Of a stretch of DNA of 64,000 nucleotides, positions 1 through 64,000 are shown one piece after another. Under the pieces are notes generated by a model. That model had not been told where the DNA came from and searched no databases. It saw only the letters and a program-made list of their open reading frames with translations. The first letter of the stretch is position 1. Every line of letters starts with the position of its first letter. The position numbers and the translations under genes are program-made. This stretch comes from Nitrosovibrio sp. Nv17 (GTDB lineage: Bacteria; Pseudomonadota; Gammaproteobacteria; Burkholderiales; Nitrosomonadaceae): NCBI RefSeq assembly GCF_900119085.1, contig NZ_FPIQ01000001.1:186001-250000 (forward strand), written 5' to 3'.

Positions 1-1
1 T

Positions 2-370
2 CTCGGTGCGCCTGCCTTCGTTTTCTGCACCACTCACACGCAGGTGCATGCGCCCGAAATCGCCCGGCTGATCGCCCCGCAGGGCTGCTTCGCACTCATC
101 GACAGCCCCGTGCTGGACTTCAATCTCTTCAAGCAGAAAAGCGTCTCGATCCACTGGGAGCTCATGTTCACGCGCTCCATGTTCGAAACCGCGGACATGG
201 GGGAGCAGGGGGCGCTGCTGAACAGGGTGGCGCAGCTCGTCGACGCGGGGCAGGTGCGAACGACGCTCTCGGAGACATTGGGATCCATCGATGCAGCCAA
301 CCTGAAGCGTGCCCATGAGCGGATCGAGGGCGGCCACACCCGGGGCAAGCTCGTGCTCGAGGGGTTCTGA
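2..370 (+). CDS. Zinc-type alcohol dehydrogenase, C-terminal part (5' end outside window)
   Basis: The reading frame is already open at the left edge, so only about the last 122 residues are seen. They match the C-terminal end of zinc-binding alcohol dehydrogenase or quinone-oxidoreductase-like proteins of the MDR superfamily. A Rossmann segment passes into a loop with APEIARLIAPQG, then a substrate-side segment containing HWELMFTRSMFET, and the chain ends with HTRGKLVLEGF, the usual last strand of these enzymes. Such proteins carry out NAD(P)H-dependent reduction or oxidation of small carbonyl compounds in the cytoplasm. The substrate cannot be inferred. The catalytic-zinc and nucleotide-binding residues lie upstream of the window. 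It converges with the lytic transglycosylase gene. Confidence 0.8.
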   Translation, partial: LGAPAFVFCTTHTQVHAPEIARLIAPQGCFALIDSPVLDFNLFKQKSVSIHWELMFTRSMFETADMGEQGALLNRVAQLVDAGQVRTTLSETLGSIDAANLKRAHERIEGGHTRGKLVLEGF

Positions 371-379
371 CAGGAAATG

Positions 380-404
380 ATGGGTTGCGCTGCGCTCCAC
401 CCAT
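380..404. repeat. REP-like palindrome in a convergent gap
   Basis: Arms ATGGGT (380-385) and ACCCAT (399-404) enclose the inner GCGC-T-GCGC. The sequence lies in the 50-base gap between two convergent genes. The core resembles a dispersed intergenic palindrome common in beta- and gammaproteobacteria (TGGGT-GCGCTGCGC-ACCCA type). I saw no second obvious copy in the window. It could also work as a bidirectional transcription stop, although it has no U-tract. Confidence 0.4.
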
Positions 405-420
405 TCTACCCGGATCTGAA

Positions 421-1065
421 TCAGGCGCCCTTGCGTTTGCCGGCCGCTGCCTCATCCTGGTAGCGGCGATAGAGATCCAGCACCTTGGGCACGTAGTGCC
501 GGGTTTCCGCGAACGGCGGGATGCGGTAGCCATGCCTGACCACGCTGTTTTCCCCCGCGTTGTAACCCGCCAGCGCAAGGCTCAGGTTGCCGTCGAACAT
601 CTTCAGCAGGTCGCTCAGATAGCGCGCTCCGCCGTGCAGGTTCTGGACCGGATCGAGGCGATCGGTCACGCCGTATCGCTGCGCGGTCTCGGGCATGAGC
701 TGCATCAGGCCCGCCGCGCCCTTCTTCGATACCGCGGCGGCGTCGTAGGCAGACTCGGCGGTCACCACGGCGTGTATCAGCGCGCTGTCCAGGGCATGGC
801 GGCGGGCGACCGTGTCGATGATCGGGGCGTACCGGATCCGGGCGCCGGTTTCCAGCCTCCGGCCCGGCGTGCCGGTGCGGGACGGGCTGGTGACGCCGTC
901 CGGGGTTTTCATGAAAGGCTTGTAACGTCGATCGGTGGGCACGTTGCTGAAGTGCGCCACGCCGTCATCGTCGGTGAACCAGTAGATGTCCGCGCGCGCG
1001 GATGACGCCAGGCCGCAGGCAAGCGCGGCGGTCAGGAGGAGGGCACGATGGAAGCCAGTCTGCAT
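421..1065 (-). CDS. Periplasmic lytic transglycosylase (SLT domain) with DUF4124 N-terminus
   Basis: The product should cleave the MurNAc-GlcNAc bond of peptidoglycan in the periplasm with 1,6-anhydro ring formation. From the ATG at 1065 the protein has 214 residues. A signal peptide (FHRALLLTAALACGLASSARA) is followed by a short DUF4124-like segment (DIYWFTDDDGVAHFSNVPTD), then the SLT catalytic domain. That domain shows the catalytic-Glu motif VTAESAYDAAAVSKKGAAGLMQ, LMPETAQRYGV, the repeat-like NLHGGARYL, and LALAGYNAGENSV. A longer reading frame starts at 1146, but its extra 27 residues lie in front of the signal peptide and are unlikely to be translated. No strong ribosome-binding site is visible. 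It lies 189 bases after rsmA on the same strand and may have its own promoter. Its anhydro products would feed the anmK and mpl recycling genes in this window. Confidence 0.88.
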   Translation of the reverse strand: MQTGFHRALLLTAALACGLASSARADIYWFTDDDGVAHFSNVPTDRRYKPFMKTPDGVTSPSRTGTPGRRLETGARIRYAPIIDTVARRHALDSALIHAVVTAESAYDAAAVSKKGAAGLMQLMPETAQRYGVTDRLDPVQNLHGGARYLSDLLKMFDGNLSLALAGYNAGENSVVRHGYRIPPFAETRHYVPKVLDLYRRYQDEAAAGKRKGA

Positions 1066-1254
1066 GGAAGCGGTCGACGGTGAGTCAGGGCGCAGCTGCC
1101 GTCCCGCTCCCGTAGCGGGTGGCAAAACCTGCAGGCGTCGGGTCAAGCCGCCGGCCTACGAATTGTACAGCGGGTCCGCGGCAATGGGATGGGGTCCATT
1201 TGTACCATTTCTTCTGTCCGGCGGCAAGGGATGCATGAGCCTTACGAAGGTCCC

Positions 1255-2070
1255 TCATCCGGATGGGCTGGACAGATGGTTGGCGATGGCGATGAACTGC
1301 GCCGTCGACAGGTTTTCGGCGCGCCAGCCTGGATCGATACCCAGCGCATCGTAGTCGCGAGGACCCAGGTGGGCGTGCAGCGTATTGCGCAGCGTCTTGC
1401 GCCGCTGCGAGAACGCGGCGGAGACGATGCTCGCCAGCAGCATCTCCCTGTCCGCATCGATGAGAGGCCGGGCCTGCGGCAGCAGGCGCACCACCGCTGA
1501 CTCGACCTTGGGTGCGGGCCTGAAGCATTCCGGCGGCACGACGAAGAGCTGTTCCATGTCGAAGCGGTACTGCAGCATGACCGACAGCCGGCCGTAGTCC
1601 GGCGTGGAGGGCTCGGCCACCATGCGCGCCACCACTTCTCGCTGCAGCATGACGTGCAGGTCGCGCAGGGCGCCGGCGAACCGGGCGAGATGGAACAGGA
1701 GCGGCGTGGAAATGTTGTAGGGCAGGTTGCCTATCACCCGCAGTCGGGGCCCGAGCGTGGAGAAATCGAACAGCAGGGCGTCGACCGGATGGAGGGTCAG
1801 GCGTTCCGCCGGGAATGACTGCCGCAGGTGCGAGACCAGATCACGGTCGATCTCCACCGCGTGCAGGTGGCGCAGCGATCGCAGCAGGGGACGCGTCAGG
1901 GCGCCCGGGCCGGGTCCGATCTCCACCATGCGGTCGTCCTTGCAGGGGGCGATGGCGCGCACGATGTCCGCGATGACGTCCCGGTCGACCAGGAAATGCT
2001 GGCCGAAGCGCCGGCGGGGCGCATGCCGTGACCCGTCCGTTTCGGCGGCCGGCATTCCGGGGCGGATCAT
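1255..2070 (-). CDS. rsmA: 16S rRNA (adenine1518-N6/adenine1519-N6)-dimethyltransferase RsmA
   Basis: RsmA (KsgA) dimethylates two adjacent adenines in the 3' terminal helix of 16S rRNA with S-adenosylmethionine during 30S maturation. The 271-residue protein shows RRRFGQHFL near the N-terminus, the SAM-binding VEIGPGPGALT, the catalytic NLPYNIST and the C-terminal FRPAPKVESAVVRL, all family hallmarks. The ATG at 2070 overlaps the pdxA stop codon as ATGA (2067-2070), so translation is probably coupled. A longer frame runs upstream, but it is only the shadow of pdxA. surA-pdxA-rsmA is a widely conserved proteobacterial order. The length is normal for the family (E. coli 273). Confidence 0.97.
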   Translation of the reverse strand: MIRPGMPAAETDGSRHAPRRRFGQHFLVDRDVIADIVRAIAPCKDDRMVEIGPGPGALTRPLLRSLRHLHAVEIDRDLVSHLRQSFPAERLTLHPVDALLFDFSTLGPRLRVIGNLPYNISTPLLFHLARFAGALRDLHVMLQREVVARMVAEPSTPDYGRLSVMLQYRFDMEQLFVVPPECFRPAPKVESAVVRLLPQARPLIDADREMLLASIVSAAFSQRRKTLRNTLHAHLGPRDYDALGIDPGWRAENLSTAQFIAIANHLSSPSG

Positions 2071-3086
2071 CCGGCGGGAATGCCCGTTTCGAGCCGTTGC
2101 TGGTTGCCGGCCAGCATCGCCGCCATCTCGACGGCGACGAGCAGGCTGCCGGGATCGGCCCGTCCGGTGGCTGCCAGTTCCAGGGCGGTGCCATGGTCCA
2201 CTGAGGTGCGGATGATCGGCAGGCCCAGCGTGACGTTGACCCCCGCGCCGAAGCTCGCGTGCTTCAGTACCGGCAGTCCCTGGTCGTGGTACATGGCGAA
2301 CACGCAGTCGTAGTCCTTGAGGCATGCGGGATGGAACACGGTATCGGCCGGGAGCGGGCCGGCCAGGACGAGGCCTTCGCCGCGCAGTGCTTCCAGTGCG
2401 GGAATGATGATGTCGATCTCCTCCCTGCCGAGATGACCCGACTCCCCCGCGTGGGGATTGAGGCCGGTCACGGCGATGCGGGGTGCGTCGAGGGCGAAGC
2501 GCGTCCTCAGATCGTGGTGGAGTATGCGCAGCTTCCGCATCAGCCTGTCGCGGGTGATGGCGCCGGCCACCTCCTTCAGCGGCAGATGCGTGGTGGCCAG
2601 TGCCACGCGCATGCCGCCGCCTGCCAGCATCATGACCGCCTCGCCACCGGTCAGCGCGGCGAGGTATTCCGTATGCCCGGTGAAGGCGATGCCCGCGTCG
2701 TTGATCACGCCCTTGTGCACCGGTGCGGTCACCATGGCGCCGCACTCCCGGCGTACGCACAGGTCGACGGCGCGCGCCAGGGTGTCGAGGACGTAGCCCG
2801 CATTGGCGGGATCGGGCCTGCCGGGGACGGCGGGGCTCGCCAGCGGGACGTGCAGGACGGACAGGCTGCCGGCACGATGCGTGGCGTACCCGTCGCTCTG
2901 CTCAGGGAGGAGGTCGATGTCCAGGGGGAGGCCCAGCAGCCGGGCGCGTTCCCGCAGCAGCCCGTGGTCGGCGATGACGACCAGCCGGCAGGGCAGGCTG
3001 TGCCGGGCGATCTGCACGCACAGGTCGGGGCCGATGCCGGCGGGCTCGCCCGTGGTGAGCGCCAGCACCGGGCAATCTGCGTTCAT
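2067..3086 (-). CDS. pdxA: 4-hydroxythreonine-4-phosphate dehydrogenase PdxA
   Basis: PdxA oxidises 4-phosphohydroxy-L-threonine with NAD(P) to give 3-amino-1-hydroxyacetone 1-phosphate in the DXP-dependent pyridoxal phosphate pathway. The 339-residue protein starts with the family signature ALTTGEPAGIGPDL. It contains the metal and substrate motifs GHTEYLA, ATTHLPLKEV, GLNPHAGE and FAMYHDQGLP, and ends with the NAD-contacting GVNVTLGLPIIRTSVDHGTA. These include the conserved metal-binding histidines (HTE, YHDQ). The length is typical of the family. The gene sits between surA (61-base gap) and rsmA (4-base overlap). Confidence 0.97.
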   Translation of the reverse strand: MNADCPVLALTTGEPAGIGPDLCVQIARHSLPCRLVVIADHGLLRERARLLGLPLDIDLLPEQSDGYATHRAGSLSVLHVPLASPAVPGRPDPANAGYVLDTLARAVDLCVRRECGAMVTAPVHKGVINDAGIAFTGHTEYLAALTGGEAVMMLAGGGMRVALATTHLPLKEVAGAITRDRLMRKLRILHHDLRTRFALDAPRIAVTGLNPHAGESGHLGREEIDIIIPALEALRGEGLVLAGPLPADTVFHPACLKDYDCVFAMYHDQGLPVLKHASFGAGVNVTLGLPIIRTSVDHGTALELAATGRADPGSLLVAVEMAAMLAGNQQRLETGIPAG

Positions 3087-3147
3087 GCCGTGCCGGCTCC
3101 GGCCGCGTGCCGGGCGTGCGCCTGGGAGTCCGCCTCGCGGCGCAGCA

Positions 3148-4467
3148 TCAGCCTTCCTCCAGCCGGTACTCGACGTAGGCCTGGTCGCGCAGGCGCTGCA
3201 GCCAGTCCTGGAAGGCGGTATCTGCCTTGCGCGCGCGGATCGCCTGGCGCGCCGTCTGGCGCCGCCGTTCCTTGGTGACGTCCTGGGAACGGCGTTCGAT
3301 GACCTGGATCAGATGCCACCCGAACGGAGACTGCACCGGCGCGCTGATTTCGCCGTCGGCCAACGCGTTCATGGCATGCTCGAATTCCGGCACGGTGTCG
3401 CCGGGGGACAGCCAGCCCAGGTCGCCGCCCGACGACGCGCTTCCGTCCTCCGAGTGGAGTTTCGCCAGCTCCTCGAACCGGGCGCCATGCTCGAGACGTT
3501 CCTTCAGGTCGGCGATGCGGCGCCGGGCGTCGCTTTCCGAGATCAGTTCGCTGATCTTCACCAGGATGTGGCGGGCGTGGGTCTGCTCCACCATCGTCAC
3601 CGCCTCGCCCTGGTTGCGCCGGTCGACCAGCTTGAGGATGTGGAATCCGTTGGGACTCTGGATGATGGGCGAGATGTGGCCGGGTTCCATGGGGGTGACG
3701 TACTCCGCGAATCGCTGGGTCAGCTGGCTGGCGGGACGCCAGTCCAGCAGCCCACCCTGCGCGGCGTCGTCGGCATCGGAAAACTCGCTGGCAACCTGCG
3801 CGAATTCCGTGCCTTCCCGCAGCAGGGCCAGGGCTTCCTCGGCGCGGCGCCGCATGACCTCGATCGTCGCGGCATCCGCCTGTTCCGGGACATCGACCAG
3901 GATATGGGCGATCCGGTATTCGAGATCGTCCGCCGAGGTGTTCGCCTGCGTGTGCAGGAAATTGTCCACTTCGCTTTCGGTGACGTTGATACGGTTGTTG
4001 ACCTCGCGCTCCTTGAGCCGCACGAGGGTGATCTCGTCCCGGATTTCGTCGCGGAATTTCTTGAAGCTGATGCCATCCTGCGCCAGTGCATTGTAGAATT
4101 CCTGCAGCGACATCTTGTTTTCCTGGGCGATGCGGCGGACCGTCTGGTCGAGTTCGGCGTCGCTCACGGTCAGGCCGGTTTCCTTCGCCAGCTGCAGCTG
4201 GATGCGGTTGACGATCAGACGCTCCAGTATCTGCTTTTCCAGTTCCGGGTACGCGGGCATCTGCATGCCCTGCTTCTGTATCTGCCTGACCGCGACCTTC
4301 AGCATCTCGTCGAGTTCGTGGCGGGTGATGACGCTTTCGTTGACGACCGCGACGATACGGTCGATGGTCTGGATGCCGCGGGCGTGCGCGGGTTGCTGGG
4401 TGATGGCGATGCTTCCCATGAACAGGGTCAGCAGGATCGGCAGGCGTGACAGAGATCGTGCATCCAT
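3148..4467 (-). CDS. surA: Periplasmic peptidyl-prolyl isomerase and outer-membrane chaperone SurA
   Basis: SurA escorts unfolded beta-barrel proteins, including LptD, through the periplasm to the Bam complex. From the ATG at 4467 the protein has 439 residues: a signal peptide (ILLTLFMGSIAITQQPAHA), the SurA N-terminal helical domain beginning IQTIDRIVAVVNESVITRHEL, and two parvulin (PpiC) domains. The first parvulin contains RIAHILV and GGLLDWRPASQL, and the second contains ARHILVKI and GGDLGWLSPGDTVPEFE. A TTG five codons upstream (4482) is possible, but the ATG is more likely. The gene follows lptD by 73 bases, as in many proteobacteria. This places the chaperone beside its most demanding client. 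Confidence 0.96.
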   Translation of the reverse strand: MDARSLSRLPILLTLFMGSIAITQQPAHARGIQTIDRIVAVVNESVITRHELDEMLKVAVRQIQKQGMQMPAYPELEKQILERLIVNRIQLQLAKETGLTVSDAELDQTVRRIAQENKMSLQEFYNALAQDGISFKKFRDEIRDEITLVRLKEREVNNRINVTESEVDNFLHTQANTSADDLEYRIAHILVDVPEQADAATIEVMRRRAEEALALLREGTEFAQVASEFSDADDAAQGGLLDWRPASQLTQRFAEYVTPMEPGHISPIIQSPNGFHILKLVDRRNQGEAVTMVEQTHARHILVKISELISESDARRRIADLKERLEHGARFEELAKLHSEDGSASSGGDLGWLSPGDTVPEFEHAMNALADGEISAPVQSPFGWHLIQVIERRSQDVTKERRRQTARQAIRARKADTAFQDWLQRLRDQAYVEYRLEEG

Positions 4468-4540
4468 GTGAGTTGGTTCCAACCGGCGTCGGGTGGCTGT
4501 AGCGTAACCACGGCGGAGATGGAGGTCAAGTGATACGCCG

Positions 4541-7300
4541 TTACGGTCCTTCCACGGTGCCGCTTCCCTGGCTGCCGGTGCGGACGTATCCGGGAATGCT
4601 GCGTTGCAGCACCTGCAGCGGATTCGATCCGATCTGCATCAGGCCGTTCAGTTCGAGCTGCAGGAACGCGGCCGTGGTGGTCTTCTGGGTGGCCAGCGTC
4701 AAGTGCTGCACCACGAACCGCAGCGACCAGCAGCAGGCGTTGTACTCGATGCCCGCCAAGCCTTCCAGGATCCTTTGGTCCTGCAGCGAGTAGTTCAGGC
4801 GCGCCACCGTCTGCCACCGTTCCGACCATCGCCACTGCGACGAGGCGTCGACCTGGTGCAGCACGTCGCGCGTGAAGCGGTAGCCGAAGTTCAGGACCCT
4901 GCCCGGCTCGGGGCGGTAGCTCAGGCCGGAGCGCACCACGTCCGCGAGCAGCCGGGTCTGGTCGAACTGCACGCTGGTGTCGGTGCTGATCGTGGGCGTG
5001 ATGAACCCCGAAATGGCGGCGATGATGTCCGGCCGCCTGATGATGGTGGAGGGCGCATCGAGCGTGATGCGGCGGTTTATAAAGCTCATCTGGTGTCCGA
5101 TGGCGACCCGCAGGCGCTCTCTGCCGGTATCCGCGTCGATCAGGCGGGAGGTGAGGGCAAATGTCAGCTGGTTCGCGTCGTTGATGCGGTCGTTTCCGCT
5201 GAAGCGGTTCTCGGTCAGGATCTGGGCAAAGCTGAAGTCCGTCTTGGCGGAGTCGAAATTCGGCAGGGCGCTTTGATCCCGGAACGGTACGTATACGTAG
5301 AAGAGCCTCGGTTCGAGAGTCTGGGTGAAGCGTTCCCCGGCCAGTTCCATCTTCCGGTCGAACACCACGCTGCTGTCGAGGCTGAACAGCGGCAGGGTGC
5401 GGTTCGGGCTCATGTCCGGCAGCGTGACGGGTCCCGAACCCGGGGATTCCAGGTCATAGCGGGTGTGGTGCAGGCCGATCTTGGGGGTGATGTAGCCATA
5501 TGCATTCCGCATCGGGTAGCTGGCCGTGGGGAAAAAGGTGATGCGCTGTCCGTTGATCAGGGTGGGATGGGTGAAATTGGTCCAGCTGCCGGTGAGGTTG
5601 AAATCCAGTCCGAGCACGTCGGCCTTGTTCGCCGTCAGCGTGAGCTGCGGCAGCCGCTTGTAGGGCGAGACGATCGGGTTGCGCGGATCCTGGATGGTCT
5701 GGAACTGCTGCACCAGGGATGTGACGTTCAGGGTGCCGTTTTCTCCCAGGTTGCGGTTGTACGCCAGCAATCCCTGCTGCAGCAGGTTGGTCCGGGAGGT
5801 CAGATTCATCGTGTTGCCGAAGTCGCGGAAGTAGGTGTCGTCGGATACCCGGTTGTAGTCCAGCCGGCTGTACCAGTGCTGCCCGAAGGTCTGGTTGTGC
5901 CCGAAGGAGACGCGGTAGCGGGTGTCCTTGGTGTCGATGTCGGTCGGCAGTACCTCCCCCAGAAGATTGCCGTTCCAGGTGGTGCCCAGGTAGCGGAATT
6001 CGCTGTTGAGCGCAACCCCCCGCTGCGACATCGCCCGCGCGGAAAGGGTCGCATCCATGTTGGGGGCGATATTCCAGTAGAACGGTACCGTGAGGTCCAC
6101 CCCCGTCCGGACGTTGTACCCGTAGAGGGGGGCGAGGAGCCCGGTCTTGCGCTGTCCGCTGAACGAGAAGTCCATCCACGGCGTATAGAGGATCGGCACG
6201 TCCTTGAACGTCAGCTTCACCTTGCGCGCGGTGCCCACCTTCTTCTCGTTGTCGATCTCGACGTCGTCGACGTTGAGATACCAGTCGTGGTCGCCTGCCG
6301 GACAGGTGGTGTAGGACGCCTGCCGCAGCCGGTAGCGGTCTTCGCCTTCGAACAGCAGCATGTTGGCCTTGCCGCGGCTGCCGGCATCCTTCAGGCGATA
6401 GCTGGGTTCGCTCAGCTGTCCGGTCTTGTCCACCAGATTGAACCGGAGTTGCGAACCCTCGAGTATGTCTCCGCGCTGCTCTACGCGCACCTTGCCCTGG
6501 GCTTCGGCCGTATTTTCATCCTGCCGGTAGGTCATGCGGTCCGCGGAGACGAACTGGTCTCCGCTGAAGAATTCCGCCTTGCCGATGGCATTGATTTCGT
6601 TCTCGGTATGACCTTCCAGGCGTTCCGCCGAGACGAATACGGGTCGCCCCGTTTTTCTCTCCGGCAGCGTGACGGCGTCGGCGATGAACCGGTCTTCCTC
6701 CGCGGCCGTGATGCGGGCCGGTGCGTCGTCGGGCGCCAGGGCGTCGCCCAGGCGCAGGCGGGTTTCGCCCCGGTGTTCCGAGTACCCCCGGATCTCCTCG
6801 GTACCGACGACGACGGAGGGATGGGGGTCGGGCGGCATCGTTGTGCCTGACAACGCCGGCCGGCCTGCGTCTTCCGGTGCGGCGGCGGCCGGTAGCCGGG
6901 ATTCGTCCCGCACGTCGGTGCGCAGGCCGGTCCCGCTCTCCCGTTCGAGAGGTCCCGGTACGCGCTCGATTTCCGTCAGCGCGGGTGATTCCGGGCGAGG
7001 GGCATTCGTTGCACTCGAGGATGGTGTATAGTCATGCGGTGCGCCGATGGGTGGATTTTCGTGCAGACGGACGGTATCGGCGCGGCTTCCGTCGGGACGC
7101 AGCGCATCTTCGGATTCGGTGCGGTATTCGTGCTGGCCCCGTATCTGATCCGTATCGATGATGACGGCACCATTGCTCCCCGCGGCCGAGCGTTCCCGCG
7201 CGCCCGGGCTGTCCGTTGGCGGCACCTCGGCGTGTATCGGAGGCGCGAGGCAGGATGCACAGATCAACCAGCCCAGGGAGGCCGTGAAACGTGGCTTCAT
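4541..7300 (-). CDS. lptD: LPS-assembly outer-membrane protein LptD
   Basis: LptD forms the outer-membrane barrel, plugged by LptE, that inserts lipopolysaccharide into the outer leaflet. The 919-residue protein has a signal peptide (residues about 1-24), an OstA jelly-roll domain from about residue 221 (VFVSAERLEGHTENEINAIG, then ADRMTYRQDENTAEAQGKVRV), and a long beta-barrel to the C-terminus. Paired cysteines needed for its disulfides are present (TTCPAGDHDW and NACCWSL). It is clearly longer than the E. coli protein (784). The extra length is a low-complexity region at residues 25-220 that carries two degenerate copies of the start of the OstA motif (46-66 and 163-187). It heads the lptD-surA-pdxA-rsmA run. 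No lptE is adjacent. Confidence 0.95.
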   Translation of the reverse strand: MKPRFTASLGWLICASCLAPPIHAEVPPTDSPGARERSAAGSNGAVIIDTDQIRGQHEYRTESEDALRPDGSRADTVRLHENPPIGAPHDYTPSSSATNAPRPESPALTEIERVPGPLERESGTGLRTDVRDESRLPAAAAPEDAGRPALSGTTMPPDPHPSVVVGTEEIRGYSEHRGETRLRLGDALAPDDAPARITAAEEDRFIADAVTLPERKTGRPVFVSAERLEGHTENEINAIGKAEFFSGDQFVSADRMTYRQDENTAEAQGKVRVEQRGDILEGSQLRFNLVDKTGQLSEPSYRLKDAGSRGKANMLLFEGEDRYRLRQASYTTCPAGDHDWYLNVDDVEIDNEKKVGTARKVKLTFKDVPILYTPWMDFSFSGQRKTGLLAPLYGYNVRTGVDLTVPFYWNIAPNMDATLSARAMSQRGVALNSEFRYLGTTWNGNLLGEVLPTDIDTKDTRYRVSFGHNQTFGQHWYSRLDYNRVSDDTYFRDFGNTMNLTSRTNLLQQGLLAYNRNLGENGTLNVTSLVQQFQTIQDPRNPIVSPYKRLPQLTLTANKADVLGLDFNLTGSWTNFTHPTLINGQRITFFPTASYPMRNAYGYITPKIGLHHTRYDLESPGSGPVTLPDMSPNRTLPLFSLDSSVVFDRKMELAGERFTQTLEPRLFYVYVPFRDQSALPNFDSAKTDFSFAQILTENRFSGNDRINDANQLTFALTSRLIDADTGRERLRVAIGHQMSFINRRITLDAPSTIIRRPDIIAAISGFITPTISTDTSVQFDQTRLLADVVRSGLSYRPEPGRVLNFGYRFTRDVLHQVDASSQWRWSERWQTVARLNYSLQDQRILEGLAGIEYNACCWSLRFVVQHLTLATQKTTTAAFLQLELNGLMQIGSNPLQVLQRSIPGYVRTGSQGSGTVEGP

Positions 7301-7635
7301 GTGCGAGTATTCATCCCGGTGCGGTATCTTGATACGGATGGGTAGCCATGCCCGAGGGATTCATGGGGCCCGTATCGAATACCTGATGGCTTGTCTTCCT
7401 GCTGAAAACAGGAGGCGATGGCAGGAGCCCGAACCGTGCTTTGCTACTTCGATCGGTGGCTGCGACGCGTGACCTCGTTGCACGGCTGGTGTCGATGTGG
7501 TTCCAGCAAAGGGCAAAGCCGTAAGTGTAGCAAAAAACAGGGGATGACTCCGGGTCTGCGCACGGCGGCGGCACAGTGCCCGAACGATTTCCACCGCGGC
7601 GGGGGCGGCGCCCGCTCATGTTCAGGAGTCCGGTC
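7301..7635. other. Divergent intergenic region between lptD and mpl
   Basis: These 335 bases should hold the promoters of both lptD (minus) and mpl (plus), but I see no convincing -35/-10 pair in either direction. There is a short palindrome GTATC-TT-GATAC at 7325-7336. An 8-base inverted repeat TTTGCTAC (7440-7447) and GTAGCAAA (7527-7534) has arms 79 bases apart. No credible gene is present, and the short frames here lack ribosome-binding sites and family features. Confidence 0.5.
7624..7628 (+). promoter_or_regulatory. Ribosome-binding site that fixes the mpl start at TTG
   Basis: AGGAG lies 7 bases before the TTG at 7636. It sits downstream of the in-frame ATG at 7618, so it selects the TTG. 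The resulting N-terminus (HIHILGICGTFMGG) begins exactly like known Mpl proteins. Confidence 0.8.
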
Positions 7636-8991
7636 TTGCATATTCACATACTCGGTATCTGCGGAACGTTCATGGGCGGTGTCGCGACCATCGCGCGCGC
7701 CGCCGGCCATCAGGTGAGCGGCTGCGACACGGGCGTCTATCCGCCCATGAGCACGCAGCTGGAATCCCAGGGCATCGTCCTTACGCAGGGGTACGGTGCG
7801 GAACAGGTCGGCCTGGAACCCGATCTGTTCGTGGTCGGCAACGTGGTGTCCCGGGGAAATCCGCTCATGGAGGCCATACTCGAGCGTGGCCTTTCCTATA
7901 CATCCGGTCCGCAGTGGCTGTCGGAGAATATCCTGCGGAACAGGTGGGTGCTGGCGGTCGCGGGAACCCACGGCAAGACCACCACCAGTTCGATGCTGGC
8001 ATGGATACTCGAATACGCCGGCATGGAGCCGGGTTTCCTGATCGGGGGCGTTCCCCGCGACTTCGGCCTGTCGGCAAGGCTCGGCGGATCGCCATTTTTC
8101 GTCATCGAGGCGGATGAGTACGATACCGCCTTTTTCGACAAGCGTTCCAAGTTCGTCCATTTCTGTCCCAGAACCGCCATCCTCAACAATCTGGAATTCG
8201 ATCATGCAGATATATTCGCCGATCTTGCAGCTATCGAACAACAATTTCATCATCTGGTACGCATCGTCCCGGGCAACGGTCTGCTGGTCAGCAATGGGCA
8301 GGAGGCCAGCTTGGAACGCGTGCTGAAGCAGGGATGCTGGACGCCAGTGGAACGGATCGGCATAGAGAGCGGCTGGCATGCACAGATGCAGTCCGACGGA
8401 AGCGTCGCCATCCTGCAGGGGGACAGGGTCGAGGGAAGGTTGCGCTGGGCGTTGCCGGGTGCATACAACCGCATGAACGCGCTCGCGGCCCTGGTTGCCG
8501 CACGCCATGCCGGCGTGCCGGTGGAGGTGGCGACCGCCGCGCTGGCGCGGTTCAGCGGCGTCAAGCGCCGCATGGAGATCCGCGGCTGCGTTCACGGCAT
8601 CACGGTGTACGACGATTTTGCCCACCATCCCACCGCCATCCGCGCAACGATCGAGGGACTACGGGCCAGGGTCGGGGACGCACGCCTCATCGCCGTGCTG
8701 GAGCCACGCTCCAACACCATGAAGATGGGCGTGTGGCAGGACAGCCTCGGGACGAGCCTGGAAGCGGCCGATCGAGTGTTCTGCTATACGCCGGACCCGG
8801 GCTGGGACGTGGCGCGGGCGTTGGGCAGCCTGGGGACGCGCGCAGCCAGCCGCGACGATCTCGGTGCGCTCGTCGACGCCATCGTGGAGGAGGTGGCGCC
8901 CGGTGATCACGTGCTCGTCATGAGCAATGGTGGTTTCGGCGGCATCCACGAGAAACTGCTTGAAGCGATCGAGGGCGCGCCGGTATGTTGA
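7636..8991 (+). CDS. mpl: UDP-MurNAc:L-alanyl-gamma-D-glutamyl-meso-diaminopimelate ligase Mpl
   Basis: Mpl ligates the tripeptide recovered from old peptidoglycan directly to UDP-N-acetylmuramate, bypassing MurC, MurD and MurE. From the TTG at 7636 the protein has 451 residues (E. coli 457). It shows the Mur-ligase N-terminal HIHILGICGTFMGG, the family-specific YPPMSTQLESQGI, the ATP-binding VAGTHGKTTTSSM, IEADEYDTAFFDKRSKF, LNNLEFDHADIF, and the C-terminal VYDDFAHHPTAI with LEPRSNTMKMG. The ATG at 7618 is less likely because AGGAG lies between it and the TTG. Its last 7 bases overlap the next gene. It fits functionally with anmK and the lytic transglycosylase elsewhere in the window. Confidence 0.96.
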   Translation: MHIHILGICGTFMGGVATIARAAGHQVSGCDTGVYPPMSTQLESQGIVLTQGYGAEQVGLEPDLFVVGNVVSRGNPLMEAILERGLSYTSGPQWLSENILRNRWVLAVAGTHGKTTTSSMLAWILEYAGMEPGFLIGGVPRDFGLSARLGGSPFFVIEADEYDTAFFDKRSKFVHFCPRTAILNNLEFDHADIFADLAAIEQQFHHLVRIVPGNGLLVSNGQEASLERVLKQGCWTPVERIGIESGWHAQMQSDGSVAILQGDRVEGRLRWALPGAYNRMNALAALVAARHAGVPVEVATAALARFSGVKRRMEIRGCVHGITVYDDFAHHPTAIRATIEGLRARVGDARLIAVLEPRSNTMKMGVWQDSLGTSLEAADRVFCYTPDPGWDVARALGSLGTRAASRDDLGALVDAIVEEVAPGDHVLVMSNGGFGGIHEKLLEAIEGAPVC

Positions 8992-9662
8992 AGGAGGCTG
9001 CACGCCGGGGAAGATGCGGCGTGGTTGCCGTCCGGGGCCGCGCGCTCCTCTGCGGCATGCTGCTGTGCCTGTCGATGGGCGTCTGGGGCGGTCCGCCTGC
9101 CGCAGAGCTTGCGGCGGCCGCGGGCAGAGGCGATGTGGAGCGCGTGCGCGCTCTGCTGTCAGGTTCGGCCGCCGGCGTGGAAGAGGCTGCTGCCGCACTG
9201 ACGGCGGCCGCCGCGAACGGCTATGAGGAGGTGGTGCGGGTGCTGCTCGCCGCAGGCATCCCTGCGGATGCACGCTCGCGCGGTGGCGTCACCGCACTGA
9301 TGCAGGGGGTGCGCCGGGGTCACAAGGACGTCGTGCAGGAATTGCTTGCTGCCGGGGCGGACGTGAATGCCCGCACGGACGAGGGCCTCACGGTGTTGAT
9401 GCAGGCCGCGCAGGAAGGGCAGCGCCCCATCGTGCAGATATTGCTGGGGGCGGGAGCAGACGCCGGCGCTCGCCTGGGCAATGGCGCGACGGCGCTGATG
9501 CTGGCCGCGCAGATCGGCCACGCCGGCACGGTTGAGGCATTGCTGGACGGCAAGGCCGACGTGAACGCCCGGGCGGGGAACGGCATCACAGCGCTCATGC
9601 TGGCCGAAAGATATCGCCATCACGCCGTGACAAGGCTGCTCAAGGATGCCGGGGCCCGCTAG
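8985..9662 (+). CDS. Exported ankyrin-repeat protein
   Basis: This 225-residue protein starts with a basic segment and a hydrophobic stretch (ALLCGMLLCLSMGVWGG), most likely a signal peptide, so it probably works in the periplasm or at the membrane. The rest is about five ankyrin repeats with the typical TALM-A---GH--VV-LLLAAGADVNAR pattern, clearest at residues 100-225. Ankyrin repeats are protein-binding scaffolds, and the partner is unknown. The ATG at 8985 lies inside the end of mpl (7-base overlap), which suggests coupled expression. A later start at Met25 would leave a shorter signal sequence. A possible -10 element follows at 9701. Confidence 0.85.
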   Translation: MLKEAARRGRCGVVAVRGRALLCGMLLCLSMGVWGGPPAAELAAAAGRGDVERVRALLSGSAAGVEEAAAALTAAAANGYEEVVRVLLAAGIPADARSRGGVTALMQGVRRGHKDVVQELLAAGADVNARTDEGLTVLMQAAQEGQRPIVQILLGAGADAGARLGNGATALMLAAQIGHAGTVEALLDGKADVNARAGNGITALMLAERYRHHAVTRLLKDAGAR

Positions 9663-9700
9663 ACCGCCGGGGTTGATCTCGCGGGAAATATGTTTCAGGC

Positions 9701-9706
9701 TATAAT
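9701..9706 (+). promoter_or_regulatory. Possible -10 element (TATAAT) upstream of the RNB gene
   Basis: A perfect TATAAT lies 77 bases upstream of the RNB-family start. The best -35 candidate, TTGATC at 9673-9678, is 22 bases away, which is too far for a normal sigma-70 promoter. The call rests on the -10 alone. Confidence 0.35.
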
Positions 9707-9732
9707 CTGACGGCTGGTATCTCTCTGAATCC

Positions 9733-9786
9733 ATGCGCGTTATTCATGGCACTTACCGACCGCATCCGCGAAAAACCATCTCATGA
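9733..9786 (+). other. 17-codon upstream ORF overlapping the RNB start
   Basis: An ATG at 9733 opens a frame of 17 codons (MRVIHGTYRPHPRKTIS) whose TGA overlaps the ATG of the exonuclease gene as ATGA (9783-9786). Neither start has a good ribosome-binding site. It may be a leader peptide that couples translation, or it may be chance. Confidence 0.25.
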
Positions 9787-11639
9787 ACGTTTTTTACGAA
9801 GAGGAAGGTACTTTCAAGGTAGGCACCATCCTCGCCGATAACACGACGTCATTGCAAGTGGAGGCGCTTCATGGCAAGCGCGCGAAGATCAAGGCAGCTT
9901 CAATACTGCTGAGATTTGATACGCCGTCGTTGCCCGGATTCATGGATGCGGCACAGAAAATGGCGGATGATCTGGATCCGGGGTTTCTCTGGGAATGTTG
10001 CGAGAACGAAGCCGAATTCGCCAGTGACGCACTGGCCGCCGACTATTTCGGCCATGCTGCCAGCCCGGAGGAGGCTGCTGCCCTGCTGATCCGGCTGCAC
10101 AGTGCGCCGATGTATTTCTACAAGAAGGGCCGGGGGCGTTACAAGGCAGCGCCATTGAAGGCGCTGGAAGCAGCCCTTGCAAGCCAGGAGAAAAAGCGCC
10201 AGCAGGCACAGCAGCAGGCGCGCTATGTCGAATTGCTGAGCAAATTCAGCCTGCCGGATGAGTTCGTGTCCATGGTGTCGGATCTGCTTTATCGGCCCGA
10301 CAAGACCACCATCGAATGGAAGGCGCTCGATGCCGTTTGCGCCGGAACGCGGTTGAGCGTGCCCGGGTTGCTTGAAAAGTGCGGTGCCATACCGTCCACG
10401 CACGACTATCATCTCAACCGTTTCCTGCTGGAGCATTTCCCGGGCGGGACAGGGTTTGGCGAGCTCGACAGCGGCGCGGGAACTGGCGATCCGGCAGATC
10501 TGCCCTGCGCGGATGTGATCGCCTTCAGTATCGACGATACCACCACGACCGAAATCGACGATGCCTTTTCGGTGACGCCGCTGACCCTGGGAAGTTTTCG
10601 CATCGGTATCCATATCGCCGCGCCCACGCTGGGGATCGCTCCGGGATCGCATCTGGACGAGGTGGCGGCACAGCGTCTTTCCACCGTCTACATCCCCGGC
10701 AGGAAAATCACCATGCTGCCGGAGGGAGTGATCCAGCACTATACGCTGGGCGAGGATCGCCTGTGCCCGGCGCTCTCGCTGTACGTGGACGTCTCGGACG
10801 ACTTCACCGTCGTTTCCACCCAGAGCCGTATCGAGCGCGTCAGGGTGTCCGCCAATCTCAGGCACGATACGCTGGAGGCGTACTTCAACGAATCCGCACT
10901 GGCGGCGGAACGTATCGACCACCCTTTCGGGGAGGCCCTCTTGGCGCTGTGGAAGTTTGCGTGCAGGATGGAGCAGGTTCGGGGCAAGGCCAACGATGGC
11001 AACAGCGAGAAGGTCGACTACAATTTCCGGGTCGAGGGGGAGCGCGTCATTATTACCGAGCGCCGGCGGGGATCGCCGATCGACAAGGTGGTATCGGAAC
11101 TGATGATCTTCCTCAACACCGAGTGGGGCAGGCAGCTGGCCAACGGGGGAGTAGCCGGCATCTATCGCAATCAGGGGGGCGGCAAGGTCAGGATGAGCAC
11201 CTCTCCCGCCCCGCACCAGGGATTGGGCGTCTCCCAGTATGCATGGAGCAGCTCGCCGATGCGCCGCTACGTGGATTTCGTCAACCAGCGGCAACTGGTG
11301 GCCCTGTTGCGGAAGGAGACGCCGACCTACAGCCGGGAGGGCGACGGGCTGCAGATCGCCATGCGGGACTTCGAGGAAGCTTACGAGATATACGGGGATT
11401 TCCAGAGGAGAATGGAACGCTACTGGTGCCTGCGCTGGCTGCAGCAGGAGCGCGTCAGTATCCTGGGCGCGCAGGTTCTCAGGGAAAATCTGGTCAAGCT
11501 GGATCACCTGCCCCTGGCCGTGCGCGTCACACCCCTGCCCGACATGGCGCCGGAAACCGCCATCGAGGTGGAGATCTCTCAGATCGACCTGCTGGAACTG
11601 GCCCTCCAGGTAAAATTCGTGCGCAAGCTGGACGCATAG
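9783..11639 (+). CDS. RNB-domain 3'-5' exoribonuclease (RNase II/R family)
   Basis: RNB enzymes degrade single-stranded RNA processively from the 3' end in the cytoplasm. The 618-residue protein has a divergent N-terminal half with no clear cold-shock domain and a KKRQQAQQQARY linker. The RNB catalytic core starts at about residue 245. The active-site cluster is FSIDDTTTTEIDDAFS, with D251, D259 and D260 in the positions of E. coli RNase II D201, D209 and D210, and E257 where that enzyme has D207. Further core motifs are STVYIPGRKITMLPE, VSELMIFLNTEWG and YAWSSSPMRRYVDFVNQRQL. It lacks the long C-terminal S1/basic tail of RNase R. The tonB-like gene starts one base after its stop. Neither rnb nor rnr can be assigned with confidence. 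Confidence 0.85.
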   Translation: MNVFYEEEGTFKVGTILADNTTSLQVEALHGKRAKIKAASILLRFDTPSLPGFMDAAQKMADDLDPGFLWECCENEAEFASDALAADYFGHAASPEEAAALLIRLHSAPMYFYKKGRGRYKAAPLKALEAALASQEKKRQQAQQQARYVELLSKFSLPDEFVSMVSDLLYRPDKTTIEWKALDAVCAGTRLSVPGLLEKCGAIPSTHDYHLNRFLLEHFPGGTGFGELDSGAGTGDPADLPCADVIAFSIDDTTTTEIDDAFSVTPLTLGSFRIGIHIAAPTLGIAPGSHLDEVAAQRLSTVYIPGRKITMLPEGVIQHYTLGEDRLCPALSLYVDVSDDFTVVSTQSRIERVRVSANLRHDTLEAYFNESALAAERIDHPFGEALLALWKFACRMEQVRGKANDGNSEKVDYNFRVEGERVIITERRRGSPIDKVVSELMIFLNTEWGRQLANGGVAGIYRNQGGGKVRMSTSPAPHQGLGVSQYAWSSSPMRRYVDFVNQRQLVALLRKETPTYSREGDGLQIAMRDFEEAYEIYGDFQRRMERYWCLRWLQQERVSILGAQVLRENLVKLDHLPLAVRVTPLPDMAPETAIEVEISQIDLLELALQVKFVRKLDA

Positions 11640-11640
11640 C

Positions 11641-12528
11641 ATGGCGATGGACGCAGCATTCGGGGTGCATGCGGGGCGCCGGGGTCCCGCGGGGCGGCTG
11701 AAAGCGGCGCTGTCGATTTCGATCATTCTGCATGTGGCCGTCCTGTTTGCAGTTTCCTTCAAGCTTCCCCGCCTTGAAATCGACAGCGTGACCGGGCCGC
11801 TGGAGGTGGTGCTCGCAGGCAGCCGGCCTGAGCCGGAATCCGTGTCCGCCACGGCGTCGCTGCGGCCGCGTGCGAGCAGGCGGGACAGCGCGAGCGACAC
11901 GGCCGGGACGGTCGTAGGCTCCACTCCGCCATCCGTGGAGTCCGTGCCTGCCGCCGTGGAAGCTGCTGATCCGGCTGGACAGGAGGCGGCGCCCGCGGCG
12001 GCTGCGCCTGAGGAGGATCCGGCCGCCGAGCGTGGCATGGACGCGGATCCCGATACCCTTGCCCCCGACCGCTTCGGGCTGAGTGCGGGAGACCTAGTGC
12101 AGCGCGGCCTCGAGATCGCCCGCATGCAGGCCCGAGCCGGACGCGAGCATGAGATCCAGCGTCCTCCCCGGCACAGGTTCGTCAGCGCCCGCACGCGGGA
12201 ATACCGCTTCGTGCGCTACATCGAGGACTGGCGCCTCAAGGTGGAGCGGATCGGCAATCTGAACTATCCGGAGGCGGCGCGACGCGAGGGATTGCACGGC
12301 AGCCTGCAGTTGACCGTCGGCATCCGATCCGACGGCGCGCTCGAATCGATCGAGCTCAATCGTTCATCGGGTGAGAGGGTGCTGGACGAGGCGGCGGTAC
12401 GCATCGTCAAGCTGGCCGGGCAGAACGGATTCGCGCCGTTCCCGCCGGACATCGGCCGCGATACCGATGTCCTGTACATCACACGCTTCTGGGTATTCAC
12501 CCGAGCGGATGAACTGACGAGCCAATGA
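11641..12528 (+). CDS. TonB-like energy transducer
   Basis: TonB proteins transmit the proton-motive force from ExbB/ExbD to outer-membrane receptors. This 295-residue protein has the usual order: a short cytoplasmic end, one membrane anchor (SISIILHVAVLFAVSFKL, about residues 25-42), a long Pro/Ala/Glu-rich periplasmic linker (about 50-160), and a C-terminal TonB domain. The domain contains KVERIGNLNYPEAARREGLHG and LTVGIRSDGALESIEL, followed by SSGERVLDEAAVRIVKLA, as in the family. exbB and exbD are not adjacent, so it could serve a dedicated or shared motor. The gene starts one base after the RNB gene. A second ATG at 11647 is possible. The linker is richer in Ala and Glu than in Pro-Lys. 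Confidence 0.85.
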   Translation: MAMDAAFGVHAGRRGPAGRLKAALSISIILHVAVLFAVSFKLPRLEIDSVTGPLEVVLAGSRPEPESVSATASLRPRASRRDSASDTAGTVVGSTPPSVESVPAAVEAADPAGQEAAPAAAAPEEDPAAERGMDADPDTLAPDRFGLSAGDLVQRGLEIARMQARAGREHEIQRPPRHRFVSARTREYRFVRYIEDWRLKVERIGNLNYPEAARREGLHGSLQLTVGIRSDGALESIELNRSSGERVLDEAAVRIVKLAGQNGFAPFPPDIGRDTDVLYITRFWVFTRADELTSQ

Positions 12529-12598
12529 AGGCTGCGCCCCAGGTAGGGAATCGGACGGTTTCGGACATGGGCCCCGCTTTCCCCGGAGCACCGGTTTC

Positions 12599-13417
12599 AT
12601 GACCGACCTGTACGCCGTTGTCGGCAATCCCATTGCCCACAGCCGGTCGCCATGGATCCATGCGCAGTTTTCGCGACAAACCGGCCAGGACATGGTCTAT
12701 GAGGCCATTCTTGCGCCCCTGGGTGAATTCGCTCCGACGGTGGCGGATTTTCGTGGGCGTGGCGGCAGGGGAATGAACGTCACGGTTCCGTTCAAGCTGG
12801 AGGCGTGCGCGCTTGCGAACCGCCTGACCCCGCGGGCCAAGGCCGCCCAGGCCGTCAATACGCTGGTCTTCGACGGAGAGGGGGTGCTGGGCGACAATAC
12901 GGACGGCGTCGGGCTGGTACGCGACATTCGCACCAACCTGGGGTTTCCCATCGCGGGAAAGCGGGTGCTGCTGATGGGAGCGGGTGGCGCCGCCAGTGGA
13001 GTGATCCTGCCGCTGCTGGAGCAGGGCCCCCGGACACTGCTCATTGCCAACCGCACCCGGCAAAAGGCGCATGCCCTGCAGCAGCGATTCTCCTGCCATG
13101 GGAACGTGATATCCGGGGACTATGAGGATATCGGCGGGGAGTCGTTCGATCTCGTCATCAACGCCACGTCCGCCAGCCTGGCCGGTGAGCTGCCACCGCT
13201 GACCGCCGGCATCTTTTCCACCGGAGCCATGGCCTACGACATGGTGTACGGCGGCACGGGTACGCCTTTCCTGGATTTCGCCAGGCAGCATGGGGCATCC
13301 CGTCAGATCGACGGTGCCGGCATGCTGGTGGAGCAGGCGGCGGAATCGTTTCTCGTCTGGCGCGGCGTCAGGCCGGAGACGGGCCGGATCATCGACCGGC
13401 TGCGGGCTGCGCCATGA
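12599..13417 (+). CDS. aroE: Shikimate dehydrogenase AroE
   Basis: AroE reduces 3-dehydroshikimate to shikimate with NADPH in aromatic amino acid synthesis. The 272-residue protein has the full signature set: YAVVGNPIAHSRSPWIH (substrate loop with the SxS motif), MNVTVPFK with the catalytic lysine, AAQAVNTL, GDNTDGVGLVRD with the catalytic aspartate, the nucleotide-binding LMGAGGAASGV, and the NRT motif ANRTRQKA that selects NADP. The length matches the family. The next frame opens at an ATG overlapping its stop (ATGA, 13414-13417). In many proteobacteria aroE is followed by mtgA, as here. Confidence 0.97.
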   Translation: MTDLYAVVGNPIAHSRSPWIHAQFSRQTGQDMVYEAILAPLGEFAPTVADFRGRGGRGMNVTVPFKLEACALANRLTPRAKAAQAVNTLVFDGEGVLGDNTDGVGLVRDIRTNLGFPIAGKRVLLMGAGGAASGVILPLLEQGPRTLLIANRTRQKAHALQQRFSCHGNVISGDYEDIGGESFDLVINATSASLAGELPPLTAGIFSTGAMAYDMVYGGTGTPFLDFARQHGASRQIDGAGMLVEQAAESFLVWRGVRPETGRIIDRLRAAP

Positions 13418-13494
13418 GCGGCAAGGCTCCCGGTGCCTGCCCGGGGATGCTGGACCGGCGTCCCGTTCCCGCCAGGCATCCATTCCGCCGTTGA
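13414..13494 (+). other. 26-codon ORF bridging aroE and mtgA
   Basis: An ATG overlapping the aroE stop (ATGA) opens a 26-codon frame. It ends at a TGA (13492-13494) overlapping the TTG proposed as the mtgA start (TTGA). It either couples translation of aroE to mtgA, or it is the original mtgA N-terminus separated from the rest by a frameshift. Confidence 0.35.
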
Positions 13495-14195
13495 GCGTGC
13501 AGGCGCGCATCCGGCGCTGGCTGTGGCGGCTTTTTCTGATCCCGCTCGGGGGAATGCTGCTCTATCAGTCTTGGATTTTCGGCCATGTGGTGTATTGGAA
13601 CACCCATGATCCCGCCACCAGCGCATTCATGCGCAACCGCCTGGAGGAGGCGCGGGAGAATGGCTCCCAGGCTCGGCTCCATCTCCAGTGGATACCCTAC
13701 GAACGAATCTCATCCCACCTGAAACGGGCAGTCGTCGCGGCGGAGGATGACCGGTTCATGATGCATGAGGGCTTCGACTATGACGCCATGCGCAGGGCCC
13801 ATGAGAGAAACCTGAAGGCCGGCAGGCTGGTCGCGGGCGGATCCACCATCAGCCAGCAGCTTGCCAAGAATCTGTTTCTTTCCGCCAGCAGGACCCCGTG
13901 GCGCAAGGCCCAGGAGGCGGTCATCACGCTGATGCTGGAAGGCGTGATGTCGAAGCGGCGCATCCTGGAGATCTATCTCAACGTCATCGAATGGGGGGAT
14001 GGAGTGTTCGGGGCGGAGGCGGCCATGCGCCATTATTACGGTATTTCCGCCGATTCCGCCGGCATGGAGCAGGCGGCTCGCCTCGCCGCCATGATCCCCG
14101 ATCCGCGCTACCATGATCGGCATCGCGATACTGCGGGGCTGAAGCGGAAAATGCGAGCCATCCTGGCGCGCATGGCGGCCGCGCGGATTCCGTGA
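13491..14195 (+). CDS. mtgA: Monofunctional biosynthetic peptidoglycan transglycosylase MtgA
   Basis: MtgA polymerises lipid II into glycan strands at the outer face of the inner membrane (GT51 family). From the TTG at 13491 the protein has 234 residues. It has one N-terminal membrane anchor (LWRLFLIPLGGMLLYQSWIFG) and then the GT51 catalytic domain: VVAAEDDRFMMHEGFD with the catalytic glutamate, GGSTISQQLAKNLFLS, RKAQEAVITLMLE, ILEIYLNVIEWGDGVFGAEAA, and the end motif AARLAAMIPDPRYH. No ATG precedes the anchor in this frame, so TTG 13491 or GTG 13497 must start it unless there is a frameshift. The ribosome-binding site is poor, consistent with coupling to the small frame that ends there. Confidence 0.93.
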   Translation: MSVQARIRRWLWRLFLIPLGGMLLYQSWIFGHVVYWNTHDPATSAFMRNRLEEARENGSQARLHLQWIPYERISSHLKRAVVAAEDDRFMMHEGFDYDAMRRAHERNLKAGRLVAGGSTISQQLAKNLFLSASRTPWRKAQEAVITLMLEGVMSKRRILEIYLNVIEWGDGVFGAEAAMRHYYGISADSAGMEQAARLAAMIPDPRYHDRHRDTAGLKRKMRAILARMAAARIP

Positions 14196-14357
14196 CGGCT
14201 TTCCCGCATCCCTGGAGGAGGCATGATGCATCGGCTTCTTTTCCACCGGAACCGCGGTATTCCCGTTTGACATGATACCCGGTTGGCCGGCGGGTAGCGT
14301 ACGATGCCGATTCGTCCGATGTTGTGCCGATGAAGTTAACGGCAACGAAAAGAATCA

Positions 14358-14386
14358 TTGCAGGTCTGAAACCCCCATGAGATAAA
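14358..14386 (+). promoter_or_regulatory. Candidate sigma-70 promoter for mgtE
   Basis: TTGCAG (14358-14363) and GATAAA (14381-14386) are separated by 17 bases and lie about 75 bases before the mgtE start. A TTGACA at 14267-14272 has no matching -10 element. I do not see an obvious magnesium riboswitch in the 266-base gap. Confidence 0.4.
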
Positions 14387-14461
14387 ATCCGGGCGATCAT
14401 GCCGCCGGCTCGGCGTCCGGCGGCGGTACCTGCACGATTCCACACGCCAGAGCGACCAGAG

Positions 14462-15904
14462 ATGACCAAAGCGAGCAATCTCAGGAAAACCGAGAGTCTG
14501 CAGGAGACCCTGCGGCGCCTCACGCACCTGCTGCACAAGCACAAGCTGGTGGAAGGGCTGGTGCATACGCAGCACATGCCGCGCCGCGATCTGGTCGAAG
14601 CGCTGGTGCACAAGCAGAATCTGGCGGAACTGCAGAAGCTGCTCGACGAGCTCCATCCGGCCGACGTGGCGCACATCCTGGAGGCAATGCCGCTCGATGA
14701 CCGGCTGATGATCTGGGAACTGGTCAAGGCGGAGCGTGACGGCGAGATCCTGTTGGAAGTTTCCGACGCGGTGCGCGAGACGCTCATCGCCACGATGGAC
14801 AGCGGCGAGATGCTGGCCGCCACGGGCCAGCTCGATGCCGACGAAATCGCCGATCTTGCTCCGGATTTCCCCCGCGACGTCATGGAGGATGTGTTCCAGT
14901 CGCTGCCGATGGAGGAGCGCGAGCAGTTGCGCGCCGCCATGTCCTACCCGGAGGACGCGGTGGGCGCCTTGATGGATTTCGATGTGGTCACGATACGCGA
15001 GAACGTCAAGCTGGAGGTCGTGTTGCGCTACCTGCGCCGCCTGGACGAGCTGCCCGATCATACGGACCAGCTGTTCGTGGTCGATCGGAACGAGCATCTC
15101 AAGGGCGTGCTGCCGGTGAACCGCCTGCTGGTGAGCGATCCCGACGCGACCGTGGGGTCGCTGATGACCACCGAGATCGTGAAGCTCCATCCCAGCGACA
15201 ATGCGCATCAGGCGGCGCAGGCGTTCGAGCGCTACGATCTGGTGTCCGCATCGGTGGTCGATGGGGAGGAAAAGCTGGTGGGGCGGGTGACCGTGAACGA
15301 AGTGATGGATTTCATACGCGAGCAGGCGGAGAGCGATGCGTTGAATCTGGCGGGCCTGCGCGAGGAAGAGGACTTGTTCGCCCCGGTATGGAAAAGCGTG
15401 AGAAACCGGTGGACCTGGCTTGCCATCAATCTCGTGACGGCGTTCGTCGCGTCCCGGGTCATCGGCCTGTTCGAGGATTCCATCGAGAAGCTGGTGGCGC
15501 TGGCGGCGCTCATGCCGATCATCGCCGGCATAGGCGGCAACTCCGGGAACCAGACCATCACCATGATCGTCCGTGCCCTGGCCCTGGGCCAGATCAGCTC
15601 GGGCAACGCGCGCAAGCTGCTCGTCAAGGAAATTGGCGTGAGCGCAGTGAACGGGCTGGTCTGGGGGGGAGTGGTGGGGCTGTTCGCGTTTCTGATCTAC
15701 GGCAGCGTTTCGCTCGGACTGGTGATGACGCTGGCAATGATGCTGAACCTGCTGCTGGCGGCCCTGCTGGGTGTGCTCATTCCCCTCACTCTCAACCGGC
15801 TCGGGCGCGACCCTGCGGCGGGGTCGAGCGTGATGATCACGGCTGTTACCGACAGCGGCGGTTTCTTCATTTTCCTCGGATTGGCCACCCTCTTTCTGCT
15901 CTGA
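14462..15904 (+). CDS. mgtE: MgtE-family magnesium transporter
   Basis: MgtE is a dimeric Mg2+ channel of the inner membrane, gated by cytoplasmic Mg2+ sensing. From the ATG at 14462 the protein has 480 residues. The MgtE N-terminal helical domain comes first (ELHPADVAHILEAMPLDDRLMIWELV), followed by two CBS domains (MDFDVVTIRENVKLEVVL and MTTEIVKLHPSDNAHQAAQ). A plug helix and five membrane segments then contain the pore signature PIIAGIGGNSGNQT and the C-terminal PLTLNRLGRDPAAGSSVMITAVTD. A longer frame from 14399 adds 21 residues unlike the family and is rejected. It converges with lysA with a 25-base gap. Confidence 0.95.
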   Translation: MTKASNLRKTESLQETLRRLTHLLHKHKLVEGLVHTQHMPRRDLVEALVHKQNLAELQKLLDELHPADVAHILEAMPLDDRLMIWELVKAERDGEILLEVSDAVRETLIATMDSGEMLAATGQLDADEIADLAPDFPRDVMEDVFQSLPMEEREQLRAAMSYPEDAVGALMDFDVVTIRENVKLEVVLRYLRRLDELPDHTDQLFVVDRNEHLKGVLPVNRLLVSDPDATVGSLMTTEIVKLHPSDNAHQAAQAFERYDLVSASVVDGEEKLVGRVTVNEVMDFIREQAESDALNLAGLREEEDLFAPVWKSVRNRWTWLAINLVTAFVASRVIGLFEDSIEKLVALAALMPIIAGIGGNSGNQTITMIVRALALGQISSGNARKLLVKEIGVSAVNGLVWGGVVGLFAFLIYGSVSLGLVMTLAMMLNLLLAALLGVLIPLTLNRLGRDPAAGSSVMITAVTDSGGFFIFLGLATLFLL

Positions 15905-15929
15905 TCCACGGTCCGCCGGCAGGCGCGTT

Positions 15930-17186
15930 TCAGGGCAGCATGCTTTCGTCGGCAAACAGCTGCTCGACGGATTCGCGCCGGCGGACGAGGCAGGCCCGAT
16001 CACCATCCACCATGACCTCGGCGGCGCGCGGGCGGGAGTTGTAGTTCGAACTCATGCTCATGCCGTATGCGCCGGCGGACATGACGGCCAGCAGGTCGTC
16101 CTGCGACAGCGGCAGCTTTCGATCGCGCCCCAGGAAGTCGCCGGTCTCGCAGACGGGCCCGACGATCTGGTAGATTTTTCCGCGGCGGCGGTTGCGCATC
16201 ACCGGCAGGATCTCATGGTAGGCATCGTAGAGTGCCGGGCGGATGAGGTCGTTCATGGCGCCGTCCACGATGGCGAAATTCCGGTGGGGTGTGTGCTTCA
16301 GGTATTCGATGCGCGTGAGCAGCACCCCGGCGTTTCCGATCAGCGCGCGGCCGGGCTCGATCAGGATGCGATGGCGGGAATGGCCTTTGGTTGTGGCGCA
16401 CAATGCGGCGACGTATTCTCGTACTGCGGGAGGGGTTTCGTCCGAATAGCGGATGCCCAGGCCGCCGCCCAGGTCCAGGTGCTCGATCGGCAGCCCCAGC
16501 GCTTCGAGCCGGGTCAGCAGGCCGAGCATTTTTCCACTGGCCTCGGCGAAGGGGGCAAGGCCGGTCAACTGGGAGCCGATATGGCAGTCCAGTCCCGTGA
16601 TGCGCAGGTTGGGAAGCCGCCGTGCACGAGCATACAGTTCCTCGGCTTCGCCGAAGGGGATACCGAATTTGTTCTCCTTGAGTCCGGTGGAGATGTAGGG
16701 ATGGGTGTTCGCATCCACATCCGGATTGACCCGCAGGCTCACCGGCGCGATGCGTCCCGTTTCGCCCGCGACCCGGTCCAGCGCCATCAGTTCCGCTTCG
16801 GATTCGACATTGAAGCTGAGTATGCCGGCGGCGAGTGCCGCGCGCATCTCCCCGGCCTGCTTGCCCACACCGGAAAATACGATTTTTTGCGGATCCCCTC
16901 CCGCCTTCAGAACGCGCTGGAGTTCGCCTCCGGAGACGATGTCGAAGCCGCTGCCGAGGCGGGCGAGCAGATTGAGAATGGCAAGGTTGGGGTTGGCCTT
17001 GACCGCATAGCATACCAGGTGGTCGCGTTCCTCGAAGGCGGCATCGAACTCGCGGTAGGCCGCAACGATGGCGGCGCGCGAGTACACGTAGCAGGGGGTG
17101 CCGAACTCCCGGGCGATGTGCTCCAGCGCGACCGACTCCGCATGCAGTCTGCCGCGACGATAGTCGAACCAGGGGAAGCCGCTCAC
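15930..17186 (-). CDS. lysA: Diaminopimelate decarboxylase LysA
   Basis: LysA makes L-lysine from meso-diaminopimelate, a PLP-dependent last step. The 418-residue protein is a fold-III (alanine racemase-like) decarboxylase. It has YAVKANPN with the PLP lysine, SGGELQRVLKAG, GLDCHIGSQ, the phosphate-binding LDLGGGLGIRY, EPGRALIGNAG, and the active-site cysteine segment VGPVCETGDFLG contributed to the partner subunit. The GTG start at 17186 overlaps the stop of the upstream lipoprotein gene as GTGA, matching the conserved lptM-lysA pair. The usual next gene, dapF, is absent. The gene instead ends facing mgtE. Confidence 0.97.
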   Translation of the reverse strand: MSGFPWFDYRRGRLHAESVALEHIAREFGTPCYVYSRAAIVAAYREFDAAFEERDHLVCYAVKANPNLAILNLLARLGSGFDIVSGGELQRVLKAGGDPQKIVFSGVGKQAGEMRAALAAGILSFNVESEAELMALDRVAGETGRIAPVSLRVNPDVDANTHPYISTGLKENKFGIPFGEAEELYARARRLPNLRITGLDCHIGSQLTGLAPFAEASGKMLGLLTRLEALGLPIEHLDLGGGLGIRYSDETPPAVREYVAALCATTKGHSRHRILIEPGRALIGNAGVLLTRIEYLKHTPHRNFAIVDGAMNDLIRPALYDAYHEILPVMRNRRRGKIYQIVGPVCETGDFLGRDRKLPLSQDDLLAVMSAGAYGMSMSSNYNSRPRAAEVMVDGDRACLVRRRESVEQLFADESMLP

Positions 17187-17299
17187 TTCTTCTTTGCTTC
17201 AGGTTGCGGGGAGTGCTCTTGAGGAAGATAGAGGGGCCCTTTGAGCCCGCAGGCGCCAAGCAGCAGGACGAGCATAAGGGCGGAGCAGAATCGACGCAT
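17183..17299 (-). CDS. lptM: Small LptM (YifL)-like lipoprotein
   Basis: This 38-codon gene encodes a lipoprotein signal sequence (MRRFCSALMLVLLLGAC) with the lipobox LGAC. The tail that follows, GLKGPLYLP, is the signature of YifL/LptM proteins. LptM in E. coli binds the LptD-LptE translocon and promotes correct LptD disulfide formation. After the cysteine only 21 residues remain, ending in KKK. Its stop overlaps the GTG start of lysA (GTGA), the same arrangement as in many beta- and gammaproteobacteria. Family and position together make the call strong despite the short length. Confidence 0.9.
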   Translation of the reverse strand: MRRFCSALMLVLLLGACGLKGPLYLPQEHSPQPEAKKK

Positions 17300-17396
17300 G
17301 GGAAATGACGGCAGGGCCGGCCAGGTTGATGGGAGATATTAGCACATCGGGCTGTGGGTCAGCCGGACAACCTGGGGATATGCCCGATCCTGCGGT

Positions 17397-18116
17397 TTAA
17401 CCGAGTCTTCCCAGCGCCTTCCTTGCCTGCAGGTAGTCCGGATAGATGCGCTCCACCGTTTTCCAGAAGGCGGGGGAATGGTTCATTTCGATGAGGTGGG
17501 ACAGTTCATGGGCAATCACGTAGTCCACCAGATGAAGCGGCATCCGGATCAGGCGCCAGTTGAGGCGCACGATGCCGCGTGCGCTGCAGCTGCCCCACCG
17601 GCTCCGGGCCCGGGACAGGCGCAGGGGCGGCACCCCGATGCCGAGCCTGTCTGCATAGAGTGCGAGGCGCTCGCCGAAGCATGCCCGTGCCTCGCGGTCG
17701 TACCAGTCCATCACGAACGTTTCGATCCGTCGGGCATCGAGTGCGCACGGCAGCGGCAACGGCATCTGTCCGTCTTCGACAGCCTTCGTTGTCGTTCGGA
17801 CAGGGTGCATCCGTATGCCGCCGGCAGGAGTCGCCACCACCTGCCAGGATGCTCCCAGCAATGGAAACATGGCACCTTCCTCCCATCTCGGCTCGATGGA
17901 TTCCCGGCTGCGCCATTCGGCGAGCTTTGTCAGCACCCATCCAGTCTTGCCCAGCAGCGCCGATTCGATTCGGTAGAGTGCCATTCTCGGCGGAGCGCTG
18001 ACGGTCAGGCCGCGGTCGTCGATCCTCAGGCCGATCGTCCTGCGGGCGCGCCGCACCAGGGCATAGGCGATCTCTTCGCCATTCAGGTGGATGCGGCGAG
18101 TCTCGCTGGCGGGCAT
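17397..18116 (-). CDS. YgjP-like zinc metallopeptidase domain protein (DUF45)
   Basis: This 239-residue protein belongs to the YgjP/DUF45 (M48-related) family of predicted zinc metalloproteases, whose cellular substrates are unknown. The N-terminal part has the family pattern RRARRTIGLRIDDRGLTVSAPP. The C-terminal third carries the zinc site: RSRWGSCSARGIVRLNWRLIRMP, then VDYVIAHELSHLIEMNHSPAFW, which gives HELSH with a downstream Asn-His. There is no signal peptide, so it should be cytoplasmic. It starts 5 bases after plsC, the fifth gene of the glyQ-glyS-gmhB-like-plsC chain. A plsC neighbour is frequent for this family in betaproteobacteria. Confidence 0.88.
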   Translation of the reverse strand: MPASETRRIHLNGEEIAYALVRRARRTIGLRIDDRGLTVSAPPRMALYRIESALLGKTGWVLTKLAEWRSRESIEPRWEEGAMFPLLGASWQVVATPAGGIRMHPVRTTTKAVEDGQMPLPLPCALDARRIETFVMDWYDREARACFGERLALYADRLGIGVPPLRLSRARSRWGSCSARGIVRLNWRLIRMPLHLVDYVIAHELSHLIEMNHSPAFWKTVERIYPDYLQARKALGRLG

Positions 18117-18121
18117 CGATG

Positions 18122-18892
18122 CTACCTTTCCGGCACGGGGAGGGGAGAGGAAGCGTCAGGGGGAGGTGTCTGCCTGTCGTCGAGCCGCATCATTTCCGCT
18201 TCGATCCATTCTTCCACGCGTGCATTGAGATCCCCCGGCTCCATTCCTTTCGGGTCGATCGGCGCGCCGATGCTCACGGTGATGGTGCCGGGGCGCTTGA
18301 TGAAGGCGTTCCTGCCCCAGAACGCACCTGCGTTGTGGGCGACCGGCACGACCGGTGCGACGCTATGCGTGGCGAGCCAGGCGCCGCCGATGTGATACTT
18401 GCCCCTTTCCCCCGGTGCGATGCGCGTGCCTTCCGGAAAGATCACGATCCAGAAGCCGGCCTGCAGGCGATCCCTGCCTTGCTCGACGATCTGCTTCAAT
18501 GCCGTCTTTCCCGAGCTGCGGTCGATTGCGATGGGGCTGTTGAGTGCCAGGCCCCAGCCGAAAAACGGGATGCGCAGCAACTCTTTCTTGAGTACCCATA
18601 CCTGGGGAGGAAAAATCTGCTGGAATGCAAGGGTCTCCCAGGCGGACTGATGCTTGGAAAGGACGATGCTCGGCTGCCCGGGGATGTTTTCCCTGCCGAT
18701 GACGCGATACCGTATGCCACAGACGCGGCTCAGCAGAAACAGCATGAGGTGGGCCCAGCCGGAGGTGATGCGGTAGCGGTGCAGGGGAGGAAGCGGAAAC
18801 GCCGCCAGGACGATCAGGAAATAGAGCGGCGTAATGATGGCCTGCAGCAGGACATAGAGCGTGGCGCGCAGCAGCAGCATGGCTGGCCTCAT
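18122..18892 (-). CDS. plsC: 1-acyl-sn-glycerol-3-phosphate acyltransferase PlsC
   Basis: PlsC adds the second acyl chain to lysophosphatidic acid at the inner membrane to give phosphatidic acid. From the ATG at 18892 the protein has 256 residues with an N-terminal membrane segment (LYVLLQAIITPLYFLIVLAAF). The acyltransferase motifs follow: VLSKHQSAWETLAF (motif I, here H-x4-E instead of the textbook H-x4-D, a form I recall as common in betaproteobacteria), PIAIDR (motif II), IVIFPEGTR (motif III) and VVPVAHNAG (motif IV). The start overlaps the stop of the gmhB-like gene as ATGA. A later ATG at 18880 is possible. Longer upstream frames are shadows. Confidence 0.93.
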   Translation of the reverse strand: MRPAMLLLRATLYVLLQAIITPLYFLIVLAAFPLPPLHRYRITSGWAHLMLFLLSRVCGIRYRVIGRENIPGQPSIVLSKHQSAWETLAFQQIFPPQVWVLKKELLRIPFFGWGLALNSPIAIDRSSGKTALKQIVEQGRDRLQAGFWIVIFPEGTRIAPGERGKYHIGGAWLATHSVAPVVPVAHNAGAFWGRNAFIKRPGTITVSIGAPIDPKGMEPGDLNARVEEWIEAEMMRLDDRQTPPPDASSPLPVPER

Positions 18893-19422
18893 GATGCCAG
18901 GGCGTCGACGGCTGCTGCAAGGTTGCGAAAGACCCGGGTGTTTGCCGGCAGGTCTCCCTCCGATCTGGTTTTCCTGCCTCTGCCGGTCAGCACGAGCATC
19001 GGGGCGGCGCCTGCCGCCGCCGCTGCCTGCAGGTCGCGGAGCGAGTCGCTTATCACGGGTACGCCGTCCAGCGTCACCCCGAAGCGCTGCGAGATTTCGA
19101 TTAGCGTGGCGGCGATGGAGGCATGTTCGGCGCGAGGGGATGTCGCGGCACGCGCATGGAAGAATATCGCATCGATACGGCCACCGGCCTGGCCCACCGC
19201 CTTCCACATCCTGTCATGGATCGCGTTGAGTGTCGCCATGTCCGGCAATTTGCGGGTGTCGCCGGCTTGATGGGCGGCGACCACGATCCGATAGCCTGCC
19301 TGCCCGAGGCGCGCAAGGGCGTCCAGGCCGCCGGGGATCGGTTTCCATTCGTCCGGCGCGCGCAGCGAGGTGTCGATGCCATGAGCGATGACGCCGTCCC
19401 GATCCACGATGGCGAGCTTCAT
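18889..19422 (-). CDS. GmhB-like HAD protein lacking the zinc site (possibly inactive)
   Basis: The 177-residue protein aligns with GmhB, the D-glycero-beta-D-manno-heptose 1,7-bisphosphate 7-phosphatase of LPS core synthesis. It keeps IVDRDGVI (D7, D9), APDEWKPIPG, DMATLNAIHD and SDSLRDLQAAAAAG. Canonical features are lost, however. The TNQSG motif is AHQAG (50-54). The whole CPH...CxCRKP zinc loop, with its motif III lysine, is replaced by HARAATSPRAEH (89-100). GDS has become SDS (125-127). The reading frame is intact and the gene sits in its usual place between glyS (1-base gap) and plsC (ATGA overlap). Either it has changed substrate or it has lost activity. Another phosphatase would then be needed for heptose synthesis. 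Confidence 0.8.
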   Translation of the reverse strand: MKLAIVDRDGVIAHGIDTSLRAPDEWKPIPGGLDALARLGQAGYRIVVAAHQAGDTRKLPDMATLNAIHDRMWKAVGQAGGRIDAIFFHARAATSPRAEHASIAATLIEISQRFGVTLDGVPVISDSLRDLQAAAAAGAAPMLVLTGRGRKTRSEGDLPANTRVFRNLAAAVDALAS

Positions 19423-19423
19423 G

Positions 19424-21547
19424 TCAGGTCGCCAGGCGGGAAATATCGGCCACCCGGTTCATCTCGCGCTGCAGGCGGACCAGCAATGCCAGCCGGTTGG
19501 CGCGCAGGACGGGATCGGGCACGTTCACCATGACCTGGTCGAAGAAGGCGTCCACCGGCTCTCTCAGCGCCGCGAGCTGCCGCAGGGCATCGTTGAATTC
19601 CCCCAGATCGATCAAATGATCCACCGTGGGAGCGATCCGGTTGAGCGTATCCTGCAGCGCGTGCTCGGCGGGCTGTTGCAGCAGGTCGACGGTCAGCGTC
19701 GCGTCCGCCTCGTCCCCCGCCTTCTTGAGGATGTTGCCGACCCGCTTGTTGGCTGCGGCGAGGCTTTGTGCTTCCGGCAGGGCAGTGAAGGCGCGTACGG
19801 CCTCGAGGCGCGCCCGAATGTCGTTCAAAAGGCCGGGGCGGCTGGCGAGGACCGCATCGACCTGCTGGAAGGAATAGCCCTGCTCGCGCAGCAGACCGGA
19901 TATCCGCTCATGGATGAAGTCGGGCAGGCGAGTGCAGGCTGCGTCATCCAGGGGCACTGCCCCGGCGAACGCCGTCCGCGCCATTCCGAGCAGTGTTTCC
20001 AGGGAAATGCGCAGCCCTTTTTCCATCAGGATGCGCCCGATACCCAGGGCGTGGCGGCGCAGCGCATAGGGGTCCTTGTCGCCGGTCGGGATCCGCCCAA
20101 TGCCGAACATGCCGACCAGCGTCTCCAGCTTGTCCGCCAGCGCGACGCAGGTGCCAACCGGCCCGCGCGGCAGTGCATCGCCTGCGAAACGCGGCCGGTA
20201 GTGGTCCTCGATGGCATAGGCGATCTCGTCCGGCTGCCCGTCGTGCCAGGCGTAGTAGCGTCCCATGATACCCTGTAGCTCGGGGAATTCGCCCACCATG
20301 CCGGTGAGCAGGTCCGCCTTGGAAAGGTTTGCGGCGACCCGCGCCTGTGCCGCGAGTTCCTCATCCCCCAGTTCCACCGCGATCGCATGCGCGATCGCGG
20401 CGATCCGCGCCACGCGCTCGGCCTGGGTACCGAGCCGGTTGTGATAGACCACCTTGTCCAGGCCGGCGCGCCACGCGTCCAGCGGTTTCTTCCTGTCGTG
20501 ATCGAAAAAGAACCTGGCGTCCGCCAGGCGCGCGCGCAGCACCCGTTCATTGCCGGAGACCACCTCGGCAGGATCCGCGGGACGGATGTTGGAGACGATC
20601 AGGAACCGGGGCTGCAGCCTGCCTTCCGCATCCAGCAGCGGGAAATATTTCTGGTTCGTCTTCATCGTCAGGATCAGGCACTCCCGGGGAATGTCCAGAA
20701 AGGCGTCATCGAATTTCCCCGTCAGGACGTTCGGGAGTTCGACCAGTCCCGTCACTTCATCGAGCAGTGCCGCATCCCGCACCGGGCTCGATCCCGGGGC
20801 GGCCGACACGGCGTCGAGCTGCCGGACGATCTCGTTGCGGCGCGCCGCGAAGCCGGGGATGACCCTGCCTTCGCTCTCCAGTTGGTCCGCGTAGCTGTCG
20901 GCGTCCCGCAATACGATCGGGCTGACCCTGGCCTCGAATCGATGCCCCTGTGTCTCGCGCCCCGCGCTCAGCCCGAGGGCGCGCACCGGCACGACATCCC
21001 TCCCGTGCAGGGCAACCAGGCCATGCGCGGGCCGCACGAAGTCGACGCTGCTCCAGCCGTCGGCCAGCTGATAGGTCATCGTCCGGGCGATCGGCAGTCC
21101 GGCGAGCGCCGCATCGAGGGCTTTCTGCAGCCCCGCAGCCAGGGGGATACCCGGAATGAGGCGGTCCAGATACAGCATCTCGGTCTTGCCGTCGGACATG
21201 ATCCTGAGATGCGAAGCCGGCATGTCTGCCGCATCGACGCCAAGATCGGACAATTTCTTGCGCAGGGCGGGCGTGGCCTGGGCTGCGGTATCCAGACCGA
21301 TGGACGACGGCATCAGTCTTAGCGGTGTGGAGGTATCGGGAGATCTCGGGGCGACTCTCCCGAAGTGCGCTGCCAGTCGTCGCGGCGTGGCGAAGGCGAC
21401 GACCGGCGCGCCGTCCTCGATCAGGTTCTGGACCTGGAGGCTTGCCGCGAGCCCCTGCGCGAAGCTGTCGCCGAGCTTCTGCAGCGATCTTGGCGGCAGT
21501 TCCTCGACCAGCAATTCGACCAGCAGATTCCGGACGGTACTACTCAA
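19424..21547 (-). CDS. glyS: Glycyl-tRNA synthetase beta subunit GlyS
   Basis: GlyS is the tRNA-binding beta subunit of the alpha2-beta2 glycyl-tRNA synthetase. From the TTG at 21547 the protein has 707 residues. It starts with [16 protein letters not shown], the invariant GlyS N-terminus, and contains [63 protein letters not shown], the HD-like core [27 protein letters not shown], and a C-terminal anticodon-binding domain. GGAGG lies 6 bases upstream of the TTG, and no ATG fits, so TTG is the start. Its first 8 bases overlap the end of glyQ. Confidence 0.97.
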
Positions 21548-22448
21548 GGGCGGCCTCCGCCGATGAAGGGCACCAGGCGCGGGGTGCCATCGGGAATCCC
21601 AGGCGTCTGCGGCTTTCGTAGTAGGCCTGTGCCACGCCGCGTGCGAGGTCACGGATGCGCCCGATGTAGGCCGCACGCTCTGTGACGGAAATCGTTCCGC
21701 GTGCCTCCAGCAGATTGAAGACGTGGGCGGCTTTCAGCACCTGCTCGTAGGCAGGCAGCGCCAGCGCGCAGCCTACCAGGTGTCGGCCCTGGCGCTCATG
21801 GCTGTCGAAGGCGGCCAGGAGGAAATCCGCATCGCTGTGTTCGAAATTGTAGGCGGACTGTTCGGCTTCATTCTGGCGATAGACGTCGCCGTACGATACA
21901 CCCTTCGTCCATGTCAGGTCGTAAACGTTTTCCACGCCTTGAAGATACATGGCGAGCCGTTCCAGGCCGTAGGTGATTTCGCCGGTGATCGGCCTGCAGT
22001 CGAGTCCGCCAACCTGCTGGAAGTAGGTGAACTGGGTGATTTCCATACCGTTCAGCCAGACCTCCCAACCCAGGCCCCATGCCCCCAGTGTGGGGTTTTC
22101 CCAGTCGTCTTCGACGAAGCGCACGTCGTTGCGTGTCAGATCCAGCCCGAGTTCGCGCAGCGATCCCAGATAGAGATCCAAGATGTCGGGCGGTGCCGGT
22201 TTCAGCACGACCTGGAACTGGTAGTAGTGCTGCAGGCGATTCGGGTTCTCGCCGTAGCGTCCGTCGCGGGGCCTGCGGGCGGGTTGGACATAGGCGGCTT
22301 TCCAGGGTTCCGGTCCCAGGGCGCGCAGGAAGGTGGCCGTGTGCGACGTCCCTGCGCCCACTTCCATATCGTACGGCTGAAGCAGCGTACACCCCTTGTT
22401 ATCCCAGTAGTGCTGCAGGGCGAGTATGGTTTCCTGGAAAGTGAGCAT
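21540..22448 (-). CDS. glyQ: Glycyl-tRNA synthetase alpha subunit GlyQ
   Basis: GlyQ is the catalytic alpha subunit that activates glycine and charges tRNA-Gly together with GlyS. From the ATG at 22448 the protein has 302 residues (E. coli 303). It begins [19 protein letters not shown] and holds the class II motifs [50 protein letters not shown], and [24 protein letters not shown]. The frame continues upstream for 29 codons without family similarity, so Met30 of that frame is the start. lnt ends 47 bases upstream on the same strand. Confidence 0.97.
21554..21558 (-). promoter_or_regulatory. Ribosome-binding site for the TTG start of glyS
   Basis: GGAGG on the minus strand lies 6 bases before the TTG at 21547, inside the 3' end of glyQ. 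It supports an unusual start codon, translationally coupled to glyQ. Confidence 0.8.
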
Positions 22449-22495
22449 GGCCGGGATGGATTGGGTGGTGGACGTCTTCTGTTGGCACGGCGATT

Positions 22496-24001
22496 TTACA
22501 GGTTTTTGCGCAGGCCACGAACAATCGGCAGGCAACCCGCGGCCAACAGCATGCCCGCCAGCAAGAGGAACAGGCCATTGCCGTAACGCACGTAGGGGGT
22601 TGCGCCGGCGTAACCCTGTGCCATTCCATGCAGCACGGTGGCGGTAAACACCTCCGCCTCCTGTCGTACCCGGCCGCGCGCATCGATGATGGCGGTGACG
22701 CCGGTATTGGTGGCGCGCAGCATGTAGCGCCCCGTCTCCATGGCGCGCATCTGCGAGATCTGCAGGTGCTGGCGCGGGCCGATGGAGCGGCCGAACCAGG
22801 CGTCGTTGCTGACGTTGACGAGCAGCGTGGCCTGTGGCAGCTGCCGGATGATTTCCTCGCCGAATACGTCTTCGTAACAGATGTTCACCGCGATTTTCTG
22901 CCCGGCAAGATGCATCGGCTGCTGGTAGGGGTCACCGCGTGCGAAGTCCGACAGGGGAATTTTCAACACGTCGATGACCCATCCGAACAGCGGCTTGAAC
23001 GGGATGAATTCGCCGAATGGCACCAGATGATGCTTGCGATAGCGCTGTTCCGGGGCCGTGCCGAAACTGAACATGGCGTTGTAATACTCGCCGCCCACCT
23101 GCGGCGCCTCCACCATCCCGATCAGGATGTCGCCACGGTTCCGCCGGGCGTGCGAGGCCAGTTGTGCGAGGTACGCCGCCGGTACCTCGTCGCGGTATAG
23201 CGGGATCGATATTTCGGGGGTGACGATGAGGCGTCCGCTGCTCTCCAGCACTAGCCGGGCATAGGCCTCCATGGATGCGGCAAGCTGATCCTCCCGCCAT
23301 TTCAGATCCTGGGCGATGTTTCCCTGCACGAGACTTACGCTGACCGGTTCGCCGTCCGGATCGGTCCAGGGAATCTGCTGCAAACCTAAGCCGCCGATCC
23401 AGATGGCCAGCAGGAGGAACCATTTCCGGAATGACTTCCCGGTCTGCAGGCCCAGCAGCGCCGCACTCAGTACGAGTACGAGCGAGACACCGTAGACGCC
23501 CATGAGGGGGGCGTATCCGGCCAGGGGACTTGCCGGCGCCTGGGAGTATCCCAGCGTCAGCCATGGGAATCCGGTGAACAGGACGCTGCGCAGCCAGTCG
23601 GACAGCCCCCACAGTGCGCCCGCAAGCAGCGACCAGGATACCGGCGAGGTGCTGCCCAGTTTCGCCAGTATCCAGCCCGTGACGGCCGGGAACAGCGCGA
23701 GGTAGGCGCACAGGATCAGCAGTGCCAGCACGGCGGCCGGCATCGGCATGGCACCGAAGTCGTGCAGGCTGACATAGATCCAGGTCACACCGGCGCTGAA
23801 CAACCCCATTCCGAATGCGAAACCGAGGAGGAATCCGTGCAGAGGGGCGGCATGGCGGCGCCAGAAGTGGCAGAGCAGCGCAAGCGTCGCAACGGGTACC
23901 GGAAACAGGTAGAAGGGCGCGAAGCCGAGCACGGTAAGGATGCCCAGCAGGAAGGAACAGAAAGCTTTTGAACGAAACGTGGGGAATGTGCGCCAGGACA
24001 C
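22496..24001 (-). CDS. lnt: Apolipoprotein N-acyltransferase Lnt
   Basis: Lnt adds the third acyl chain to the N-terminal cysteine of lipoproteins at the periplasmic face of the inner membrane. The 501-residue protein has about eight hydrophobic segments and a nitrilase domain. The catalytic triad is visible as E263 (TPEISIP), K323 ([13 protein letters not shown]) and C375 ([10 protein letters not shown]). The start is GTG 24001 ([13 protein letters not shown] follows). No better start precedes the first membrane helix. It begins 5 bases after the histidine kinase gene, so the two are probably co-transcribed. The usual partner ybeX/corC is not in this window. Confidence 0.95.
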
Positions 24002-24006
24002 TGCCG

Positions 24007-25194
24007 TCAGGAATCCGGGTCCGCCGAGTGGCCGGGCAGCACCAGCCGGAAGATGGAACCGACGCCTGTCCCGGATTCGACTTCCAGCCTGCCGCCCAGG
24101 AGCCGGGCCGCCTCGGATGCGATGGCGAGTCCCAGTCCCACGCCCGGCTGGCCGTACGTCTCCCCTCGGCGGAAGGCATCGAACAGGTGCTCCAGATCCT
24201 CGCTTGCAATGCCCGGCCCCTGGTCGCTGACGCTCAGCGTCCAGCCGGTAGCGGCGCCATCCGCCTGGTTTCGGGCCTCTACCCTGACGACGCCGCCCGA
24301 ACTGTACTTGATCGCATTGCCCAGAAAATTCTGCAGTACCAGTCGCAGCAGGCTGGCGTCGCCAATGGCGTGCGCATGTTCGGGCATGTCCAGACTCAGC
24401 CTGATGTGCCTGGATCGCGCTTCATGATCGAACTGGCCGACGATCTCCCCGAGCAGCGCATTCAGATCCACCGCCTGAGCGATTTCGCGCACGGGTTCAT
24501 TGCGCAGCTGTTCCGCCTGCAACAGCCGATCCATGCCTTCCATCGTCTGCATGACGGCGTGCCGGACTGATTCGAGATTTGCCACGCTTTGCGTCAGGTT
24601 CGGCACGTGCGCAAGCCGGGTTTCGAGCATCTGGACGTGAAGCAGGGCATGGTGCAGATGATTCCGCAGATCGTGGGACAGGAAGGCGAGGTATTTTGCC
24701 TGGATCTCCGTGGCGATCCGGTTCCGCTGCTGCAAGTGCTCGATGAACTTGACCACCCCGCTTTGCAGCGCGGTATCCACGGCCATGTTCAGCGCGACGT
24801 TCTCGCGCATGGAGAGCCGATGGTCCATTGCCTCTGAAACCTGCTCGATGATCACTCGCCGCAGCAGCCGATACTCCACCACCAGTTCACGGATGTTGTA
24901 GTTTTCCTCGAAGCGGGATGCGCCATGCATTTTGCTGCCTTCCACCAGCGTGCGCGTGGTGCGCGGCGTGTCCGCGGCGAACGCGTCGATGATCTCTTCG
25001 AGTATGAGGGGAACCGAGTTGCGGAGCGCCTGCAGAGTGAGCGTGTCGGCTGCAGGCAGGGTCTGCACCACGGCCGCCTCCCACGCGTGCAGGATGGCCT
25101 CCTTGCGTTGCCGCAGGGCGGATGCCAGCTGCGGAAAGGTATGGTATGCCAGGAGATCGAGCGTCAGGTCTTCTGTGGACTCTTCCGTCGACAT
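24007..25194 (-). CDS. Soluble sensor histidine kinase with RsbRD-like N-terminal domain
   Basis: From the ATG at 25194 the protein has 395 residues and no membrane segment. The N-terminal 150 residues (HAWEAAVVQTLP, then LRNSVPLILEEIIDAFA, and FEENYNIRELVVEYRLLRRVI) resemble the all-helical RsbRD sensory domain found in stress kinases. A HisKA-type dimerisation helix follows with FLSHDLRNHLHHALLHV (phospho-accepting H174). The ATPase domain shows NFLGNAIKYSS (N box), SVSDQGPGIA (G1) and GVGLGLAIA (G2). No response regulator is adjacent, so the kinase is an orphan. A longer frame to 25320 adds a basic tail without a ribosome-binding site. It is followed by lnt after 5 bases and diverges from the M23 peptidase. 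Confidence 0.85.
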   Translation of the reverse strand: MSTEESTEDLTLDLLAYHTFPQLASALRQRKEAILHAWEAAVVQTLPAADTLTLQALRNSVPLILEEIIDAFAADTPRTTRTLVEGSKMHGASRFEENYNIRELVVEYRLLRRVIIEQVSEAMDHRLSMRENVALNMAVDTALQSGVVKFIEHLQQRNRIATEIQAKYLAFLSHDLRNHLHHALLHVQMLETRLAHVPNLTQSVANLESVRHAVMQTMEGMDRLLQAEQLRNEPVREIAQAVDLNALLGEIVGQFDHEARSRHIRLSLDMPEHAHAIGDASLLRLVLQNFLGNAIKYSSGGVVRVEARNQADGAATGWTLSVSDQGPGIASEDLEHLFDAFRRGETYGQPGVGLGLAIASEAARLLGGRLEVESGTGVGSIFRLVLPGHSADPDS

Positions 25195-25331
25195 GTGATG
25201 TTCATTTCCAGGAGATGGTTTGTGGGAGGGGGCAATCACTGTGCCTCGCGGAATCCTGCATCGATGAGGGGGGTGGACACGGGGAACCCGAGGACGGGTG
25301 GATCGCATCCCCACATGCACGATGCGGATTT

Positions 25332-25337
25332 TATGCT
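25332..25337 (+). promoter_or_regulatory. Possible -10 element for the M23 peptidase gene
   Basis: TATGCT lies 30 bases upstream of the peptidase ATG. No convincing -35 is seen. The 173-base divergent gap must also hold the histidine kinase promoter, which I could not find. Confidence 0.3.
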
Positions 25338-25367
25338 AGACTTTCGGCTCTTGAACGCGAGGCAGGC

Positions 25368-26684
25368 ATGTCAGGGAACGATACGGGTATTCTAGCGCAC
25401 AAACCGCTTACGCTGACAAAAAAACGACTGCGGTGGCTGGTTCTGCTATCCAGTTTTCCGCTGTTCGGGATGATGGCTGCATTTGGCATCGCCCCCGATA
25501 CCTCGACGGGCGCCCATCCCATCGAGAATGTCATCCGCAGTCTTGAACTCCCCGAGATCCAGCCGTTCGAAGACTATGACATGACGTTCTGGCGGCAGGA
25601 GCGCATCCAGGCGGGCGACACCATTGCAAGCCTGCTGTCCCGGCTCGGCGTCAACAATCAGGACGTGGTGGGCTTCCTACAGGATACCCGCGGGAGCAGG
25701 GGGGTGAACCAGCTGATCGCCGGAAAGGTTGTCCATGCACAGACCACGGCGGCAGGCGAACTGCGGCTGCTGCGCTATTTTTCCGGAGGCAGCGAACAGC
25801 TGGTGATGGAGAAGGTCGAGGGTGCCTTCAGGGTCAGCGAGCAGCCGGTCAGGTTCGAGACCCACATCCAGATGAAGTCCGGGGTGATCGACAGCTCGCT
25901 GTTCGCGGCTACTGACGGCGCCGGCGTGCCGGAAGGGGTCGCCACTCAGATGGTCGACATCCTGTCGTCCGACATCGACTTCCACCGTGATCTGCGCAAG
26001 GGGGACCGCTTCACGGTGGTCTACGACTCGCTGTACGGCAACGGCGAGCCCGCCCGACCCGGACGAGTGCTGGCGATGGAATTCATCAACCAGGGTACGC
26101 CCCATCGGGCGATCTATTTCCAATCCGAAGACGGAACCGGGGGCTATTATGCGCCCGACGGCAAGAACATGCGGAAAGCATTCCTGCGCACGCCGCTGGA
26201 ATTTTCCCGCATCAGCTCGGGTTTTTCCAGCGGACGCTTTCATCCCATCCTGAAGACCTGGCGCGCCCACAAGGGCATAGACTATGCGGCGCCGACGGGG
26301 ACGCGGGTAAAGGCGGCCGCGAATGGAACGGTTTCCTTTGCAGGCTGGAAGGGCGGCTACGGCAATGTCGTCATCCTGCAGCACCATGGACAGCATTCCA
26401 CCGTTTACGGCCACCTGTCGGCCTTCGCCAAGGGGTTGCGCGCGGGGCAGCGCGTCAGCCAAGGCGAGGTCGTCGGCTACGTCGGCGCCACCGGGATGGC
26501 CACGGGCCCGCACCTGCACTACGAGTTTCTCGTGAACGGCGTGCAGCGCGACCCGACGCGTATCGCCATGCCGAGTGCGGAATCGGTTGCCGCCAAGCAC
26601 ATGCCGGCGTTCTATACGCACACGAAACCGCTGATGGCGCGTCTGGACATGCTGCGTGAAACCAGCCTGGCCTTCCTGGATTAG
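25368..26684 (+). CDS. Membrane-anchored M23 (LytM-type) peptidoglycan endopeptidase
   Basis: The product should cut peptide cross-links in the periplasm. From the ATG at 25368 the protein has 438 residues. It has a cytoplasmic N-terminus, one membrane anchor (RWLVLLSSFPLFGMMAAFG, about 22-41), and a LysM/OapA-like segment (ERIQAGDTIASLLSRLGV). A central domain typical of MepM/Csd3-type proteins (FHRDLRKGDRFTVVYDSLYGNG) and a C-terminal M23 domain follow. The zinc ligands are present in HKGIDYAAPTG (H301, D305) and HLHYEF (H382, H384). It belongs to the betaproteobacterial pair with anmK, which starts 56 bases later. Longer frames upstream are shadows of the divergent kinase gene. Confidence 0.93.
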   Translation: MSGNDTGILAHKPLTLTKKRLRWLVLLSSFPLFGMMAAFGIAPDTSTGAHPIENVIRSLELPEIQPFEDYDMTFWRQERIQAGDTIASLLSRLGVNNQDVVGFLQDTRGSRGVNQLIAGKVVHAQTTAAGELRLLRYFSGGSEQLVMEKVEGAFRVSEQPVRFETHIQMKSGVIDSSLFAATDGAGVPEGVATQMVDILSSDIDFHRDLRKGDRFTVVYDSLYGNGEPARPGRVLAMEFINQGTPHRAIYFQSEDGTGGYYAPDGKNMRKAFLRTPLEFSRISSGFSSGRFHPILKTWRAHKGIDYAAPTGTRVKAAANGTVSFAGWKGGYGNVVILQHHGQHSTVYGHLSAFAKGLRAGQRVSQGEVVGYVGATGMATGPHLHYEFLVNGVQRDPTRIAMPSAESVAAKHMPAFYTHTKPLMARLDMLRETSLAFLD

Positions 26685-26740
26685 CCGCTGCCCCCGGCTG
26701 TGCGGGGCACAGGGCATCCCGCCATCCGGATGAAGGGGAC

Positions 26741-27850
26741 ATGCATTCCGGCATGAGTGTCCGTCATATCGGCCTCATGTCCGGGACCAGCCTCGACGGC
26801 ATCGATGCGGTACTGGCGGATTTCGGCGCATCGCCGCCGCGGTTGCTGCATACCCGCTACCTGCCATATTCCCCCGAATTGCGCGAGCGACTGCTGGCGC
26901 TGGCCCGGCCGGGCGATGACGAATTGCACCGCGCAGCCGTGCTCGGCAACGAGCTTTCCCATCTTTATTCCCAGGCTGTGACCGACCTGCTGAGTGAATG
27001 CGGCCTGCAACCGCAGGCGGTGGCAGCCATCGGATGCCATGGGCAGACTGTGCGGCATTGCCCCGAGCCCGGAAGGCGCTATACCATACAGCTGTGCAAC
27101 GCCGCCTTGCTCGCCGAGTTGACCGGAATCACCGTCGTGGCCGACTTCAGGAGCCGGGACGTGGCAGCGGGCGGGCAGGGGGCGCCCCTGGTGCCGGCGT
27201 TTCATCACGCTTTGTTCGCCCATCCGGAAATCCATCGGACGATCATCAATATCGGCGGGATTGCCAATCTGACCGGTCTTGCGTCCGACGGCGGGGTTTC
27301 CGGATTCGACTGTGGCCCGGGCAACCTCCTGATGGATGCATGGTGCCTGCGGCACACCGGCAGGCCCTACGACGAGGGGGGGGCATGGGCGAAGTCGGGC
27401 AGGATTCTCCCCGAACTGCTCGATGCACTGCTTGCGCACCCGTTCCTTTCCCTGCGGCCGCCCAAGAGCACCGGCAGGGAAGCCTTTGGTCCAGCGTGGC
27501 TGGCGCGGCATCTATCCGGGAACGAGGCACCGGCCGACGTGCAGGCGACCCTGTTGCAACTGACCGTCACAGCGATCGTGCAGGCGGTGCAGGCCGATTT
27601 TCCGGATACCCGGGAGATCTATCTGTGCGGCGGTGGCGTGCACAACAGGGCGTTGGTGGAGCGATTGCGTTCCGCCTTGCCCGGCAGGCCGGTGGAACCG
27701 ACGGATCGGCTGGGCATTGACGCGGACTGGGTGGAGGCCTTCGCCTTCGCCTGGCTGGCACGGCAGATCCTCCTGAAGATTCCTGCCGGCCTTCCGGGTG
27801 TGACGGGAGCACGCGGCGCCCGCCTGCTGGGCGCGATCTATCCGGCCTAG
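26741..27850 (+). CDS. anmK: 1,6-anhydro-N-acetylmuramic acid kinase AnmK
   Basis: AnmK hydrolyses the anhydro ring and phosphorylates anhydroMurNAc to MurNAc-6-phosphate, which returns peptidoglycan turnover products to metabolism. The 369-residue protein shows [15 protein letters not shown] (ATP-binding), [57 protein letters not shown] and [10 protein letters not shown], all AnmK hallmarks. A second ATG at 26753 is equally usable because the AAGGGG at 26733-26738 fits neither start well. Its TAG stop and the stop of the facing erpA share the palindrome CTAG (27847-27850). Confidence 0.96.
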
Positions 27851-28215
27851 ACGGAAAACGAGGATCCGCAGCCGCAGGTACTGGCGGCACCGGGATTCCG
27901 GATGATGAACTGGGCGCCTTCGACGTCTTCCTGGTAATCGATCTCCGCACCGACCAGGTATTGGAAACTCATGGGATCCACCAGCAGCTTGACCCCGTTC
28001 TTTTCCATGATAGTGTCGTCTTCGGCGATCGTTTCGTCGAAGGTGAAGCCGTACTTGAAACCCGAGCATCCGCCGCCTGCGACGAATACCCTGAGCTTCA
28101 GGTCCTGATTCCCCTCCTCGTCGATCAGTTCCTTGACCTTGCTGGCGGCGCTATCGGTGAAAATGAGGGGCGTATGCGCTTCGGTCCCCGGATGTTCTCC
28201 AGCCATGATGCTCAT
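27847..28215 (-). CDS. erpA: Iron-sulfur cluster insertion protein ErpA
   Basis: ErpA is an A-type carrier that delivers Fe-S clusters to apoproteins, including enzymes of isoprenoid synthesis. The 122-residue protein has the HesB/IscA core ([33 protein letters not shown]) and the three cluster-binding cysteines C50, C114 and C116 in the C-terminal [28 protein letters not shown] is characteristic of ErpA. The start at 28215 gives MSIMAGEH, and Met4 is an alternative. It faces anmK with overlapping stop codons and follows the bactofilin gene by 78 bases. Confidence 0.95.
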
Positions 28216-28293
28216 CCTGCGGATGTCCGTGAAGGTGTCGCCCGTGAAAAGGCGACGCGGGATGGAAAATTATGCGTCTTCATCGGGCGAGCG

Positions 28294-28710
28294 TCAATCG
28301 CCATGTCCGGCGGCAACCAGTGCCAACACCTTTTTTTCGTGCTGGGGGTCGTGTTGGTGGTGCAGCATGCCGTCGACTACGGCACCCAGCTGAATCTCGA
28401 TGGTCTTGTAGTGTATGTCGCCCGATATTCTGGCCCTGGGCTGCAATTCCACGTACTCGCTACCGTGCAGGGTGCCCGTCACCGCGCCGTTGATCACGGC
28501 GTGGGAGACACGGATGTCTCCTTTGATGGTGGCCTGGTCGCTCAGCACCAGGGTGCTGGGCCGATCCTCTGCCGCGACGATGTCCCCCGAGATGTGCCCA
28601 TCCACGCGCAGCCCCCCGCTGAAGCGGATATCCCCGTCGATATGGGTACCCGAGCCGATGAGCGAATCGATATGATTCTGGGGTATGGCCGTTTTTTTGC
28701 CGCCAAACAT
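28294..28710 (-). CDS. Bactofilin family cytoskeletal protein
   Basis: Bactofilins polymerise without nucleotide into filaments and scaffold cell-wall enzymes or localise envelope complexes. The 138-residue protein has a short N-terminal tail (MFGGKKTAIPQNHIDSLIG) and then the right-handed beta-helix core seen as repeated hydrophobic-Gly-Asp strands: GTHIDGDIRFSGGLRVDGHISGDI, IKGDIRVSHAVINGAVTG, LQPRARISGDIHYKTIEIQ. It lies 10 bases after the DUF6776 gene. Its neighbourhood with an M23 peptidase and anmK suggests a cell-wall role, as bactofilin-M23 pairs are known elsewhere. Confidence 0.93.
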   Translation of the reverse strand: MFGGKKTAIPQNHIDSLIGSGTHIDGDIRFSGGLRVDGHISGDIVAAEDRPSTLVLSDQATIKGDIRVSHAVINGAVTGTLHGSEYVELQPRARISGDIHYKTIEIQLGAVVDGMLHHQHDPQHEKKVLALVAAGHGD

Positions 28711-28720
28711 TCTGCTTTCC

Positions 28721-29467
28721 TTATAGTGAAAGATTGACGCTCTGGGAGAGTCTCGCCTGCGCGACCCCTTTCTCGAACACCTTCACCTGCATGCTTTCCA
28801 CTTGCGCATCCAGCGGCATGCGAAAACCGTTTTCTATGCGCTGGTAGAATTTGAAGTTCACATCGAACGTATTCGACGGATTCTCGCTGGCGAGCGGCGT
28901 CACCATCTTTTCACCATTTTGCCGGAAATGGACGATGAATTCCAGACTGCCCTTGAAATCCTTGACACGTTTCCCGCTCTGCACCAGCAGCATGCTGTAG
29001 CGGTATTCTCCCGGCAACTGGCCGCGTACCAGCTTCAGCTGGTTGATGAAAATCTGCTGATCGATCTTGCCGATGGCTGTTCCCAGATTCTCGAAGAACG
29101 CCAGTTCTTCCTTCAGGCGGGTATTCTCGTCTTCCATGGCTTTGACATGGCTGGCAATGTCCTCGCGCGCGACTGCATCCATCTGCAATTGGCGTTCCAG
29201 GGCCGCGATCTTCATGCGCAGCTCTCCATTCTCCTCGCTCAGGCGCGCATTCGAACGCGAAAGATGGTCCATCTCTTCGATGGTTTCCTTTTCGTCCGAA
29301 TCCACTAGCTGGTGTCCCGCATCGTACATGCCCCAGGACAGCGCCAGGATGAGCGTGCAGGCGAGCAGGACGATGAGCCAGCGGATATACGCCGGCCGAT
29401 GGGGACGCACCGTGACCCTGGGTGCGAAGATGCCCGACCGTCTTCTGCGCCGGGATGACTTGATCAT
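28721..29467 (-). CDS. DUF6776-family membrane-anchored coiled-coil protein
   Basis: The 248-residue protein has a basic cytoplasmic end (KSSRRRRRSG) and one membrane helix (WLIVLLACTLILALSWGMY, about 30-48). A heptad-rich coiled coil follows (about 60-125, with SRSNARLSEENGELRMKIAALERQL), then a periplasmic beta-rich domain (FFENLGTAIGKIDQQIFINQLKLVRG, YRYSMLLVQSGKRVKDFKGSLEF). I recognise it as the uncharacterised family commonly encoded next to bactofilin in betaproteobacteria (DUF6776). The function is unknown. A link to bactofilin filaments at the membrane is a reasonable inference from the 10-base spacing. Confidence 0.8.
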   Translation of the reverse strand: MIKSSRRRRRSGIFAPRVTVRPHRPAYIRWLIVLLACTLILALSWGMYDAGHQLVDSDEKETIEEMDHLSRSNARLSEENGELRMKIAALERQLQMDAVAREDIASHVKAMEDENTRLKEELAFFENLGTAIGKIDQQIFINQLKLVRGQLPGEYRYSMLLVQSGKRVKDFKGSLEFIVHFRQNGEKMVTPLASENPSNTFDVNFKFYQRIENGFRMPLDAQVESMQVKVFEKGVAQARLSQSVNLSL

Positions 29468-29672
29468 GGCCGACGCTGCAGGCTGTGCGAGGCGGGGCCG
29501 GGAGTATCTACCTTGAACCGCCGTACCGCCGGTTCGCGTTCATTCCGGCAGACGGAAGCGCTCGACATGCCGCGGTTGCGGGCCTCGGAAAACCGGGCAT
29601 GCGGATGCCGAGAATCGGGTGCATGCCTCATGCGGTCATTTCATGATACTGTATTTCCAGCCGCAGGGATCA

Positions 29673-30701
29673 TCATGGAAGCAACGGCACCTGGTCGATC
29701 GCCAGGGTCTCCGGAAAACCGAACATGAGATTCATGTTGTGCACGGCTTGCCCCGCGGCGCCCTTGACGAGGTTGTCGGTGACCGAGAGCACCACTGCCG
29801 TGCTCCCGTCCTGTGGGCGATGCACCGCCATGCGGCAGATGTTCGAGCCGCGTACCGAGCGGGTTTCAGGGTGGCCGCCCGCGGGCAGCACATCCACGAA
29901 CGGTTCGTCGGCATAGCGGGTCTCGTAGAGGTCTTGCAGATCGACGTCGCGAGTCAGCCTGGCGTACAAGGTGGCATGGATGCCCCGTATCATGGGAGTG
30001 AGATGTGGCACGAACGTCAGCCCGATCGACTTTCCCGCGATGCGGGAAAGTCCCTGCACGATTTCCGGCAGATGTCGATGTCCCGGCACGCCGTATGCCT
30101 TGAAGTTGTCCGAAGCTTCGGAAAACAGGGTATGCACCGCGGCATGGCGGCCCGCTCCCGAGACGCCCGATTTGGTGTCGGCGATGAGATGTTCCAGATC
30201 CACGATGCCTGCCTCGATCAAGGGCAGGAATCCGAGCTGGACCGCAGTGGGGTAGCAGCCGGGATTGGCGATCAGGCGGGCTTCTCGGATCGCGTCCCGA
30301 TTTACCTCCGGCAAGCCGTATACTGCCTGCTCCACCAGTTCGGGGCAGGCATGCGACATGCCATACCACTTCTCCCATGCCGCGACGTCCCGAATGCGGA
30401 AATCGGCGGCAAGATCGATCACCCGCACTCCTGCATCGATCAGGGTGCGGGCCTGCTGCATGGCGATCCCGTTGGGTGTGGCAAAGAATACGACGGCGCA
30501 GTCGTCCAGCCTTGCTTCCGCCGGATCGCAGAATCTGAGCGACACATGCCCGCGCAGACTGGGGAACAGTTCCTCCACTGCCAGTCCCGCTTCCTTGCGC
30601 GAGGTGATCGTGCGTATTTCCACTTCGGGATGTCGCGTCAGGATGCGCAGCAACTCCACACCCGTATAGCCGGTGCCGCCCACGATACCGACCTTCAGCA
30701 T
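29673..30701 (-). CDS. argC: N-acetyl-gamma-glutamyl-phosphate reductase ArgC
   Basis: ArgC reduces N-acetylglutamyl phosphate to the semialdehyde with NADPH in arginine synthesis. The 342-residue protein (long, type 1 form) starts with the Rossmann motif [19 protein letters not shown]. It contains [33 protein letters not shown], the catalytic-cysteine motif [24 protein letters not shown] and [15 protein letters not shown]. It lies downstream of rplM-rpsI across a 243-base gap containing a hairpin. The following 205-base gap before the DUF6776 gene holds no gene that I can support. Confidence 0.97.
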
Positions 30702-30911
30702 GGCGCTTCCGGGTCAGCGGGGGGAAGAGGGTGGCGGATGGGCATTCTCACGGCGATGTGCGTCGTTGATATGGATGGTCGGGTTTGCGCGGTCGAGCCA
30801 GATCCGCCATGATAACGGGAGGCGCCCGGGGATGCAAAGCATCCCTGCGCGGGTCGGCATGGGCGAACCCCGGACGGAGCACGGAGGATGGGGAACCGCC
30901 TGCAACTGCAC

Positions 30912-30930
30912 CCGGAGCCGTACGCTCCGG
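30912..30930 (-). terminator. Stem-loop downstream of rpsI (possible terminator)
   Basis: A perfect 7-bp stem, CCGGAGC and GCTCCGG with a 5-base loop, lies 15 bases after the rpsI stop codon. There is no U-tract, so it is either a weak terminator or a 3' end stabiliser of the ribosomal protein mRNA. Confidence 0.45.
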
Positions 30931-30944
30931 AACGCGGCGAGGTG

Positions 30945-31337
30945 CTAGCGTTTGGAGAACTGCTTGCGCCGGCGCGCCTTGCGCAGGCCGACCTTTTTCC
31001 GCTCCACTTCACGCGCGTCACGCGTGACCAGTCCGGCATTGCTCAGCACCGGCTTGAGGGCCGCGTCATAGTCGATCAGGGCGCGAGTGATGCCATGGCG
31101 TACCGCTCCCGCCTGTCCAGATTCGCCGCCACCATGGATATTCACGGTGATGTCGAAGCTGGTGAGGTTTCCGGTCAATTCCAGGGGCTGGCGCACGACC
31201 ATGCGCCCGGTTTCCCGGGAGAAGAATTCGTCGACCGGCTTGCCGTTGACGATGATGACGCCCTTCCCGGGTTTGATGAACACCCGGGCCACCGCGCTTT
31301 TGCGGCGTCCGGTACCGTAGTTGTAGACTGTCCCCAT
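30945..31337 (-). CDS. rpsI: 30S ribosomal protein S9
   Basis: S9 binds the 3' domain of 16S rRNA, and its C-terminal tail reaches the P-site tRNA. The 130-residue protein carries [22 protein letters not shown] at the start, [20 protein letters not shown] in the middle, [24 protein letters not shown] at the end, and the conserved KR terminus. It starts 4 bases after the rplM stop in the universal L13-S9 operon. Confidence 0.99.
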
Positions 31338-31341
31338 GTTC

Positions 31342-31776
31342 TCAGGCCCTGACTTCGAGATGTCGCGGTTGCTGGGCGGCGTGCGGATGCGTGGCGCCGG
31401 CGTAGATCTTCAATTTCTTCAGCATGGCGTAGCCCAGCGGGCCCTTGGGCAGCATGCCCTTGACCGCCTTCTCCAGCGGCCGCCCGGGAAATCTCGCATG
31501 CAGCTTGGCGAAACTGGTCTCATAGATTCCGCCGGGATAGCCGCTATGGCGGTAGTAGGTCTTGGCGTTCGCTTTGTCGCCCGTGACGCGCAGCTTGTCG
31601 ACATTGACGACCACGATGAAGTCGCCGGTATCCACATGGGGTGTATAGATGGGCTTGTGTTTGCCCCGCAGGCGCAGGGCGATCTCTGCGGCAAGGCGAC
31701 CCAGAACCTTGTCCGCCGCGTCTATTACGAACCAGTCGCGGGTCACTTCATGGGGTTTGGCTGAAAAGGTTTTCAC
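31342..31776 (-). CDS. rplM: 50S ribosomal protein L13
   Basis: L13 is an early assembly protein of the 50S subunit and in E. coli also represses its own operon. The 144-residue protein is standard: [82 protein letters not shown], and the PRHLEV end. The operon is driven by a strong promoter at 31863-31891, and the leader carries a stem-loop that may be the binding site for autoregulation. Confidence 0.99.
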
Positions 31777-31801
31777 GATGCGTCCGTTTTTCCAGATTGT
31801 T

Positions 31802-31837
31802 GCACGCGGTTTCGATCATGCCCACACCATCGCGTGC
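31802..31837 (-). promoter_or_regulatory. Stem-loop in the rplM leader (candidate L13 autoregulatory site)
   Basis: In the roughly 80-base 5' leader of rplM, GCACGCG (31831-31837 read on the minus strand) pairs perfectly with CGCGTGC (31802-31808). This closes a 22-base loop, and one G-U pair can extend the stem. L13 leaders are known in other bacteria. I infer that this is the local counterpart from position only. Confidence 0.4.
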
Positions 31838-31862
31838 GCACAAGCCGCAAATAAGGCCGAAA

Positions 31863-31891
31863 ATTCTATGCCAGCCTTGGTTCAATGTCAA
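31863..31891 (-). promoter_or_regulatory. Sigma-70 promoter of rplM-rpsI
   Basis: On the minus strand a consensus TTGACA (31886-31891) is followed after exactly 17 bases by TAGAAT (31863-31868). Transcription should start near 31856 and give a leader of about 80 bases before the rplM ATG at 31776. It is the best promoter match in the window. Confidence 0.85.
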
Positions 31892-31996
31892 ACTTAAATA
31901 AGAAACCACATGAATCGCCTCGCGTGCAGCGTATCGTCGCGTATCCCCGCTGGCGGCGGTGGTCGCCGTTTCGTGCCGCTGGGGTTTCTGACGCAT

Positions 31997-32005
31997 TGTG
32001 ATAAT
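31997..32005 (+). promoter_or_regulatory. Candidate extended -10 promoter for rpiA
   Basis: TG-T-GATAAT (31997-32005) is an extended -10 element about 50 bases before the rpiA ATG. The -35 region is weak. It is divergent from the rplM promoter, 110 bases away. Confidence 0.4.
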
Positions 32006-32057
32006 TGACGAATAGGATTATCCTCGCAAGGTCGGTTTTTATTCCAAGACATACGAC

Positions 32058-32717
32058 ATGACTCAAGACGAACAGAAGCGTCTGGCCGCGCAGGCAGCCA
32101 TTCAGCATATCCCGCTGGGCAGCGTGGTCGGAGTGGGCACGGGTTCCACCGTGAATCACTTCATCGATGCGCTGGCCGGCATCCGGCACGCCATTCACGG
32201 CGCGGTGGCAAGTTCGGAAGCCACCGCCCGCCGACTGGAGGGACATGGCATCAAGGTAATCGACCTGAATGCGGTCGAGGCATTGCCGGTGTATGTGGAC
32301 GGCGCCGATGAGATCACCGCCCGTCTGCACATGATCAAGGGCGGCGGGGGTGCCCTGACGCGCGAGAAGATCGTTGCCGCCGTGGCGGATAGATTCATCT
32401 GCATCGCCGACCAGGGAAAGTTCGTCGAGGTGCTGGGACGGTTCCCGCTGCCGTTGGAAGTGATCCCGATGGCCTCCACCCATGTCGCGCGCACGATCGT
32501 CCGACTGGGGGGGAGGCCGATCGTGCGCGGCGGCTTTGTGACGGACAACGGCAATCTCATACTGGACGTGCACGACCTGCGGATTTCGAATCCGCTCGAA
32601 CTGGAGGCCACTCTCAATCAGATAGCCGGCGTGGTGACCAACGGGCTGTTCGCCAGACGTGGCGCCGATATGCTGTTGCTGGGCGCCGACGGCGGCGTGC
32701 AGACGATTGTTGTCTGA
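32058..32717 (+). CDS. rpiA: Ribose-5-phosphate isomerase A
   Basis: RpiA interconverts ribose 5-phosphate and ribulose 5-phosphate in the pentose phosphate pathway. The 219-residue protein has the complete motif set: [15 protein letters not shown] (phosphate loop), [20 protein letters not shown] with catalytic acids, the lysine-glycine loop [13 protein letters not shown], and [11 protein letters not shown]. The length equals that of E. coli RpiA. It is divergent from rplM and followed by phoU after 77 bases. Transketolase, its pathway partner, is at the right end of the window. Confidence 0.97.
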
Positions 32718-32745
32718 AATACATGCGGGGATCGCGGCCACGAAA

Positions 32746-32763
32746 TTGTCACATCTCTCGCAT
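32746..32763 (+). promoter_or_regulatory. Weak Pho-box-like sequence upstream of phoU
   Basis: TTGTCAC, a 4-base gap and CTCGCAT resemble two direct CTGTCAT half-sites (5 of 7 matches each) with Pho-box spacing, 31 bases before the phoU start. The match is weak. Function is inferred from the neighbouring phosphate genes. Confidence 0.3.
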
Positions 32764-32794
32764 ATCCTTCTTCCCTCCCATGGTCGAGGCGCCG

Positions 32795-33502
32795 ATGGTC
32801 AGTAGCGAGCATACCTCCAAGCAATTTGACACTGATCTCGAAGCAGTGCGTACGCGCGTGCTGCGCATGGGCGGATTCGTGGAGGAGCAGATCGAAAGAG
32901 CCATCGAGGCGCTGATCAGCGGCAACGAGAATCTGATCGACGACATCGTTGCCGACGATCACCGGGTGAATGCCATGGAAGTCTCGATAGACGAGGTGTG
33001 CAGTCAGATCATTGCTCGTCGCCAGCCTGCCGCCGGCGACCTGCGCATGATCATGACGGTCATCAAGACCATCACCGACCTGGAACGCATCGGCGACGAG
33101 GCGGAGAAGATTGCACGCATGGCAAAACTGATCTATAAGGTCGACCGCATGCATGTGCCGCGCTTCTTCGAGATCAGGCATGTGGCCAGTATCGCGATGG
33201 AGATGCTGCATACCTCGCTGGATGCGTTCGCTCGCCTGGATCTGACCGCGGCTGCGAGGGTGGTGCGCCAGGATGAACAGGTCGACGAGGAATTCCGGTC
33301 CATCATGCGTCAACTGATCACTTTCATGATGGAGGATCCTCGGAAGATTTCCACGGCACTGGAGATCCTGTTCGTCGCCAAAGCGATCGAGCGCATTGGC
33401 GACCACGCCAAGAACATGGCGGAATACGTGATCTACATGGTGAAGGGCAAGGACGTGCGGCACGTGACCGTTGAGGAGATCGAGCGCGAGGTCAGGGAAT
33501 AG
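32795..33502 (+). CDS. phoU: Phosphate signalling and uptake regulator PhoU
   Basis: PhoU couples the Pst phosphate transporter to the PhoR kinase and keeps the pho regulon off when phosphate is plentiful. From the ATG at 32795 (GAGG 5 bases upstream) the protein has 235 residues. Two PhoU three-helix repeats are present, each with a metal-binding E/DxxxD region: DLEAVRTRVLRMGGFVEEQ with KTITDLERIGDEAEKIARMA, then FARLDLTAAARVVRQDEQVDEE with VAKAIERIGDHAKNMAEYVIYM. The ATGs at 32723 and 32780 are alternatives but lack a ribosome-binding site. It is separated from pst genes and paired instead with ppx, 30 bases downstream. This links phosphate sensing to polyphosphate turnover. Confidence 0.95.
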   Translation: MVSSEHTSKQFDTDLEAVRTRVLRMGGFVEEQIERAIEALISGNENLIDDIVADDHRVNAMEVSIDEVCSQIIARRQPAAGDLRMIMTVIKTITDLERIGDEAEKIARMAKLIYKVDRMHVPRFFEIRHVASIAMEMLHTSLDAFARLDLTAAARVVRQDEQVDEEFRSIMRQLITFMMEDPRKISTALEILFVAKAIERIGDHAKNMAEYVIYMVKGKDVRHVTVEEIEREVRE

Positions 33503-33532
33503 CCTGGCTGTTCCGCAGTGACCGGCAAGACT

Positions 33533-35041
33533 ATGCTCGAATACTCTACACTTGCGGCCGTCGATCTGGGTTCCAACAGTTTTCGCCTGCAGGTGGGGCG
33601 GGTGGTGGGCAAGCAGATCTACCCGCTCGACAGCCTGCGCGAGATGGTGCGGCTCGCCGCCGGCCTGGGCGCCGACGGGCGGCTGGATGAGGATTCCCAG
33701 ACGCGTGCGCTGGATTGCCTGAAGCGCTTCGGCGAGCGCCTGCGTGATTTTCCGCCGCATGCGGTGCGTGCGGTGGCGACCAATACCTTGAGGGTGGCGG
33801 GAAACGCCCCTGCCTTTCTCAAGAAGGCCGAGGATGCCATAGGCTTCCCGATCGAGGTGATCGCCGGGTATGAGGAAGCGCGCCTCATCTATCTCGGCGT
33901 CGCCCACAGCCTGCCGCTGTCCACCAGTGATCGGCTGGTCATCGACATCGGGGGGGGCTCCACCGAGTTCATCATCGGCAAGCGGCTCAGGCCCATCAAG
34001 CTGGAAAGCCTCTACATGGGCTGTGTCAGCCACAGCCTGCGTTTCTTTCCGGATGGCAGGATCACGAAAAGTGCGATGAAGCGGGCCGAACTGGCGGCGC
34101 GCAGCGAGATCCAGGCCATTGCTGCCGGATTCTCCAGCGCTCACTGGCAGGATGCCTTCGGTTCGTCCGGCACAGCGCACGCGCTGGGCGAAATCATCGA
34201 GCTCAACGGCCTCGATGCCGACGACAGCGACGGCGACATCACGGCGGAGGGATTGAGCCGTATCCGTGACCTCCTGCTCAGGGCAGGTGACATCAGGAAG
34301 CTGCAGATCGCCGGGCTACGCGCCGATCGGGTGCCGGTTTTCCCCGGCGGTTTCGCCATCATGTCGGCCGCTTTCTCCGAACTGGGCATCCGTCGCATGT
34401 CCCAGGCCATGGGCGCCCTGCGCCAGGGCGTGCTCTACGATTTGCTGGGACGCTTCCATAACCAGGACATGCGCGAGATGACCGTCAGGCAGTTCATGCA
34501 GCGCTATCGCGTGGATGCTGCGCAGGCCAGACGCGTGGAATCGCTGGCGCTGCTGCTGGGAGGGCAGTTGCTGGCGGAGTTCGGCGATGAGCGGGAAGAG
34601 AGGCTGCAAAGCCTGTCGTGGGTGGCGCGACTGCACGAGGTTGGCATCTCGGTCGCCCATTCCGGCTATCACAAGCATTCGGCGTACATACTGGGCAATG
34701 CCGACATGCCTGGTTTCTCGAGAATGGAGCAGGAGCGGCTGAGCCTGCTTGCCCTCGCTCATCGCGGCTCGATCGGTAAAGCGAAAAACGGGGCCGCCGA
34801 GACGTGGGATCCCATCCTGATATTCGCACTGCGCCTGGCAACGTTGTTCTACCGCAATCGCAGCGACATCGAAATACCCTGGCTGGACGTCCATGCGGAG
34901 GACACAAGACTTGAACTCGCCATCGAGCAGGCCTGGCTGCAGCGCAATCCACTGACAGATACCGCGCTGTCCGATGAAATCGAGGAATGGGCGGCCGTGA
35001 ATTTCGATTTCCGGGTGCGGCAGGTTTCCCCGGAGAAATAG
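33533..35041 (+). CDS. ppx: Exopolyphosphatase (Ppx/GppA family)
   Basis: Ppx releases orthophosphate from the end of polyphosphate chains, while GppA relatives act on pppGpp. The 502-residue protein belongs to the actin-like ATPase fold: AAVDLGSNSFRLQVGRV (phosphate 1 loop), VRAVATNTLRVA, the VIAGYEEARLIYLGV segment with the catalytic glutamate, and VIDIGGGSTEFIIG (phosphate 2 loop). A C-terminal HD-like helical domain follows (LHEVGISVAHSGYHKHSAYIL). I chose ATG 33533 because the family begins EYSTLAAVDLGSNS. A GTG at 33518 would add five residues. It lies 30 bases after phoU. Ppx and GppA activities cannot be separated from sequence alone, but the phoU context favours Ppx. Confidence 0.92.
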   Translation: MLEYSTLAAVDLGSNSFRLQVGRVVGKQIYPLDSLREMVRLAAGLGADGRLDEDSQTRALDCLKRFGERLRDFPPHAVRAVATNTLRVAGNAPAFLKKAEDAIGFPIEVIAGYEEARLIYLGVAHSLPLSTSDRLVIDIGGGSTEFIIGKRLRPIKLESLYMGCVSHSLRFFPDGRITKSAMKRAELAARSEIQAIAAGFSSAHWQDAFGSSGTAHALGEIIELNGLDADDSDGDITAEGLSRIRDLLLRAGDIRKLQIAGLRADRVPVFPGGFAIMSAAFSELGIRRMSQAMGALRQGVLYDLLGRFHNQDMREMTVRQFMQRYRVDAAQARRVESLALLLGGQLLAEFGDEREERLQSLSWVARLHEVGISVAHSGYHKHSAYILGNADMPGFSRMEQERLSLLALAHRGSIGKAKNGAAETWDPILIFALRLATLFYRNRSDIEIPWLDVHAEDTRLELAIEQAWLQRNPLTDTALSDEIEEWAAVNFDFRVRQVSPEK

Positions 35042-35115
35042 ACCGCCGCGGCATTCGAAGATTGGGTGTCTGTGCCATGGGCATGTGGTCGTGCGTTCCG
35101 CCTCGGGCGGCCGGT

Positions 35116-35892
35116 CTAGAACTCGAATACCTGCCCCCGGTGCAGCCTCTCCGGCTCGAGTCCGATACCGGTGGCCTGGATCTGCGCCATGATGGTCTCT
35201 TCATTGCCAGGTTCCATATGGGTGATCAGCAGGCGCATCCGTCCGCGTAGCCGCTCATCGAGACGCCGCAGCCCCCTGGCAAGCAACTCCGGACGCATGT
35301 GGCCGGCAGCCGTCGCAGCGGCGGTATTGTCGTCGAGGAAGGTCGCCTCGATCATCAGGTAGCGCAGGTTGGCAATCGCGTTCAGCGCATCCCAGAATGG
35401 TTCGTGGTAGGTGGTGTCGCCGCTGAAGACGAAGCTGGCGCCACCGCTGTCGAACCGGTAGGCCACAGCGGGCACCGCATGCCGTACCGGCAGGGTTGTG
35501 ATTCTTTTCCCACCCCGTTCCAGCGTCTGCCCCACGGTGATGGGCTCCAGCACGATGTACGGCCGCTGCGGCGAAGGCAGAATGGTGTAGTCGGGCCAGA
35601 GCCGGAAGTTGAATACGTGCTGCCTGAGGACGGCGATCGTCTCGGGCAGGGCGTGGACCCGCAGGGGGAACGTTCGCCGCGGGCCGATCATGTCGGCCAG
35701 CATCGGCAGCAGCGCCACGTGGTCGAGATGGGCATGGGTGAGGAATACCGTATCGATTCGCAGCATCTGCTCCACCGTCAGATCGCCCGCGCCGGTACCG
35801 GCGTCGACCAGCACATCCTCGTCCAGCATCAGGCAGGTGGTTCTCAGTTCGGCCGCCACACCGCCGGTACATCCAAGAATCGTCACGCGCAT
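35116..35892 (-). CDS. MBL-fold hydrolase resembling cyclic-nucleotide phosphodiesterase
   Basis: From the ATG at 35892 the protein has 258 residues. It begins RVTILGCTGGVAAELRTTC and carries the metallo-beta-lactamase motif THAHLDHVALLP, which supplies the zinc ligands. Further ligands are FSGDTTYHEPFWDAL and the final MEPGNEE region preceded by LLITHMEP. Proteins of this type are annotated as 3',5'-cyclic-nucleotide phosphodiesterase (class II-like) or RNase Z-like. The substrate cannot be fixed from sequence. Met starts at 35940 and 35919 exist but add a non-family tail. The gene converges with ppx (74-base gap). Confidence 0.85.
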   Translation of the reverse strand: MRVTILGCTGGVAAELRTTCLMLDEDVLVDAGTGAGDLTVEQMLRIDTVFLTHAHLDHVALLPMLADMIGPRRTFPLRVHALPETIAVLRQHVFNFRLWPDYTILPSPQRPYIVLEPITVGQTLERGGKRITTLPVRHAVPAVAYRFDSGGASFVFSGDTTYHEPFWDALNAIANLRYLMIEATFLDDNTAAATAAGHMRPELLARGLRRLDERLRGRMRLLITHMEPGNEETIMAQIQATGIGLEPERLHRGQVFEF

Positions 35893-36005
35893 AAGGTCTG
35901 TGGCCTTCCTCGCCTGCATTCCGTCGCCATCCTTGATCATCGTGCTGACATCGACCGGATGGCGACGATTCCACGGGGATTGACCCCATTTTTAACCAGC
36001 CAGGC

Positions 36006-37025
36006 TCATTTTTTCAAGCTGCCATGTTTCTCCCAAAGGCGTACCTCGATATTTCGACAGTATCCCCAGAGCGTGAGAAATGCGCGCAACAGGCGCGGTG
36101 CGTCCGCAGCCATCCATATATCGGAAATACGCTTGTCGCTGCGCCAGCCTCGCAGCACGAGTTTCGCCACCGCTCCCGGGCTGATGAGATCGTGCCTCAT
36201 CTGCAGGCAGGAAAGAGATTGAGTGGATTCCGGCGTGAGCCAGTGTATGTACCCTCCCTGGTGGAATACATCCTCGGTCGCATCCACGAGGGCCGGGGGC
36301 AAGCTCCCGGGAACGGAGCGGCCGGTGAGAAGCAGGACATTGCGGCGTGCACCGGGGTGGCGTGCGTAATACAGGCTCCGGTTGCGGCGCACGAGCTCCC
36401 TGAAGGCCTGGCCGCGTCCGAATGAACCTCCCCCGGCATGGTACACATGGACTTCGGGATGCACGCCGATGCGCCAGCCATGACGATCCAGGCGCCGGCC
36501 GAGATCGACATCCTCGTAGTAGCCGCGTCCGTACGCCGGATCGAAGCCGCCAAGCTCCAGGAAGACGTCGCGCCGGACCAGGAACGCGTGACCCTGCAGG
36601 CGATGGGTCGGAATATAGCCGCCGGGCGTGCGCGAGTAGCGTTCCAGATCATACCGGGCATAGTCGTTTCCGGCAGGGATGATGACCGCCAACCGCGCAT
36701 CGGCTGCGAGCGCCGCGTACAACGGTGGCAGAATATCCGCGCTGATTTCGACGTCAGAGTTGAGCACCAGCACGCAGGGGGTGCCGGTTCGCTGCATCGC
36801 CTCATTCACCGATGCGCCGAATCCCCGGTTTTCCAGGGCACGATGTACCTCTATGCGCGCCTGCGGCAGTTCAGCGAGCATTGCGCGCGTGTCCTCGTCG
36901 GAGGCATCGTCCTGGATATGGATGCGTCCCATCGAGGAATCCAGGTGGGTCAGTACGGAGTCGATGCAGCGCCGGGTCAACTCCGGTGCATTGTAGACCG
37001 GAATGATCACGTCTATGGGCGACAT
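36006..37025 (-). CDS. Family 2 glycosyltransferase (rhamnosyl-type)
   Basis: The 339-residue protein (start at ATG 37025) is a cytoplasmic GT-A inverting glycosyltransferase. It opens with IDVIIPVYNAPELTRRCIDSVL. It shows the acidic QDDASDEDT, ENRGFGASVNEAM, the DxD-equivalent VLNSDVEIS (D91), a GHAFLVRRDVFLELGGFDPAYG acceptor region and the catalytic-base motif GYYEDVDLGRRL (E171, D172). This pattern is common for rhamnosyl- and related transferases of surface polysaccharides. The sugar is not predictable. No good ribosome-binding site supports any of the possible starts (37025, 37043, GTG 37067). It follows the 37118-38446 gene in the same direction, 92 bases apart. Confidence 0.85.
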   Translation of the reverse strand: MSPIDVIIPVYNAPELTRRCIDSVLTHLDSSMGRIHIQDDASDEDTRAMLAELPQARIEVHRALENRGFGASVNEAMQRTGTPCVLVLNSDVEISADILPPLYAALAADARLAVIIPAGNDYARYDLERYSRTPGGYIPTHRLQGHAFLVRRDVFLELGGFDPAYGRGYYEDVDLGRRLDRHGWRIGVHPEVHVYHAGGGSFGRGQAFRELVRRNRSLYYARHPGARRNVLLLTGRSVPGSLPPALVDATEDVFHQGGYIHWLTPESTQSLSCLQMRHDLISPGAVAKLVLRGWRSDKRISDIWMAADAPRLLRAFLTLWGYCRNIEVRLWEKHGSLKK

Positions 37026-37117
37026 GGACGGGAATGGGAGCATGGCCGACGATGGAACCGGCGTCACGTCTCAGCTATGTTTCGGGAAAGGGGCAGTTTG
37101 CATCGAATGATCGATGG

Positions 37118-38446
37118 TCATCCAGCGTAGGGGGTCGCGTCGTGTTCGTGTGTATCGGACCGGCTTTCCCGTGCAGGCGATCGTACCTGCTCCTCCAGCA
37201 GCGCCACGTAGCGGGATAGCACATCCGTTTCTTCTCCTGCGTTGATCATTTCCTTCACGAAGCGCTGATGGTGCGCCTCGACGTAGAAGTCGGCGCAGCC
37301 CTGTGCCAGAAACCGCTCGATCTGGCGGTATACGTCATCCCGGCAGCGCAGTTCCGTCTCCGGCAGGTACTCGGCCAGCGCCGAGCGCCCCGCGTGCAGG
37401 TAGTCTGCCGCCAGCACCGGCTTCTTTTTGCGGACCGCCTCGAACACGACCGAGGTGGCCAGATCTATGATCACGTCCGCCCAGTTCATGAGATGGATGG
37501 AGTGCATACTGCCGGCCACGCTCACGTTCGAGAGACGCCGCAGGGAAGCGCTCTTGGTCAGCGACTGCTGCCAGCCGCCGCGGGTATGCGGCTTGATGAC
37601 CAGTTCCACGCCGGGAAAACCGGCAACGATGCGCACGACCTCGCCGACCTCCTCCCAGAAGGTGGAGAAGTTGCTTTTTCTCAGGAACAGGACGACCTTG
37701 AGGCGGCTGTCGGAGCGCGCCAGCGGCGAGGGTGGCATCAGTTCGGCCACCTTGGCGAGCCATTCGTCGCAGTAGCGCGGGGATCCCAGAACCTTCAGCT
37801 TGTCGTCGTTCATGAAGGGGCGAAACCGTATCGAGCACAGTTCGTTGGGCACCACCACCTTGTCGAATATTCCTGCATTGGAGAAGGTGGTATCGGGTTC
37901 CAGGCGCAGCTCCCGGCGCCGGATCAGCTGGCTTGCATGCGGACTGTCGCCGTGGGGGAGCGATACCACACCCAGCCCCATGGTGCGGGCCGTGGAGAGC
38001 ACGATCTCGACCCATTCCACGCATATGGAAGAATTCCGTTCGATCCAGTCGAACGCCACTACGCCCCCGGGTGCGGCATCGTCACCAAAGCAGCGCTTCA
38101 GCAGGCGTTGCGCGGTGCTGTGCCACAGCGGCGCCCTTCGCCCGGCATCGTACCATTTGGCGAGTGCCGCCATGATCGGGCCGATGAACGGACGCCTCAG
38201 GCTGCGGATCAGGATCAGCGTCTGCAGGAACCAGCCGATGAACTCCACGGGGGGCAGGACGTCGCCGATGTAGGCCATGCGCACCCCCTTCAGGCCGCGC
38301 AGGAATTCGATGCGATAGTCGTTGCGGAAGCGCGAGTTGCCGATGAGGACGATGTCGCACGTGTGGCCCGAGGTGATCCACTTGTGGATTACCGGGGTCA
38401 TGTGATCGATATCGTTGTAGTGGCGAAGAAAAAAAAGAGCCTTCAT
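37118..38446 (-). CDS. Unknown surface-carbohydrate protein, GT-B/CDP-glycerol-transferase-like
   Basis: The 442-residue protein has no signal peptide and starts KALFFLRHYNDIDHMTPVIH, like the N-terminal Rossmann half of GT-B enzymes. The second half carries VELVIKPHTRGGW (about residues 279-291) and NWADVIIDLATSVVFEAVRKKKPVL (about 316-340). This arrangement recalls the donor-binding region of CDP-glycerol glycerophosphotransferases and capsule-type Kdo transferases. I cannot assign a family firmly. It is divergent from the KdsB-like operon, so it may use the CMP-sugar made there (inference). Starts at 38446 and 38458 are both possible. Confidence 0.65.
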   Translation of the reverse strand: MKALFFLRHYNDIDHMTPVIHKWITSGHTCDIVLIGNSRFRNDYRIEFLRGLKGVRMAYIGDVLPPVEFIGWFLQTLILIRSLRRPFIGPIMAALAKWYDAGRRAPLWHSTAQRLLKRCFGDDAAPGGVVAFDWIERNSSICVEWVEIVLSTARTMGLGVVSLPHGDSPHASQLIRRRELRLEPDTTFSNAGIFDKVVVPNELCSIRFRPFMNDDKLKVLGSPRYCDEWLAKVAELMPPSPLARSDSRLKVVLFLRKSNFSTFWEEVGEVVRIVAGFPGVELVIKPHTRGGWQQSLTKSASLRRLSNVSVAGSMHSIHLMNWADVIIDLATSVVFEAVRKKKPVLAADYLHAGRSALAEYLPETELRCRDDVYRQIERFLAQGCADFYVEAHHQRFVKEMINAGEETDVLSRYVALLEEQVRSPARESRSDTHEHDATPYAG

Positions 38447-38589
38447 GCCAATGCCCATCTCTCGCGTACGCGTAGCCGGCCAGTCCGGATTCACTGATTT
38501 CCGTGGCCGGGGAGTCGGTGGATAAGCGGTGAACGGCGAAAAAGCGCGTCATTGTACACGCGCGGATAGGGGTTGACCAGCATGGCACG

Positions 38590-38609
38590 CCCGATGCGCG
38601 CGCATCGGG
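38590..38609. repeat. 20-base perfect palindrome (operator candidate)
   Basis: CCCGATGCGC is followed directly by its exact reverse complement GCGCATCGGG. It lies between two divergent surface-polysaccharide transcription units, where a dimeric repressor could control both. The half-site CCGATGC recurs in the hairpin 12 bases downstream. Confidence 0.5.
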
Positions 38610-38620
38610 AATGCATCCGC

Positions 38621-38642
38621 CCGATGCCCTTTACGGCATCGG
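38621..38642. repeat. Second palindrome, CCGATGCC-6-GGCATCGG
   Basis: An 8-bp perfect inverted repeat with a 6-base spacer shares the CCGATGC arm with the 20-base palindrome beside it. The pair looks like tandem operator sites or two stacked hairpins. Confidence 0.45.
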
Positions 38643-38721
38643 CGCAGGACGCGCATCCTTCCCGGCATGCGCCGTACGGGATTCGGTTTCCGCGGTTTTC
38701 CTCGCGGAGTCTCCTGTCTGG

Positions 38722-38730
38722 TGATACGAT
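38722..38730 (+). promoter_or_regulatory. Candidate extended -10 promoter of the KdsB-like operon
   Basis: TG-A-TACGAT (38722-38730) is an extended -10 element about 110 bases before the ATG at 38841. The -35 is poor, which is typical of extended -10 promoters. The palindromes lie 80-140 bases upstream of it. Confidence 0.4.
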
Positions 38731-38840
38731 AGTGGCCGGGGAGCGGGCGATGCCCGCCCTTCCGGTCATGCCGGCTCGGGCCATGACGGGAGCGGCGGCT
38801 TTTCTCCGCGATGCAGGTGCCACGATTTATTACGCCACGA

Positions 38841-39593
38841 ATGAGAACGATTGCCGTCATACCCGCCCGCATGGGCTCATCCCGGTTTCCGGGCAAACCG
38901 CTTTCCCCCCTGCTGGGCCGGACCATGCTGGAGCATGTCTACCGGCGGGTGGCCCTCAGTGGCGCCATCGATGCCACCTACATCGCTACCTGCGACGAGG
39001 AGATTCGGGAAGCGGCGGAAGGTTTCGGCGCGCCGGTCATCATGACCTCCGACACGCACGAGCGGGCCAGCGACCGGGTGGCGGAGGCAGTCACGGGACT
39101 CGACGCCGACCTAGTCGTCATGGTGCAGGGCGACGAGCCGATGACCCGCCCGGAGATGATCGATGCCGCGGTGGAGCCGTTCCGCCATGACGACCGGCTG
39201 GGTTGCGTCAATCTGGCGCACCGCATCGGCAGCGCAGCCGATTTCCATGATGTCAACACCATCAAGGTGGTCATGGACCGACAGGGCGATGCGTTGTACA
39301 TGTCGCGCCAGCCTGTTCCGAACTTGCCTGCCACCGTCGACTTCGCACAGGTGCATGCGTACAAGCAGGTGTGCATCATCCCGTTCCGGCGTGAAACCCT
39401 GGTCGAATTCACCCGTCTGCCATCCACTCCGCTGGAGCGGCTGGAATCGGTGGACATGCTGCGGCTGCTGGAGCATGGCCATCGCGTGAAGATGGTGGAG
39501 ACGCCCTTCAATACCCAGGCGGTGGATACGCCGGCCGACCTGGCGCGCGTTGCGGGATTGATGGGTGCCGACCCGCTGCTGGGCACCTATTGA
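38841..39593 (+). CDS. KdsB-like CMP-ulosonate cytidylyltransferase
   Basis: KdsB couples 3-deoxy-D-manno-octulosonate (Kdo) to CMP. The 250-residue protein has the full family core: IAVIPARMGSSRFPGKPL with the CTP-binding loop, VYRRVALSG, VIMTSDTHERASDRVAEAV, the metal-binding MVQGDEPM, and the C-terminal PFNTQAVDTPADL. It heads an operon with a pyruvate aldolase, a 2-hydroxyacid dehydrogenase, an SDR and a HAD enzyme. KdsB usually lies among lpx genes. This copy could therefore activate a different 2-keto-3-deoxy acid. The ATG at 38841 fits the family start, and ATG 38811 would add ten residues. Whether it is the only kdsB of the genome cannot be seen. Confidence 0.85.
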   Translation: MRTIAVIPARMGSSRFPGKPLSPLLGRTMLEHVYRRVALSGAIDATYIATCDEEIREAAEGFGAPVIMTSDTHERASDRVAEAVTGLDADLVVMVQGDEPMTRPEMIDAAVEPFRHDDRLGCVNLAHRIGSAADFHDVNTIKVVMDRQGDALYMSRQPVPNLPATVDFAQVHAYKQVCIIPFRRETLVEFTRLPSTPLERLESVDMLRLLEHGHRVKMVETPFNTQAVDTPADLARVAGLMGADPLLGTY

Positions 39594-39595
39594 AT

Positions 39596-39618
39596 CGCAT
39601 CCGCCCTCCGCGGATGCG
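39596..39618 (+). repeat. 9-bp stem-loop between the KdsB-like and aldolase genes
   Basis: CGCATCCGC, a 5-base loop and GCGGATGCG form a perfect stem directly after the stop codon (TGA, 39591-39593), with no U-tract. Inside an otherwise coupled operon it may set the ratio of upstream to downstream mRNA. Confidence 0.5.
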
Positions 39619-39648
39619 GCGTAAACTCCTTCGAACCTGGGAAGTTCC

Positions 39649-40410
39649 ATGCAGCTCAAATCGAAACTGACCCGAAACGCCCTGACCATAGGCTCGTGGA
39701 TCACGCTGGGACATCCGGCGATCGCCGAGATCATGGCGGCGGCGGGATTCGACTGGCTGGTGCTGGATACGGAGCACAGCGTCCTGGAACTGAGCGAGGT
39801 GCAGATGCTGATTCAGGTGCTCGACGGCCAGCAGTGCCCGGCGATCGTGCGGCTGACATCGAACCACCCCGATCAGATCAAGCGGGTGATGGATGCGGGC
39901 GCCGCGGGCGTGATGGTGCCCATGGTGCGGACCGCCGCCGATGCCCAGGCTGCGGTCGATGCGGTCTACTATCCTCCGCGCGGCAGGCGGGGAGTCGGTC
40001 TGGCGCGCGCGCAGGGCTACGGCGCGCGCTTCCAGCAATACCGTCACTGGCTGGAGGATAATGCAGTCATCGTGGTCATGATCGAGCACGTGGATGCCGT
40101 CAACGCCATCGATTCGATCTTGTCCGTACCCGGTGTCGACGCCTACATCATCGGGCCTTACGATCTGTCCGGCTCGCTTGGCCGGCCCGGCGAACTCGAC
40201 CACCCGGACGTCGAGTCCGCCGTCGAGCGGGTACGCGAGGCGGGGCAGCGGCTGGCAAAACCCGGCGGCATCCATGTGGTCGAACCGGATCCGGAGGCTC
40301 TGCGCCGCCATGTGGACGCCGGCTTCAACTTCCTCGGCTACGGTCTGGATATCCGCATCCTCGACACCCTGTGTCGCAGCCACATGCAGACCATAAGGGA
40401 CGCGCTATGA
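39649..40410 (+). CDS. HpcH/HpaI-family pyruvate-dependent class II aldolase
   Basis: Members of this family join pyruvate to an aldehyde (or cleave the reverse) to form 4-hydroxy-2-keto acids, with a divalent metal and no Schiff base. The 253-residue protein retains the active site of HpcH: LVLDTEHS with H43, IVRLTSN with R68, VMIEHVDA with metal ligand E146, and IIGPYDLSGSLG with metal ligand D172. PRGRRGVGLARAQGYG replaces the usual glycine loop region. GGGAAG precedes the ATG. The stop overlaps the next start as ATGA. In this operon it could build the carbon chain of a keto-sugar acid for the KdsB-like enzyme (inference). The aldehyde partner is unknown. Confidence 0.88.
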   Translation: MQLKSKLTRNALTIGSWITLGHPAIAEIMAAAGFDWLVLDTEHSVLELSEVQMLIQVLDGQQCPAIVRLTSNHPDQIKRVMDAGAAGVMVPMVRTAADAQAAVDAVYYPPRGRRGVGLARAQGYGARFQQYRHWLEDNAVIVVMIEHVDAVNAIDSILSVPGVDAYIIGPYDLSGSLGRPGELDHPDVESAVERVREAGQRLAKPGGIHVVEPDPEALRRHVDAGFNFLGYGLDIRILDTLCRSHMQTIRDAL

Positions 40411-41345
40411 GCACACTCGTCATTTCCACCTCCTCGTTCGACGTGGACAACAATCCGCACATCCGGGATCTCCAGCAGGCGGGCCTGCGCGTCACCGGCA
40501 ATCCCTACCGGCGCAAGCTCACCGAGAGCGAGGCGATCGAGCTGCTGGGCAGCGAGGCCATCGGCATGATCGCCGGCATCGAGCCCCTGACGGAGCGCGT
40601 CTTTGCGGCGGCGAGGAACCTGAGGGTCGTTTCCCGTTGCGGCAGCGGCCTGGACAGCGTCGATCTCGCAGCTGCACAGCGCCATGGCGTCACCGTGCTC
40701 AGTACGCCGGAGGCGCCGGCCCAGGCGGTGGCCGAGTTGGCCATGGGCCTGATGCTGGCTGCCTTGCGGCACATCTGCCGGATCGATGGAGAGCTGCGGA
40801 CCGGCGCATGGCCCAGGACCCAGGGACGGCTGCTCGCCGCCCAGACCGTCGGCATCGTCGGCCTGGGGCGTGTCGGGCGGCGCGTCGCCCGGTTGTGCCA
40901 GGCCTTCGACGCCAGGGTCGTGGCCCACGACTCCTATGTGACGTCCGCGCCGCAGGGTGTGGATCTGGTGCCGCTGGACCGGCTCCTGACGGAATCGGAC
41001 GTCGTGAGCCTGCACCTGACCTACGATGCCGCCACCCATCACCTGGTGAACGAGGCGGCGCTGGGGCGCATGAAGCCGGGGGCCGTGGTCATCAACACGG
41101 CGCGCGGCGGCCTCGTCGACGAGGGGGCGCTGGCGCGGGCCCTGGCATCAGGCCAGATCGGGGCGGCCGCCCTCGACGTGTTCGAGCAGGAACCCTATCA
41201 CGGGCCTTTGCTCGGCTGCCGTGATGCCATCCTGACTTCGCACGTCGGCTCGCTCGCCCGGGAAGCGCGCCATCGCATGGAGATCGAGGCCGCCGAGAAC
41301 CTGCACAAGGGGCTGGTTGCGGCGGGCCTGTTGAAAAATGGCTGA
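40407..41345 (+). CDS. D-isomer-specific 2-hydroxyacid dehydrogenase (SerA-like)
   Basis: These NAD-dependent enzymes interconvert 2-keto and D-2-hydroxy acids, for example 3-phosphoglycerate dehydrogenase. The 312-residue protein has the nucleotide-binding GIVGLGRVGRRVARLC. The catalytic triad is R233 (INTARGGLVDEGAL), E262 (ALDVFEQEP) and H279 (LTSHVGSL). RCGSGLDSVDLAAAQRHGV and AVAELAMGLMLAALRHI are typical family segments. There is no regulatory ACT domain. The start (ATG 40407) overlaps the aldolase stop, and the end overlaps the SDR gene by 8 bases. In context it may prepare or reduce a hydroxyacid used by the aldolase route. Confidence 0.9.
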   Translation: MSTLVISTSSFDVDNNPHIRDLQQAGLRVTGNPYRRKLTESEAIELLGSEAIGMIAGIEPLTERVFAAARNLRVVSRCGSGLDSVDLAAAQRHGVTVLSTPEAPAQAVAELAMGLMLAALRHICRIDGELRTGAWPRTQGRLLAAQTVGIVGLGRVGRRVARLCQAFDARVVAHDSYVTSAPQGVDLVPLDRLLTESDVVSLHLTYDAATHHLVNEAALGRMKPGAVVINTARGGLVDEGALARALASGQIGAAALDVFEQEPYHGPLLGCRDAILTSHVGSLAREARHRMEIEAAENLHKGLVAAGLLKNG

Positions 41346-42267
41346 CGAGATCGCGATCGTGTACGGCGCGAGCGGCTTTCTCGGGAGCCACGTTGCTGAC
41401 GCGCTGTCCACGGCCGGATACCGGGTGCGGTTGTTCGACCGGGTGCCGTCGCGCTACCAGAGATCCGACCAGGAAATGATCATCGGCGATATCATGGATC
41501 TCGGCCAGGTGGCGGAGGCGGCCCGCGGCGCAGACGTCGTCTACAACTTCGCTGCGATCGCCGACATCGACGAGGCCCACCACAAGCCGCTCGCCACCGC
41601 CACCATCAATGTGCTGGGCAACATGCACGCGCTCGAGGCGGCACGCCTCGCCCAGGCACGCCGCTTCGTTTTCGCCAGCACGATCTACGTCTATTCCGAG
41701 TCGGGCTCTTTCTACCGCGCAAGCAAGCAGGCGGCGGAGCGCTTCATCGAGACCTACCATGAGCGCTACGGGCTGGACTACAGCATCCTGCGCTACGGTT
41801 CCCTGTACGGCAGGCGCGCGGATGCGCGCAACGGCATCTACCGCATGCTGCACGAGGCCGTGGCGCAACGTTCGATCACCTACCATGGAACCGGCGAGGC
41901 GCTGCGCGAATACATCCATGTCGAGGACGCCGCCCGCATGAGCGTCCAGGTGCTGGCACCGGAATTCGCCAATCGCCACCTGATCCTGACAGGCCAGGAA
42001 CGGCTCCGCATCAGGGATGTCATGACGATGATATCGGAGATCATGCCCTGGGAGGTCACCCTGAACTTCGACGAGGGCAGTGCCGTGCACCACTACGAGG
42101 TGACGCCCTACGCATTCCAGCCCCGGGTGGGCCGCAAGCTGGTGCTGAACGAGCACGTCGACCTCGGCCAGGGACTGCTCGACTGCCTCGGAGACATCCA
42201 TCAGGCCCTGCATCACTCCGGAGACGACGACGGCGCCACGCCCTTGGCCTCCGCCAACAAGGCATGA
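41338..42267 (+). CDS. NAD-dependent epimerase/dehydratase (extended SDR)
   Basis: The 309-residue protein is an extended short-chain dehydrogenase of the sugar-nucleotide epimerase type. It has GASGFLGSHVADAL (Rossmann loop, residues 10-20), DVVYNFAAIADID, the catalytic region FASTIYVYS with S114/T115, and FYRASKQAAERFIETY, giving the YxxxK pair Y126-K130. ILRYGSLYGRRAD and REYIHVEDAARM complete the family pattern. It could epimerise, reduce or dehydrate an activated sugar. Eight bases overlap with the dehydrogenase gene, and four (ATGA) with the HAD gene. A ceramide-reductase-like role is a less likely alternative. Confidence 0.88.
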   Translation: MADEIAIVYGASGFLGSHVADALSTAGYRVRLFDRVPSRYQRSDQEMIIGDIMDLGQVAEAARGADVVYNFAAIADIDEAHHKPLATATINVLGNMHALEAARLAQARRFVFASTIYVYSESGSFYRASKQAAERFIETYHERYGLDYSILRYGSLYGRRADARNGIYRMLHEAVAQRSITYHGTGEALREYIHVEDAARMSVQVLAPEFANRHLILTGQERLRIRDVMTMISEIMPWEVTLNFDEGSAVHHYEVTPYAFQPRVGRKLVLNEHVDLGQGLLDCLGDIHQALHHSGDDDGATPLASANKA

Positions 42268-42899
42268 GGGCGAGCCGCTGGCAGGCCATCATCTTCGATT
42301 TCGATGGCGTGGTGGTCGAGTCGGGCGACATCAAGACGCAGGCCTTCGGCAGTCTGTACCGTGCGCACGGGCAGGCGGTCGTGGAGGCGGTGATGCACTA
42401 TCACCGCCTCCACGGGGGCATGTCACGCTACCGCAAGTTCCACTACTTCCAGGAGCACCTGCTGAAGCGGCCCCCGCTGACCGCGGACGAGGAACGTCAG
42501 CTGGACCGGCGCTTCTCGGAACTGGTGGTCGAGGCCGTCATCGCAAGCGAGGCGGTTCCGGGGGCGAACGAGCTGATCCGCCGCGAGGCGGCGCGCATCC
42601 CCCTGTTCATTGCTTCGGGTACGCCAGAGGTCGAACTCAACGCGATCGTGGCACGCCGCGGCTTGTCCGGCTATTTCACGGGAGTGCGCGGATCCCCGAC
42701 GCCGAAACAGACGCTGGTGGGCGAGATTCTGGCTGGCCATGGCCTGTCCCGCGAACAGGTCCTGATGGTGGGGGACGCGCTCATCGATTATGAAAGTGCA
42801 AGGCAGCACGGCATCGCATTCCTGGGGCGCGTGCGTCCAGGAGACGCCAATCCCTTTCCGGCGGAGGTGGAGGTGGTACCGGACCTGAGGGGCTGCTGA
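42264..42899 (+). CDS. HAD-superfamily phosphatase (subfamily IA-type)
   Basis: The 211-residue protein is a HAD hydrolase: IIFDFDGVVVES (nucleophile D12, acid D14), LFIASGTPEVEL (motif II), a lysine in TPKQTLVGEIL (motif III), and MVGDALIDYESARQHGI (motif IV). The helical cap (KTQAFGSLYRAHG, then HYHRLHGGMSRYRKFHYF) is of the C1 type. In sugar-acid operons such enzymes remove phosphate from an intermediate, for example before cytidylyl transfer. The start overlaps the SDR stop (ATGA). The gene ends 12 bases before a convergent gene. Confidence 0.88.
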   Translation: MRASRWQAIIFDFDGVVVESGDIKTQAFGSLYRAHGQAVVEAVMHYHRLHGGMSRYRKFHYFQEHLLKRPPLTADEERQLDRRFSELVVEAVIASEAVPGANELIRREAARIPLFIASGTPEVELNAIVARRGLSGYFTGVRGSPTPKQTLVGEILAGHGLSREQVLMVGDALIDYESARQHGIAFLGRVRPGDANPFPAEVEVVPDLRGC

Positions 42900-42911
42900 G
42901 CGATTTCAGCC

Positions 42912-43865
42912 TCAGCGCATGATGCCACGCCGCAGCAGGCGCCACGACACCTTGAGGCCCCACAGCAGCGGATGCCGCCGCAGCAGGGGAGTGACCTCGA
43001 CGTGCACGCCGGTATGGCGTTCGATCTTCCATGCGGCGTAGCCGATGCTGTCGCCGAAGGTGAACGCGGCCTTGGCCAGTCGCAGCACGGTCAGGATCTT
43101 GCCTTGCCAGCGCCGCAGTCGCCAGCGCCTTGCCGAGCGCCGGCGGGCCGAGGCGTCCGCCGGATGCCGATACCTGCCGTCCGGCAGTTCTTCGAGCTTT
43201 CCCGCCAGTCCGGGCACGGCGCGAGCGGTCAGGCGCGCATAATCCTCCAGATTGAGCCGGGCGAGTTGCTGCGCGCGCGTCGTCCGCTCGGGCCTCAGTT
43301 CCGCCGCATAGGTCAGACCCAGTCCGTGGGTCCAGAGGGTTTCCACGTTCACCACGGGAACCTCCAGCATGGGAAGGATGGATTCGAGAAAGACGATGAC
43401 CGCTTCTGCCAGGGAGACGTGGGCGCGGGCGCGGATCGTGTCGTCACGTGCGTACAGCAGCCGCGTGGGCTGGGCGAAGCGCGCCCACAGATAGGGATGG
43501 AACCAGTCGCGGGTGCCCTGTTCGAAGTGCGTCCTCGAGACCACGGCGTACTTGGCGCGCAGCGTTCTGCCCTGATGGCACGCCTCCAGGTAGAAGACGT
43601 TCGGTGGCAGCATCGCGTTCAGGTAGGCCAGATGACGCTGCCCATAGGCATGGTCGTAGCGGTCCACGATGACATAGAAGTCCGCGATCCCTTCGCCGAC
43701 CTCGCTGGCGCGCAGGCAGGATCCATAGAGCAGCACCGCATCCAGGGCAGGGCCGAAACGCTGCCTCAGCGCTTCCACCAGCACGTGAAAATCCGCCGAC
43801 ACCGGCAGAGCGCTCAGGATGGCCATTTCCGCGATCAGACCGGCTGGCGGATGGACGGCCGTCAT
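42912..43865 (-). CDS. Nucleotidyltransferase-like protein, possibly Tam41/CDP-DAG-synthase-related
   Basis: The 317-residue cytoplasmic protein has a nucleotidyltransferase-type beginning (AVLLYGSCLRASEVGEGIADFYVIVD, residues 43-68) followed by LPPNVFYLEA, RAKYAVVSRTHFEQG and FHPYLWARFAQP. This order (GS, acidic strand, LPxNxxY, KYxVVS, a WARFxKP-like element) recalls mitochondrial Tam41, which makes CDP-diacylglycerol from phosphatidic acid. The match is by eye, and confidence in the function is low. A basic C-terminal region follows (RRRSARRWRLRRW). The ATG overlaps the lipid-kinase stop as ATGA, which ties the two together: a kinase making a phospholipid and a transferase using it. Confidence 0.55.
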   Translation of the reverse strand: MTAVHPPAGLIAEMAILSALPVSADFHVLVEALRQRFGPALDAVLLYGSCLRASEVGEGIADFYVIVDRYDHAYGQRHLAYLNAMLPPNVFYLEACHQGRTLRAKYAVVSRTHFEQGTRDWFHPYLWARFAQPTRLLYARDDTIRARAHVSLAEAVIVFLESILPMLEVPVVNVETLWTHGLGLTYAAELRPERTTRAQQLARLNLEDYARLTARAVPGLAGKLEELPDGRYRHPADASARRRSARRWRLRRWQGKILTVLRLAKAAFTFGDSIGYAAWKIERHTGVHVEVTPLLRRHPLLWGLKVSWRLLRRGIMR

Positions 43866-44896
43866 GGCGACGGGGGCACCGGAGAAGACGGCATCGGGGT
43901 GCCCGCATCGATGCCCAGGAAGGTGGCCGGCCCGGCCGCCCCGACGCGCAGCGGCCCATGGGCGCTCGAGGCCCGGTAGGACTCGCCGTCGACGATGTAG
44001 TCGTCGTCCACCAGGAGTTCCAGCGTTGCGCTGTTGAAGCTGTGGTAGCCCTCCACTTCGCGGAGGATTTCCCCGCGGCCCGCCAGCACCCTCCACAGGG
44101 CCCGCAGCGGACGCCTGCATTGCTGGCGCACGAAGGTGACGTGCAGCGGCGCCGCCTCGCGTCCCCAGTACGGGCGCATGCCGAACAGCAGACGATCGAG
44201 CGTGCTGGCGAACAGGAACGGACAGGTTTCGTGAAGGAACTCGCCTTGCTCATGGCGGATAGACAGATGTGCCGGTGCCCAGGCGCCCTTCCGGCGGCCG
44301 AGGAGGATGCCGAGAAAGTATCCGACGGTGATGAGGGCCGAGTAGCCTTCTCCCGTGATGCCCAGCCGCTTGATGCTGCCCCGGGAGAAGATCACGGCGC
44401 GGGCGATCAGGCCCAGCCCGAAGAACATCCCGTATATCTTGCCGGCGCCCGGCTGTTCGATGCACAGGATATGGCGTTTCATCAGCCTGGGCGGGATCTG
44501 CGCCGACAGCCGCGTGCGCAGTTCGCGCAGAACCATCTCCGGCTTGCCGTGCATGCCCAGATCGAGCGCGGTCATGTTGGTCGTGCCGCCCGGCACGATT
44601 GCCAGCACAGGCCATTCCTCGGCGGGCCGCTGTTCGAACAGGCGGCTCAGCGTCGCCTGCACCGTGCCGTCGCCACCCACCACCAGCAGCACGTCGACCC
44701 GCGCGACCAGGAACGCGTCGATCGCCTCACGGATGGCCGGTGCGTCGCTTGCCCGGCGGCAGATGGCACGGGGAATCCGCTCCAGTTCATCCCGGATCGA
44801 GTGCTCGCGCTTGCGTATGCGTCCGCCCAAGGGGTTGAACAGGATACCGACGGTCGCCGTGCCGGCTTCCAGGTTGTCGAGGTGTGATGGTTCCAT
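43862..44896 (-). CDS. Diacylglycerol-kinase-fold lipid kinase (YegS/DgkB-like)
   Basis: The 344-residue protein carries the DAGK catalytic domain: GILFNPLGGRIRKR (residues 18-30), LLVVGGDGTVQATL with GGDGT at 74-78, and AIVPGGTTNMTA at 102-110, plus a C-terminal domain with REVEGYHSFNSATLELLVDDDYIVDGE. Enzymes of this fold phosphorylate diacylglycerol, sphingosine, ceramide or phosphatidylglycerol-type substrates at the membrane surface. It follows lptG by 39 bases and overlaps the nucleotidyltransferase gene. The context of lptF/G and a GNAT protein makes a ceramide or glycolipid kinase as plausible as a diacylglycerol kinase. Confidence 0.85.
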   Translation of the reverse strand: MEPSHLDNLEAGTATVGILFNPLGGRIRKREHSIRDELERIPRAICRRASDAPAIREAIDAFLVARVDVLLVVGGDGTVQATLSRLFEQRPAEEWPVLAIVPGGTTNMTALDLGMHGKPEMVLRELRTRLSAQIPPRLMKRHILCIEQPGAGKIYGMFFGLGLIARAVIFSRGSIKRLGITGEGYSALITVGYFLGILLGRRKGAWAPAHLSIRHEQGEFLHETCPFLFASTLDRLLFGMRPYWGREAAPLHVTFVRQQCRRPLRALWRVLAGRGEILREVEGYHSFNSATLELLVDDDYIVDGESYRASSAHGPLRVGAAGPATFLGIDAGTPMPSSPVPPSP

Positions 44897-44935
44897 CGTT
44901 ATGCCATGGCATTCGCGCGATCGGTCGACCGGGGG

Positions 44936-46000
44936 CTAGATGATCCGCCGCAGCCAGACGCCGGCCAGGACGATGAGCATCAGCCCCGGGAAGAGCGCGG
45001 TGAACGCCGGATTCAGGCGCAGCAGCAATCCCGCGTTCGCGATGATCTGGTCCAGCAGGTAGACGCTGATCCCGAGTATCGCCGCCAATACCAGCTTGCT
45101 GCCGAGACCCGTGCGGACCGATCCGAACACGAAAGGTATGGACAGGAGCAGCATCGCGATGGTCGTCAGCGCGCCGCCCACCTTGCGCCACAGGGCCAGC
45201 GCGTAGGCATCCGCTTCCTGACCCGTGGCGCGCAGGAAGCGGACGTGCAGGAACAGCTCGACGGGCGAGAGGCTCTCGGGCGACTTGGTCAGGGTGGAGA
45301 TATCATCGGGATTCAGAAAGGATTTCCAGTCCATCGACGCGCTGTGTGCGGTTTCTATACGCTGCGCCGAGAAGGTCTTGATGGTGACGTCGTCGAGCTT
45401 CCACAGGTCGTCGGCGACGAGGTCCGCATGCCGGGCGTAGATATGGGTGGCGAGCAGGCCCGCGTCGTCGAAGTGCAGGATCTCGATGTCCACGGCTTTC
45501 TTCGCATGCAGCATCTCGCCGATTCGCAGGATATTGTGCTCGTCGCGGGTCCAGATTCCCAGGTTTCTGCCAAGTGCGGTACTTTTGTCGAGTGCCGCCG
45601 CACGGGAGGATATCGCCTGCTGCTGCAGCTGCGGCGCCACGAATTGCTCCAGTATCGCGATACCCAGCAGGAGCGCCAGCCCGATGCCCAGCGGCGCGAG
45701 GCTGATGTGCAGGGGAGAAACGCCTGCCACCCGCAGCGCCGTCAACTCCGAGCTGACTGCCAGCCGTCCCAGCGCGATCACGTTGCCCAGCAGCGCGATG
45801 AATGGAGCCAGCTGCACGAATCGGCGCGGCAGCAGCAATGCGGTGTGCATGAATGCGTCCGGGACGCGGTAGGTGCCCTTGCCGACGTCGTCGAGCTGGT
45901 CCAGTAGATCCAGGAAGCCGAACAGCGGCAGCAGGATGGCGGTCGCGATGCACAGCCCCAGCAGCACCTGCAGGGCCAGGTAGCGATAGGCGACCGTCAT
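44936..46000 (-). CDS. lptG: LptG-type permease of the LPS export transporter
   Basis: LptF and LptG form the membrane part of the LptB2FG ABC transporter that lifts lipopolysaccharide from the inner membrane. The 354-residue protein has three N-terminal membrane helices (YLALQVLLGLCIATAILLPLFGFLDLLDQLDDVGKG region), a periplasmic jelly-roll domain (about 120-260), and three C-terminal helices ending GLMLIVLAGVWLRRII. SELTALRVAGVSP is the coupling helix of the family. The start overlaps lptF (ATGA). Longer frames upstream are shadows. The gene is assigned as lptG by order after lptF. It may instead be a paralogue for another lipid. Confidence 0.88.
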   Translation of the reverse strand: MTVAYRYLALQVLLGLCIATAILLPLFGFLDLLDQLDDVGKGTYRVPDAFMHTALLLPRRFVQLAPFIALLGNVIALGRLAVSSELTALRVAGVSPLHISLAPLGIGLALLLGIAILEQFVAPQLQQQAISSRAAALDKSTALGRNLGIWTRDEHNILRIGEMLHAKKAVDIEILHFDDAGLLATHIYARHADLVADDLWKLDDVTIKTFSAQRIETAHSASMDWKSFLNPDDISTLTKSPESLSPVELFLHVRFLRATGQEADAYALALWRKVGGALTTIAMLLLSIPFVFGSVRTGLGSKLVLAAILGISVYLLDQIIANAGLLLRLNPAFTALFPGLMLIVLAGVWLRRII

Positions 46001-47073
46001 CGACGCAAGGCCTGCTTCCACCGATAGCCGGGGGAAAGTAGTGCGAGGGCGATTGCAGTCATCAGCAGATAGAGCCACCAGACGCCGGGAAACCTGCCGA
46101 TGGTGCCCTGTTCGACCCATGTCTGGGCCAGCCCGCTGAGGATGTAGTAGATCGCGAAGACCAGCGCCGCAGCATAGTAGGTTTTTTCATTCTTGTCCTG
46201 CCGTGGCGACCCGCGGCTGAACGGTACGGCGATCAGCGCCAGCAGGACGGTAGCCAGCGGACGCGACAGCCGCCACTGGAATTCTGCGATATCGCGCGGT
46301 TCGTCGGATGCCTGCAGCGTTGCGGTCGTGGCGGCTTTGCGCTTGTAGTCCAGGGCATTGCCGCTGTCGGTGAAATATACCAGCTTCTCGAAGCGGGTGG
46401 CGGTGTCTCCCGGGGCGGCATGCGTCAGCCGGTAGGAAGCGCCGTCGAATAGGTGAATCTGGGGCCGCTGACCGGATGCCGGTTCCCGCGAAAGGGCCCT
46501 CTTGGCCACGATCACCTCGCTGCCGCCATTCTTTCTGATGTAGTGAAATACTTCCGCCATCTCCTTGCCCGTGTCGTCCTTGGCGCGCAGATAGACGACC
46601 CTGCCGCTGCTTTCGCTGCCATAGAAGCGTCCGGCCTGGAAGCGGTCCATGTTGAGCTCGGCTTCCGCCTGGGCATTCAGGAGATAGCTTTCCTCGTAGG
46701 CCCAGGGGCGTGCGAAGATCGACAGCGCGCCGCTGACGATCCCTACCGGGATGGCCACTAGGAGTACGGCGTAGACGATGCGATGCTCGCTGATGCCGGC
46801 GGACCGCAGTACGTTGATTTCCTGGTCCCGGTGCAGGCGGCCCAATCCCATGACGATCGCAACGTAGAGGGCGATGGGCATCAGGACTTCCAGGGCGATC
46901 AGCGTCTTCAGCAGCACGAGTTTCAGCATGGCTGCCATCCCCAGCGATTCCGTCACCGCGCCCGCCAGGAAGCGGGCGCTGCTGAAGCTCGAAAAGAGTG
47001 CCGCCAGGATGACGATCACCACCGTGAACGGCGTCATCAGCTCGCGCGTGATGTAGCGCTCGACGATCTTCAC
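45997..47073 (-). CDS. lptF: LptF-type permease of the LPS export transporter
   Basis: This is the 358-residue partner of the downstream lptG. It has KIVERYITRELMTPF at the start, a first membrane helix, VMGLGRLHRDQEINVLRSAGISEHRIVYAV as the coupling-helix region, a periplasmic domain (about 130-260), and three final helices with FSRGSPRQDKNEKTYYAA. The start is GTG 47073, with GGTGA 7 bases upstream, 7 bases after the stop of the NTP-transferase gene. An upstream frame from 47142 overlaps that gene and is rejected. lptF usually diverges from pepA. Here it is embedded in a lipid-modification operon instead. Confidence 0.9.
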   Translation of the reverse strand: MKIVERYITRELMTPFTVVIVILAALFSSFSSARFLAGAVTESLGMAAMLKLVLLKTLIALEVLMPIALYVAIVMGLGRLHRDQEINVLRSAGISEHRIVYAVLLVAIPVGIVSGALSIFARPWAYEESYLLNAQAEAELNMDRFQAGRFYGSESSGRVVYLRAKDDTGKEMAEVFHYIRKNGGSEVIVAKRALSREPASGQRPQIHLFDGASYRLTHAAPGDTATRFEKLVYFTDSGNALDYKRKAATTATLQASDEPRDIAEFQWRLSRPLATVLLALIAVPFSRGSPRQDKNEKTYYAAALVFAIYYILSGLAQTWVEQGTIGRFPGVWWLYLLMTAIALALLSPGYRWKQALRR

Positions 47074-47080
47074 GGTGCCG

Positions 47081-47950
47081 TCACCGTTTCTCGGCCGGCG
47101 GATTTTCCGCCTTGGCGGCAGGTCGTATCTGCCTGTCTCCATCGGCGGGCGGTGCGGTGCTTGCGAGTACGGATGTTGCGAGCCGCATGTCCTCGACCTT
47201 GTCGACGTCGATGCCAGCCTGGGGGTAGGGCAGGAACACCGGCTGTACCCGGATGCCGGTCCTGGCGGAGACGCGATGCAGCGCCTTGCCGAGCGTCAGC
47301 CTGCCCAGCACGTAGGACAGTACCATGCGCAGGCCGAAGACCTGCGCGATCAGCCGCCAGGGCTGCTTGCGCAGATCCTCGGCCTGCTGCCAGAAGGCAA
47401 CCAGGCCGCGGCCACGCGGGTTCAGGAAGGCGTACAGGTTGCAGCCGCAGATTCCGCCGTCGCCCAGGCGTATGACGGTGCGCCCGACGCCGGGGAATGC
47501 GGCGGCGACATCCTCGTGCCTGACCACGCCGACCGCGGCGTCGGTCTGCGCCAGTCGCGCCGCATGCAGGAAATGGCGCACGATCGCGGGCGAAAGCAGC
47601 GCATGATCCGCCGTCGTCAGCAGGACCGGCGTATCTGCGTCGCACTGCGCGAGTCCGCTGTCGGCGCTGCGGCTGGGGGAATCCAGGTTCGGCACCCAGG
47701 TGACGCGCCCGCTCCCGATGCGCCGTTCCAGTTCCGGGCAGTCGGCGATGGCGGACGGGGGGGGGCCGCAGAGTATGATGGCGTCGACCTCGCCGCTGTC
47801 CTCCAGCGCATCGAGCACGCGAATGACCATCGGCACGCCGGCGATCGGCACGATCGCCTTGCACGCCATGCCCGCTGCAGTGGCCACCGGGTCACGGCCG
47901 GTACGGTCCGCTGCCAGCACGATGGCGGTGAATCGCGACGCTGCATTCAT
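47081..47950 (-). CDS. MobA-like NTP transferase domain protein
   Basis: The 289-residue protein has a nucleotide-sugar-pyrophosphorylase fold (NTP_transf_3): FTAIVLAADRTGRDPVA, MACKAIVPIAGVPMVIRVLDAL with lysine 31, AIILCGPPPSAI, and VLLTTADHALL with the metal-binding aspartate. The glycine-rich loop is altered (LAADRTGRD instead of LAGGxGxRMG), as in a poorly studied subgroup. Substrates of such proteins are sugar or alditol phosphates. None can be named here. I used ATG 47950, and an ATG 14 codons further upstream (47992) is possible. It lies 22 bases after the GNAT gene and 7 before lptF. Confidence 0.75.
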   Translation of the reverse strand: MNAASRFTAIVLAADRTGRDPVATAAGMACKAIVPIAGVPMVIRVLDALEDSGEVDAIILCGPPPSAIADCPELERRIGSGRVTWVPNLDSPSRSADSGLAQCDADTPVLLTTADHALLSPAIVRHFLHAARLAQTDAAVGVVRHEDVAAAFPGVGRTVIRLGDGGICGCNLYAFLNPRGRGLVAFWQQAEDLRKQPWRLIAQVFGLRMVLSYVLGRLTLGKALHRVSARTGIRVQPVFLPYPQAGIDVDKVEDMRLATSVLASTAPPADGDRQIRPAAKAENPPAEKR

Positions 47951-47972
47951 CGTTTGCAGTTCCAGGAACGGT

Positions 47973-49130
47973 TCATGGCAGCGTTTTTCCATAGATCCGG
48001 TAGCGCTTGTATTCCCGGCATCCCAGATGATCCAGAATGCCACGCATCGGCAGATTGTCCTCGAGTATCCATGACAGCTCGACCGCCCGTATTCCCCTGG
48101 AGAGCGCCGCCTGGCGGGGCGCATCGATCATCGTGATCGCCAGCGCCATGCCCAGCGGGGAATTCTGGAATTGCTTGCGCACGCCCATCAGAGGTATTCG
48201 GCCGGTACGGACACTCCCGGACCTGAGGGATCGGATCATGTGCGCCCAGCCCAGCGGAAACAGGCGGCCGTCGAGCTTCGCGAAAATCTCGTTGAGATTG
48301 GGCAATCCCGCCATGAATGCCGCCGGCATGCCATCCACCTCGGCGATCCGGATGAATTCATCGGGTACGAGCAGGCGCAGGCTGCTGCCCAGTTCGGCGA
48401 ACTCGGCCTCGGTGAAGGGGACGAAGCCCCAGTTTTCCGACCACGCATCGTTGAATATATCACGCAGTATGCCCATTTCCTCGGCAAATCTGCCACGCCG
48501 CAGCGTTCTCAGTCGTATCTGCCCCGCGAATCGCTCGATCACGGCACGCATCAGTCTGGTCAGTTCGCGATCGGTTTCCACCCAGTAAGCCAGCAGATCC
48601 TTCTGGCCCCGGTAGCCCTGCGCCTCGAGCAGCCTGCCGTACCAGGGGCGGGAATGCGGCATCATGACCATGGGCGGGGTTTCGTAGCCGTCCACCAGAA
48701 CGCCGCATTCCTGATTGATGGATAGATTGAACGGGCCGCTGACACGGCGGGTATCCCGTGCAGTCAGCCATGTCTCGGCGACCCTCAGCAGCGCCGCGAA
48801 CACTTCCACGTCCTCGATACCCTCCAGCAGGCCGAAATGGCCTGTATCCCCGCCGTAGCGCTGACGGTGCAACCGGTCGATCTGCGCGCTGATCCTGCCT
48901 GCCGGCTGTCCATCCCGGTACGCCACCCATGCCTGCCATTCCCCATGCCTGAAGAACGGGTTGAATCGGGAGAAGTGGAAGCGCCGTTCCAGGCGCAGTG
49001 GGGGCACCCACATCGGATCGTCCGCGTAGATGCGCCAGGGAACGTCGATGAACGCCTTCATCCCGTGTCGACCGGTCACCGGCCGCACCGCGACGGCGCC
49101 CTCGGGAAGCCCGCCGGATGGCTCACCCAT
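47973..49130 (-). CDS. Large GNAT-fold acyltransferase-like protein (bacterial ceramide synthase-like?)
   Basis: From the ATG at 49130 the protein has 385 residues. It carries VPWRIYADDPMWVPPLRLERRFHFSRFNPFFRHGE, GHFGLLEGIEDVEVFAALL, VSGPFNLSINQECGVLVDG, PHSRPWYGRLLEAQGY and a C-terminal GNAT half (MGVRKQFQNSPLGMALAITMID). This family is annotated only as a GNAT or hypothetical protein. From memory, the Caulobacter ceramide synthase bCerS belongs to the same broad type, N-acylating a long-chain base. That is a hypothesis, not an identification. It is the first gene of the unit reaching to 42912. The start is uncertain (49235 or 49130) because no ribosome-binding site is seen. Confidence 0.65.
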   Translation of the reverse strand: MGEPSGGLPEGAVAVRPVTGRHGMKAFIDVPWRIYADDPMWVPPLRLERRFHFSRFNPFFRHGEWQAWVAYRDGQPAGRISAQIDRLHRQRYGGDTGHFGLLEGIEDVEVFAALLRVAETWLTARDTRRVSGPFNLSINQECGVLVDGYETPPMVMMPHSRPWYGRLLEAQGYRGQKDLLAYWVETDRELTRLMRAVIERFAGQIRLRTLRRGRFAEEMGILRDIFNDAWSENWGFVPFTEAEFAELGSSLRLLVPDEFIRIAEVDGMPAAFMAGLPNLNEIFAKLDGRLFPLGWAHMIRSLRSGSVRTGRIPLMGVRKQFQNSPLGMALAITMIDAPRQAALSRGIRAVELSWILEDNLPMRGILDHLGCREYKRYRIYGKTLP

Positions 49131-49327
49131 GTGAAGCGCGGATGCCGGAGGCGTACCTTCCGCTCCTGAGCCGTCCGCGAGGCGGCAAGGCTTCCAACCG
49201 GGCATCCGCCCGAAAGCCCGATCGACTCCGACCATCGTAGTGATGCATCATCCTTTTCGCATCATTCCCGCCACCCGTTCTACCCTGTCCCATGATGGAC
49301 GCCATGCCGATGGTGAACCGAGTGGTG

Positions 49328-49339
49328 TGCTATTATAAT
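49328..49339 (+). promoter_or_regulatory. Candidate promoter for the 49523-51373 operon
   Basis: TATAAT (49334-49339) overlaps an extended -10 reading TG-C-TATTAT (49328-49336). The -35 region (TGGTGA at 49311) is weak. Transcription would start near 49346. Confidence 0.45.
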
Positions 49340-49360
49340 GACCGCTCGAAGGGCGGAAAT

Positions 49361-49386
49361 CCGGGAACCGATCACCGGTTTCCCGG
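49361..49386 (+). ncRNA. Structured 5' leader hairpin upstream of the ketoacyl synthase operon
   Basis: CCGGGAACCG (49361-49370) pairs with CCGGTTTCCCGG (49375-49386) in a 10-bp stem with one bulged base and a small loop. It begins about 15 bases after the predicted transcription start. It could be a 5' stabiliser or part of a regulatory leader. Confidence 0.4.
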
Positions 49387-49522
49387 TGTTGCTCGGGGTG
49401 GCGGGCAGAGGGCGGGGGCAGGCATCCATGATCGGGTGCGATTCTATCATCCACCGGGATGGCCAGCCGGATACCGGAGGCAAAAAAGAGCAGCAGAATC
49501 GGAAAATTTTATGGAAGGAACC

Positions 49523-49777
49523 ATGGATACCGCTGAATATAACCTGATCATCTCCCTTGCCCTGATTCCGGTCGTGTTCATGCTGCAGCTCTGGGTAAAG
49601 AATCGCCGCAGCCATCGTCGCAATGAAACGGGGCAGCAGGAATTCGACAGCATGGGTGCCATGCTGCTGTCGACCCTCATCGAAGGGGTGGCCATCATAG
49701 GCAGCCTGTTGCTGATCATCTGGATCATGGGCGGAATTGCGAGATACCTGTTCCCCATGATGTTCAACGCACAATAA
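49523..49777 (+). CDS. Small two-helix membrane protein, function unknown
   Basis: The 84-residue protein has two hydrophobic helices, about residues 6-23 (YNLIISLALIPVVFMLQLWV) and 54-76 (IEGVAIIGSLLLIIWIMGGI). A basic and polar stretch joins them (KNRRSHRRNETGQQEF). I recognise no family. An ATG four codons earlier (49511) is also possible, and GGAAGGA lies between the two. It precedes the ketoacyl synthase by 108 bases in the same direction and could be the membrane tether of the KAS-ACP module (inference). Confidence 0.7.
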   Translation: MDTAEYNLIISLALIPVVFMLQLWVKNRRSHRRNETGQQEFDSMGAMLLSTLIEGVAIIGSLLLIIWIMGGIARYLFPMMFNAQ

Positions 49778-49885
49778 GTCCGGACCGGCTGTGACGATTT
49801 CCGGATTGCCAGAGCCCCATTCCCATCTGCGTGACGTGACGACCGTACGGATAGACCTCAACCGGATCGCTCCCCCCTGTCGCGT

Positions 49886-51106
49886 ATGCGGGTAGTCGTG
49901 ACAGGCATGGGGGTCGTCTCGCCGATCGGAGTGGGCGTGGAGCGGTTCTGGGAGGCAGCTGTCGCCGGAGTCAGCGGTATCCGGTCGATCACCGCTTTCA
50001 ACGCATCCGGCCAGCGTTCCCGGGTGGCGGGGGAGGTGCCGGGGTTCGATCCGGCCGCGTTCCTGACGCCCAAGTATTTGGACCAGACGGATCGATTTAC
50101 CCAATTGGCGCTGCTGGCCACGGATCTGGCACTGGAGGACGCGGGGGGGCTCGACGCATACGCGCCGCAACGCCTGGCCGTGAGCGTCGGCTCGGGGATG
50201 GGCGGATTTTCCACCTTCGAATCCTCGGCCCTGCGCAAGTTCCGCGACCAACCCATACCGCCGTTCACGGTGCCCCGCACCATGGCGAATTCCGCGGCAG
50301 CCTGGATCGCCATCCGGCACAAGTTCAAGGGCGTGAACCTGACCTGCAGCACGGCGTGCTCCTCCGGTGCCAATGCCATCGGCATGGCTCTTGATCTTCT
50401 GAGGACAGGACGGGCGGATGCCGTGATTGCGGGCGGCGCCGAGGGCTGTGTGCTGCCCCTGACCATGACCGGCTTCGAGGTGCTGCATGCCCTGACCACC
50501 GGATTCAACACGGAGCCGGCGCGGGCATCCCGGCCCTTCGCAAAGGGCCGCGACGGATTTGTCATGGCGGAGGGGGCCGGCATCCTGATCCTGGAGAGAG
50601 AAGACGAGGCTGTGCGGAGGGGAGCAAAAATGTACGCATGCCTGGCCGGTTACGGCCAGGCATGCGACGCGGTGCATATCGTCATGCCGGACATGGAGGG
50701 CCAGGTCACGGCGATGCGCGCGGCCATCGAAGACGCCGGAATGGGTCCCGACGCCGTCGAGCACATCAATGCGCATGCCACCTCGACGCCGCTCGGGGAT
50801 GTCGTGGAGACCCGCGCCATCAAGCACCTGTTCGGAAGCCGGTCGCGCGAGATCGCCATCAATGCCACCAAATCCATGGTCGGGCACTCCATCGGTGCAT
50901 CGGCTGCCATCGGCAGCATCGCCACGGTGATGGCGCTCCACAGCGGTACGATACACCCCACCATCAACCTCGACGAGCCCGACCCGGAATGCGATCTCGA
51001 CTACACGCCCAATTCCGCGCAGCAAAGGAATCCCCGCAACGGTCTTTGCAACGCGTTCGGATTCGGCGGCAGCAACGCAAGCATCGTCTTCACAACACTT
51101 GAATGA
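49886..51106 (+). CDS. Beta-ketoacyl-ACP synthase (KAS II/FabF-type)
   Basis: The enzyme condenses an acyl thioester with malonyl-ACP to lengthen a fatty acid or polyketide chain. The 406-residue thiolase-fold protein has the active-site cysteine C158 in NLTCSTACSSGANAIG, the first histidine in INAHATSTPLGDVVE and the second in NATKSMVGHSIGASA, so the full Cys-His-His triad is present. SRPFAKGRDGFVMAEGAG and NAFGFGGSNAS complete the signature. It is followed after 15 bases by an ACP gene but not by fabD, fabG or fabH. It is therefore probably a dedicated synthase rather than the housekeeping FabF. Confidence 0.92.
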   Translation: MRVVVTGMGVVSPIGVGVERFWEAAVAGVSGIRSITAFNASGQRSRVAGEVPGFDPAAFLTPKYLDQTDRFTQLALLATDLALEDAGGLDAYAPQRLAVSVGSGMGGFSTFESSALRKFRDQPIPPFTVPRTMANSAAAWIAIRHKFKGVNLTCSTACSSGANAIGMALDLLRTGRADAVIAGGAEGCVLPLTMTGFEVLHALTTGFNTEPARASRPFAKGRDGFVMAEGAGILILEREDEAVRRGAKMYACLAGYGQACDAVHIVMPDMEGQVTAMRAAIEDAGMGPDAVEHINAHATSTPLGDVVETRAIKHLFGSRSREIAINATKSMVGHSIGASAAIGSIATVMALHSGTIHPTINLDEPDPECDLDYTPNSAQQRNPRNGLCNAFGFGGSNASIVFTTLE

Positions 51107-51121
51107 AGGAATGGATCGAAC

Positions 51122-51373
51122 ATGGATACAGCGGATATCGAAACGAAAGTCATACAGTTCATCTCGACCAAGGTGGAGAATCTGGACGCGGCCGTCATCG
51201 ACCGGTCCTCGAAGTTCGAGGACCTGGGGCTCGATTCCATGGATACCATACAACTGCTGTTCGATGCCGAGGATACCTTCGGGATCAGTTTCGACAGCGA
51301 GGAGGCGAAGGGATTCACCAGTGTCGGCGACATCGTTTCCTACATCGAGAAGCATCAGGCATCATCCGCATGA
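51122..51373 (+). CDS. Acyl carrier protein
   Basis: The 83-residue acidic protein is an ACP: the phosphopantetheine serine is S39 in FEDLGLDSMDTIQLLFDAED, and the four-helix pattern is complete (ADIETKVIQFISTKV, SDSEEAKGFTSVGDIVSYI region). It differs from housekeeping AcpP (usually DSLDTVELVMALE) in DSMDTIQLLFDAE, which points to a specialised partner, most likely the adjacent ketoacyl synthase. It ends in front of a 10-bp hairpin and converges with topB. Confidence 0.92.
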   Translation: MDTADIETKVIQFISTKVENLDAAVIDRSSKFEDLGLDSMDTIQLLFDAEDTFGISFDSEEAKGFTSVGDIVSYIEKHQASSA

Positions 51374-51385
51374 CCTGCCCCCATG

Positions 51386-51410
51386 CAACCGCCGCGTCGT
51401 GCGGCGGTTG
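51386..51410. terminator. 10-bp stem-loop between ACP and topB (bidirectional terminator)
   Basis: CAACCGCCGC, the loop GTCGT and GCGGCGGTTG form a perfect 10-bp stem 12 bases after the ACP stop and 32 bases before the topB stop codon. It lacks a U-tract on both strands but is well placed for two convergent genes. Confidence 0.55.
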
Positions 51411-51442
51411 AGTGATGCGGAAGGCAGGCCCTCACCCGCTCC

Positions 51443-53953
51443 TCACTTTCCTGCCGCAGGCACCCTGGATTTCGATGTTCCTCCCTTGGGACGGGAGGCA
51501 GGTCCAATGGTCTTCGGCTGTCTCGGCTCGAATTCGAATCCCACCTTTCCATCCGTTCCTGCCACCAGGTAGGCCGAGAACGGCCTGCCCTTCTTGGAGA
51601 TGAATTTCTGCAGCAGATCGGTTTTTCCGGTGCGCAGCAGCTTCTCGACCTGTTCGCGCTCGAGCGGCCGCGCAAGGATGATCTTGCCGATCCTGAACTG
51701 GCAGGTGCGCCCCGCCCCTACCGCCTTCTCGCAGGTGTAGCCCATCCCGTGGTCGAATACGCGACCGCCGCAGCGTGGGCACTGCCCCAGCGCCTCCTGG
51801 CCGGAAAAGTCGACGACGGCCGCGCCTTCCGCGTTATCGTCGCCGAAGTCGAACTTCATCTCGAATTCGTCGGTCAGCTTGATGTTGGCGTTGAAGGAGC
51901 GCCCCATCTTGCTGCGAAACCCCTGGAGCGGGCCCACTTCGCGCCGGGTGATCAGTTGTTCCATTTCCTCGGTTTCGAACTGGCGCCCCGCCAGGATCTT
52001 CCACAGCGCGAAATCGCACGCCTGGCACTGGAATTTCTTATAGGTCTCCTGCACGATACCTCCACACCGGGGGCAGGGTGACCGGAGCGTGGAGAAATCC
52101 CCGTCAATGGTCTTGCCGCAATGATTCTTCGCCTGCGCCACCATCCGGCTCGTCATGCCCGCGATCTCCTGCATGAAGCGGTCGCGCTCGAGCCTGCCCT
52201 GCTCGATCTGGCGCAGCTTGAATTCCCAGTCGCCCGTCAATTCGGGCGAGGTCAACTCGGGAACGTTCAGGCCGCGCAGCAGCGTGATCAGCGAAAACGC
52301 CTTGGCCGTCGGATGCAGTTCCCGTCCCACGCGCTGCATGTAGTTTTCCAGTACCAGGCCCTCGATGATCGCCGCCCGGGTGGCGGGGGTGCCCAGACCC
52401 TTTGCGCTCATGGCCTCCCTGAGTTCCTCATCCTCCACCAGCTTGCCGGCGCCCTCCATGGCCGAGAGCAGGGTGGCCTCGTTGAACCGCGCCGGCGGCC
52501 GCGTGCTGCTGGCGACGACCTGGACTTCGGTGGCCAGCACCTGCTCGCCCTGCTGTACCGCGACCAGGGTGGCCGCGGTGCCTTCCTGTGCTTCCTTGCC
52601 GTACACGGCCTGCCATCCGGGGTGTACCATCACCTTGCCCTCGGTCTTGAACGGCTCGCCTTCCACGCGGGTGATGCGGGTCGTGACGAGAAACTCCGCA
52701 GCGGGATGAAAGATGGCCAGGAAGCGCTTGACGACGAGGTCATACAGTTTCGCTTCCGCGTCGTTCAGGCTTTTGGGTTCGATGGAGGTCGGAATGATGG
52801 CGAAGTGATCGGATATCTTGGCATTGTTGAAGATGCGCTTGTTGGGCCGGACCCAGTTCGCCTGCAGGATTCCGGCGGCAAAGGATCCGTAGCGAGTGGG
52901 CTCCAGCGCGGCGAGAATCTCGCGGACGGTGCCGATGTAGTCTTCGGGCAAGGCGCGCGAATCCGTGCGTGGATAGGTCAGTGCCTTGTGCTTCTCGTAC
53001 AGTGCCTGCGCCAGTCCCAGGGTGGTCTTGGCAGAAAACCCGAAGCGGCCATTGGCATCACGCTGCAGGCTGGTCAGGTCGTACAGCAGCGGGCAGACTT
53101 CCGTGGCCGGTTTGCTTTCCTCGGTGACGCTGCCGAGCTTCCCCTGACATCGGGTCCGTATCGCTTCGGCGCGGCCGGACTCCCACAGGCGCTCGGCTTT
53201 CTGTTCGGAATCCTTCTTGTTCCTGGAGAATTTCTCGTCGAACCAGCGTCCGGAATAGGCTCCTGACGAGGCGGCAAAGGTGCCATGCACCTCCCAGTAG
53301 TTCCGGGGCACGAATTTCCTAATCGCATCCTCGCGTTCGATCAGGATCGCCAGGGTCGGGGTCTGCACCCTTCCCACGGTGGTCTTGTGGAACCCTCCTT
53401 CCTGGGAATTGAAGGCGGTCATGGCACGGGTGCCATTGATGCCCACCAGCCAGTCCGCCTCCGAGCGGCTGACGGCCGCTTCCGCCAGCGGCTGGACGGC
53501 GTCGTCGTCGAGCAGCCGGACGAATCCCTCCCGTATCGAGGCTGGGGTCATCGACTGCAGCCAGAGCCGCTTGACCGGTTTCCGGGTGCCGGTGTGCCGT
53601 TCGATGTAACGGAAGATCAGTTCGCCCTCGCGGCCTGCATCACAGGCGTTGATCAGAGCGGTCACGTCCTTGCGCTTGATGAGTCTCGTCAGGAGCTTCA
53701 GGCGCGGAGCCGTTTTTTCGATGGGATTGAGGTCGAAATAGGGCGGGATGACCGGCAGGTTGGTGAAGCTCCATTTTCCGCGCTTGACCTCGTATTGTTC
53801 GGGGACCGCCAGTTCGAGCAGATGGCCGATGGCTGACGACAGGACATACTCGTCGTTCTCGAAATAATCGGTATGCTTGGTGAATCCTCCCAGCGCGCGC
53901 GCGATGTCGGCGGCGACGGACGGTTTCTCGGCGATGATCAGGGTTTTTCCCAT
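51443..53953 (-). CDS. topB: DNA topoisomerase III (TopB)
   Basis: TopB is a type IA topoisomerase that decatenates DNA through a single-strand break. The 836-residue protein begins KTLIIAEKPSVAADIARALGG (Toprim), with INACDAGREGELIFRYI supplying the metal-binding acids. The active-site tyrosine is Y327 in LTYPRTDSRALP. TTVGRVQTPTLAIL and GLGTPATRAAIIE are further core motifs. It extends beyond E. coli TopB (653) by a C-terminal region with two zinc-ribbon-like units (CPRCGG with CQACD, and CPRCGG...C...C) and duplicated KxGRxF modules. It faces the ACP gene and lies 51 bases after dprA. Confidence 0.95.
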   Translation of the reverse strand: MGKTLIIAEKPSVAADIARALGGFTKHTDYFENDEYVLSSAIGHLLELAVPEQYEVKRGKWSFTNLPVIPPYFDLNPIEKTAPRLKLLTRLIKRKDVTALINACDAGREGELIFRYIERHTGTRKPVKRLWLQSMTPASIREGFVRLLDDDAVQPLAEAAVSRSEADWLVGINGTRAMTAFNSQEGGFHKTTVGRVQTPTLAILIEREDAIRKFVPRNYWEVHGTFAASSGAYSGRWFDEKFSRNKKDSEQKAERLWESGRAEAIRTRCQGKLGSVTEESKPATEVCPLLYDLTSLQRDANGRFGFSAKTTLGLAQALYEKHKALTYPRTDSRALPEDYIGTVREILAALEPTRYGSFAAGILQANWVRPNKRIFNNAKISDHFAIIPTSIEPKSLNDAEAKLYDLVVKRFLAIFHPAAEFLVTTRITRVEGEPFKTEGKVMVHPGWQAVYGKEAQEGTAATLVAVQQGEQVLATEVQVVASSTRPPARFNEATLLSAMEGAGKLVEDEELREAMSAKGLGTPATRAAIIEGLVLENYMQRVGRELHPTAKAFSLITLLRGLNVPELTSPELTGDWEFKLRQIEQGRLERDRFMQEIAGMTSRMVAQAKNHCGKTIDGDFSTLRSPCPRCGGIVQETYKKFQCQACDFALWKILAGRQFETEEMEQLITRREVGPLQGFRSKMGRSFNANIKLTDEFEMKFDFGDDNAEGAAVVDFSGQEALGQCPRCGGRVFDHGMGYTCEKAVGAGRTCQFRIGKIILARPLEREQVEKLLRTGKTDLLQKFISKKGRPFSAYLVAGTDGKVGFEFEPRQPKTIGPASRPKGGTSKSRVPAAGK

Positions 53954-54004
53954 GAAGCTCCTGTGAATGTTGCACGGATACCGGGCGGCCTGTCCGCCGG
54001 CGGG

Positions 54005-55087
54005 TCAACGCAGCCGCTGGTAGTATCCGCCAGGCAATGCGGCGACCATGCCGCCCAGTTCGAGCGGCAATAGCATCGCTGATACGGTTTCCGGCGTCAA
54101 GCCGCTGCGGCTGCACAGTATATCGATACTGGTGGGGTCGTAGCCCAGGTACGCCAGCAGCGGCGAGGCTGCTGGCGGCGTCGCCGCTGCATCGCCGCTC
54201 GCGTGTCCCGCCGGGGCATGCCCCAGTTCATCCAGGATGTCCCCGGCGCTTTCGACCAGCTTCGCGCCCTGCTTGATGAGCGCATGGCATCCCTTCGACA
54301 GCGGGGAGTGGATCGAGCCGGGGATGGCGAACACGTCCCGTCCCTGATCCAGCGCCAGCCGGGCGGTGATGAGGGAGCCGCTCTGCAGGGCGGCTTCCAC
54401 CACCAGACAGCCCCGGCTGATGCCGCTGATCGTACGGTTGCGACGCGGGAAATTGCTGCCCACGGCCGGGGTGCCGAGCGGGAACTCCGAGACCAGCAGC
54501 CCCCGCTGCGCCAGTTCATGGGCAAGCTCCCGATTGCGGGCGGGATAGACGATGTCCAGCCCAGTGCCCACGACCGCGATGCTGGCGGATATTCCGCCCA
54601 GACCGCCACGGTGGGCGGCGGCATCCACGCCCAGTGCCAGACCGCTCACGATGCACAGTCCGGCATCGCTTGCAGCCCTGGCGAAGGCTTCCGCGTTGGA
54701 GAGCCCCTGCGGGGTGGCATTGCGGCTGCCGACCACGGCCAGTGCCGGGGTACCCAGCAGTTCACGCCTGCCCTTGAGGTACAGCAACGGAGGAGGATCG
54801 GCGATATGGAGCAGCAGGGACGGATAGTCGGGATCCGCCAGCGTCATGAGCGTATTGAGGGGATCCTCCAGCCAGGCGAGCGCTGCCTTGACCCGCGCCG
54901 GGTCCGCGCCCCGGCCGACGGCCGCCGCCGCTTTCCTTTTCACCACGCGCTCCAACTCGGCGGGTCCGGCGGAAAGTACGGCCTCCGGGCTGCCGAAGGT
55001 GACCAGCAGCCGCCGTATCGATTCGTCGCCCAAGCCGTCGATCAGGCCAAGCGCCAACCAGGATTCGATATCGTCCATCGGTTTCAT
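54005..55087 (-). CDS. dprA: DNA processing protein DprA
   Basis: DprA loads RecA onto incoming single-stranded DNA during natural transformation. The 360-residue protein has a SAM-like N-terminal domain (WLALGLIDGLGDESIRRLL), the Rossmann core (ALAVVGSRNATPQG, IVSGLALGVDAAAHRG, PARNRELAHEL, SEFPLGTPAVGSNFPRRNRTISGISRGCLVVEAAL, SGSLITARLALDQGRDVFAIPGSI), and a C-terminal winged helix (DILCSRSGLTPETVSAMLLPLELGGMVA). I used the ATG at 55087, and Met at 55078 is possible. The gene is divergent from def, as in many proteobacteria. The smg gene often found beside it is missing. Confidence 0.95.
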   Translation of the reverse strand: MKPMDDIESWLALGLIDGLGDESIRRLLVTFGSPEAVLSAGPAELERVVKRKAAAAVGRGADPARVKAALAWLEDPLNTLMTLADPDYPSLLLHIADPPPLLYLKGRRELLGTPALAVVGSRNATPQGLSNAEAFARAASDAGLCIVSGLALGVDAAAHRGGLGGISASIAVVGTGLDIVYPARNRELAHELAQRGLLVSEFPLGTPAVGSNFPRRNRTISGISRGCLVVEAALQSGSLITARLALDQGRDVFAIPGSIHSPLSKGCHALIKQGAKLVESAGDILDELGHAPAGHASGDAAATPPAASPLLAYLGYDPTSIDILCSRSGLTPETVSAMLLPLELGGMVAALPGGYYQRLR

Positions 55088-55223
55088 GCCGGCCGGGCGC
55101 AGCGCACGAGCCACTGCCCGGAGGCTGGCACCCGCTCTTCCGGGCCACGGCCGCGCGCTGTGCGGAAGGATTCGTTGCGAGTGAGGGTGGGCGAACTCAA
55201 GAAGTTCCCGGCCAAAATCGGGA

Positions 55224-55229
55224 TATAAT
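55224..55229 (+). promoter_or_regulatory. Possible -10 element (TATAAT) for def
   Basis: A perfect TATAAT lies 128 bases before the def ATG. No good -35 sits 16-18 bases upstream. It faces away from dprA in the 270-base divergent gap, which otherwise shows no clear element. Confidence 0.4.
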
Positions 55230-55357
55230 GGATCTATGCGCGGAAGATCGCGGGAGCGAAGGCCATGAACGGGATCCTGTAATACGGGTCAAATGATCGT
55301 ACCGATGAGGACTCGGCCTGAATTCTGCATTTAGAACGGTAAACGTGCAAGTTTTTT

Positions 55358-55864
55358 ATGGCGCGCCTGAAAATACTGCAATACCCTGACGAGCGGCTGC
55401 ATACCGTGGCGGAGCCGGTATCTGCGGTGACTCCGGAAATCCGGGCGCTGGTGGACGACATGGCGGAGACCATGTACGCCGCGCCGGGAATCGGCCTGGC
55501 GGCCACACAGGTCGACGTGCACAAGCGCATCGTCATCGTCGACACCTCGGATAGCCGTGACCGGCTGCAGGTGCTGATCAACCCGCGCATCGTCGCCCGC
55601 AGCGGCGAATCCGACTACGAGGAAGGCTGCCTCTCGCTGCCGGGCATATTCGGGAAGGTGACGCGTGCGGAACGCATCACGGTGGAAGCCTGGAATCGTG
55701 AAGGTGCGCCGTTCGTCCTCGACGCCGAGGGCCTGTTCGCGGTATGCATACAGCATGAGATGGATCATCTGGAAGGCAGGGTATTCGTCGAATACTGGTC
55801 GAGGATGAAGCAGGAGCGGGTGCAGGCCAGATTAAGGAAACAACGGCGCAAGGTTGCGGCATGA
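55358..55864 (+). CDS. def: Peptide deformylase
   Basis: Def removes the formyl group from the first methionine of new proteins. The 168-residue protein has all three metal-site motifs: GIGLAATQ (44-51), EGCLS with metal ligand C91, and QHEMDH with ligands H133 and H137 and catalytic E134. It starts ARLKILQYPDERL, as in the family. It opens the def-fmt-rsmB-DUF4390-ntrY-ntrX cluster, and fmt follows after 139 bases that contain no gene I can support. Confidence 0.98.
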   Translation: MARLKILQYPDERLHTVAEPVSAVTPEIRALVDDMAETMYAAPGIGLAATQVDVHKRIVIVDTSDSRDRLQVLINPRIVARSGESDYEEGCLSLPGIFGKVTRAERITVEAWNREGAPFVLDAEGLFAVCIQHEMDHLEGRVFVEYWSRMKQERVQARLRKQRRKVAA

Positions 55865-56003
55865 CATCGCACCAGCGTGGTATGTGGGGGCGCGCCGATC
55901 CGGCCTGATGTCGCCGGTGCCGGGGACGTGCATTCATGCCTTCGGTGCGCAGATCCTGTTCTGCAGGGTTTCCCTTCCATCGACTTGACGGCGCCGTCTT
56001 GCC

Positions 56004-56945
56004 ATGAAGATCATTTTTGCGGGTACCCCGCCGTTCGCCGTGCCTGCGCTGGAAACGCTGGCGGATGCGGGGCACGAGATCGCACTGGTGCTGACCCAGC
56101 CGGACCGCCCCGCGGGCCGGGGCATGAAACCAGCCGCCAGCGCAGTCCGGCTCGCGGCCGAGCGTCATGGATTCGACCTTCTGCAGCCCTCTTCGCTGAG
56201 GCAGCCGGAACTGCACGCCCTGCTCACGAGGATCGATGCTGATGTGATGGTGGTGGCCGCGTACGGGTTGATCCTGCCCGAGTCGGTGCTGGGCATCCCC
56301 CGCCTCGGCTGCCTCAACATCCACGCGTCGCTCCTGCCCCGCTGGCGCGGGGCGGCCCCGATCCAGCGCGCGATCCTGGCGGGCGACCGGGATACCGGAA
56401 TCAGCATCATGCAGATGGATCGCGGCATGGATACGGGCGCGATCCTGCTGCAGCACCCCGTCGCGATTCTGCCGGACGATACGGCGCAGACGCTGCACGA
56501 CAGGCTGGCATCCGCGGGAGCCCGCTGCATCGTGGAGACGCTGGCGCAGTTGCAGGCCGGCACGATACACGGGGTCGTGCAGGACGAGGCCGCGGCGATC
56601 TACGCTCCCAAACTGGAAAAGCACGAGGCCCGTATCGACTGGAGATCCGATGCGGAGCAGGCCGGTCGCGCCGTGCGGGCGTTCAATCCCCGTCCGGGGG
56701 CATACACCCGCATTCACGGAGTGCTCCTGAAGATATGGCGGGCGGACGTCGTTGGAAGCATCTCCGGCAGGCCGGGGGAAGTGGTCGATGCTGGACGGGG
56801 CGGCGTCCTGGTGGCGTGCGGCAGGGGAGGGATGGTTCTGAAAGTGGTGCAGAAGTCCGGCGGGAAGAGAATGAGCGTGGCGGAGTTTCTTGCCGGGCAC
56901 GCGCTCGCGCCGGGCGATCGCTTCGAATCCGGGCATGATGGCTGA
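56004..56945 (+). CDS. fmt: Methionyl-tRNA formyltransferase
   Basis: Fmt formylates the initiator Met-tRNA with 10-formyltetrahydrofolate. The 313-residue protein shows KIIFAGTPPFAVPALE, TQPDRPAGRGMK, the catalytic LNIHASLLPRWRGAAPIQRAI and MQMDRGMDTGAIL, and the C-terminal OB-like tRNA-binding domain with RIHGVLLKIWRADV. It pairs functionally with def upstream. The final bases can overlap the long form of the rsmB frame. Confidence 0.98.
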   Translation: MKIIFAGTPPFAVPALETLADAGHEIALVLTQPDRPAGRGMKPAASAVRLAAERHGFDLLQPSSLRQPELHALLTRIDADVMVVAAYGLILPESVLGIPRLGCLNIHASLLPRWRGAAPIQRAILAGDRDTGISIMQMDRGMDTGAILLQHPVAILPDDTAQTLHDRLASAGARCIVETLAQLQAGTIHGVVQDEAAAIYAPKLEKHEARIDWRSDAEQAGRAVRAFNPRPGAYTRIHGVLLKIWRADVVGSISGRPGEVVDAGRGGVLVACGRGGMVLKVVQKSGGKRMSVAEFLAGHALAPGDRFESGHDG

Positions 56946-57060
56946 TCCGGGCGACGCCGGTCGATGGCACGATCGCTCCCGGCCCGGCAGCCCCTTCACC
57001 CGTCCGGTGAAGACGAAGGAAGGCACTCGCCTGTGCGGTTCGGGCCGCATGGATGGCGGG

Positions 57061-58338
57061 ATGATCGAAGCCCAGTGCCTGGCCGCCAGGATGGTCGGCA
57101 AGGTGCTGGCGGGCGCGGCTCTGACGGACGTGCTGCAGGAATTGTGGCGGGCACGCTCGGACCTGTCCGGCCAGCAACGCGGCGCCATCCAGGACCTGAG
57201 CTACGGCGTGTTGCGCTTCTATGGCCTGCTCGACGGATTGCTGGCGTTGCTGCTGAACAAGCCGATCCGGAATGGAAGCGTGCGTCACCTGCTGCTGGTG
57301 GGGTTGTACCAGCTGGAATACAGCAGGGCCCCGGCGCATGCCATCGTCGATCACGCGGTGACGTCGGTGCGGGCCTTGAACGGCAACACGGGCGCTCAGG
57401 GGCTGGTCAATGCGGTGCTGCGCAACTTCGAGCGCCGACGGGCCCATTTTCTGACGCGTGCGGCCGGCACCGAGATGGGCCGGTATTCGCATCCGCAATG
57501 GTGGATGGACCGATTGCGCGCAGACTATCCGCAGCGCTATCGAACGATACTGGAGATCGGTAACCAGCGTCCTCCCATGACACTGAGGGTCAACCGGCGC
57601 AGAATCGGGGTGGCGGAATACGCGGCATGCCTCGAGCAGGAAGGCATGCAGGCGCAGCATCTATGGGATGACGCCCTCATGCTGGCGCGGCCGGTCGCGG
57701 TGGACAGGCTGCCTGGATTTTCACGTGGATGGGTGTCGGTGCAGGATGCGGGCGCCCAGCTTGCCGCCCACCTGCTGGACGCGCGCGACGGCATGCGCGT
57801 TCTGGATGCGTGCGCCGCACCGGGGGGCAAGAGCGCCCATCTGCTGGAGCTGGCGAACCTGGAATTGACCGCGCTCGACAGCGACTGTGACCGGATTGCG
57901 CGCATCGTCCAGAATCTGGCGCGCCTGGGGCTGGACGCACGGCGTGTGGTCCACGGAGACGCCGCAAGCCCGGCGCAGTGGTGGGACGGCCGGCACTTCG
58001 ATCGTATTCTGGCCGACGTCCCCTGCTCCGCTTCGGGCGTGGTGCGCCGCCACCCGGACATCAAGTGGTTGCGGCGTCCCGGTGATCTTCCCCGCTTCGG
58101 AACAAGGCAGGGGATGATACTGGAGGCCTTGTGGCCGCTGCTCGCCAGGGGGGGGAAATTGCTCTACGCCACCTGCTCGGTATTTCCCGAAGAGAACCTG
58201 GTTCAGATCGAGCGCTTCATGCAAGGACATCCGGATGCCCGGCTGCTGCCATTGTCCCGGATCGGAGCGATGGACGGGCAGTTGCTGCCCGACTCCCGCC
58301 ATGACGGCTTCTTCTATGCCCTGCTGCGCAAAGCCTGA
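57061..58338 (+). CDS. rsmB: 16S rRNA (cytosine967-C5)-methyltransferase RsmB
   Basis: RsmB methylates C967 of 16S rRNA. From the ATG at 57061 the protein has 425 residues (E. coli 429). It has an N-terminal NusB-like helical domain (LSGQQRGAIQDLSYGVLRFYGLL, LLLVGLYQLEYS, VNAVLRNFERRR) and a SAM-binding catalytic domain: ACAAPGGKSAHLLEL, the two cysteines in ILADVPCSASGVVRRHPDIKW and LYATCSVFPEEN, and HDGFFYALL at the end. The frame is open upstream to ATG 56935/56938 overlapping fmt. That start is possible if the extra 41 residues are real, but the length favours 57061. Confidence 0.93.
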   Translation: MIEAQCLAARMVGKVLAGAALTDVLQELWRARSDLSGQQRGAIQDLSYGVLRFYGLLDGLLALLLNKPIRNGSVRHLLLVGLYQLEYSRAPAHAIVDHAVTSVRALNGNTGAQGLVNAVLRNFERRRAHFLTRAAGTEMGRYSHPQWWMDRLRADYPQRYRTILEIGNQRPPMTLRVNRRRIGVAEYAACLEQEGMQAQHLWDDALMLARPVAVDRLPGFSRGWVSVQDAGAQLAAHLLDARDGMRVLDACAAPGGKSAHLLELANLELTALDSDCDRIARIVQNLARLGLDARRVVHGDAASPAQWWDGRHFDRILADVPCSASGVVRRHPDIKWLRRPGDLPRFGTRQGMILEALWPLLARGGKLLYATCSVFPEENLVQIERFMQGHPDARLLPLSRIGAMDGQLLPDSRHDGFFYALLRKA

Positions 58339-58342
58339 CTCC

Positions 58343-58930
58343 TTGAGGCGCCTGCTGCGGGGGGCGGTGGTCCTCGGTGGCCTGATGCTGTCCCTCGGCG
58401 CTCCCGTTCATGCAGAAGGCATACAGGTCAAATCGATCGCGATCGGTTCGGCGGATGAGGGTTACCGCTTCGACGCGGATTTCGAGATCACGCTCAACTC
58501 CAAGCTGGAGCGCGCCCTGGAGAAGGGGATCGTGCTGTACTTCGTCACCGAGCTCAACCTGGTGAATTTCCGCTGGTACTGGCTGAATCAGCGCGTCGCC
58601 CACAGCAGGGTGAGGGAGGGGCTGAGCTATTACGCGCTGACCCGGCAGTATCGCCTGAGCCGTGGCGGGCTATCCCAGAATTTCAATACGATAGAGGAGG
58701 CACTTCAAGTCCTGGGCCGGGTTCGCGACCGCCCCATCCTGGCCAGCGCGGAACTCGCGCCCGACCGCGACTACATCCTGGAATTGCGCATGTGGCTGGA
58801 CATATCGGCGCTGCCCAAGCCCTTCCAGGTGGAAACGCTGGGTACCAGGGAATGGGATCTGGGTACCGGCGTGCTGCGCTGGGGCACGAAACTGCCGGTA
58901 CCGGGACTTCAGGATCGCGCTGCGCCGTGA
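58343..58930 (+). CDS. DUF4390 exported protein
   Basis: The 195-residue protein begins at TTG 58343 with a clear signal peptide (RRLLRGAVVLGGLMLSLGAPVHA). The DUF4390 domain follows (ADFEITLNSKLERALEKGIVLYFVTELNLVNFRWYWLNQRVAH, YYALTRQYRLSRGGLSQNFNTIEEALQVLG, LELRMWLDISALPKPFQVE). The function is unknown. The family is almost always encoded just before ntrY in betaproteobacteria and may modulate that kinase from the periplasm (inference). No ATG fits in front of the signal peptide. It starts 4 bases after rsmB, and its stop overlaps the ntrY GTG (GTGA). Confidence 0.9.
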   Translation: MRRLLRGAVVLGGLMLSLGAPVHAEGIQVKSIAIGSADEGYRFDADFEITLNSKLERALEKGIVLYFVTELNLVNFRWYWLNQRVAHSRVREGLSYYALTRQYRLSRGGLSQNFNTIEEALQVLGRVRDRPILASAELAPDRDYILELRMWLDISALPKPFQVETLGTREWDLGTGVLRWGTKLPVPGLQDRAAP

Positions 58931-61053
58931 AGTATGCTGTCATAATCATGGCGGGTCTGGGTGCGGTCATGCTGTTCCTGCTCGCCAGCGCCGGTGCGGA
59001 CACGGGGCTGTTCGAGCGCAAGTACCGGCTCCTGATCCGGATCAACGCAGGGTTCGTGCTGCTGCTCATGGCGGTGGTCGGGTACCTGCTGTGGAGACTC
59101 AGGCGCAGACTCAAGGTGGGCGTGTTCGGCTCCCGGCTGGCGCTGCGTCTGCTGCTGATCCTCTCGCTCATGGCGATCCTGCCGGGCGCCCTCGTATATG
59201 GTGTCTCCGTCCAGTTTCTCGGAAAGAGCATCGAGACATGGTTCGACGTCAAGGTGGATCGGGCGCTGGAAGGAGGACTGAATCTTGGCCGTACCATCCT
59301 GGACAACCTGTTGGCCGATCTGCGCGACCGGGCCGAGGCCATCGCATCGACGCTGTCCGACGAATCCGGTGCGTCGCGCCCCGTGTTGGCCCATCTGCTG
59401 GATCAATCGGCGATACGGGAGGCCATCCTGTTCGACCGGCGCGGCGAGGCGATCGCATCGTCCGAGGCATCCGGCGCTCCGTTGCTTCCCGGCACCCTGA
59501 ACGGGGAAATCCTGCAGCAGATGAGGACGGGGCAGTCGTACAGCGTGGTCGAATCCATTGCCGACCAAGGGCTGTATCTCAGGGTGGTGGTGCCTGTCGC
59601 CATGGTTGAGGGCATCGGGGCGTTGCAACTCCTGCAGCCGGTGCCCAAGCGGTTGGCGGAAGACGCGGAAATCGTCCAGGCGGCGTATCGCGATTACCAG
59701 GAGCTGCTGTTGTCGCGCGAGGGGCTCAAGAGCCTGTACGGTGTGACGCTCACGCTTGCGTTGCTGCTTTCGCTGTTTTCCGCCCTGGCGGCGGCGTTCC
59801 TCGTCAGCGAGCGGCTGAGCGCTCCCTTGGGCATGCTGGCCGAGGGTACGCGCGCGGTGGCGCAGGGCGATTTCAGCAGGCGGCATCCGGTGCAGAGCCG
59901 GGATGAGCTCGGCGTACTGACCGAGTCGTTCAATCTCATGACCCAGCAGCTCGAAGAAGCCCGCACGATGGCCCAGCGCAATCAGCAGGAAGTGGAGAGC
60001 GCCCGGGCCTATCTAGAAAACATTCTTGCCAACCTGTCATCCGGCGTGCTGGTGTTCGACGAGCATTTGCGCATGCGCACCGCCAACCCCAGTGCGGAGC
60101 AGATCCTGGACGTCCCGCTGCTGGCTCTGCAGGGATTGACCATCGAAGAGTGCGCGGCGCGGGAGCCTCGCCTGGGATCCTTCAAGGCCCGCATACTGGA
60201 GGGATTCCATTCCGGAAGGAGCGGAGAGTGGCAATACCAGGTGGAACGCCCGACGGAGGTCGCCCATCAGGTCCTGCTGCTGCGCGGCACGCGCCTGCCG
60301 CAGAAGTCGGGTGGCGGGGGCGTCGTGGTATTCGACGATATCACCAGCCTGTTGCAGGCGCAGCGTACCGCGGCCTGGGGGGAGGTGGCGCGGCGCCTGG
60401 CGCACGAGATCAAGAATCCCCTCACGCCGATCCAGCTTTCCGCCGAACGCATGCAGCACAAGCTCGCCGGAAAGCTGGACGCCCAGGATGCAGGCATCCT
60501 GGCGCGCTCCACCGAGACCATCGTCAACCAGGTGGAGGCCCTCAAGAAGATGGTCAACGAGTTCAGCGAGTATGCGCGCGTGCCGGAACTGGAATTTCAC
60601 ATGCTGGATTTCAACCGCCTGATACGGGAAGTGCTCGCCCTGTACGAGGCGGCGAGCCTCGCGGTACCGGCCGAACCCCCGTCCCCCATCCATTCTGAAC
60701 TGGCGCCGGACCTTCCCGCCGTGCGGGGCGATTCAGTGCGGTTGCGCCAGGTGATCCACAATCTCCTGCAGAATGCGCAGGACGCCCTGATCGGGCTGCC
60801 GCAATCCGCCATCACGGTGCGCACCGAAACCGTGCCGGAAGGCGTGCGCCTCAGCGTCAGCGACAATGGCACCGGGTTTCCTGAGCACGTCAAGGCGCGG
60901 GTGTTCGAGCCCTACATCACGACCAAGGCGCGGGGGACGGGGCTCGGGCTGCCCATCGTCAAGAAGATCGTCGAGGAGCACGGCGGCATGATCCAGATAG
61001 AAAATATCCAGCCTCGCGGTGCCCGCGTGTCGATCACGTTTCCGGTCGGATGA
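58927..61053 (+). CDS. ntrY: NtrY-type sensor histidine kinase
   Basis: NtrY is the membrane kinase of the NtrYX system, linked in other proteobacteria to nitrogen, redox and envelope control. The 708-residue protein starts at GTG 58927. Membrane helices (AVIIMAGLGAVMLFLLASA, INAGFVLLLMAVVGYLLW, LALRLLLILSLMAILPGALVYG) precede a periplasmic segment, then a further helix and HAMP linker (RLSAPLGMLAEGTRAVAQGDF). A PAS-like domain (LENILANLSSGVLVFDEHLRMRTANPSAEQIL) and the H-box RLAHEIKNPLTPIQLSAERM with H493 follow. The ATPase has HNLLQNAQDAL, SDNGTGFPE and GTGLGLPIVKKI. The response regulator follows 90 bases downstream. Confidence 0.95.
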   Translation: MKYAVIIMAGLGAVMLFLLASAGADTGLFERKYRLLIRINAGFVLLLMAVVGYLLWRLRRRLKVGVFGSRLALRLLLILSLMAILPGALVYGVSVQFLGKSIETWFDVKVDRALEGGLNLGRTILDNLLADLRDRAEAIASTLSDESGASRPVLAHLLDQSAIREAILFDRRGEAIASSEASGAPLLPGTLNGEILQQMRTGQSYSVVESIADQGLYLRVVVPVAMVEGIGALQLLQPVPKRLAEDAEIVQAAYRDYQELLLSREGLKSLYGVTLTLALLLSLFSALAAAFLVSERLSAPLGMLAEGTRAVAQGDFSRRHPVQSRDELGVLTESFNLMTQQLEEARTMAQRNQQEVESARAYLENILANLSSGVLVFDEHLRMRTANPSAEQILDVPLLALQGLTIEECAAREPRLGSFKARILEGFHSGRSGEWQYQVERPTEVAHQVLLLRGTRLPQKSGGGGVVVFDDITSLLQAQRTAAWGEVARRLAHEIKNPLTPIQLSAERMQHKLAGKLDAQDAGILARSTETIVNQVEALKKMVNEFSEYARVPELEFHMLDFNRLIREVLALYEAASLAVPAEPPSPIHSELAPDLPAVRGDSVRLRQVIHNLLQNAQDALIGLPQSAITVRTETVPEGVRLSVSDNGTGFPEHVKARVFEPYITTKARGTGLGLPIVKKIVEEHGGMIQIENIQPRGARVSITFPVG

Positions 61054-61143
61054 GGGGGCGGCGACTTTGTCGTATCATTCCATCCCGCACCGTGTGACGC
61101 CACCGCTTCCGGCCATTTACCGATGAGACTCGACTTCTGAACC

Positions 61144-62394
61144 ATGGGCAACAATTCCATACTCGTCGTCGACGATGAAATCGGCATACGCGAGCTCCTG
61201 TCCGAAATCCTGCGGGACGAGGGCTATCACGTCACCCTTGCGGAAAATGCCGAGCAGGCGCGCCACCTGCGCCGGCAGATGCGCCCCGACCTGGTGCTGC
61301 TGGACATCTGGATGCCGGACACCGATGGCATCACCCTGTTGAAGGAATGGGCGAGCAGCGGGCTGCTGACCATGCCGGTGGTCATGATGTCGGGTCACGG
61401 CACCATAGACACCGCGGTGGAGGCGACGCGCATGGGGGCATCGGGTTATCTGGAGAAACCGATCCCGCTGCAGAAACTGCTGAGCACGGTGGGTCGCGCC
61501 CTGCGCGGCGGACAGGGCAGGCCGCTGACGATTTTCCCGCTTGCCAGCCTCGGCCGCGGGCCGGTGATTGCGGACCTGAAGCGACGACTGGAGCAGGTGG
61601 CGGATCTGGGAACGCCGCTGCTGCTCACTGGCGAACCGGGAACCGGCATGGATCTGTGCGCGCGCTTCCTGCACCGCCCGAATACACCCTGGGTGGAGCC
61701 GGACACCTTCACCGTTCTTGCCCATGCCCCGCTCGACCTGCTCGAACGCGCGAAGGGCGGGCTGCTGTTCCTCAAGGAGATCGGCGACCTCGGCAGGCTG
61801 GCGCAGAAGGGCCTGCTGCTGCTCATGGGAAAGCTGGAAAAGTACGGCGTGCGCCTGGTATGCGCCACTTCCATGCCGCTGGCGGATCTGACCGCGCAGG
61901 GCGCCTACGACCAGCAGCTGTACGAGATACTGGGTGGTCTTTGCATCGGCGTGCCGGCCCTGCGCGAGCACCGGGAGGACATCCCCGAGCTGGCCAGCCA
62001 GATGCTCTCGCGCTGCATCGAATCGGGCGAGGCGCCCGTGCGGCAGTTCAGCACCGCGGCGCTCAACAGCCTGAGAAACCATGACTGGCCCGGCAATCTC
62101 GCCCAGCTCGCAGGCACGGTGCGCTCGCTCGCGCTCACCTGCGCGGGCGAAGAGATATCGGCGGAGGACGTCAAGCGGATACTGGCCTCGTCCTCACCCA
62201 TTCAGGCGGTGAGTGGCATTCCGCTCAACGTTCCACTGCGCGAGGCGCGCGACATGTTCGAGAAGGTCTATTTCGAGCAGCTCATCAATCAGGAAAATGG
62301 CAACATGACTCGTGTGGCCGAGCGGGCGGGACTGGAGCGTACCCATCTGTATCGCAAGCTCAAGCTGCTCGGCATCCGGTTGCGCGGCCACTGA
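61144..62394 (+). CDS. ntrX: NtrX-like response regulator with degenerate AAA+ domain
   Basis: This 416-residue protein is the partner of NtrY. The receiver domain is intact: VVDDE acids, phospho-acceptor D54 in LLDIWMP, and MSGHGT with EKPIP. The central sigma-54-type AAA+ domain has decayed. Walker A reads GEPGTGMD with M169 in place of lysine. Walker B reads GGLLFLKEI with K211 in place of aspartate. The two motifs are only about 40 residues apart, so the GAFTGA loop is missing. The C-terminal Fis-type helix-turn-helix (NMTRVAERAGLERTHLYRKLKLLGI) is complete. It should bind DNA but cannot hydrolyse ATP or activate sigma-54 polymerase in the usual way. Confidence 0.9.
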   Translation: MGNNSILVVDDEIGIRELLSEILRDEGYHVTLAENAEQARHLRRQMRPDLVLLDIWMPDTDGITLLKEWASSGLLTMPVVMMSGHGTIDTAVEATRMGASGYLEKPIPLQKLLSTVGRALRGGQGRPLTIFPLASLGRGPVIADLKRRLEQVADLGTPLLLTGEPGTGMDLCARFLHRPNTPWVEPDTFTVLAHAPLDLLERAKGGLLFLKEIGDLGRLAQKGLLLLMGKLEKYGVRLVCATSMPLADLTAQGAYDQQLYEILGGLCIGVPALREHREDIPELASQMLSRCIESGEAPVRQFSTAALNSLRNHDWPGNLAQLAGTVRSLALTCAGEEISAEDVKRILASSSPIQAVSGIPLNVPLREARDMFEKVYFEQLINQENGNMTRVAERAGLERTHLYRKLKLLGIRLRGH

Positions 62395-62507
62395 ACCGTG
62401 GCCAGCCGCGGGCGCGAACTGTGGGGCCGCGGCGGCTGGTGGCGCGACTCTGCGCGCCCGGCCCCGTCCCGCGCCTGTACCCCATCCGGTGCAGAGTGGA
62501 AGCGAAG

Positions 62508-62536
62508 TTGTCTGACATCGCATCTTAAGCGATAAT
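62508..62536 (+). promoter_or_regulatory. Sigma-70 promoter of the transketolase gene
   Basis: TTGTCT (62508-62513) and GATAAT (62531-62536) have an exact 17-base spacer, about 98 bases before the tkt ATG. The 239-base gap after ntrX holds no gene. Confidence 0.7.
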
Positions 62537-62633
62537 AACGCGCTTTCGATCCGCACCGGCATGCTGCCGGGCGCGGAATCTCGTTGCCGTATCCACCTGT
62601 ATCCTTATCCATCGAACGAGGGAGTCTACGTCC

Positions 62634-64000
62634 ATGGGAACATTCAGAAATATCGATGCGCCGGTGTTCAGGAACTCGACCAGCGCAATCCGCGCATTGG
62701 CCATGGACGCCGTGCAGAAGGCCAATTCCGGCCATCCTGGCATGCCGATGGGTATGGCCGAGATCGCCGAGGTGTTGTGGACCCGCCATCTTCGCCACAA
62801 TCCCGCCAATCCGAAATGGGTCGACCGCGACCGGTTCGTGCTTTCGAACGGGCATGGATCGATGTTGATCTACGCCCTGCTGCACCTGACCGGCTACGAC
62901 CTGCCCATGGAGGAGATCAAGCGCTTCCGCCAGCTGCACTCCAAGACCCCGGGGCATCCGGAATACGGCTATACCCCCGGGGTGGAAACCACCACCGGAC
63001 CGCTGGGGCAGGGACTCGCCAATGCGGTCGGCATGGCGCTGGCGGAAAAGATGCTGGCGGCGGATTTCAACCGCCCCGGCTTCGACATCGTCGATCATCA
63101 CACCTATGTGTTCCTCGGAGATGGCTGCCTCATGGAAGGGGTGTCGCACGAGGCCTGCTCCCTGGCCGGTACCCTCGGGCTCGGCAAGCTGATCTGCTTC
63201 TATGACGATAACGGCATTTCCATCGACGGCCACGTCGAGGGATGGTTCACCGATGATACCCCGAAGCGCTTCGAGGCCTACGGCTGGCACGTGGTGCCGA
63301 ACGTGAACGGCCACGATCCGGAAGCGATCGAGGCGGCAATCCAGGCGGCCAGGCGGGCCGCGGGAAAACCTTCCATGATCTGCTGCAGGACGGTCATCGG
63401 CATGGGTTCGCCCAACAAGGCCGATACCCACGAAGTGCACGGCGCCGCGCTGGGCGACGCCGAGATCGCGGCAACCCGCCCGCACATCGGCTGGCAGTAT
63501 CCGCCGTTCGAGATTCCGGAGGAGGTCTATGCGGCGTGGGACGGCCGCGCAAAAGGAGAGGCGCTGGAAGGCGAATGGAATCGCAGGTTTGCCGAATACG
63601 CTGCCCAGTACCCCGCCGAGGCTGCCGAGTTCAGGCGGCGCACGGCGGGGGAACTGCCCGCCGGCTGGAGGGAGCATGTGCAGGATCTGCTGCGCCAGGT
63701 CGATGCCAGGCAGGAGACGATCGCCACCCGCAAGGCATCGCAGAACGCCATCGAGGGCCTGGCGCCGGTGCTGCCGGAACTGGTGGGCGGCTCCGCGGAC
63801 CTGGCCGGCTCCAACCTGACCCTGTGGTCCGGATCCAAGGGCTGCAACCGGGAGCGGGGCGGCAACTACATCTACTACGGCGTGCGCGAGTTCGGCATGA
63901 GCGCCATCATGAACGGATTGTCCCTGCACGGCGGCATCATTCCCTACGGCGCCACCTTTCTGATGTTCTCGGAATATGCGCGCAACGCCCTGCGCATGGC
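62634..64000 (+). CDS. tkt: Transketolase, N-terminal two thirds (runs off the window)
   Basis: Transketolase moves two-carbon units between sugar phosphates with thiamine diphosphate. The visible 455 codons start at ATG 62634 with a GAGGGAG-like ribosome-binding site. They include [78 protein letters not shown], the ThDP motif [34 protein letters not shown], and [12 protein letters not shown] of the pyrimidine-binding domain. The frame is still open at the right edge. It probably leads a Calvin-cycle or glycolytic set (often followed by gap and pgk), which cannot be seen. RpiA of the same pathway is at 32 kb. Confidence 0.97.

What the first reader, a model, noticed from the sequence alone, without database searches (positions are those of the whole stretch)
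36006..51373. Candidate unusual glycolipid system with sphingolipid-like parts
Four transcription units lie side by side. They are two glycosyltransferase-type genes, a keto-sugar-acid operon, a six-gene minus-strand unit (GNAT protein, NTP transferase, lptF, lptG, DAGK-fold kinase, nucleotidyltransferase-like protein), and a small membrane protein with a ketoacyl synthase and ACP. Housekeeping genes flank them on both sides. From memory, the Caulobacter ceramide locus combines a GNAT-fold ceramide synthase, an SDR reductase, an ACP and a DAGK-fold ceramide kinase. Several of those types occur here, but serine palmitoyltransferase does not. The coherent inference is synthesis, phosphorylation, head-group addition and Lpt-type export of a non-canonical lipid.
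Basis: partly seen in the sequence, partly recalled or inferred. Interest (0 to 1): 0.8.

Follow-up and report, generated by a model that had tools for sequence, protein, structure and literature searches.

The report
Sphingolipid outer-membrane locus replacing LPS
These genes look like the part of an ammonia-oxidising bacterium that builds a ceramide-based lipid and ships it to the cell surface through machinery normally used for LPS, in a bacterial family that appears to have lost LPS.

Summary
The genes are as described. The window is from a Nitrosospira-like member of the Nitrosomonadaceae (ammonia oxidisers). The six-gene minus-strand unit holds a bacterial ceramide synthase (GNAT, 49% identical to YghO-type enzymes), an NTP transferase, LptF, LptG, a ceramide-kinase-like protein and a Tam41-like nucleotidyltransferase. 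The two lipid A enzymes tested, LpxC and LpxB, are missing here. LpxC is absent in 49 of 49 family genomes tested and present in 32 of 32 genomes of other families of the order. The LptF/LptG here are the genome's only pair. In a joint tree they group with pairs from two sphingolipid clusters, not with the order's LPS-type pairs. LptD is kept, in the window. Best reading: the Lpt bridge now exports a phosphosphingolipid in place of LPS. A neighbouring CMP-keto-sugar operon, conserved across the sampled family, may decorate that lipid (inference). The N. eutropha ceramide cluster and the loss of lipid A genes in two species are already in print. The replacement of the LPS-type exporter was not found in print in my searches.

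The parts
47973..49130 (-). GNAT-fold N-acyltransferase, bacterial ceramide synthase (CerS/bCerS, YghO type)
   Evidence: 49% identity over ~373 aa to YghO of the P. veronii cluster and to the Roseomonas cluster GNAT; 49.6% to E. coli yghO-type loci; yghO and CC_1154 are listed as the same gene in PMC9386255. Start set where relatives align; Pfam GNAT match itself is marginal, 20.8 bits, cut-off 20.7.
47081..47950 (-). MobA-like NTP transferase (CC_1153-like)
   Evidence: PF12804 55.5 bits; 37% to the Roseomonas cluster nucleotidyltransferase.
45997..47073 (-). LptF, the only one in the genome; groups with LptF of two sphingolipid clusters
   Evidence: PF03739 230 bits; two PF03739 genes in the genome; trees. 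GTG start.
44936..46000 (-). LptG, the only one in the genome; groups with LptG of two sphingolipid clusters
   Evidence: PF03739 212.8 bits.
43862..44896 (-). DAGK-fold lipid kinase, probable ceramide kinase (CpgB-like), GGDGT motif
   Evidence: PF00781 55 bits; 32% over 335 aa to the kinase of the P. veronii cluster, 31% to Roseomonas.
42912..43865 (-). Tam41-like nucleotidyltransferase, candidate ceramide-1-phosphate activating enzyme (CC_1161-like)
   Evidence: PF09139 weak, 19.9 bits, below the cut-off of 24; 37% to the protein next to the kinase in the Roseomonas cluster.
38811..39593 (+). CMP-ulosonate (CMP-Kdo type) synthetase
   Evidence: NF009905 287 bits over the 255 cut-off; best solved match 1gq9, 173 bits, next 135; copies of at least 68% identity in 89 of 91 family genomes.
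39649..40410 (+). HpcH/HpaI pyruvate aldolase
   Evidence: PF03328 121 bits; 72-91% in relatives.
40371..41345 (+). D-2-hydroxyacid dehydrogenase
   Evidence: PF02826 188.5 bits.
41338..42267 (+). NAD-dependent sugar epimerase (not CerR)
   Evidence: PF01370 142 bits; 24-26% to cluster CerR, against 44% for the contig 15 protein.
42264..42899 (+). HAD phosphatase
   Evidence: PF00702 60 bits.
37118..38458 (-). GT-B-fold protein without Pfam match, candidate glycosyltransferase, conserved next to the keto-sugar operon
   Evidence: No Pfam; model with mean pLDDT 67.9, 123 of 442 residues under 50; best folds GT-B glycosyltransferases and UDP-GlcNAc 2-epimerases, TM about 0.45-0.55.
36006..37067 (-). 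GT2 glycosyltransferase
   Evidence: PF00535 66.7 bits.
49292..49777 (+). small membrane protein, no family; neighbour, role unknown
49886..51106 (+). FabF-like ketoacyl-ACP synthase; probably not part of the ceramide unit
   Evidence: TIGR03150 492.4 bits, cut-off 493.75; in 18 of 92 related loci.
51122..51373 (+). acyl carrier protein, not the AcpR next to spt
   Evidence: PF00550 41.5 bits; AcpR is on contig 15.
4541..7300 (-). LptD outer-membrane translocon, followed by surA and pdxA
   Evidence: PF04453 332.5 bits over cut-off 22.4; NCBIfam LptD 397.8 bits, below that model's cut-off of 683.

Best explanation
[quoted passage not shown] The window's DAGK-type kinase makes ceramide-1-phosphate, and the Tam41-like and MobA-like nucleotidyltransferases activate or extend the head group. 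LptF/LptG, the only pair in the genome and nearest to pairs from sphingolipid clusters, extract the lipid into an Lpt bridge that ends at the retained LptD. The neighbouring CMP-keto-sugar operon and glycosyltransferases probably supply sugars to that lipid or to another surface glycan. Shown by computation: genes present, homology, family distribution, LptFG grouping, absence of LpxC/LpxB. Inferred: all enzyme activities, the order of steps, export by Lpt, and the link of the sugar operon.
For: Spt passes the curated model NF047599 (587.8 bits, cut-off 500) and is 53% identical to E. coli BL21 Spt; AasR 47-49%, CerR 44%, AcpR 35-39%, GNAT 49% to named sphingolipid clusters. aasR-cerR-acpR-spt in that order in 16 of 16 family genomes fetched for it. 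Spt in 89 of 91 family genomes at 71% identity or more; best match among 59 others 39%. GNAT in 89 of 91 and 0 of 59. LpxC absent 49/49 in family, present 32/32 outside; LpxB absent in 48/49 with one hit under the cut-off, present in 30/32 outside. Two PF03739 genes only in the own genome and in 46 of 49 family genomes. Joint LptF+LptG tree: family + E. coli BL21 and P. veronii cluster pairs 100/100; grouping with the order's LPS-type pairs rejected, p-AU 0.004. LptD kept.
Against: No lipid or protein data. Tested singly, grouping of the family with the order's LPS-type LptF or LptG is not rejected (p-AU 0.112 and 0.33), and branches are long. Only two sphingolipid-cluster pairs could be used in the joint tree, both gammaproteobacterial. 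The LptF of the alphaproteobacterial Roseomonas cluster did not join that clade (very long branch) and gave no BLAST match to the window's LptF at 1e-4, so 'sphingolipid type' is not one clade in my data. Kinase identity is only 31-32%, and no direct comparison with Caulobacter CpgB was possible. The CDP-alcohol transferase needed for CPG2 in Caulobacter has no match in this genome. LptA, LptB, LptC, LptE, LpxA, LpxD, LpxK and WaaA were not searched; in print N. europaea keeps lpxK and N. multiformis lpxA (PMC3087551, passages).
Confidence: 0.78

Rival explanations
1. The ceramide lipid is made, but LptF/LptG/LptD export another substrate, for example a glycolipid built with the CMP-keto-sugar operon on a non-ceramide anchor.
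For: A CMP-Kdo-synthetase operon with glycosyltransferase-type neighbours: the synthetase is in 89 of 91 family genomes and lies within 35 kb of CerS in 31 of 31 same-contig cases in three genera.
Against: lptF and lptG sit inside the ceramide unit, after CerS and NTPt (81 of 92 loci), while the sugar operon is unlinked in Nitrosomonas (0 of 12 same-contig cases within 40 kb). LptF/G group with pairs from two ceramide clusters.
Confidence: 0.14
2. LptF/LptG and LptD are a vertically inherited LPS exporter, and lipid A is made by enzymes too divergent for the profiles.
For: NCBI models score the pair as LPS-export LptF/LptG equivalogs above cut-off; single-gene AU tests do not exclude vertical inheritance.
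Against: LpxC is missing in all and LpxB in 48 of 49 family genomes tested, with controls that ring; joint tree p-AU 0.004.
Confidence: 0.04
3. Genes of an accessory or horizontally acquired lipid pathway beside housekeeping genes, not important to the envelope.
For: Clusters of this kind lie on plasmid records of Pseudomonas veronii and Roseomonas gilardii.
Against: GNAT and Spt are in 81 of 81 family genomes of at least 90% completeness, with conserved gene order and no LpxC.
Confidence: 0.04

Closest known systems
Caulobacter crescentus ceramide/CPG2 cluster CC_1152-CC_1168 (PMC11324152; section 8 part 1 of 2, sections 9 and 13, and passages seen)
   Same: Same gene kinds: CerS, CofC/MobA-like NTP transferase, LptF2, LptG2, ceramide kinase, CDP-DAG-synthase-like protein, Spt operon.
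   Different: In Caulobacter the pair is a second version beside LPS; here it is the only pair and the lipid A enzymes tested are missing. A CC_1159-like CDP-alcohol transferase has no match here. No Caulobacter sequence was compared directly.
Nitrosomonas eutropha cluster in the same paper (Fig 7 legend, section 9) and in PMC9386255 (passages)
   Same: Same family; orthologs for at least 13 of the 17 cluster genes reported there, and Neut_1100 (aca/CerS), Neut_0458-0461 named.
   Different: What I read of them does not connect the cluster with loss of lipid A, with loss of an LPS-type LptF/G, or with a CMP-keto-sugar operon; their supplements were not seen.
E. coli BL21(DE3) yghO-aasR-cerR-acpR-spt-lptG-lptF locus
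   Same: Ceramide genes with an LptF/LptG pair next to spt.
   Different: E. coli also has the LPS LptF/G (K-12 lptF/lptG) and LpxC (control).
Sphingomonas, LPS-free with glycosphingolipids (recalled; PMC11324152 says so for S. koreensis)
   Same: Sphingolipid stands in for LPS.
   Different: Another class; in Sphingomonadales the genes are scattered (PMC11324152 section 9).

Membership tests
Proteobacterial ceramide pathway (aasR, cerR, acpR, spt, cerS) | Serine palmitoyltransferase | tested here: met
   L018:12591-13778, NF047599 587.8 bits over cut-off 500; 52.6% to BL21 Spt
Proteobacterial ceramide pathway (aasR, cerR, acpR, spt, cerS) | AasR, CerR and AcpR encoded with spt | tested here: met
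   Same order in own genome and in 16 of 16 relatives; 35-49% to named clusters
Proteobacterial ceramide pathway (aasR, cerR, acpR, spt, cerS) | CerS GNAT orthologous to CC_1154/YghO | tested here: met
   49% over 97% of length to YghO-type proteins
Proteobacterial ceramide pathway (aasR, cerR, acpR, spt, cerS) | Ceramide is produced | not testable with these tools
   needs lipid mass spectrometry
Ceramide phosphoglycerate (CPG/CPG2) head-group pathway | CpgB-type ceramide kinase (CC_1160) | tested here: inconclusive
   31-32% to kinases of named ceramide clusters; no direct comparison with CpgB
Ceramide phosphoglycerate (CPG/CPG2) head-group pathway | CDP-DAG-synthase-like CC_1161 | tested here: inconclusive
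   Tam41-like, PF09139 below cut-off; 37% to the Roseomonas cluster protein
Ceramide phosphoglycerate (CPG/CPG2) head-group pathway | CC_1159-like CDP-alcohol transferase (needed for CPG2) | tested here: not met
   No match in own genome with the G006 protein (PF01066); 74 of 91 family genomes have it
Ceramide phosphoglycerate (CPG/CPG2) head-group pathway | CC_1152 and CC_1158 counterparts | not tested
   no query sequence was on hand
Lpt LPS exporter | Lipid A substrate pathway (LpxC, LpxB) | tested here: not met
Lpt LPS exporter | LptF/LptG of the order's LPS-type clade | tested here: not met
   joint tree, p-AU 0.004; single genes do not reject it
Lpt LPS exporter | LptD translocon | tested here: met
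   window 4541-7300
Lpt LPS exporter | LptB, LptC, LptA, LptE | not tested
CMP-Kdo synthetase | sequence family of KdsB/KpsU | tested here: met
   NF009905 287 bits over 255; 1gq9 173 bits
CMP-Kdo synthetase | Kdo itself is the substrate (KdsA/KdsD route present) | not tested
   the operon holds an HpaI aldolase, so another keto sugar is possible

The most novel reading that the evidence does not exclude
An entire family of ammonia-oxidising bacteria has exchanged the whole LPS system for a surface sphingolipid that carries a CMP-activated keto-sugar, with the LPS-type LptF/LptG displaced by a sphingolipid-type pair feeding the old LptD: a natural, single-substrate version of the Lpt machine.
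Probability: 0.4. Interest if true: 0.85.

Novelty: new variant of a known kind. Interest (0 to 1): 0.68.

Why it matters
How bacterial sphingolipids reach the outer membrane was described as unknown in 2024 (PMC11324152, passage). In Caulobacter the question is confounded by LPS and by a second LptF/LptG version. Nitrosomonadaceae appear to have no lipid A pathway and, in nearly all genomes tested, one pair, so the question becomes directly testable. It also bears on the envelope of major soil and wastewater ammonia oxidisers: a 2018 proteomics paper on them mentions FtsH as a regulator of LPS synthesis (PMC5960693, passage), and NCBI models call this pair LPS export proteins.

Tried and rejected
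Head-group swap: I first thought the CMP-keto-sugar operon replaces the CDP-alcohol transferase where that gene is missing. Rejected as a simple swap: the kdsB-like gene is in 89 of 91 family genomes whether or not the transferase is there.

KAS/ACP as part of ceramide synthesis: rejected, and the separate AcpR. Window epimerase as CerR: rejected, 24-26% to CerR against 44% for the contig 15 protein. A solved-structure search with the GNAT gave three hits at E 0.63 to unrelated P450s, and with the GT-B alignment none. The plasmid search with the kinase gave 5 records. Literature searches listed no paper whose title or abstract start shows family-wide loss of LPS genes or exporter replacement in Nitrosomonadaceae; only part of most result lists was shown, and the library holds only open PMC papers.

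Rows dropped: of 20 order genomes fetched for LptF/LptG, 19 LptF and 18 LptG passed my 300-460 aa filter and 17 had both. Eleven relatives and the own genome stood for the family; the third LptF of G021 was counted with the family in the LptF test. Roseomonas LptF was in the tree, did not join the sphingolipid-cluster clade, and was left out of the AU tests and joint tree as a very long branch; its LptG, annotated in two pieces, was used in no tree. One search kept 80 of 166 confirmed relatives.

Full report
What is there. The six minus-strand genes 49130-42912 are packed head to tail: GNAT, MobA-like NTP transferase, LptF, LptG, a DAGK-fold kinase with GGDGT, and a Tam41-like nucleotidyltransferase. 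Beside them lie a plus-strand operon of a CMP-Kdo-synthetase-like enzyme, HpaI aldolase, 2-hydroxyacid dehydrogenase, epimerase and HAD phosphatase (38811-42899), and on the minus strand a GT2 and a protein without Pfam match. That protein was modelled from 17 family sequences (mean pLDDT 67.9, so moderate) and resembles GT-B glycosyltransferases and UDP-GlcNAc 2-epimerases.

Whose genome. The window lies in a 2.84 Mb, 56-contig genome of 99.83% completeness. A named-genome scan with the GNAT alignment kept 80 of 166 confirmed relatives: Nitrosospira, Nitrosovibrio, Nitrosomonas and other Nitrosomonadaceae records, plus a few with broader or odd labels. Family f1 is therefore taken as Nitrosomonadaceae (inference).

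The missing spt. A scan for PF00155 (15 matches) and reading of the frames gave one SPT-like protein on contig 15. Its neighbours are, in order, a fatty acyl-AMP ligase, an epimerase, an ACP, Spt and an ABC exporter (the short ACP frame). Spt passes the curated serine palmitoyltransferase model. Identities to named clusters (E. coli BL21(DE3), P. veronii plasmid, R. gilardii plasmid) are: Spt 53%, AasR 47-49%, CerR 44%, AcpR 35-39%, GNAT 49%, NTP transferase 37%, Tam41-like 37%, kinase 31-32%, ABC exporter 54%; LptG 36-38% and LptF 32-34% to the E. coli and P. veronii copies, 29% over part of LptG and no match for LptF in Roseomonas. In PMC9386255 (passages) yghO and CC_1154 are the same gene and N. 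eutropha Neut_1100 and Neut_0458-0461 are the orthologs, so the ceramide assignment in this family is already in print. aasR-cerR-acpR-spt stands in the same order in 16 of 16 relatives fetched for it; the ABC exporter follows in 3 of 16.

Distribution. In 150 genomes (91 of the family, 59 others) the GNAT is in 89 of 91 and 0 of 59, and Spt in 89 of 91, with a best identity of 39% among the 59. The genomes without one are G038 and G043 (GNAT) and G038 and G040 (Spt), all under 90% complete. LpxC is absent in 49 of 49 family genomes and present in 32 of 32 genomes of other families (own genome). LpxB is absent in 48 of 49, the exception being 20.4 bits under the cut-off of 22.6, and present in 30 of 32 others. 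Near-loss of lipid A genes in N. europaea (only lpxK left) and N. multiformis (only lpxA) was reported in 2010 (PMC3087551, passages). What is added here is the breadth, and the pairing with a ceramide pathway found in 89 of 91 genomes.

The exporter. PF03739 has two matches in the own genome, both in this unit. Of 49 family genomes 46 have two, G021 has three, and G038 and G043 have none. In G005 one of the two lies on another contig than the unit. In trees of LptF (36 rows) and LptG (33 rows) the family groups with the E. coli BL21 and P. veronii sphingolipid-cluster copies (SH-aLRT 99). The joint tree of 32 genomes gives 100/100 and rejects grouping with the order's LPS-type pairs (p-AU 0.004). 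Against this: tested singly the same alternative is not rejected (p-AU 0.112 for LptF, 0.33 for LptG), some branches are long, and the Roseomonas cluster LptF stands apart on a very long branch. Exporter replacement is supported but not beyond doubt. LptD is present at window 4541-7300, followed by surA and pdxA. NCBI's models name LptF/LptG as LPS exporters above cut-off, which shows how annotation would mislead here.

Head group. In Caulobacter CC_1160 (kinase) and CC_1161 are needed for CPG, and CC_1159, CC_1153 and CC_1152 (CC_1158 contributing) for CPG2 (PMC11324152 section 8 part 1). A CC_1159-like CDP-alcohol transferase (PF01066) is in 74 of 91 family genomes and missing in 17, the own genome among them. 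In six of the eight loci read it stands between lptG and the kinase. If the Caulobacter logic holds, this organism would make CPG-like but not CPG2-like lipid (inference). Matching the Tam41-like protein with CC_1161 is an inference from the paper's CDP-DAG-synthase remark and a weak Pfam hit.

The sugar operon. The kdsB-like enzyme has a copy of at least 68% identity in 89 of 91 family genomes; listed matches in other families reach 43%. Its best solved relative is 1gq9 (173 bits); the other KdsB structures reach 135 or less. That 1gq9 is the capsule enzyme KpsU is recalled. All five genes keep their order in the 12 kdsB loci fetched, Nitrosomonas among them. In Nitrosospira and two further genera the operon lies 7-35 kb from CerS in 31 of 31 cases where both are on one contig; in Nitrosomonas none of 12 such cases is within 40 kb. 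An island in G021 combines an LptF copy, an ABC exporter 75% identical to the one beside spt, the CDP-alcohol transferase, a cytidylyltransferase-HAD protein and a GT-B paralogue. This suggests, but does not show, that the keto-sugar ends up on the exported lipid.

Verdict. A new variant of a known kind: ceramide pathway and cluster are known, including in N. eutropha. The likely exchange of the LPS route for a sphingolipid route, with a single Lpt permease pair of sphingolipid-cluster kin, across the sampled ammonia-oxidiser family was not found in print in the searches named under Tried and rejected.

Noticed in passing
L155:5191-16120 (unnamed Nitrosospira-type genome G021): Second island with an extra LptF copy, an ABC exporter 75% identical to the one beside spt in the window's genome, the CDP-alcohol transferase, a cytidylyltransferase-HAD protein, a PLD-like protein and a paralogue of the window's GT-B-fold protein.
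   Followed up: partly
L062:10238-11386 and L063:1046-2194: Two Nitrosomonas-type genomes (G120, G088) carry a second GNAT, 36-37% identical to the window's, with no Lpt genes found around it; in L062 next to a heavy-metal P-type ATPase.
   Followed up: no
L065:5944-7623 and L064:6765-8129: IS200/IS605 transposase genes (L065) and a TrkH potassium-transport gene (L064) sit between lptG and the CDP-alcohol transferase in two Nitrosomonas-type genomes.
   Followed up: no
L106, L116, L127: Three Nitrosomonas loci show no match to the NTP transferase at 40% identity or more within the unit, so the unit can do without it or holds a divergent one.
   Followed up: no
window 36006-51373 against the loci: Third-position GC of the window's genes is mostly about 0.8, against about 0.3-0.6 in the relatives read: an unusually GC-rich member of the family.
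   Followed up: no
L018:13870-15633: ABC exporter directly downstream of spt, 54% identical to the one downstream of spt in P. veronii; in 3 of 16 relatives. Candidate flippase for the ceramide lipid.
   Followed up: partly
L113: A MAG titled Acidobacteriota carries a GNAT 69% identical to the window's; probably a mislabelled or mixed bin.
   Followed up: no
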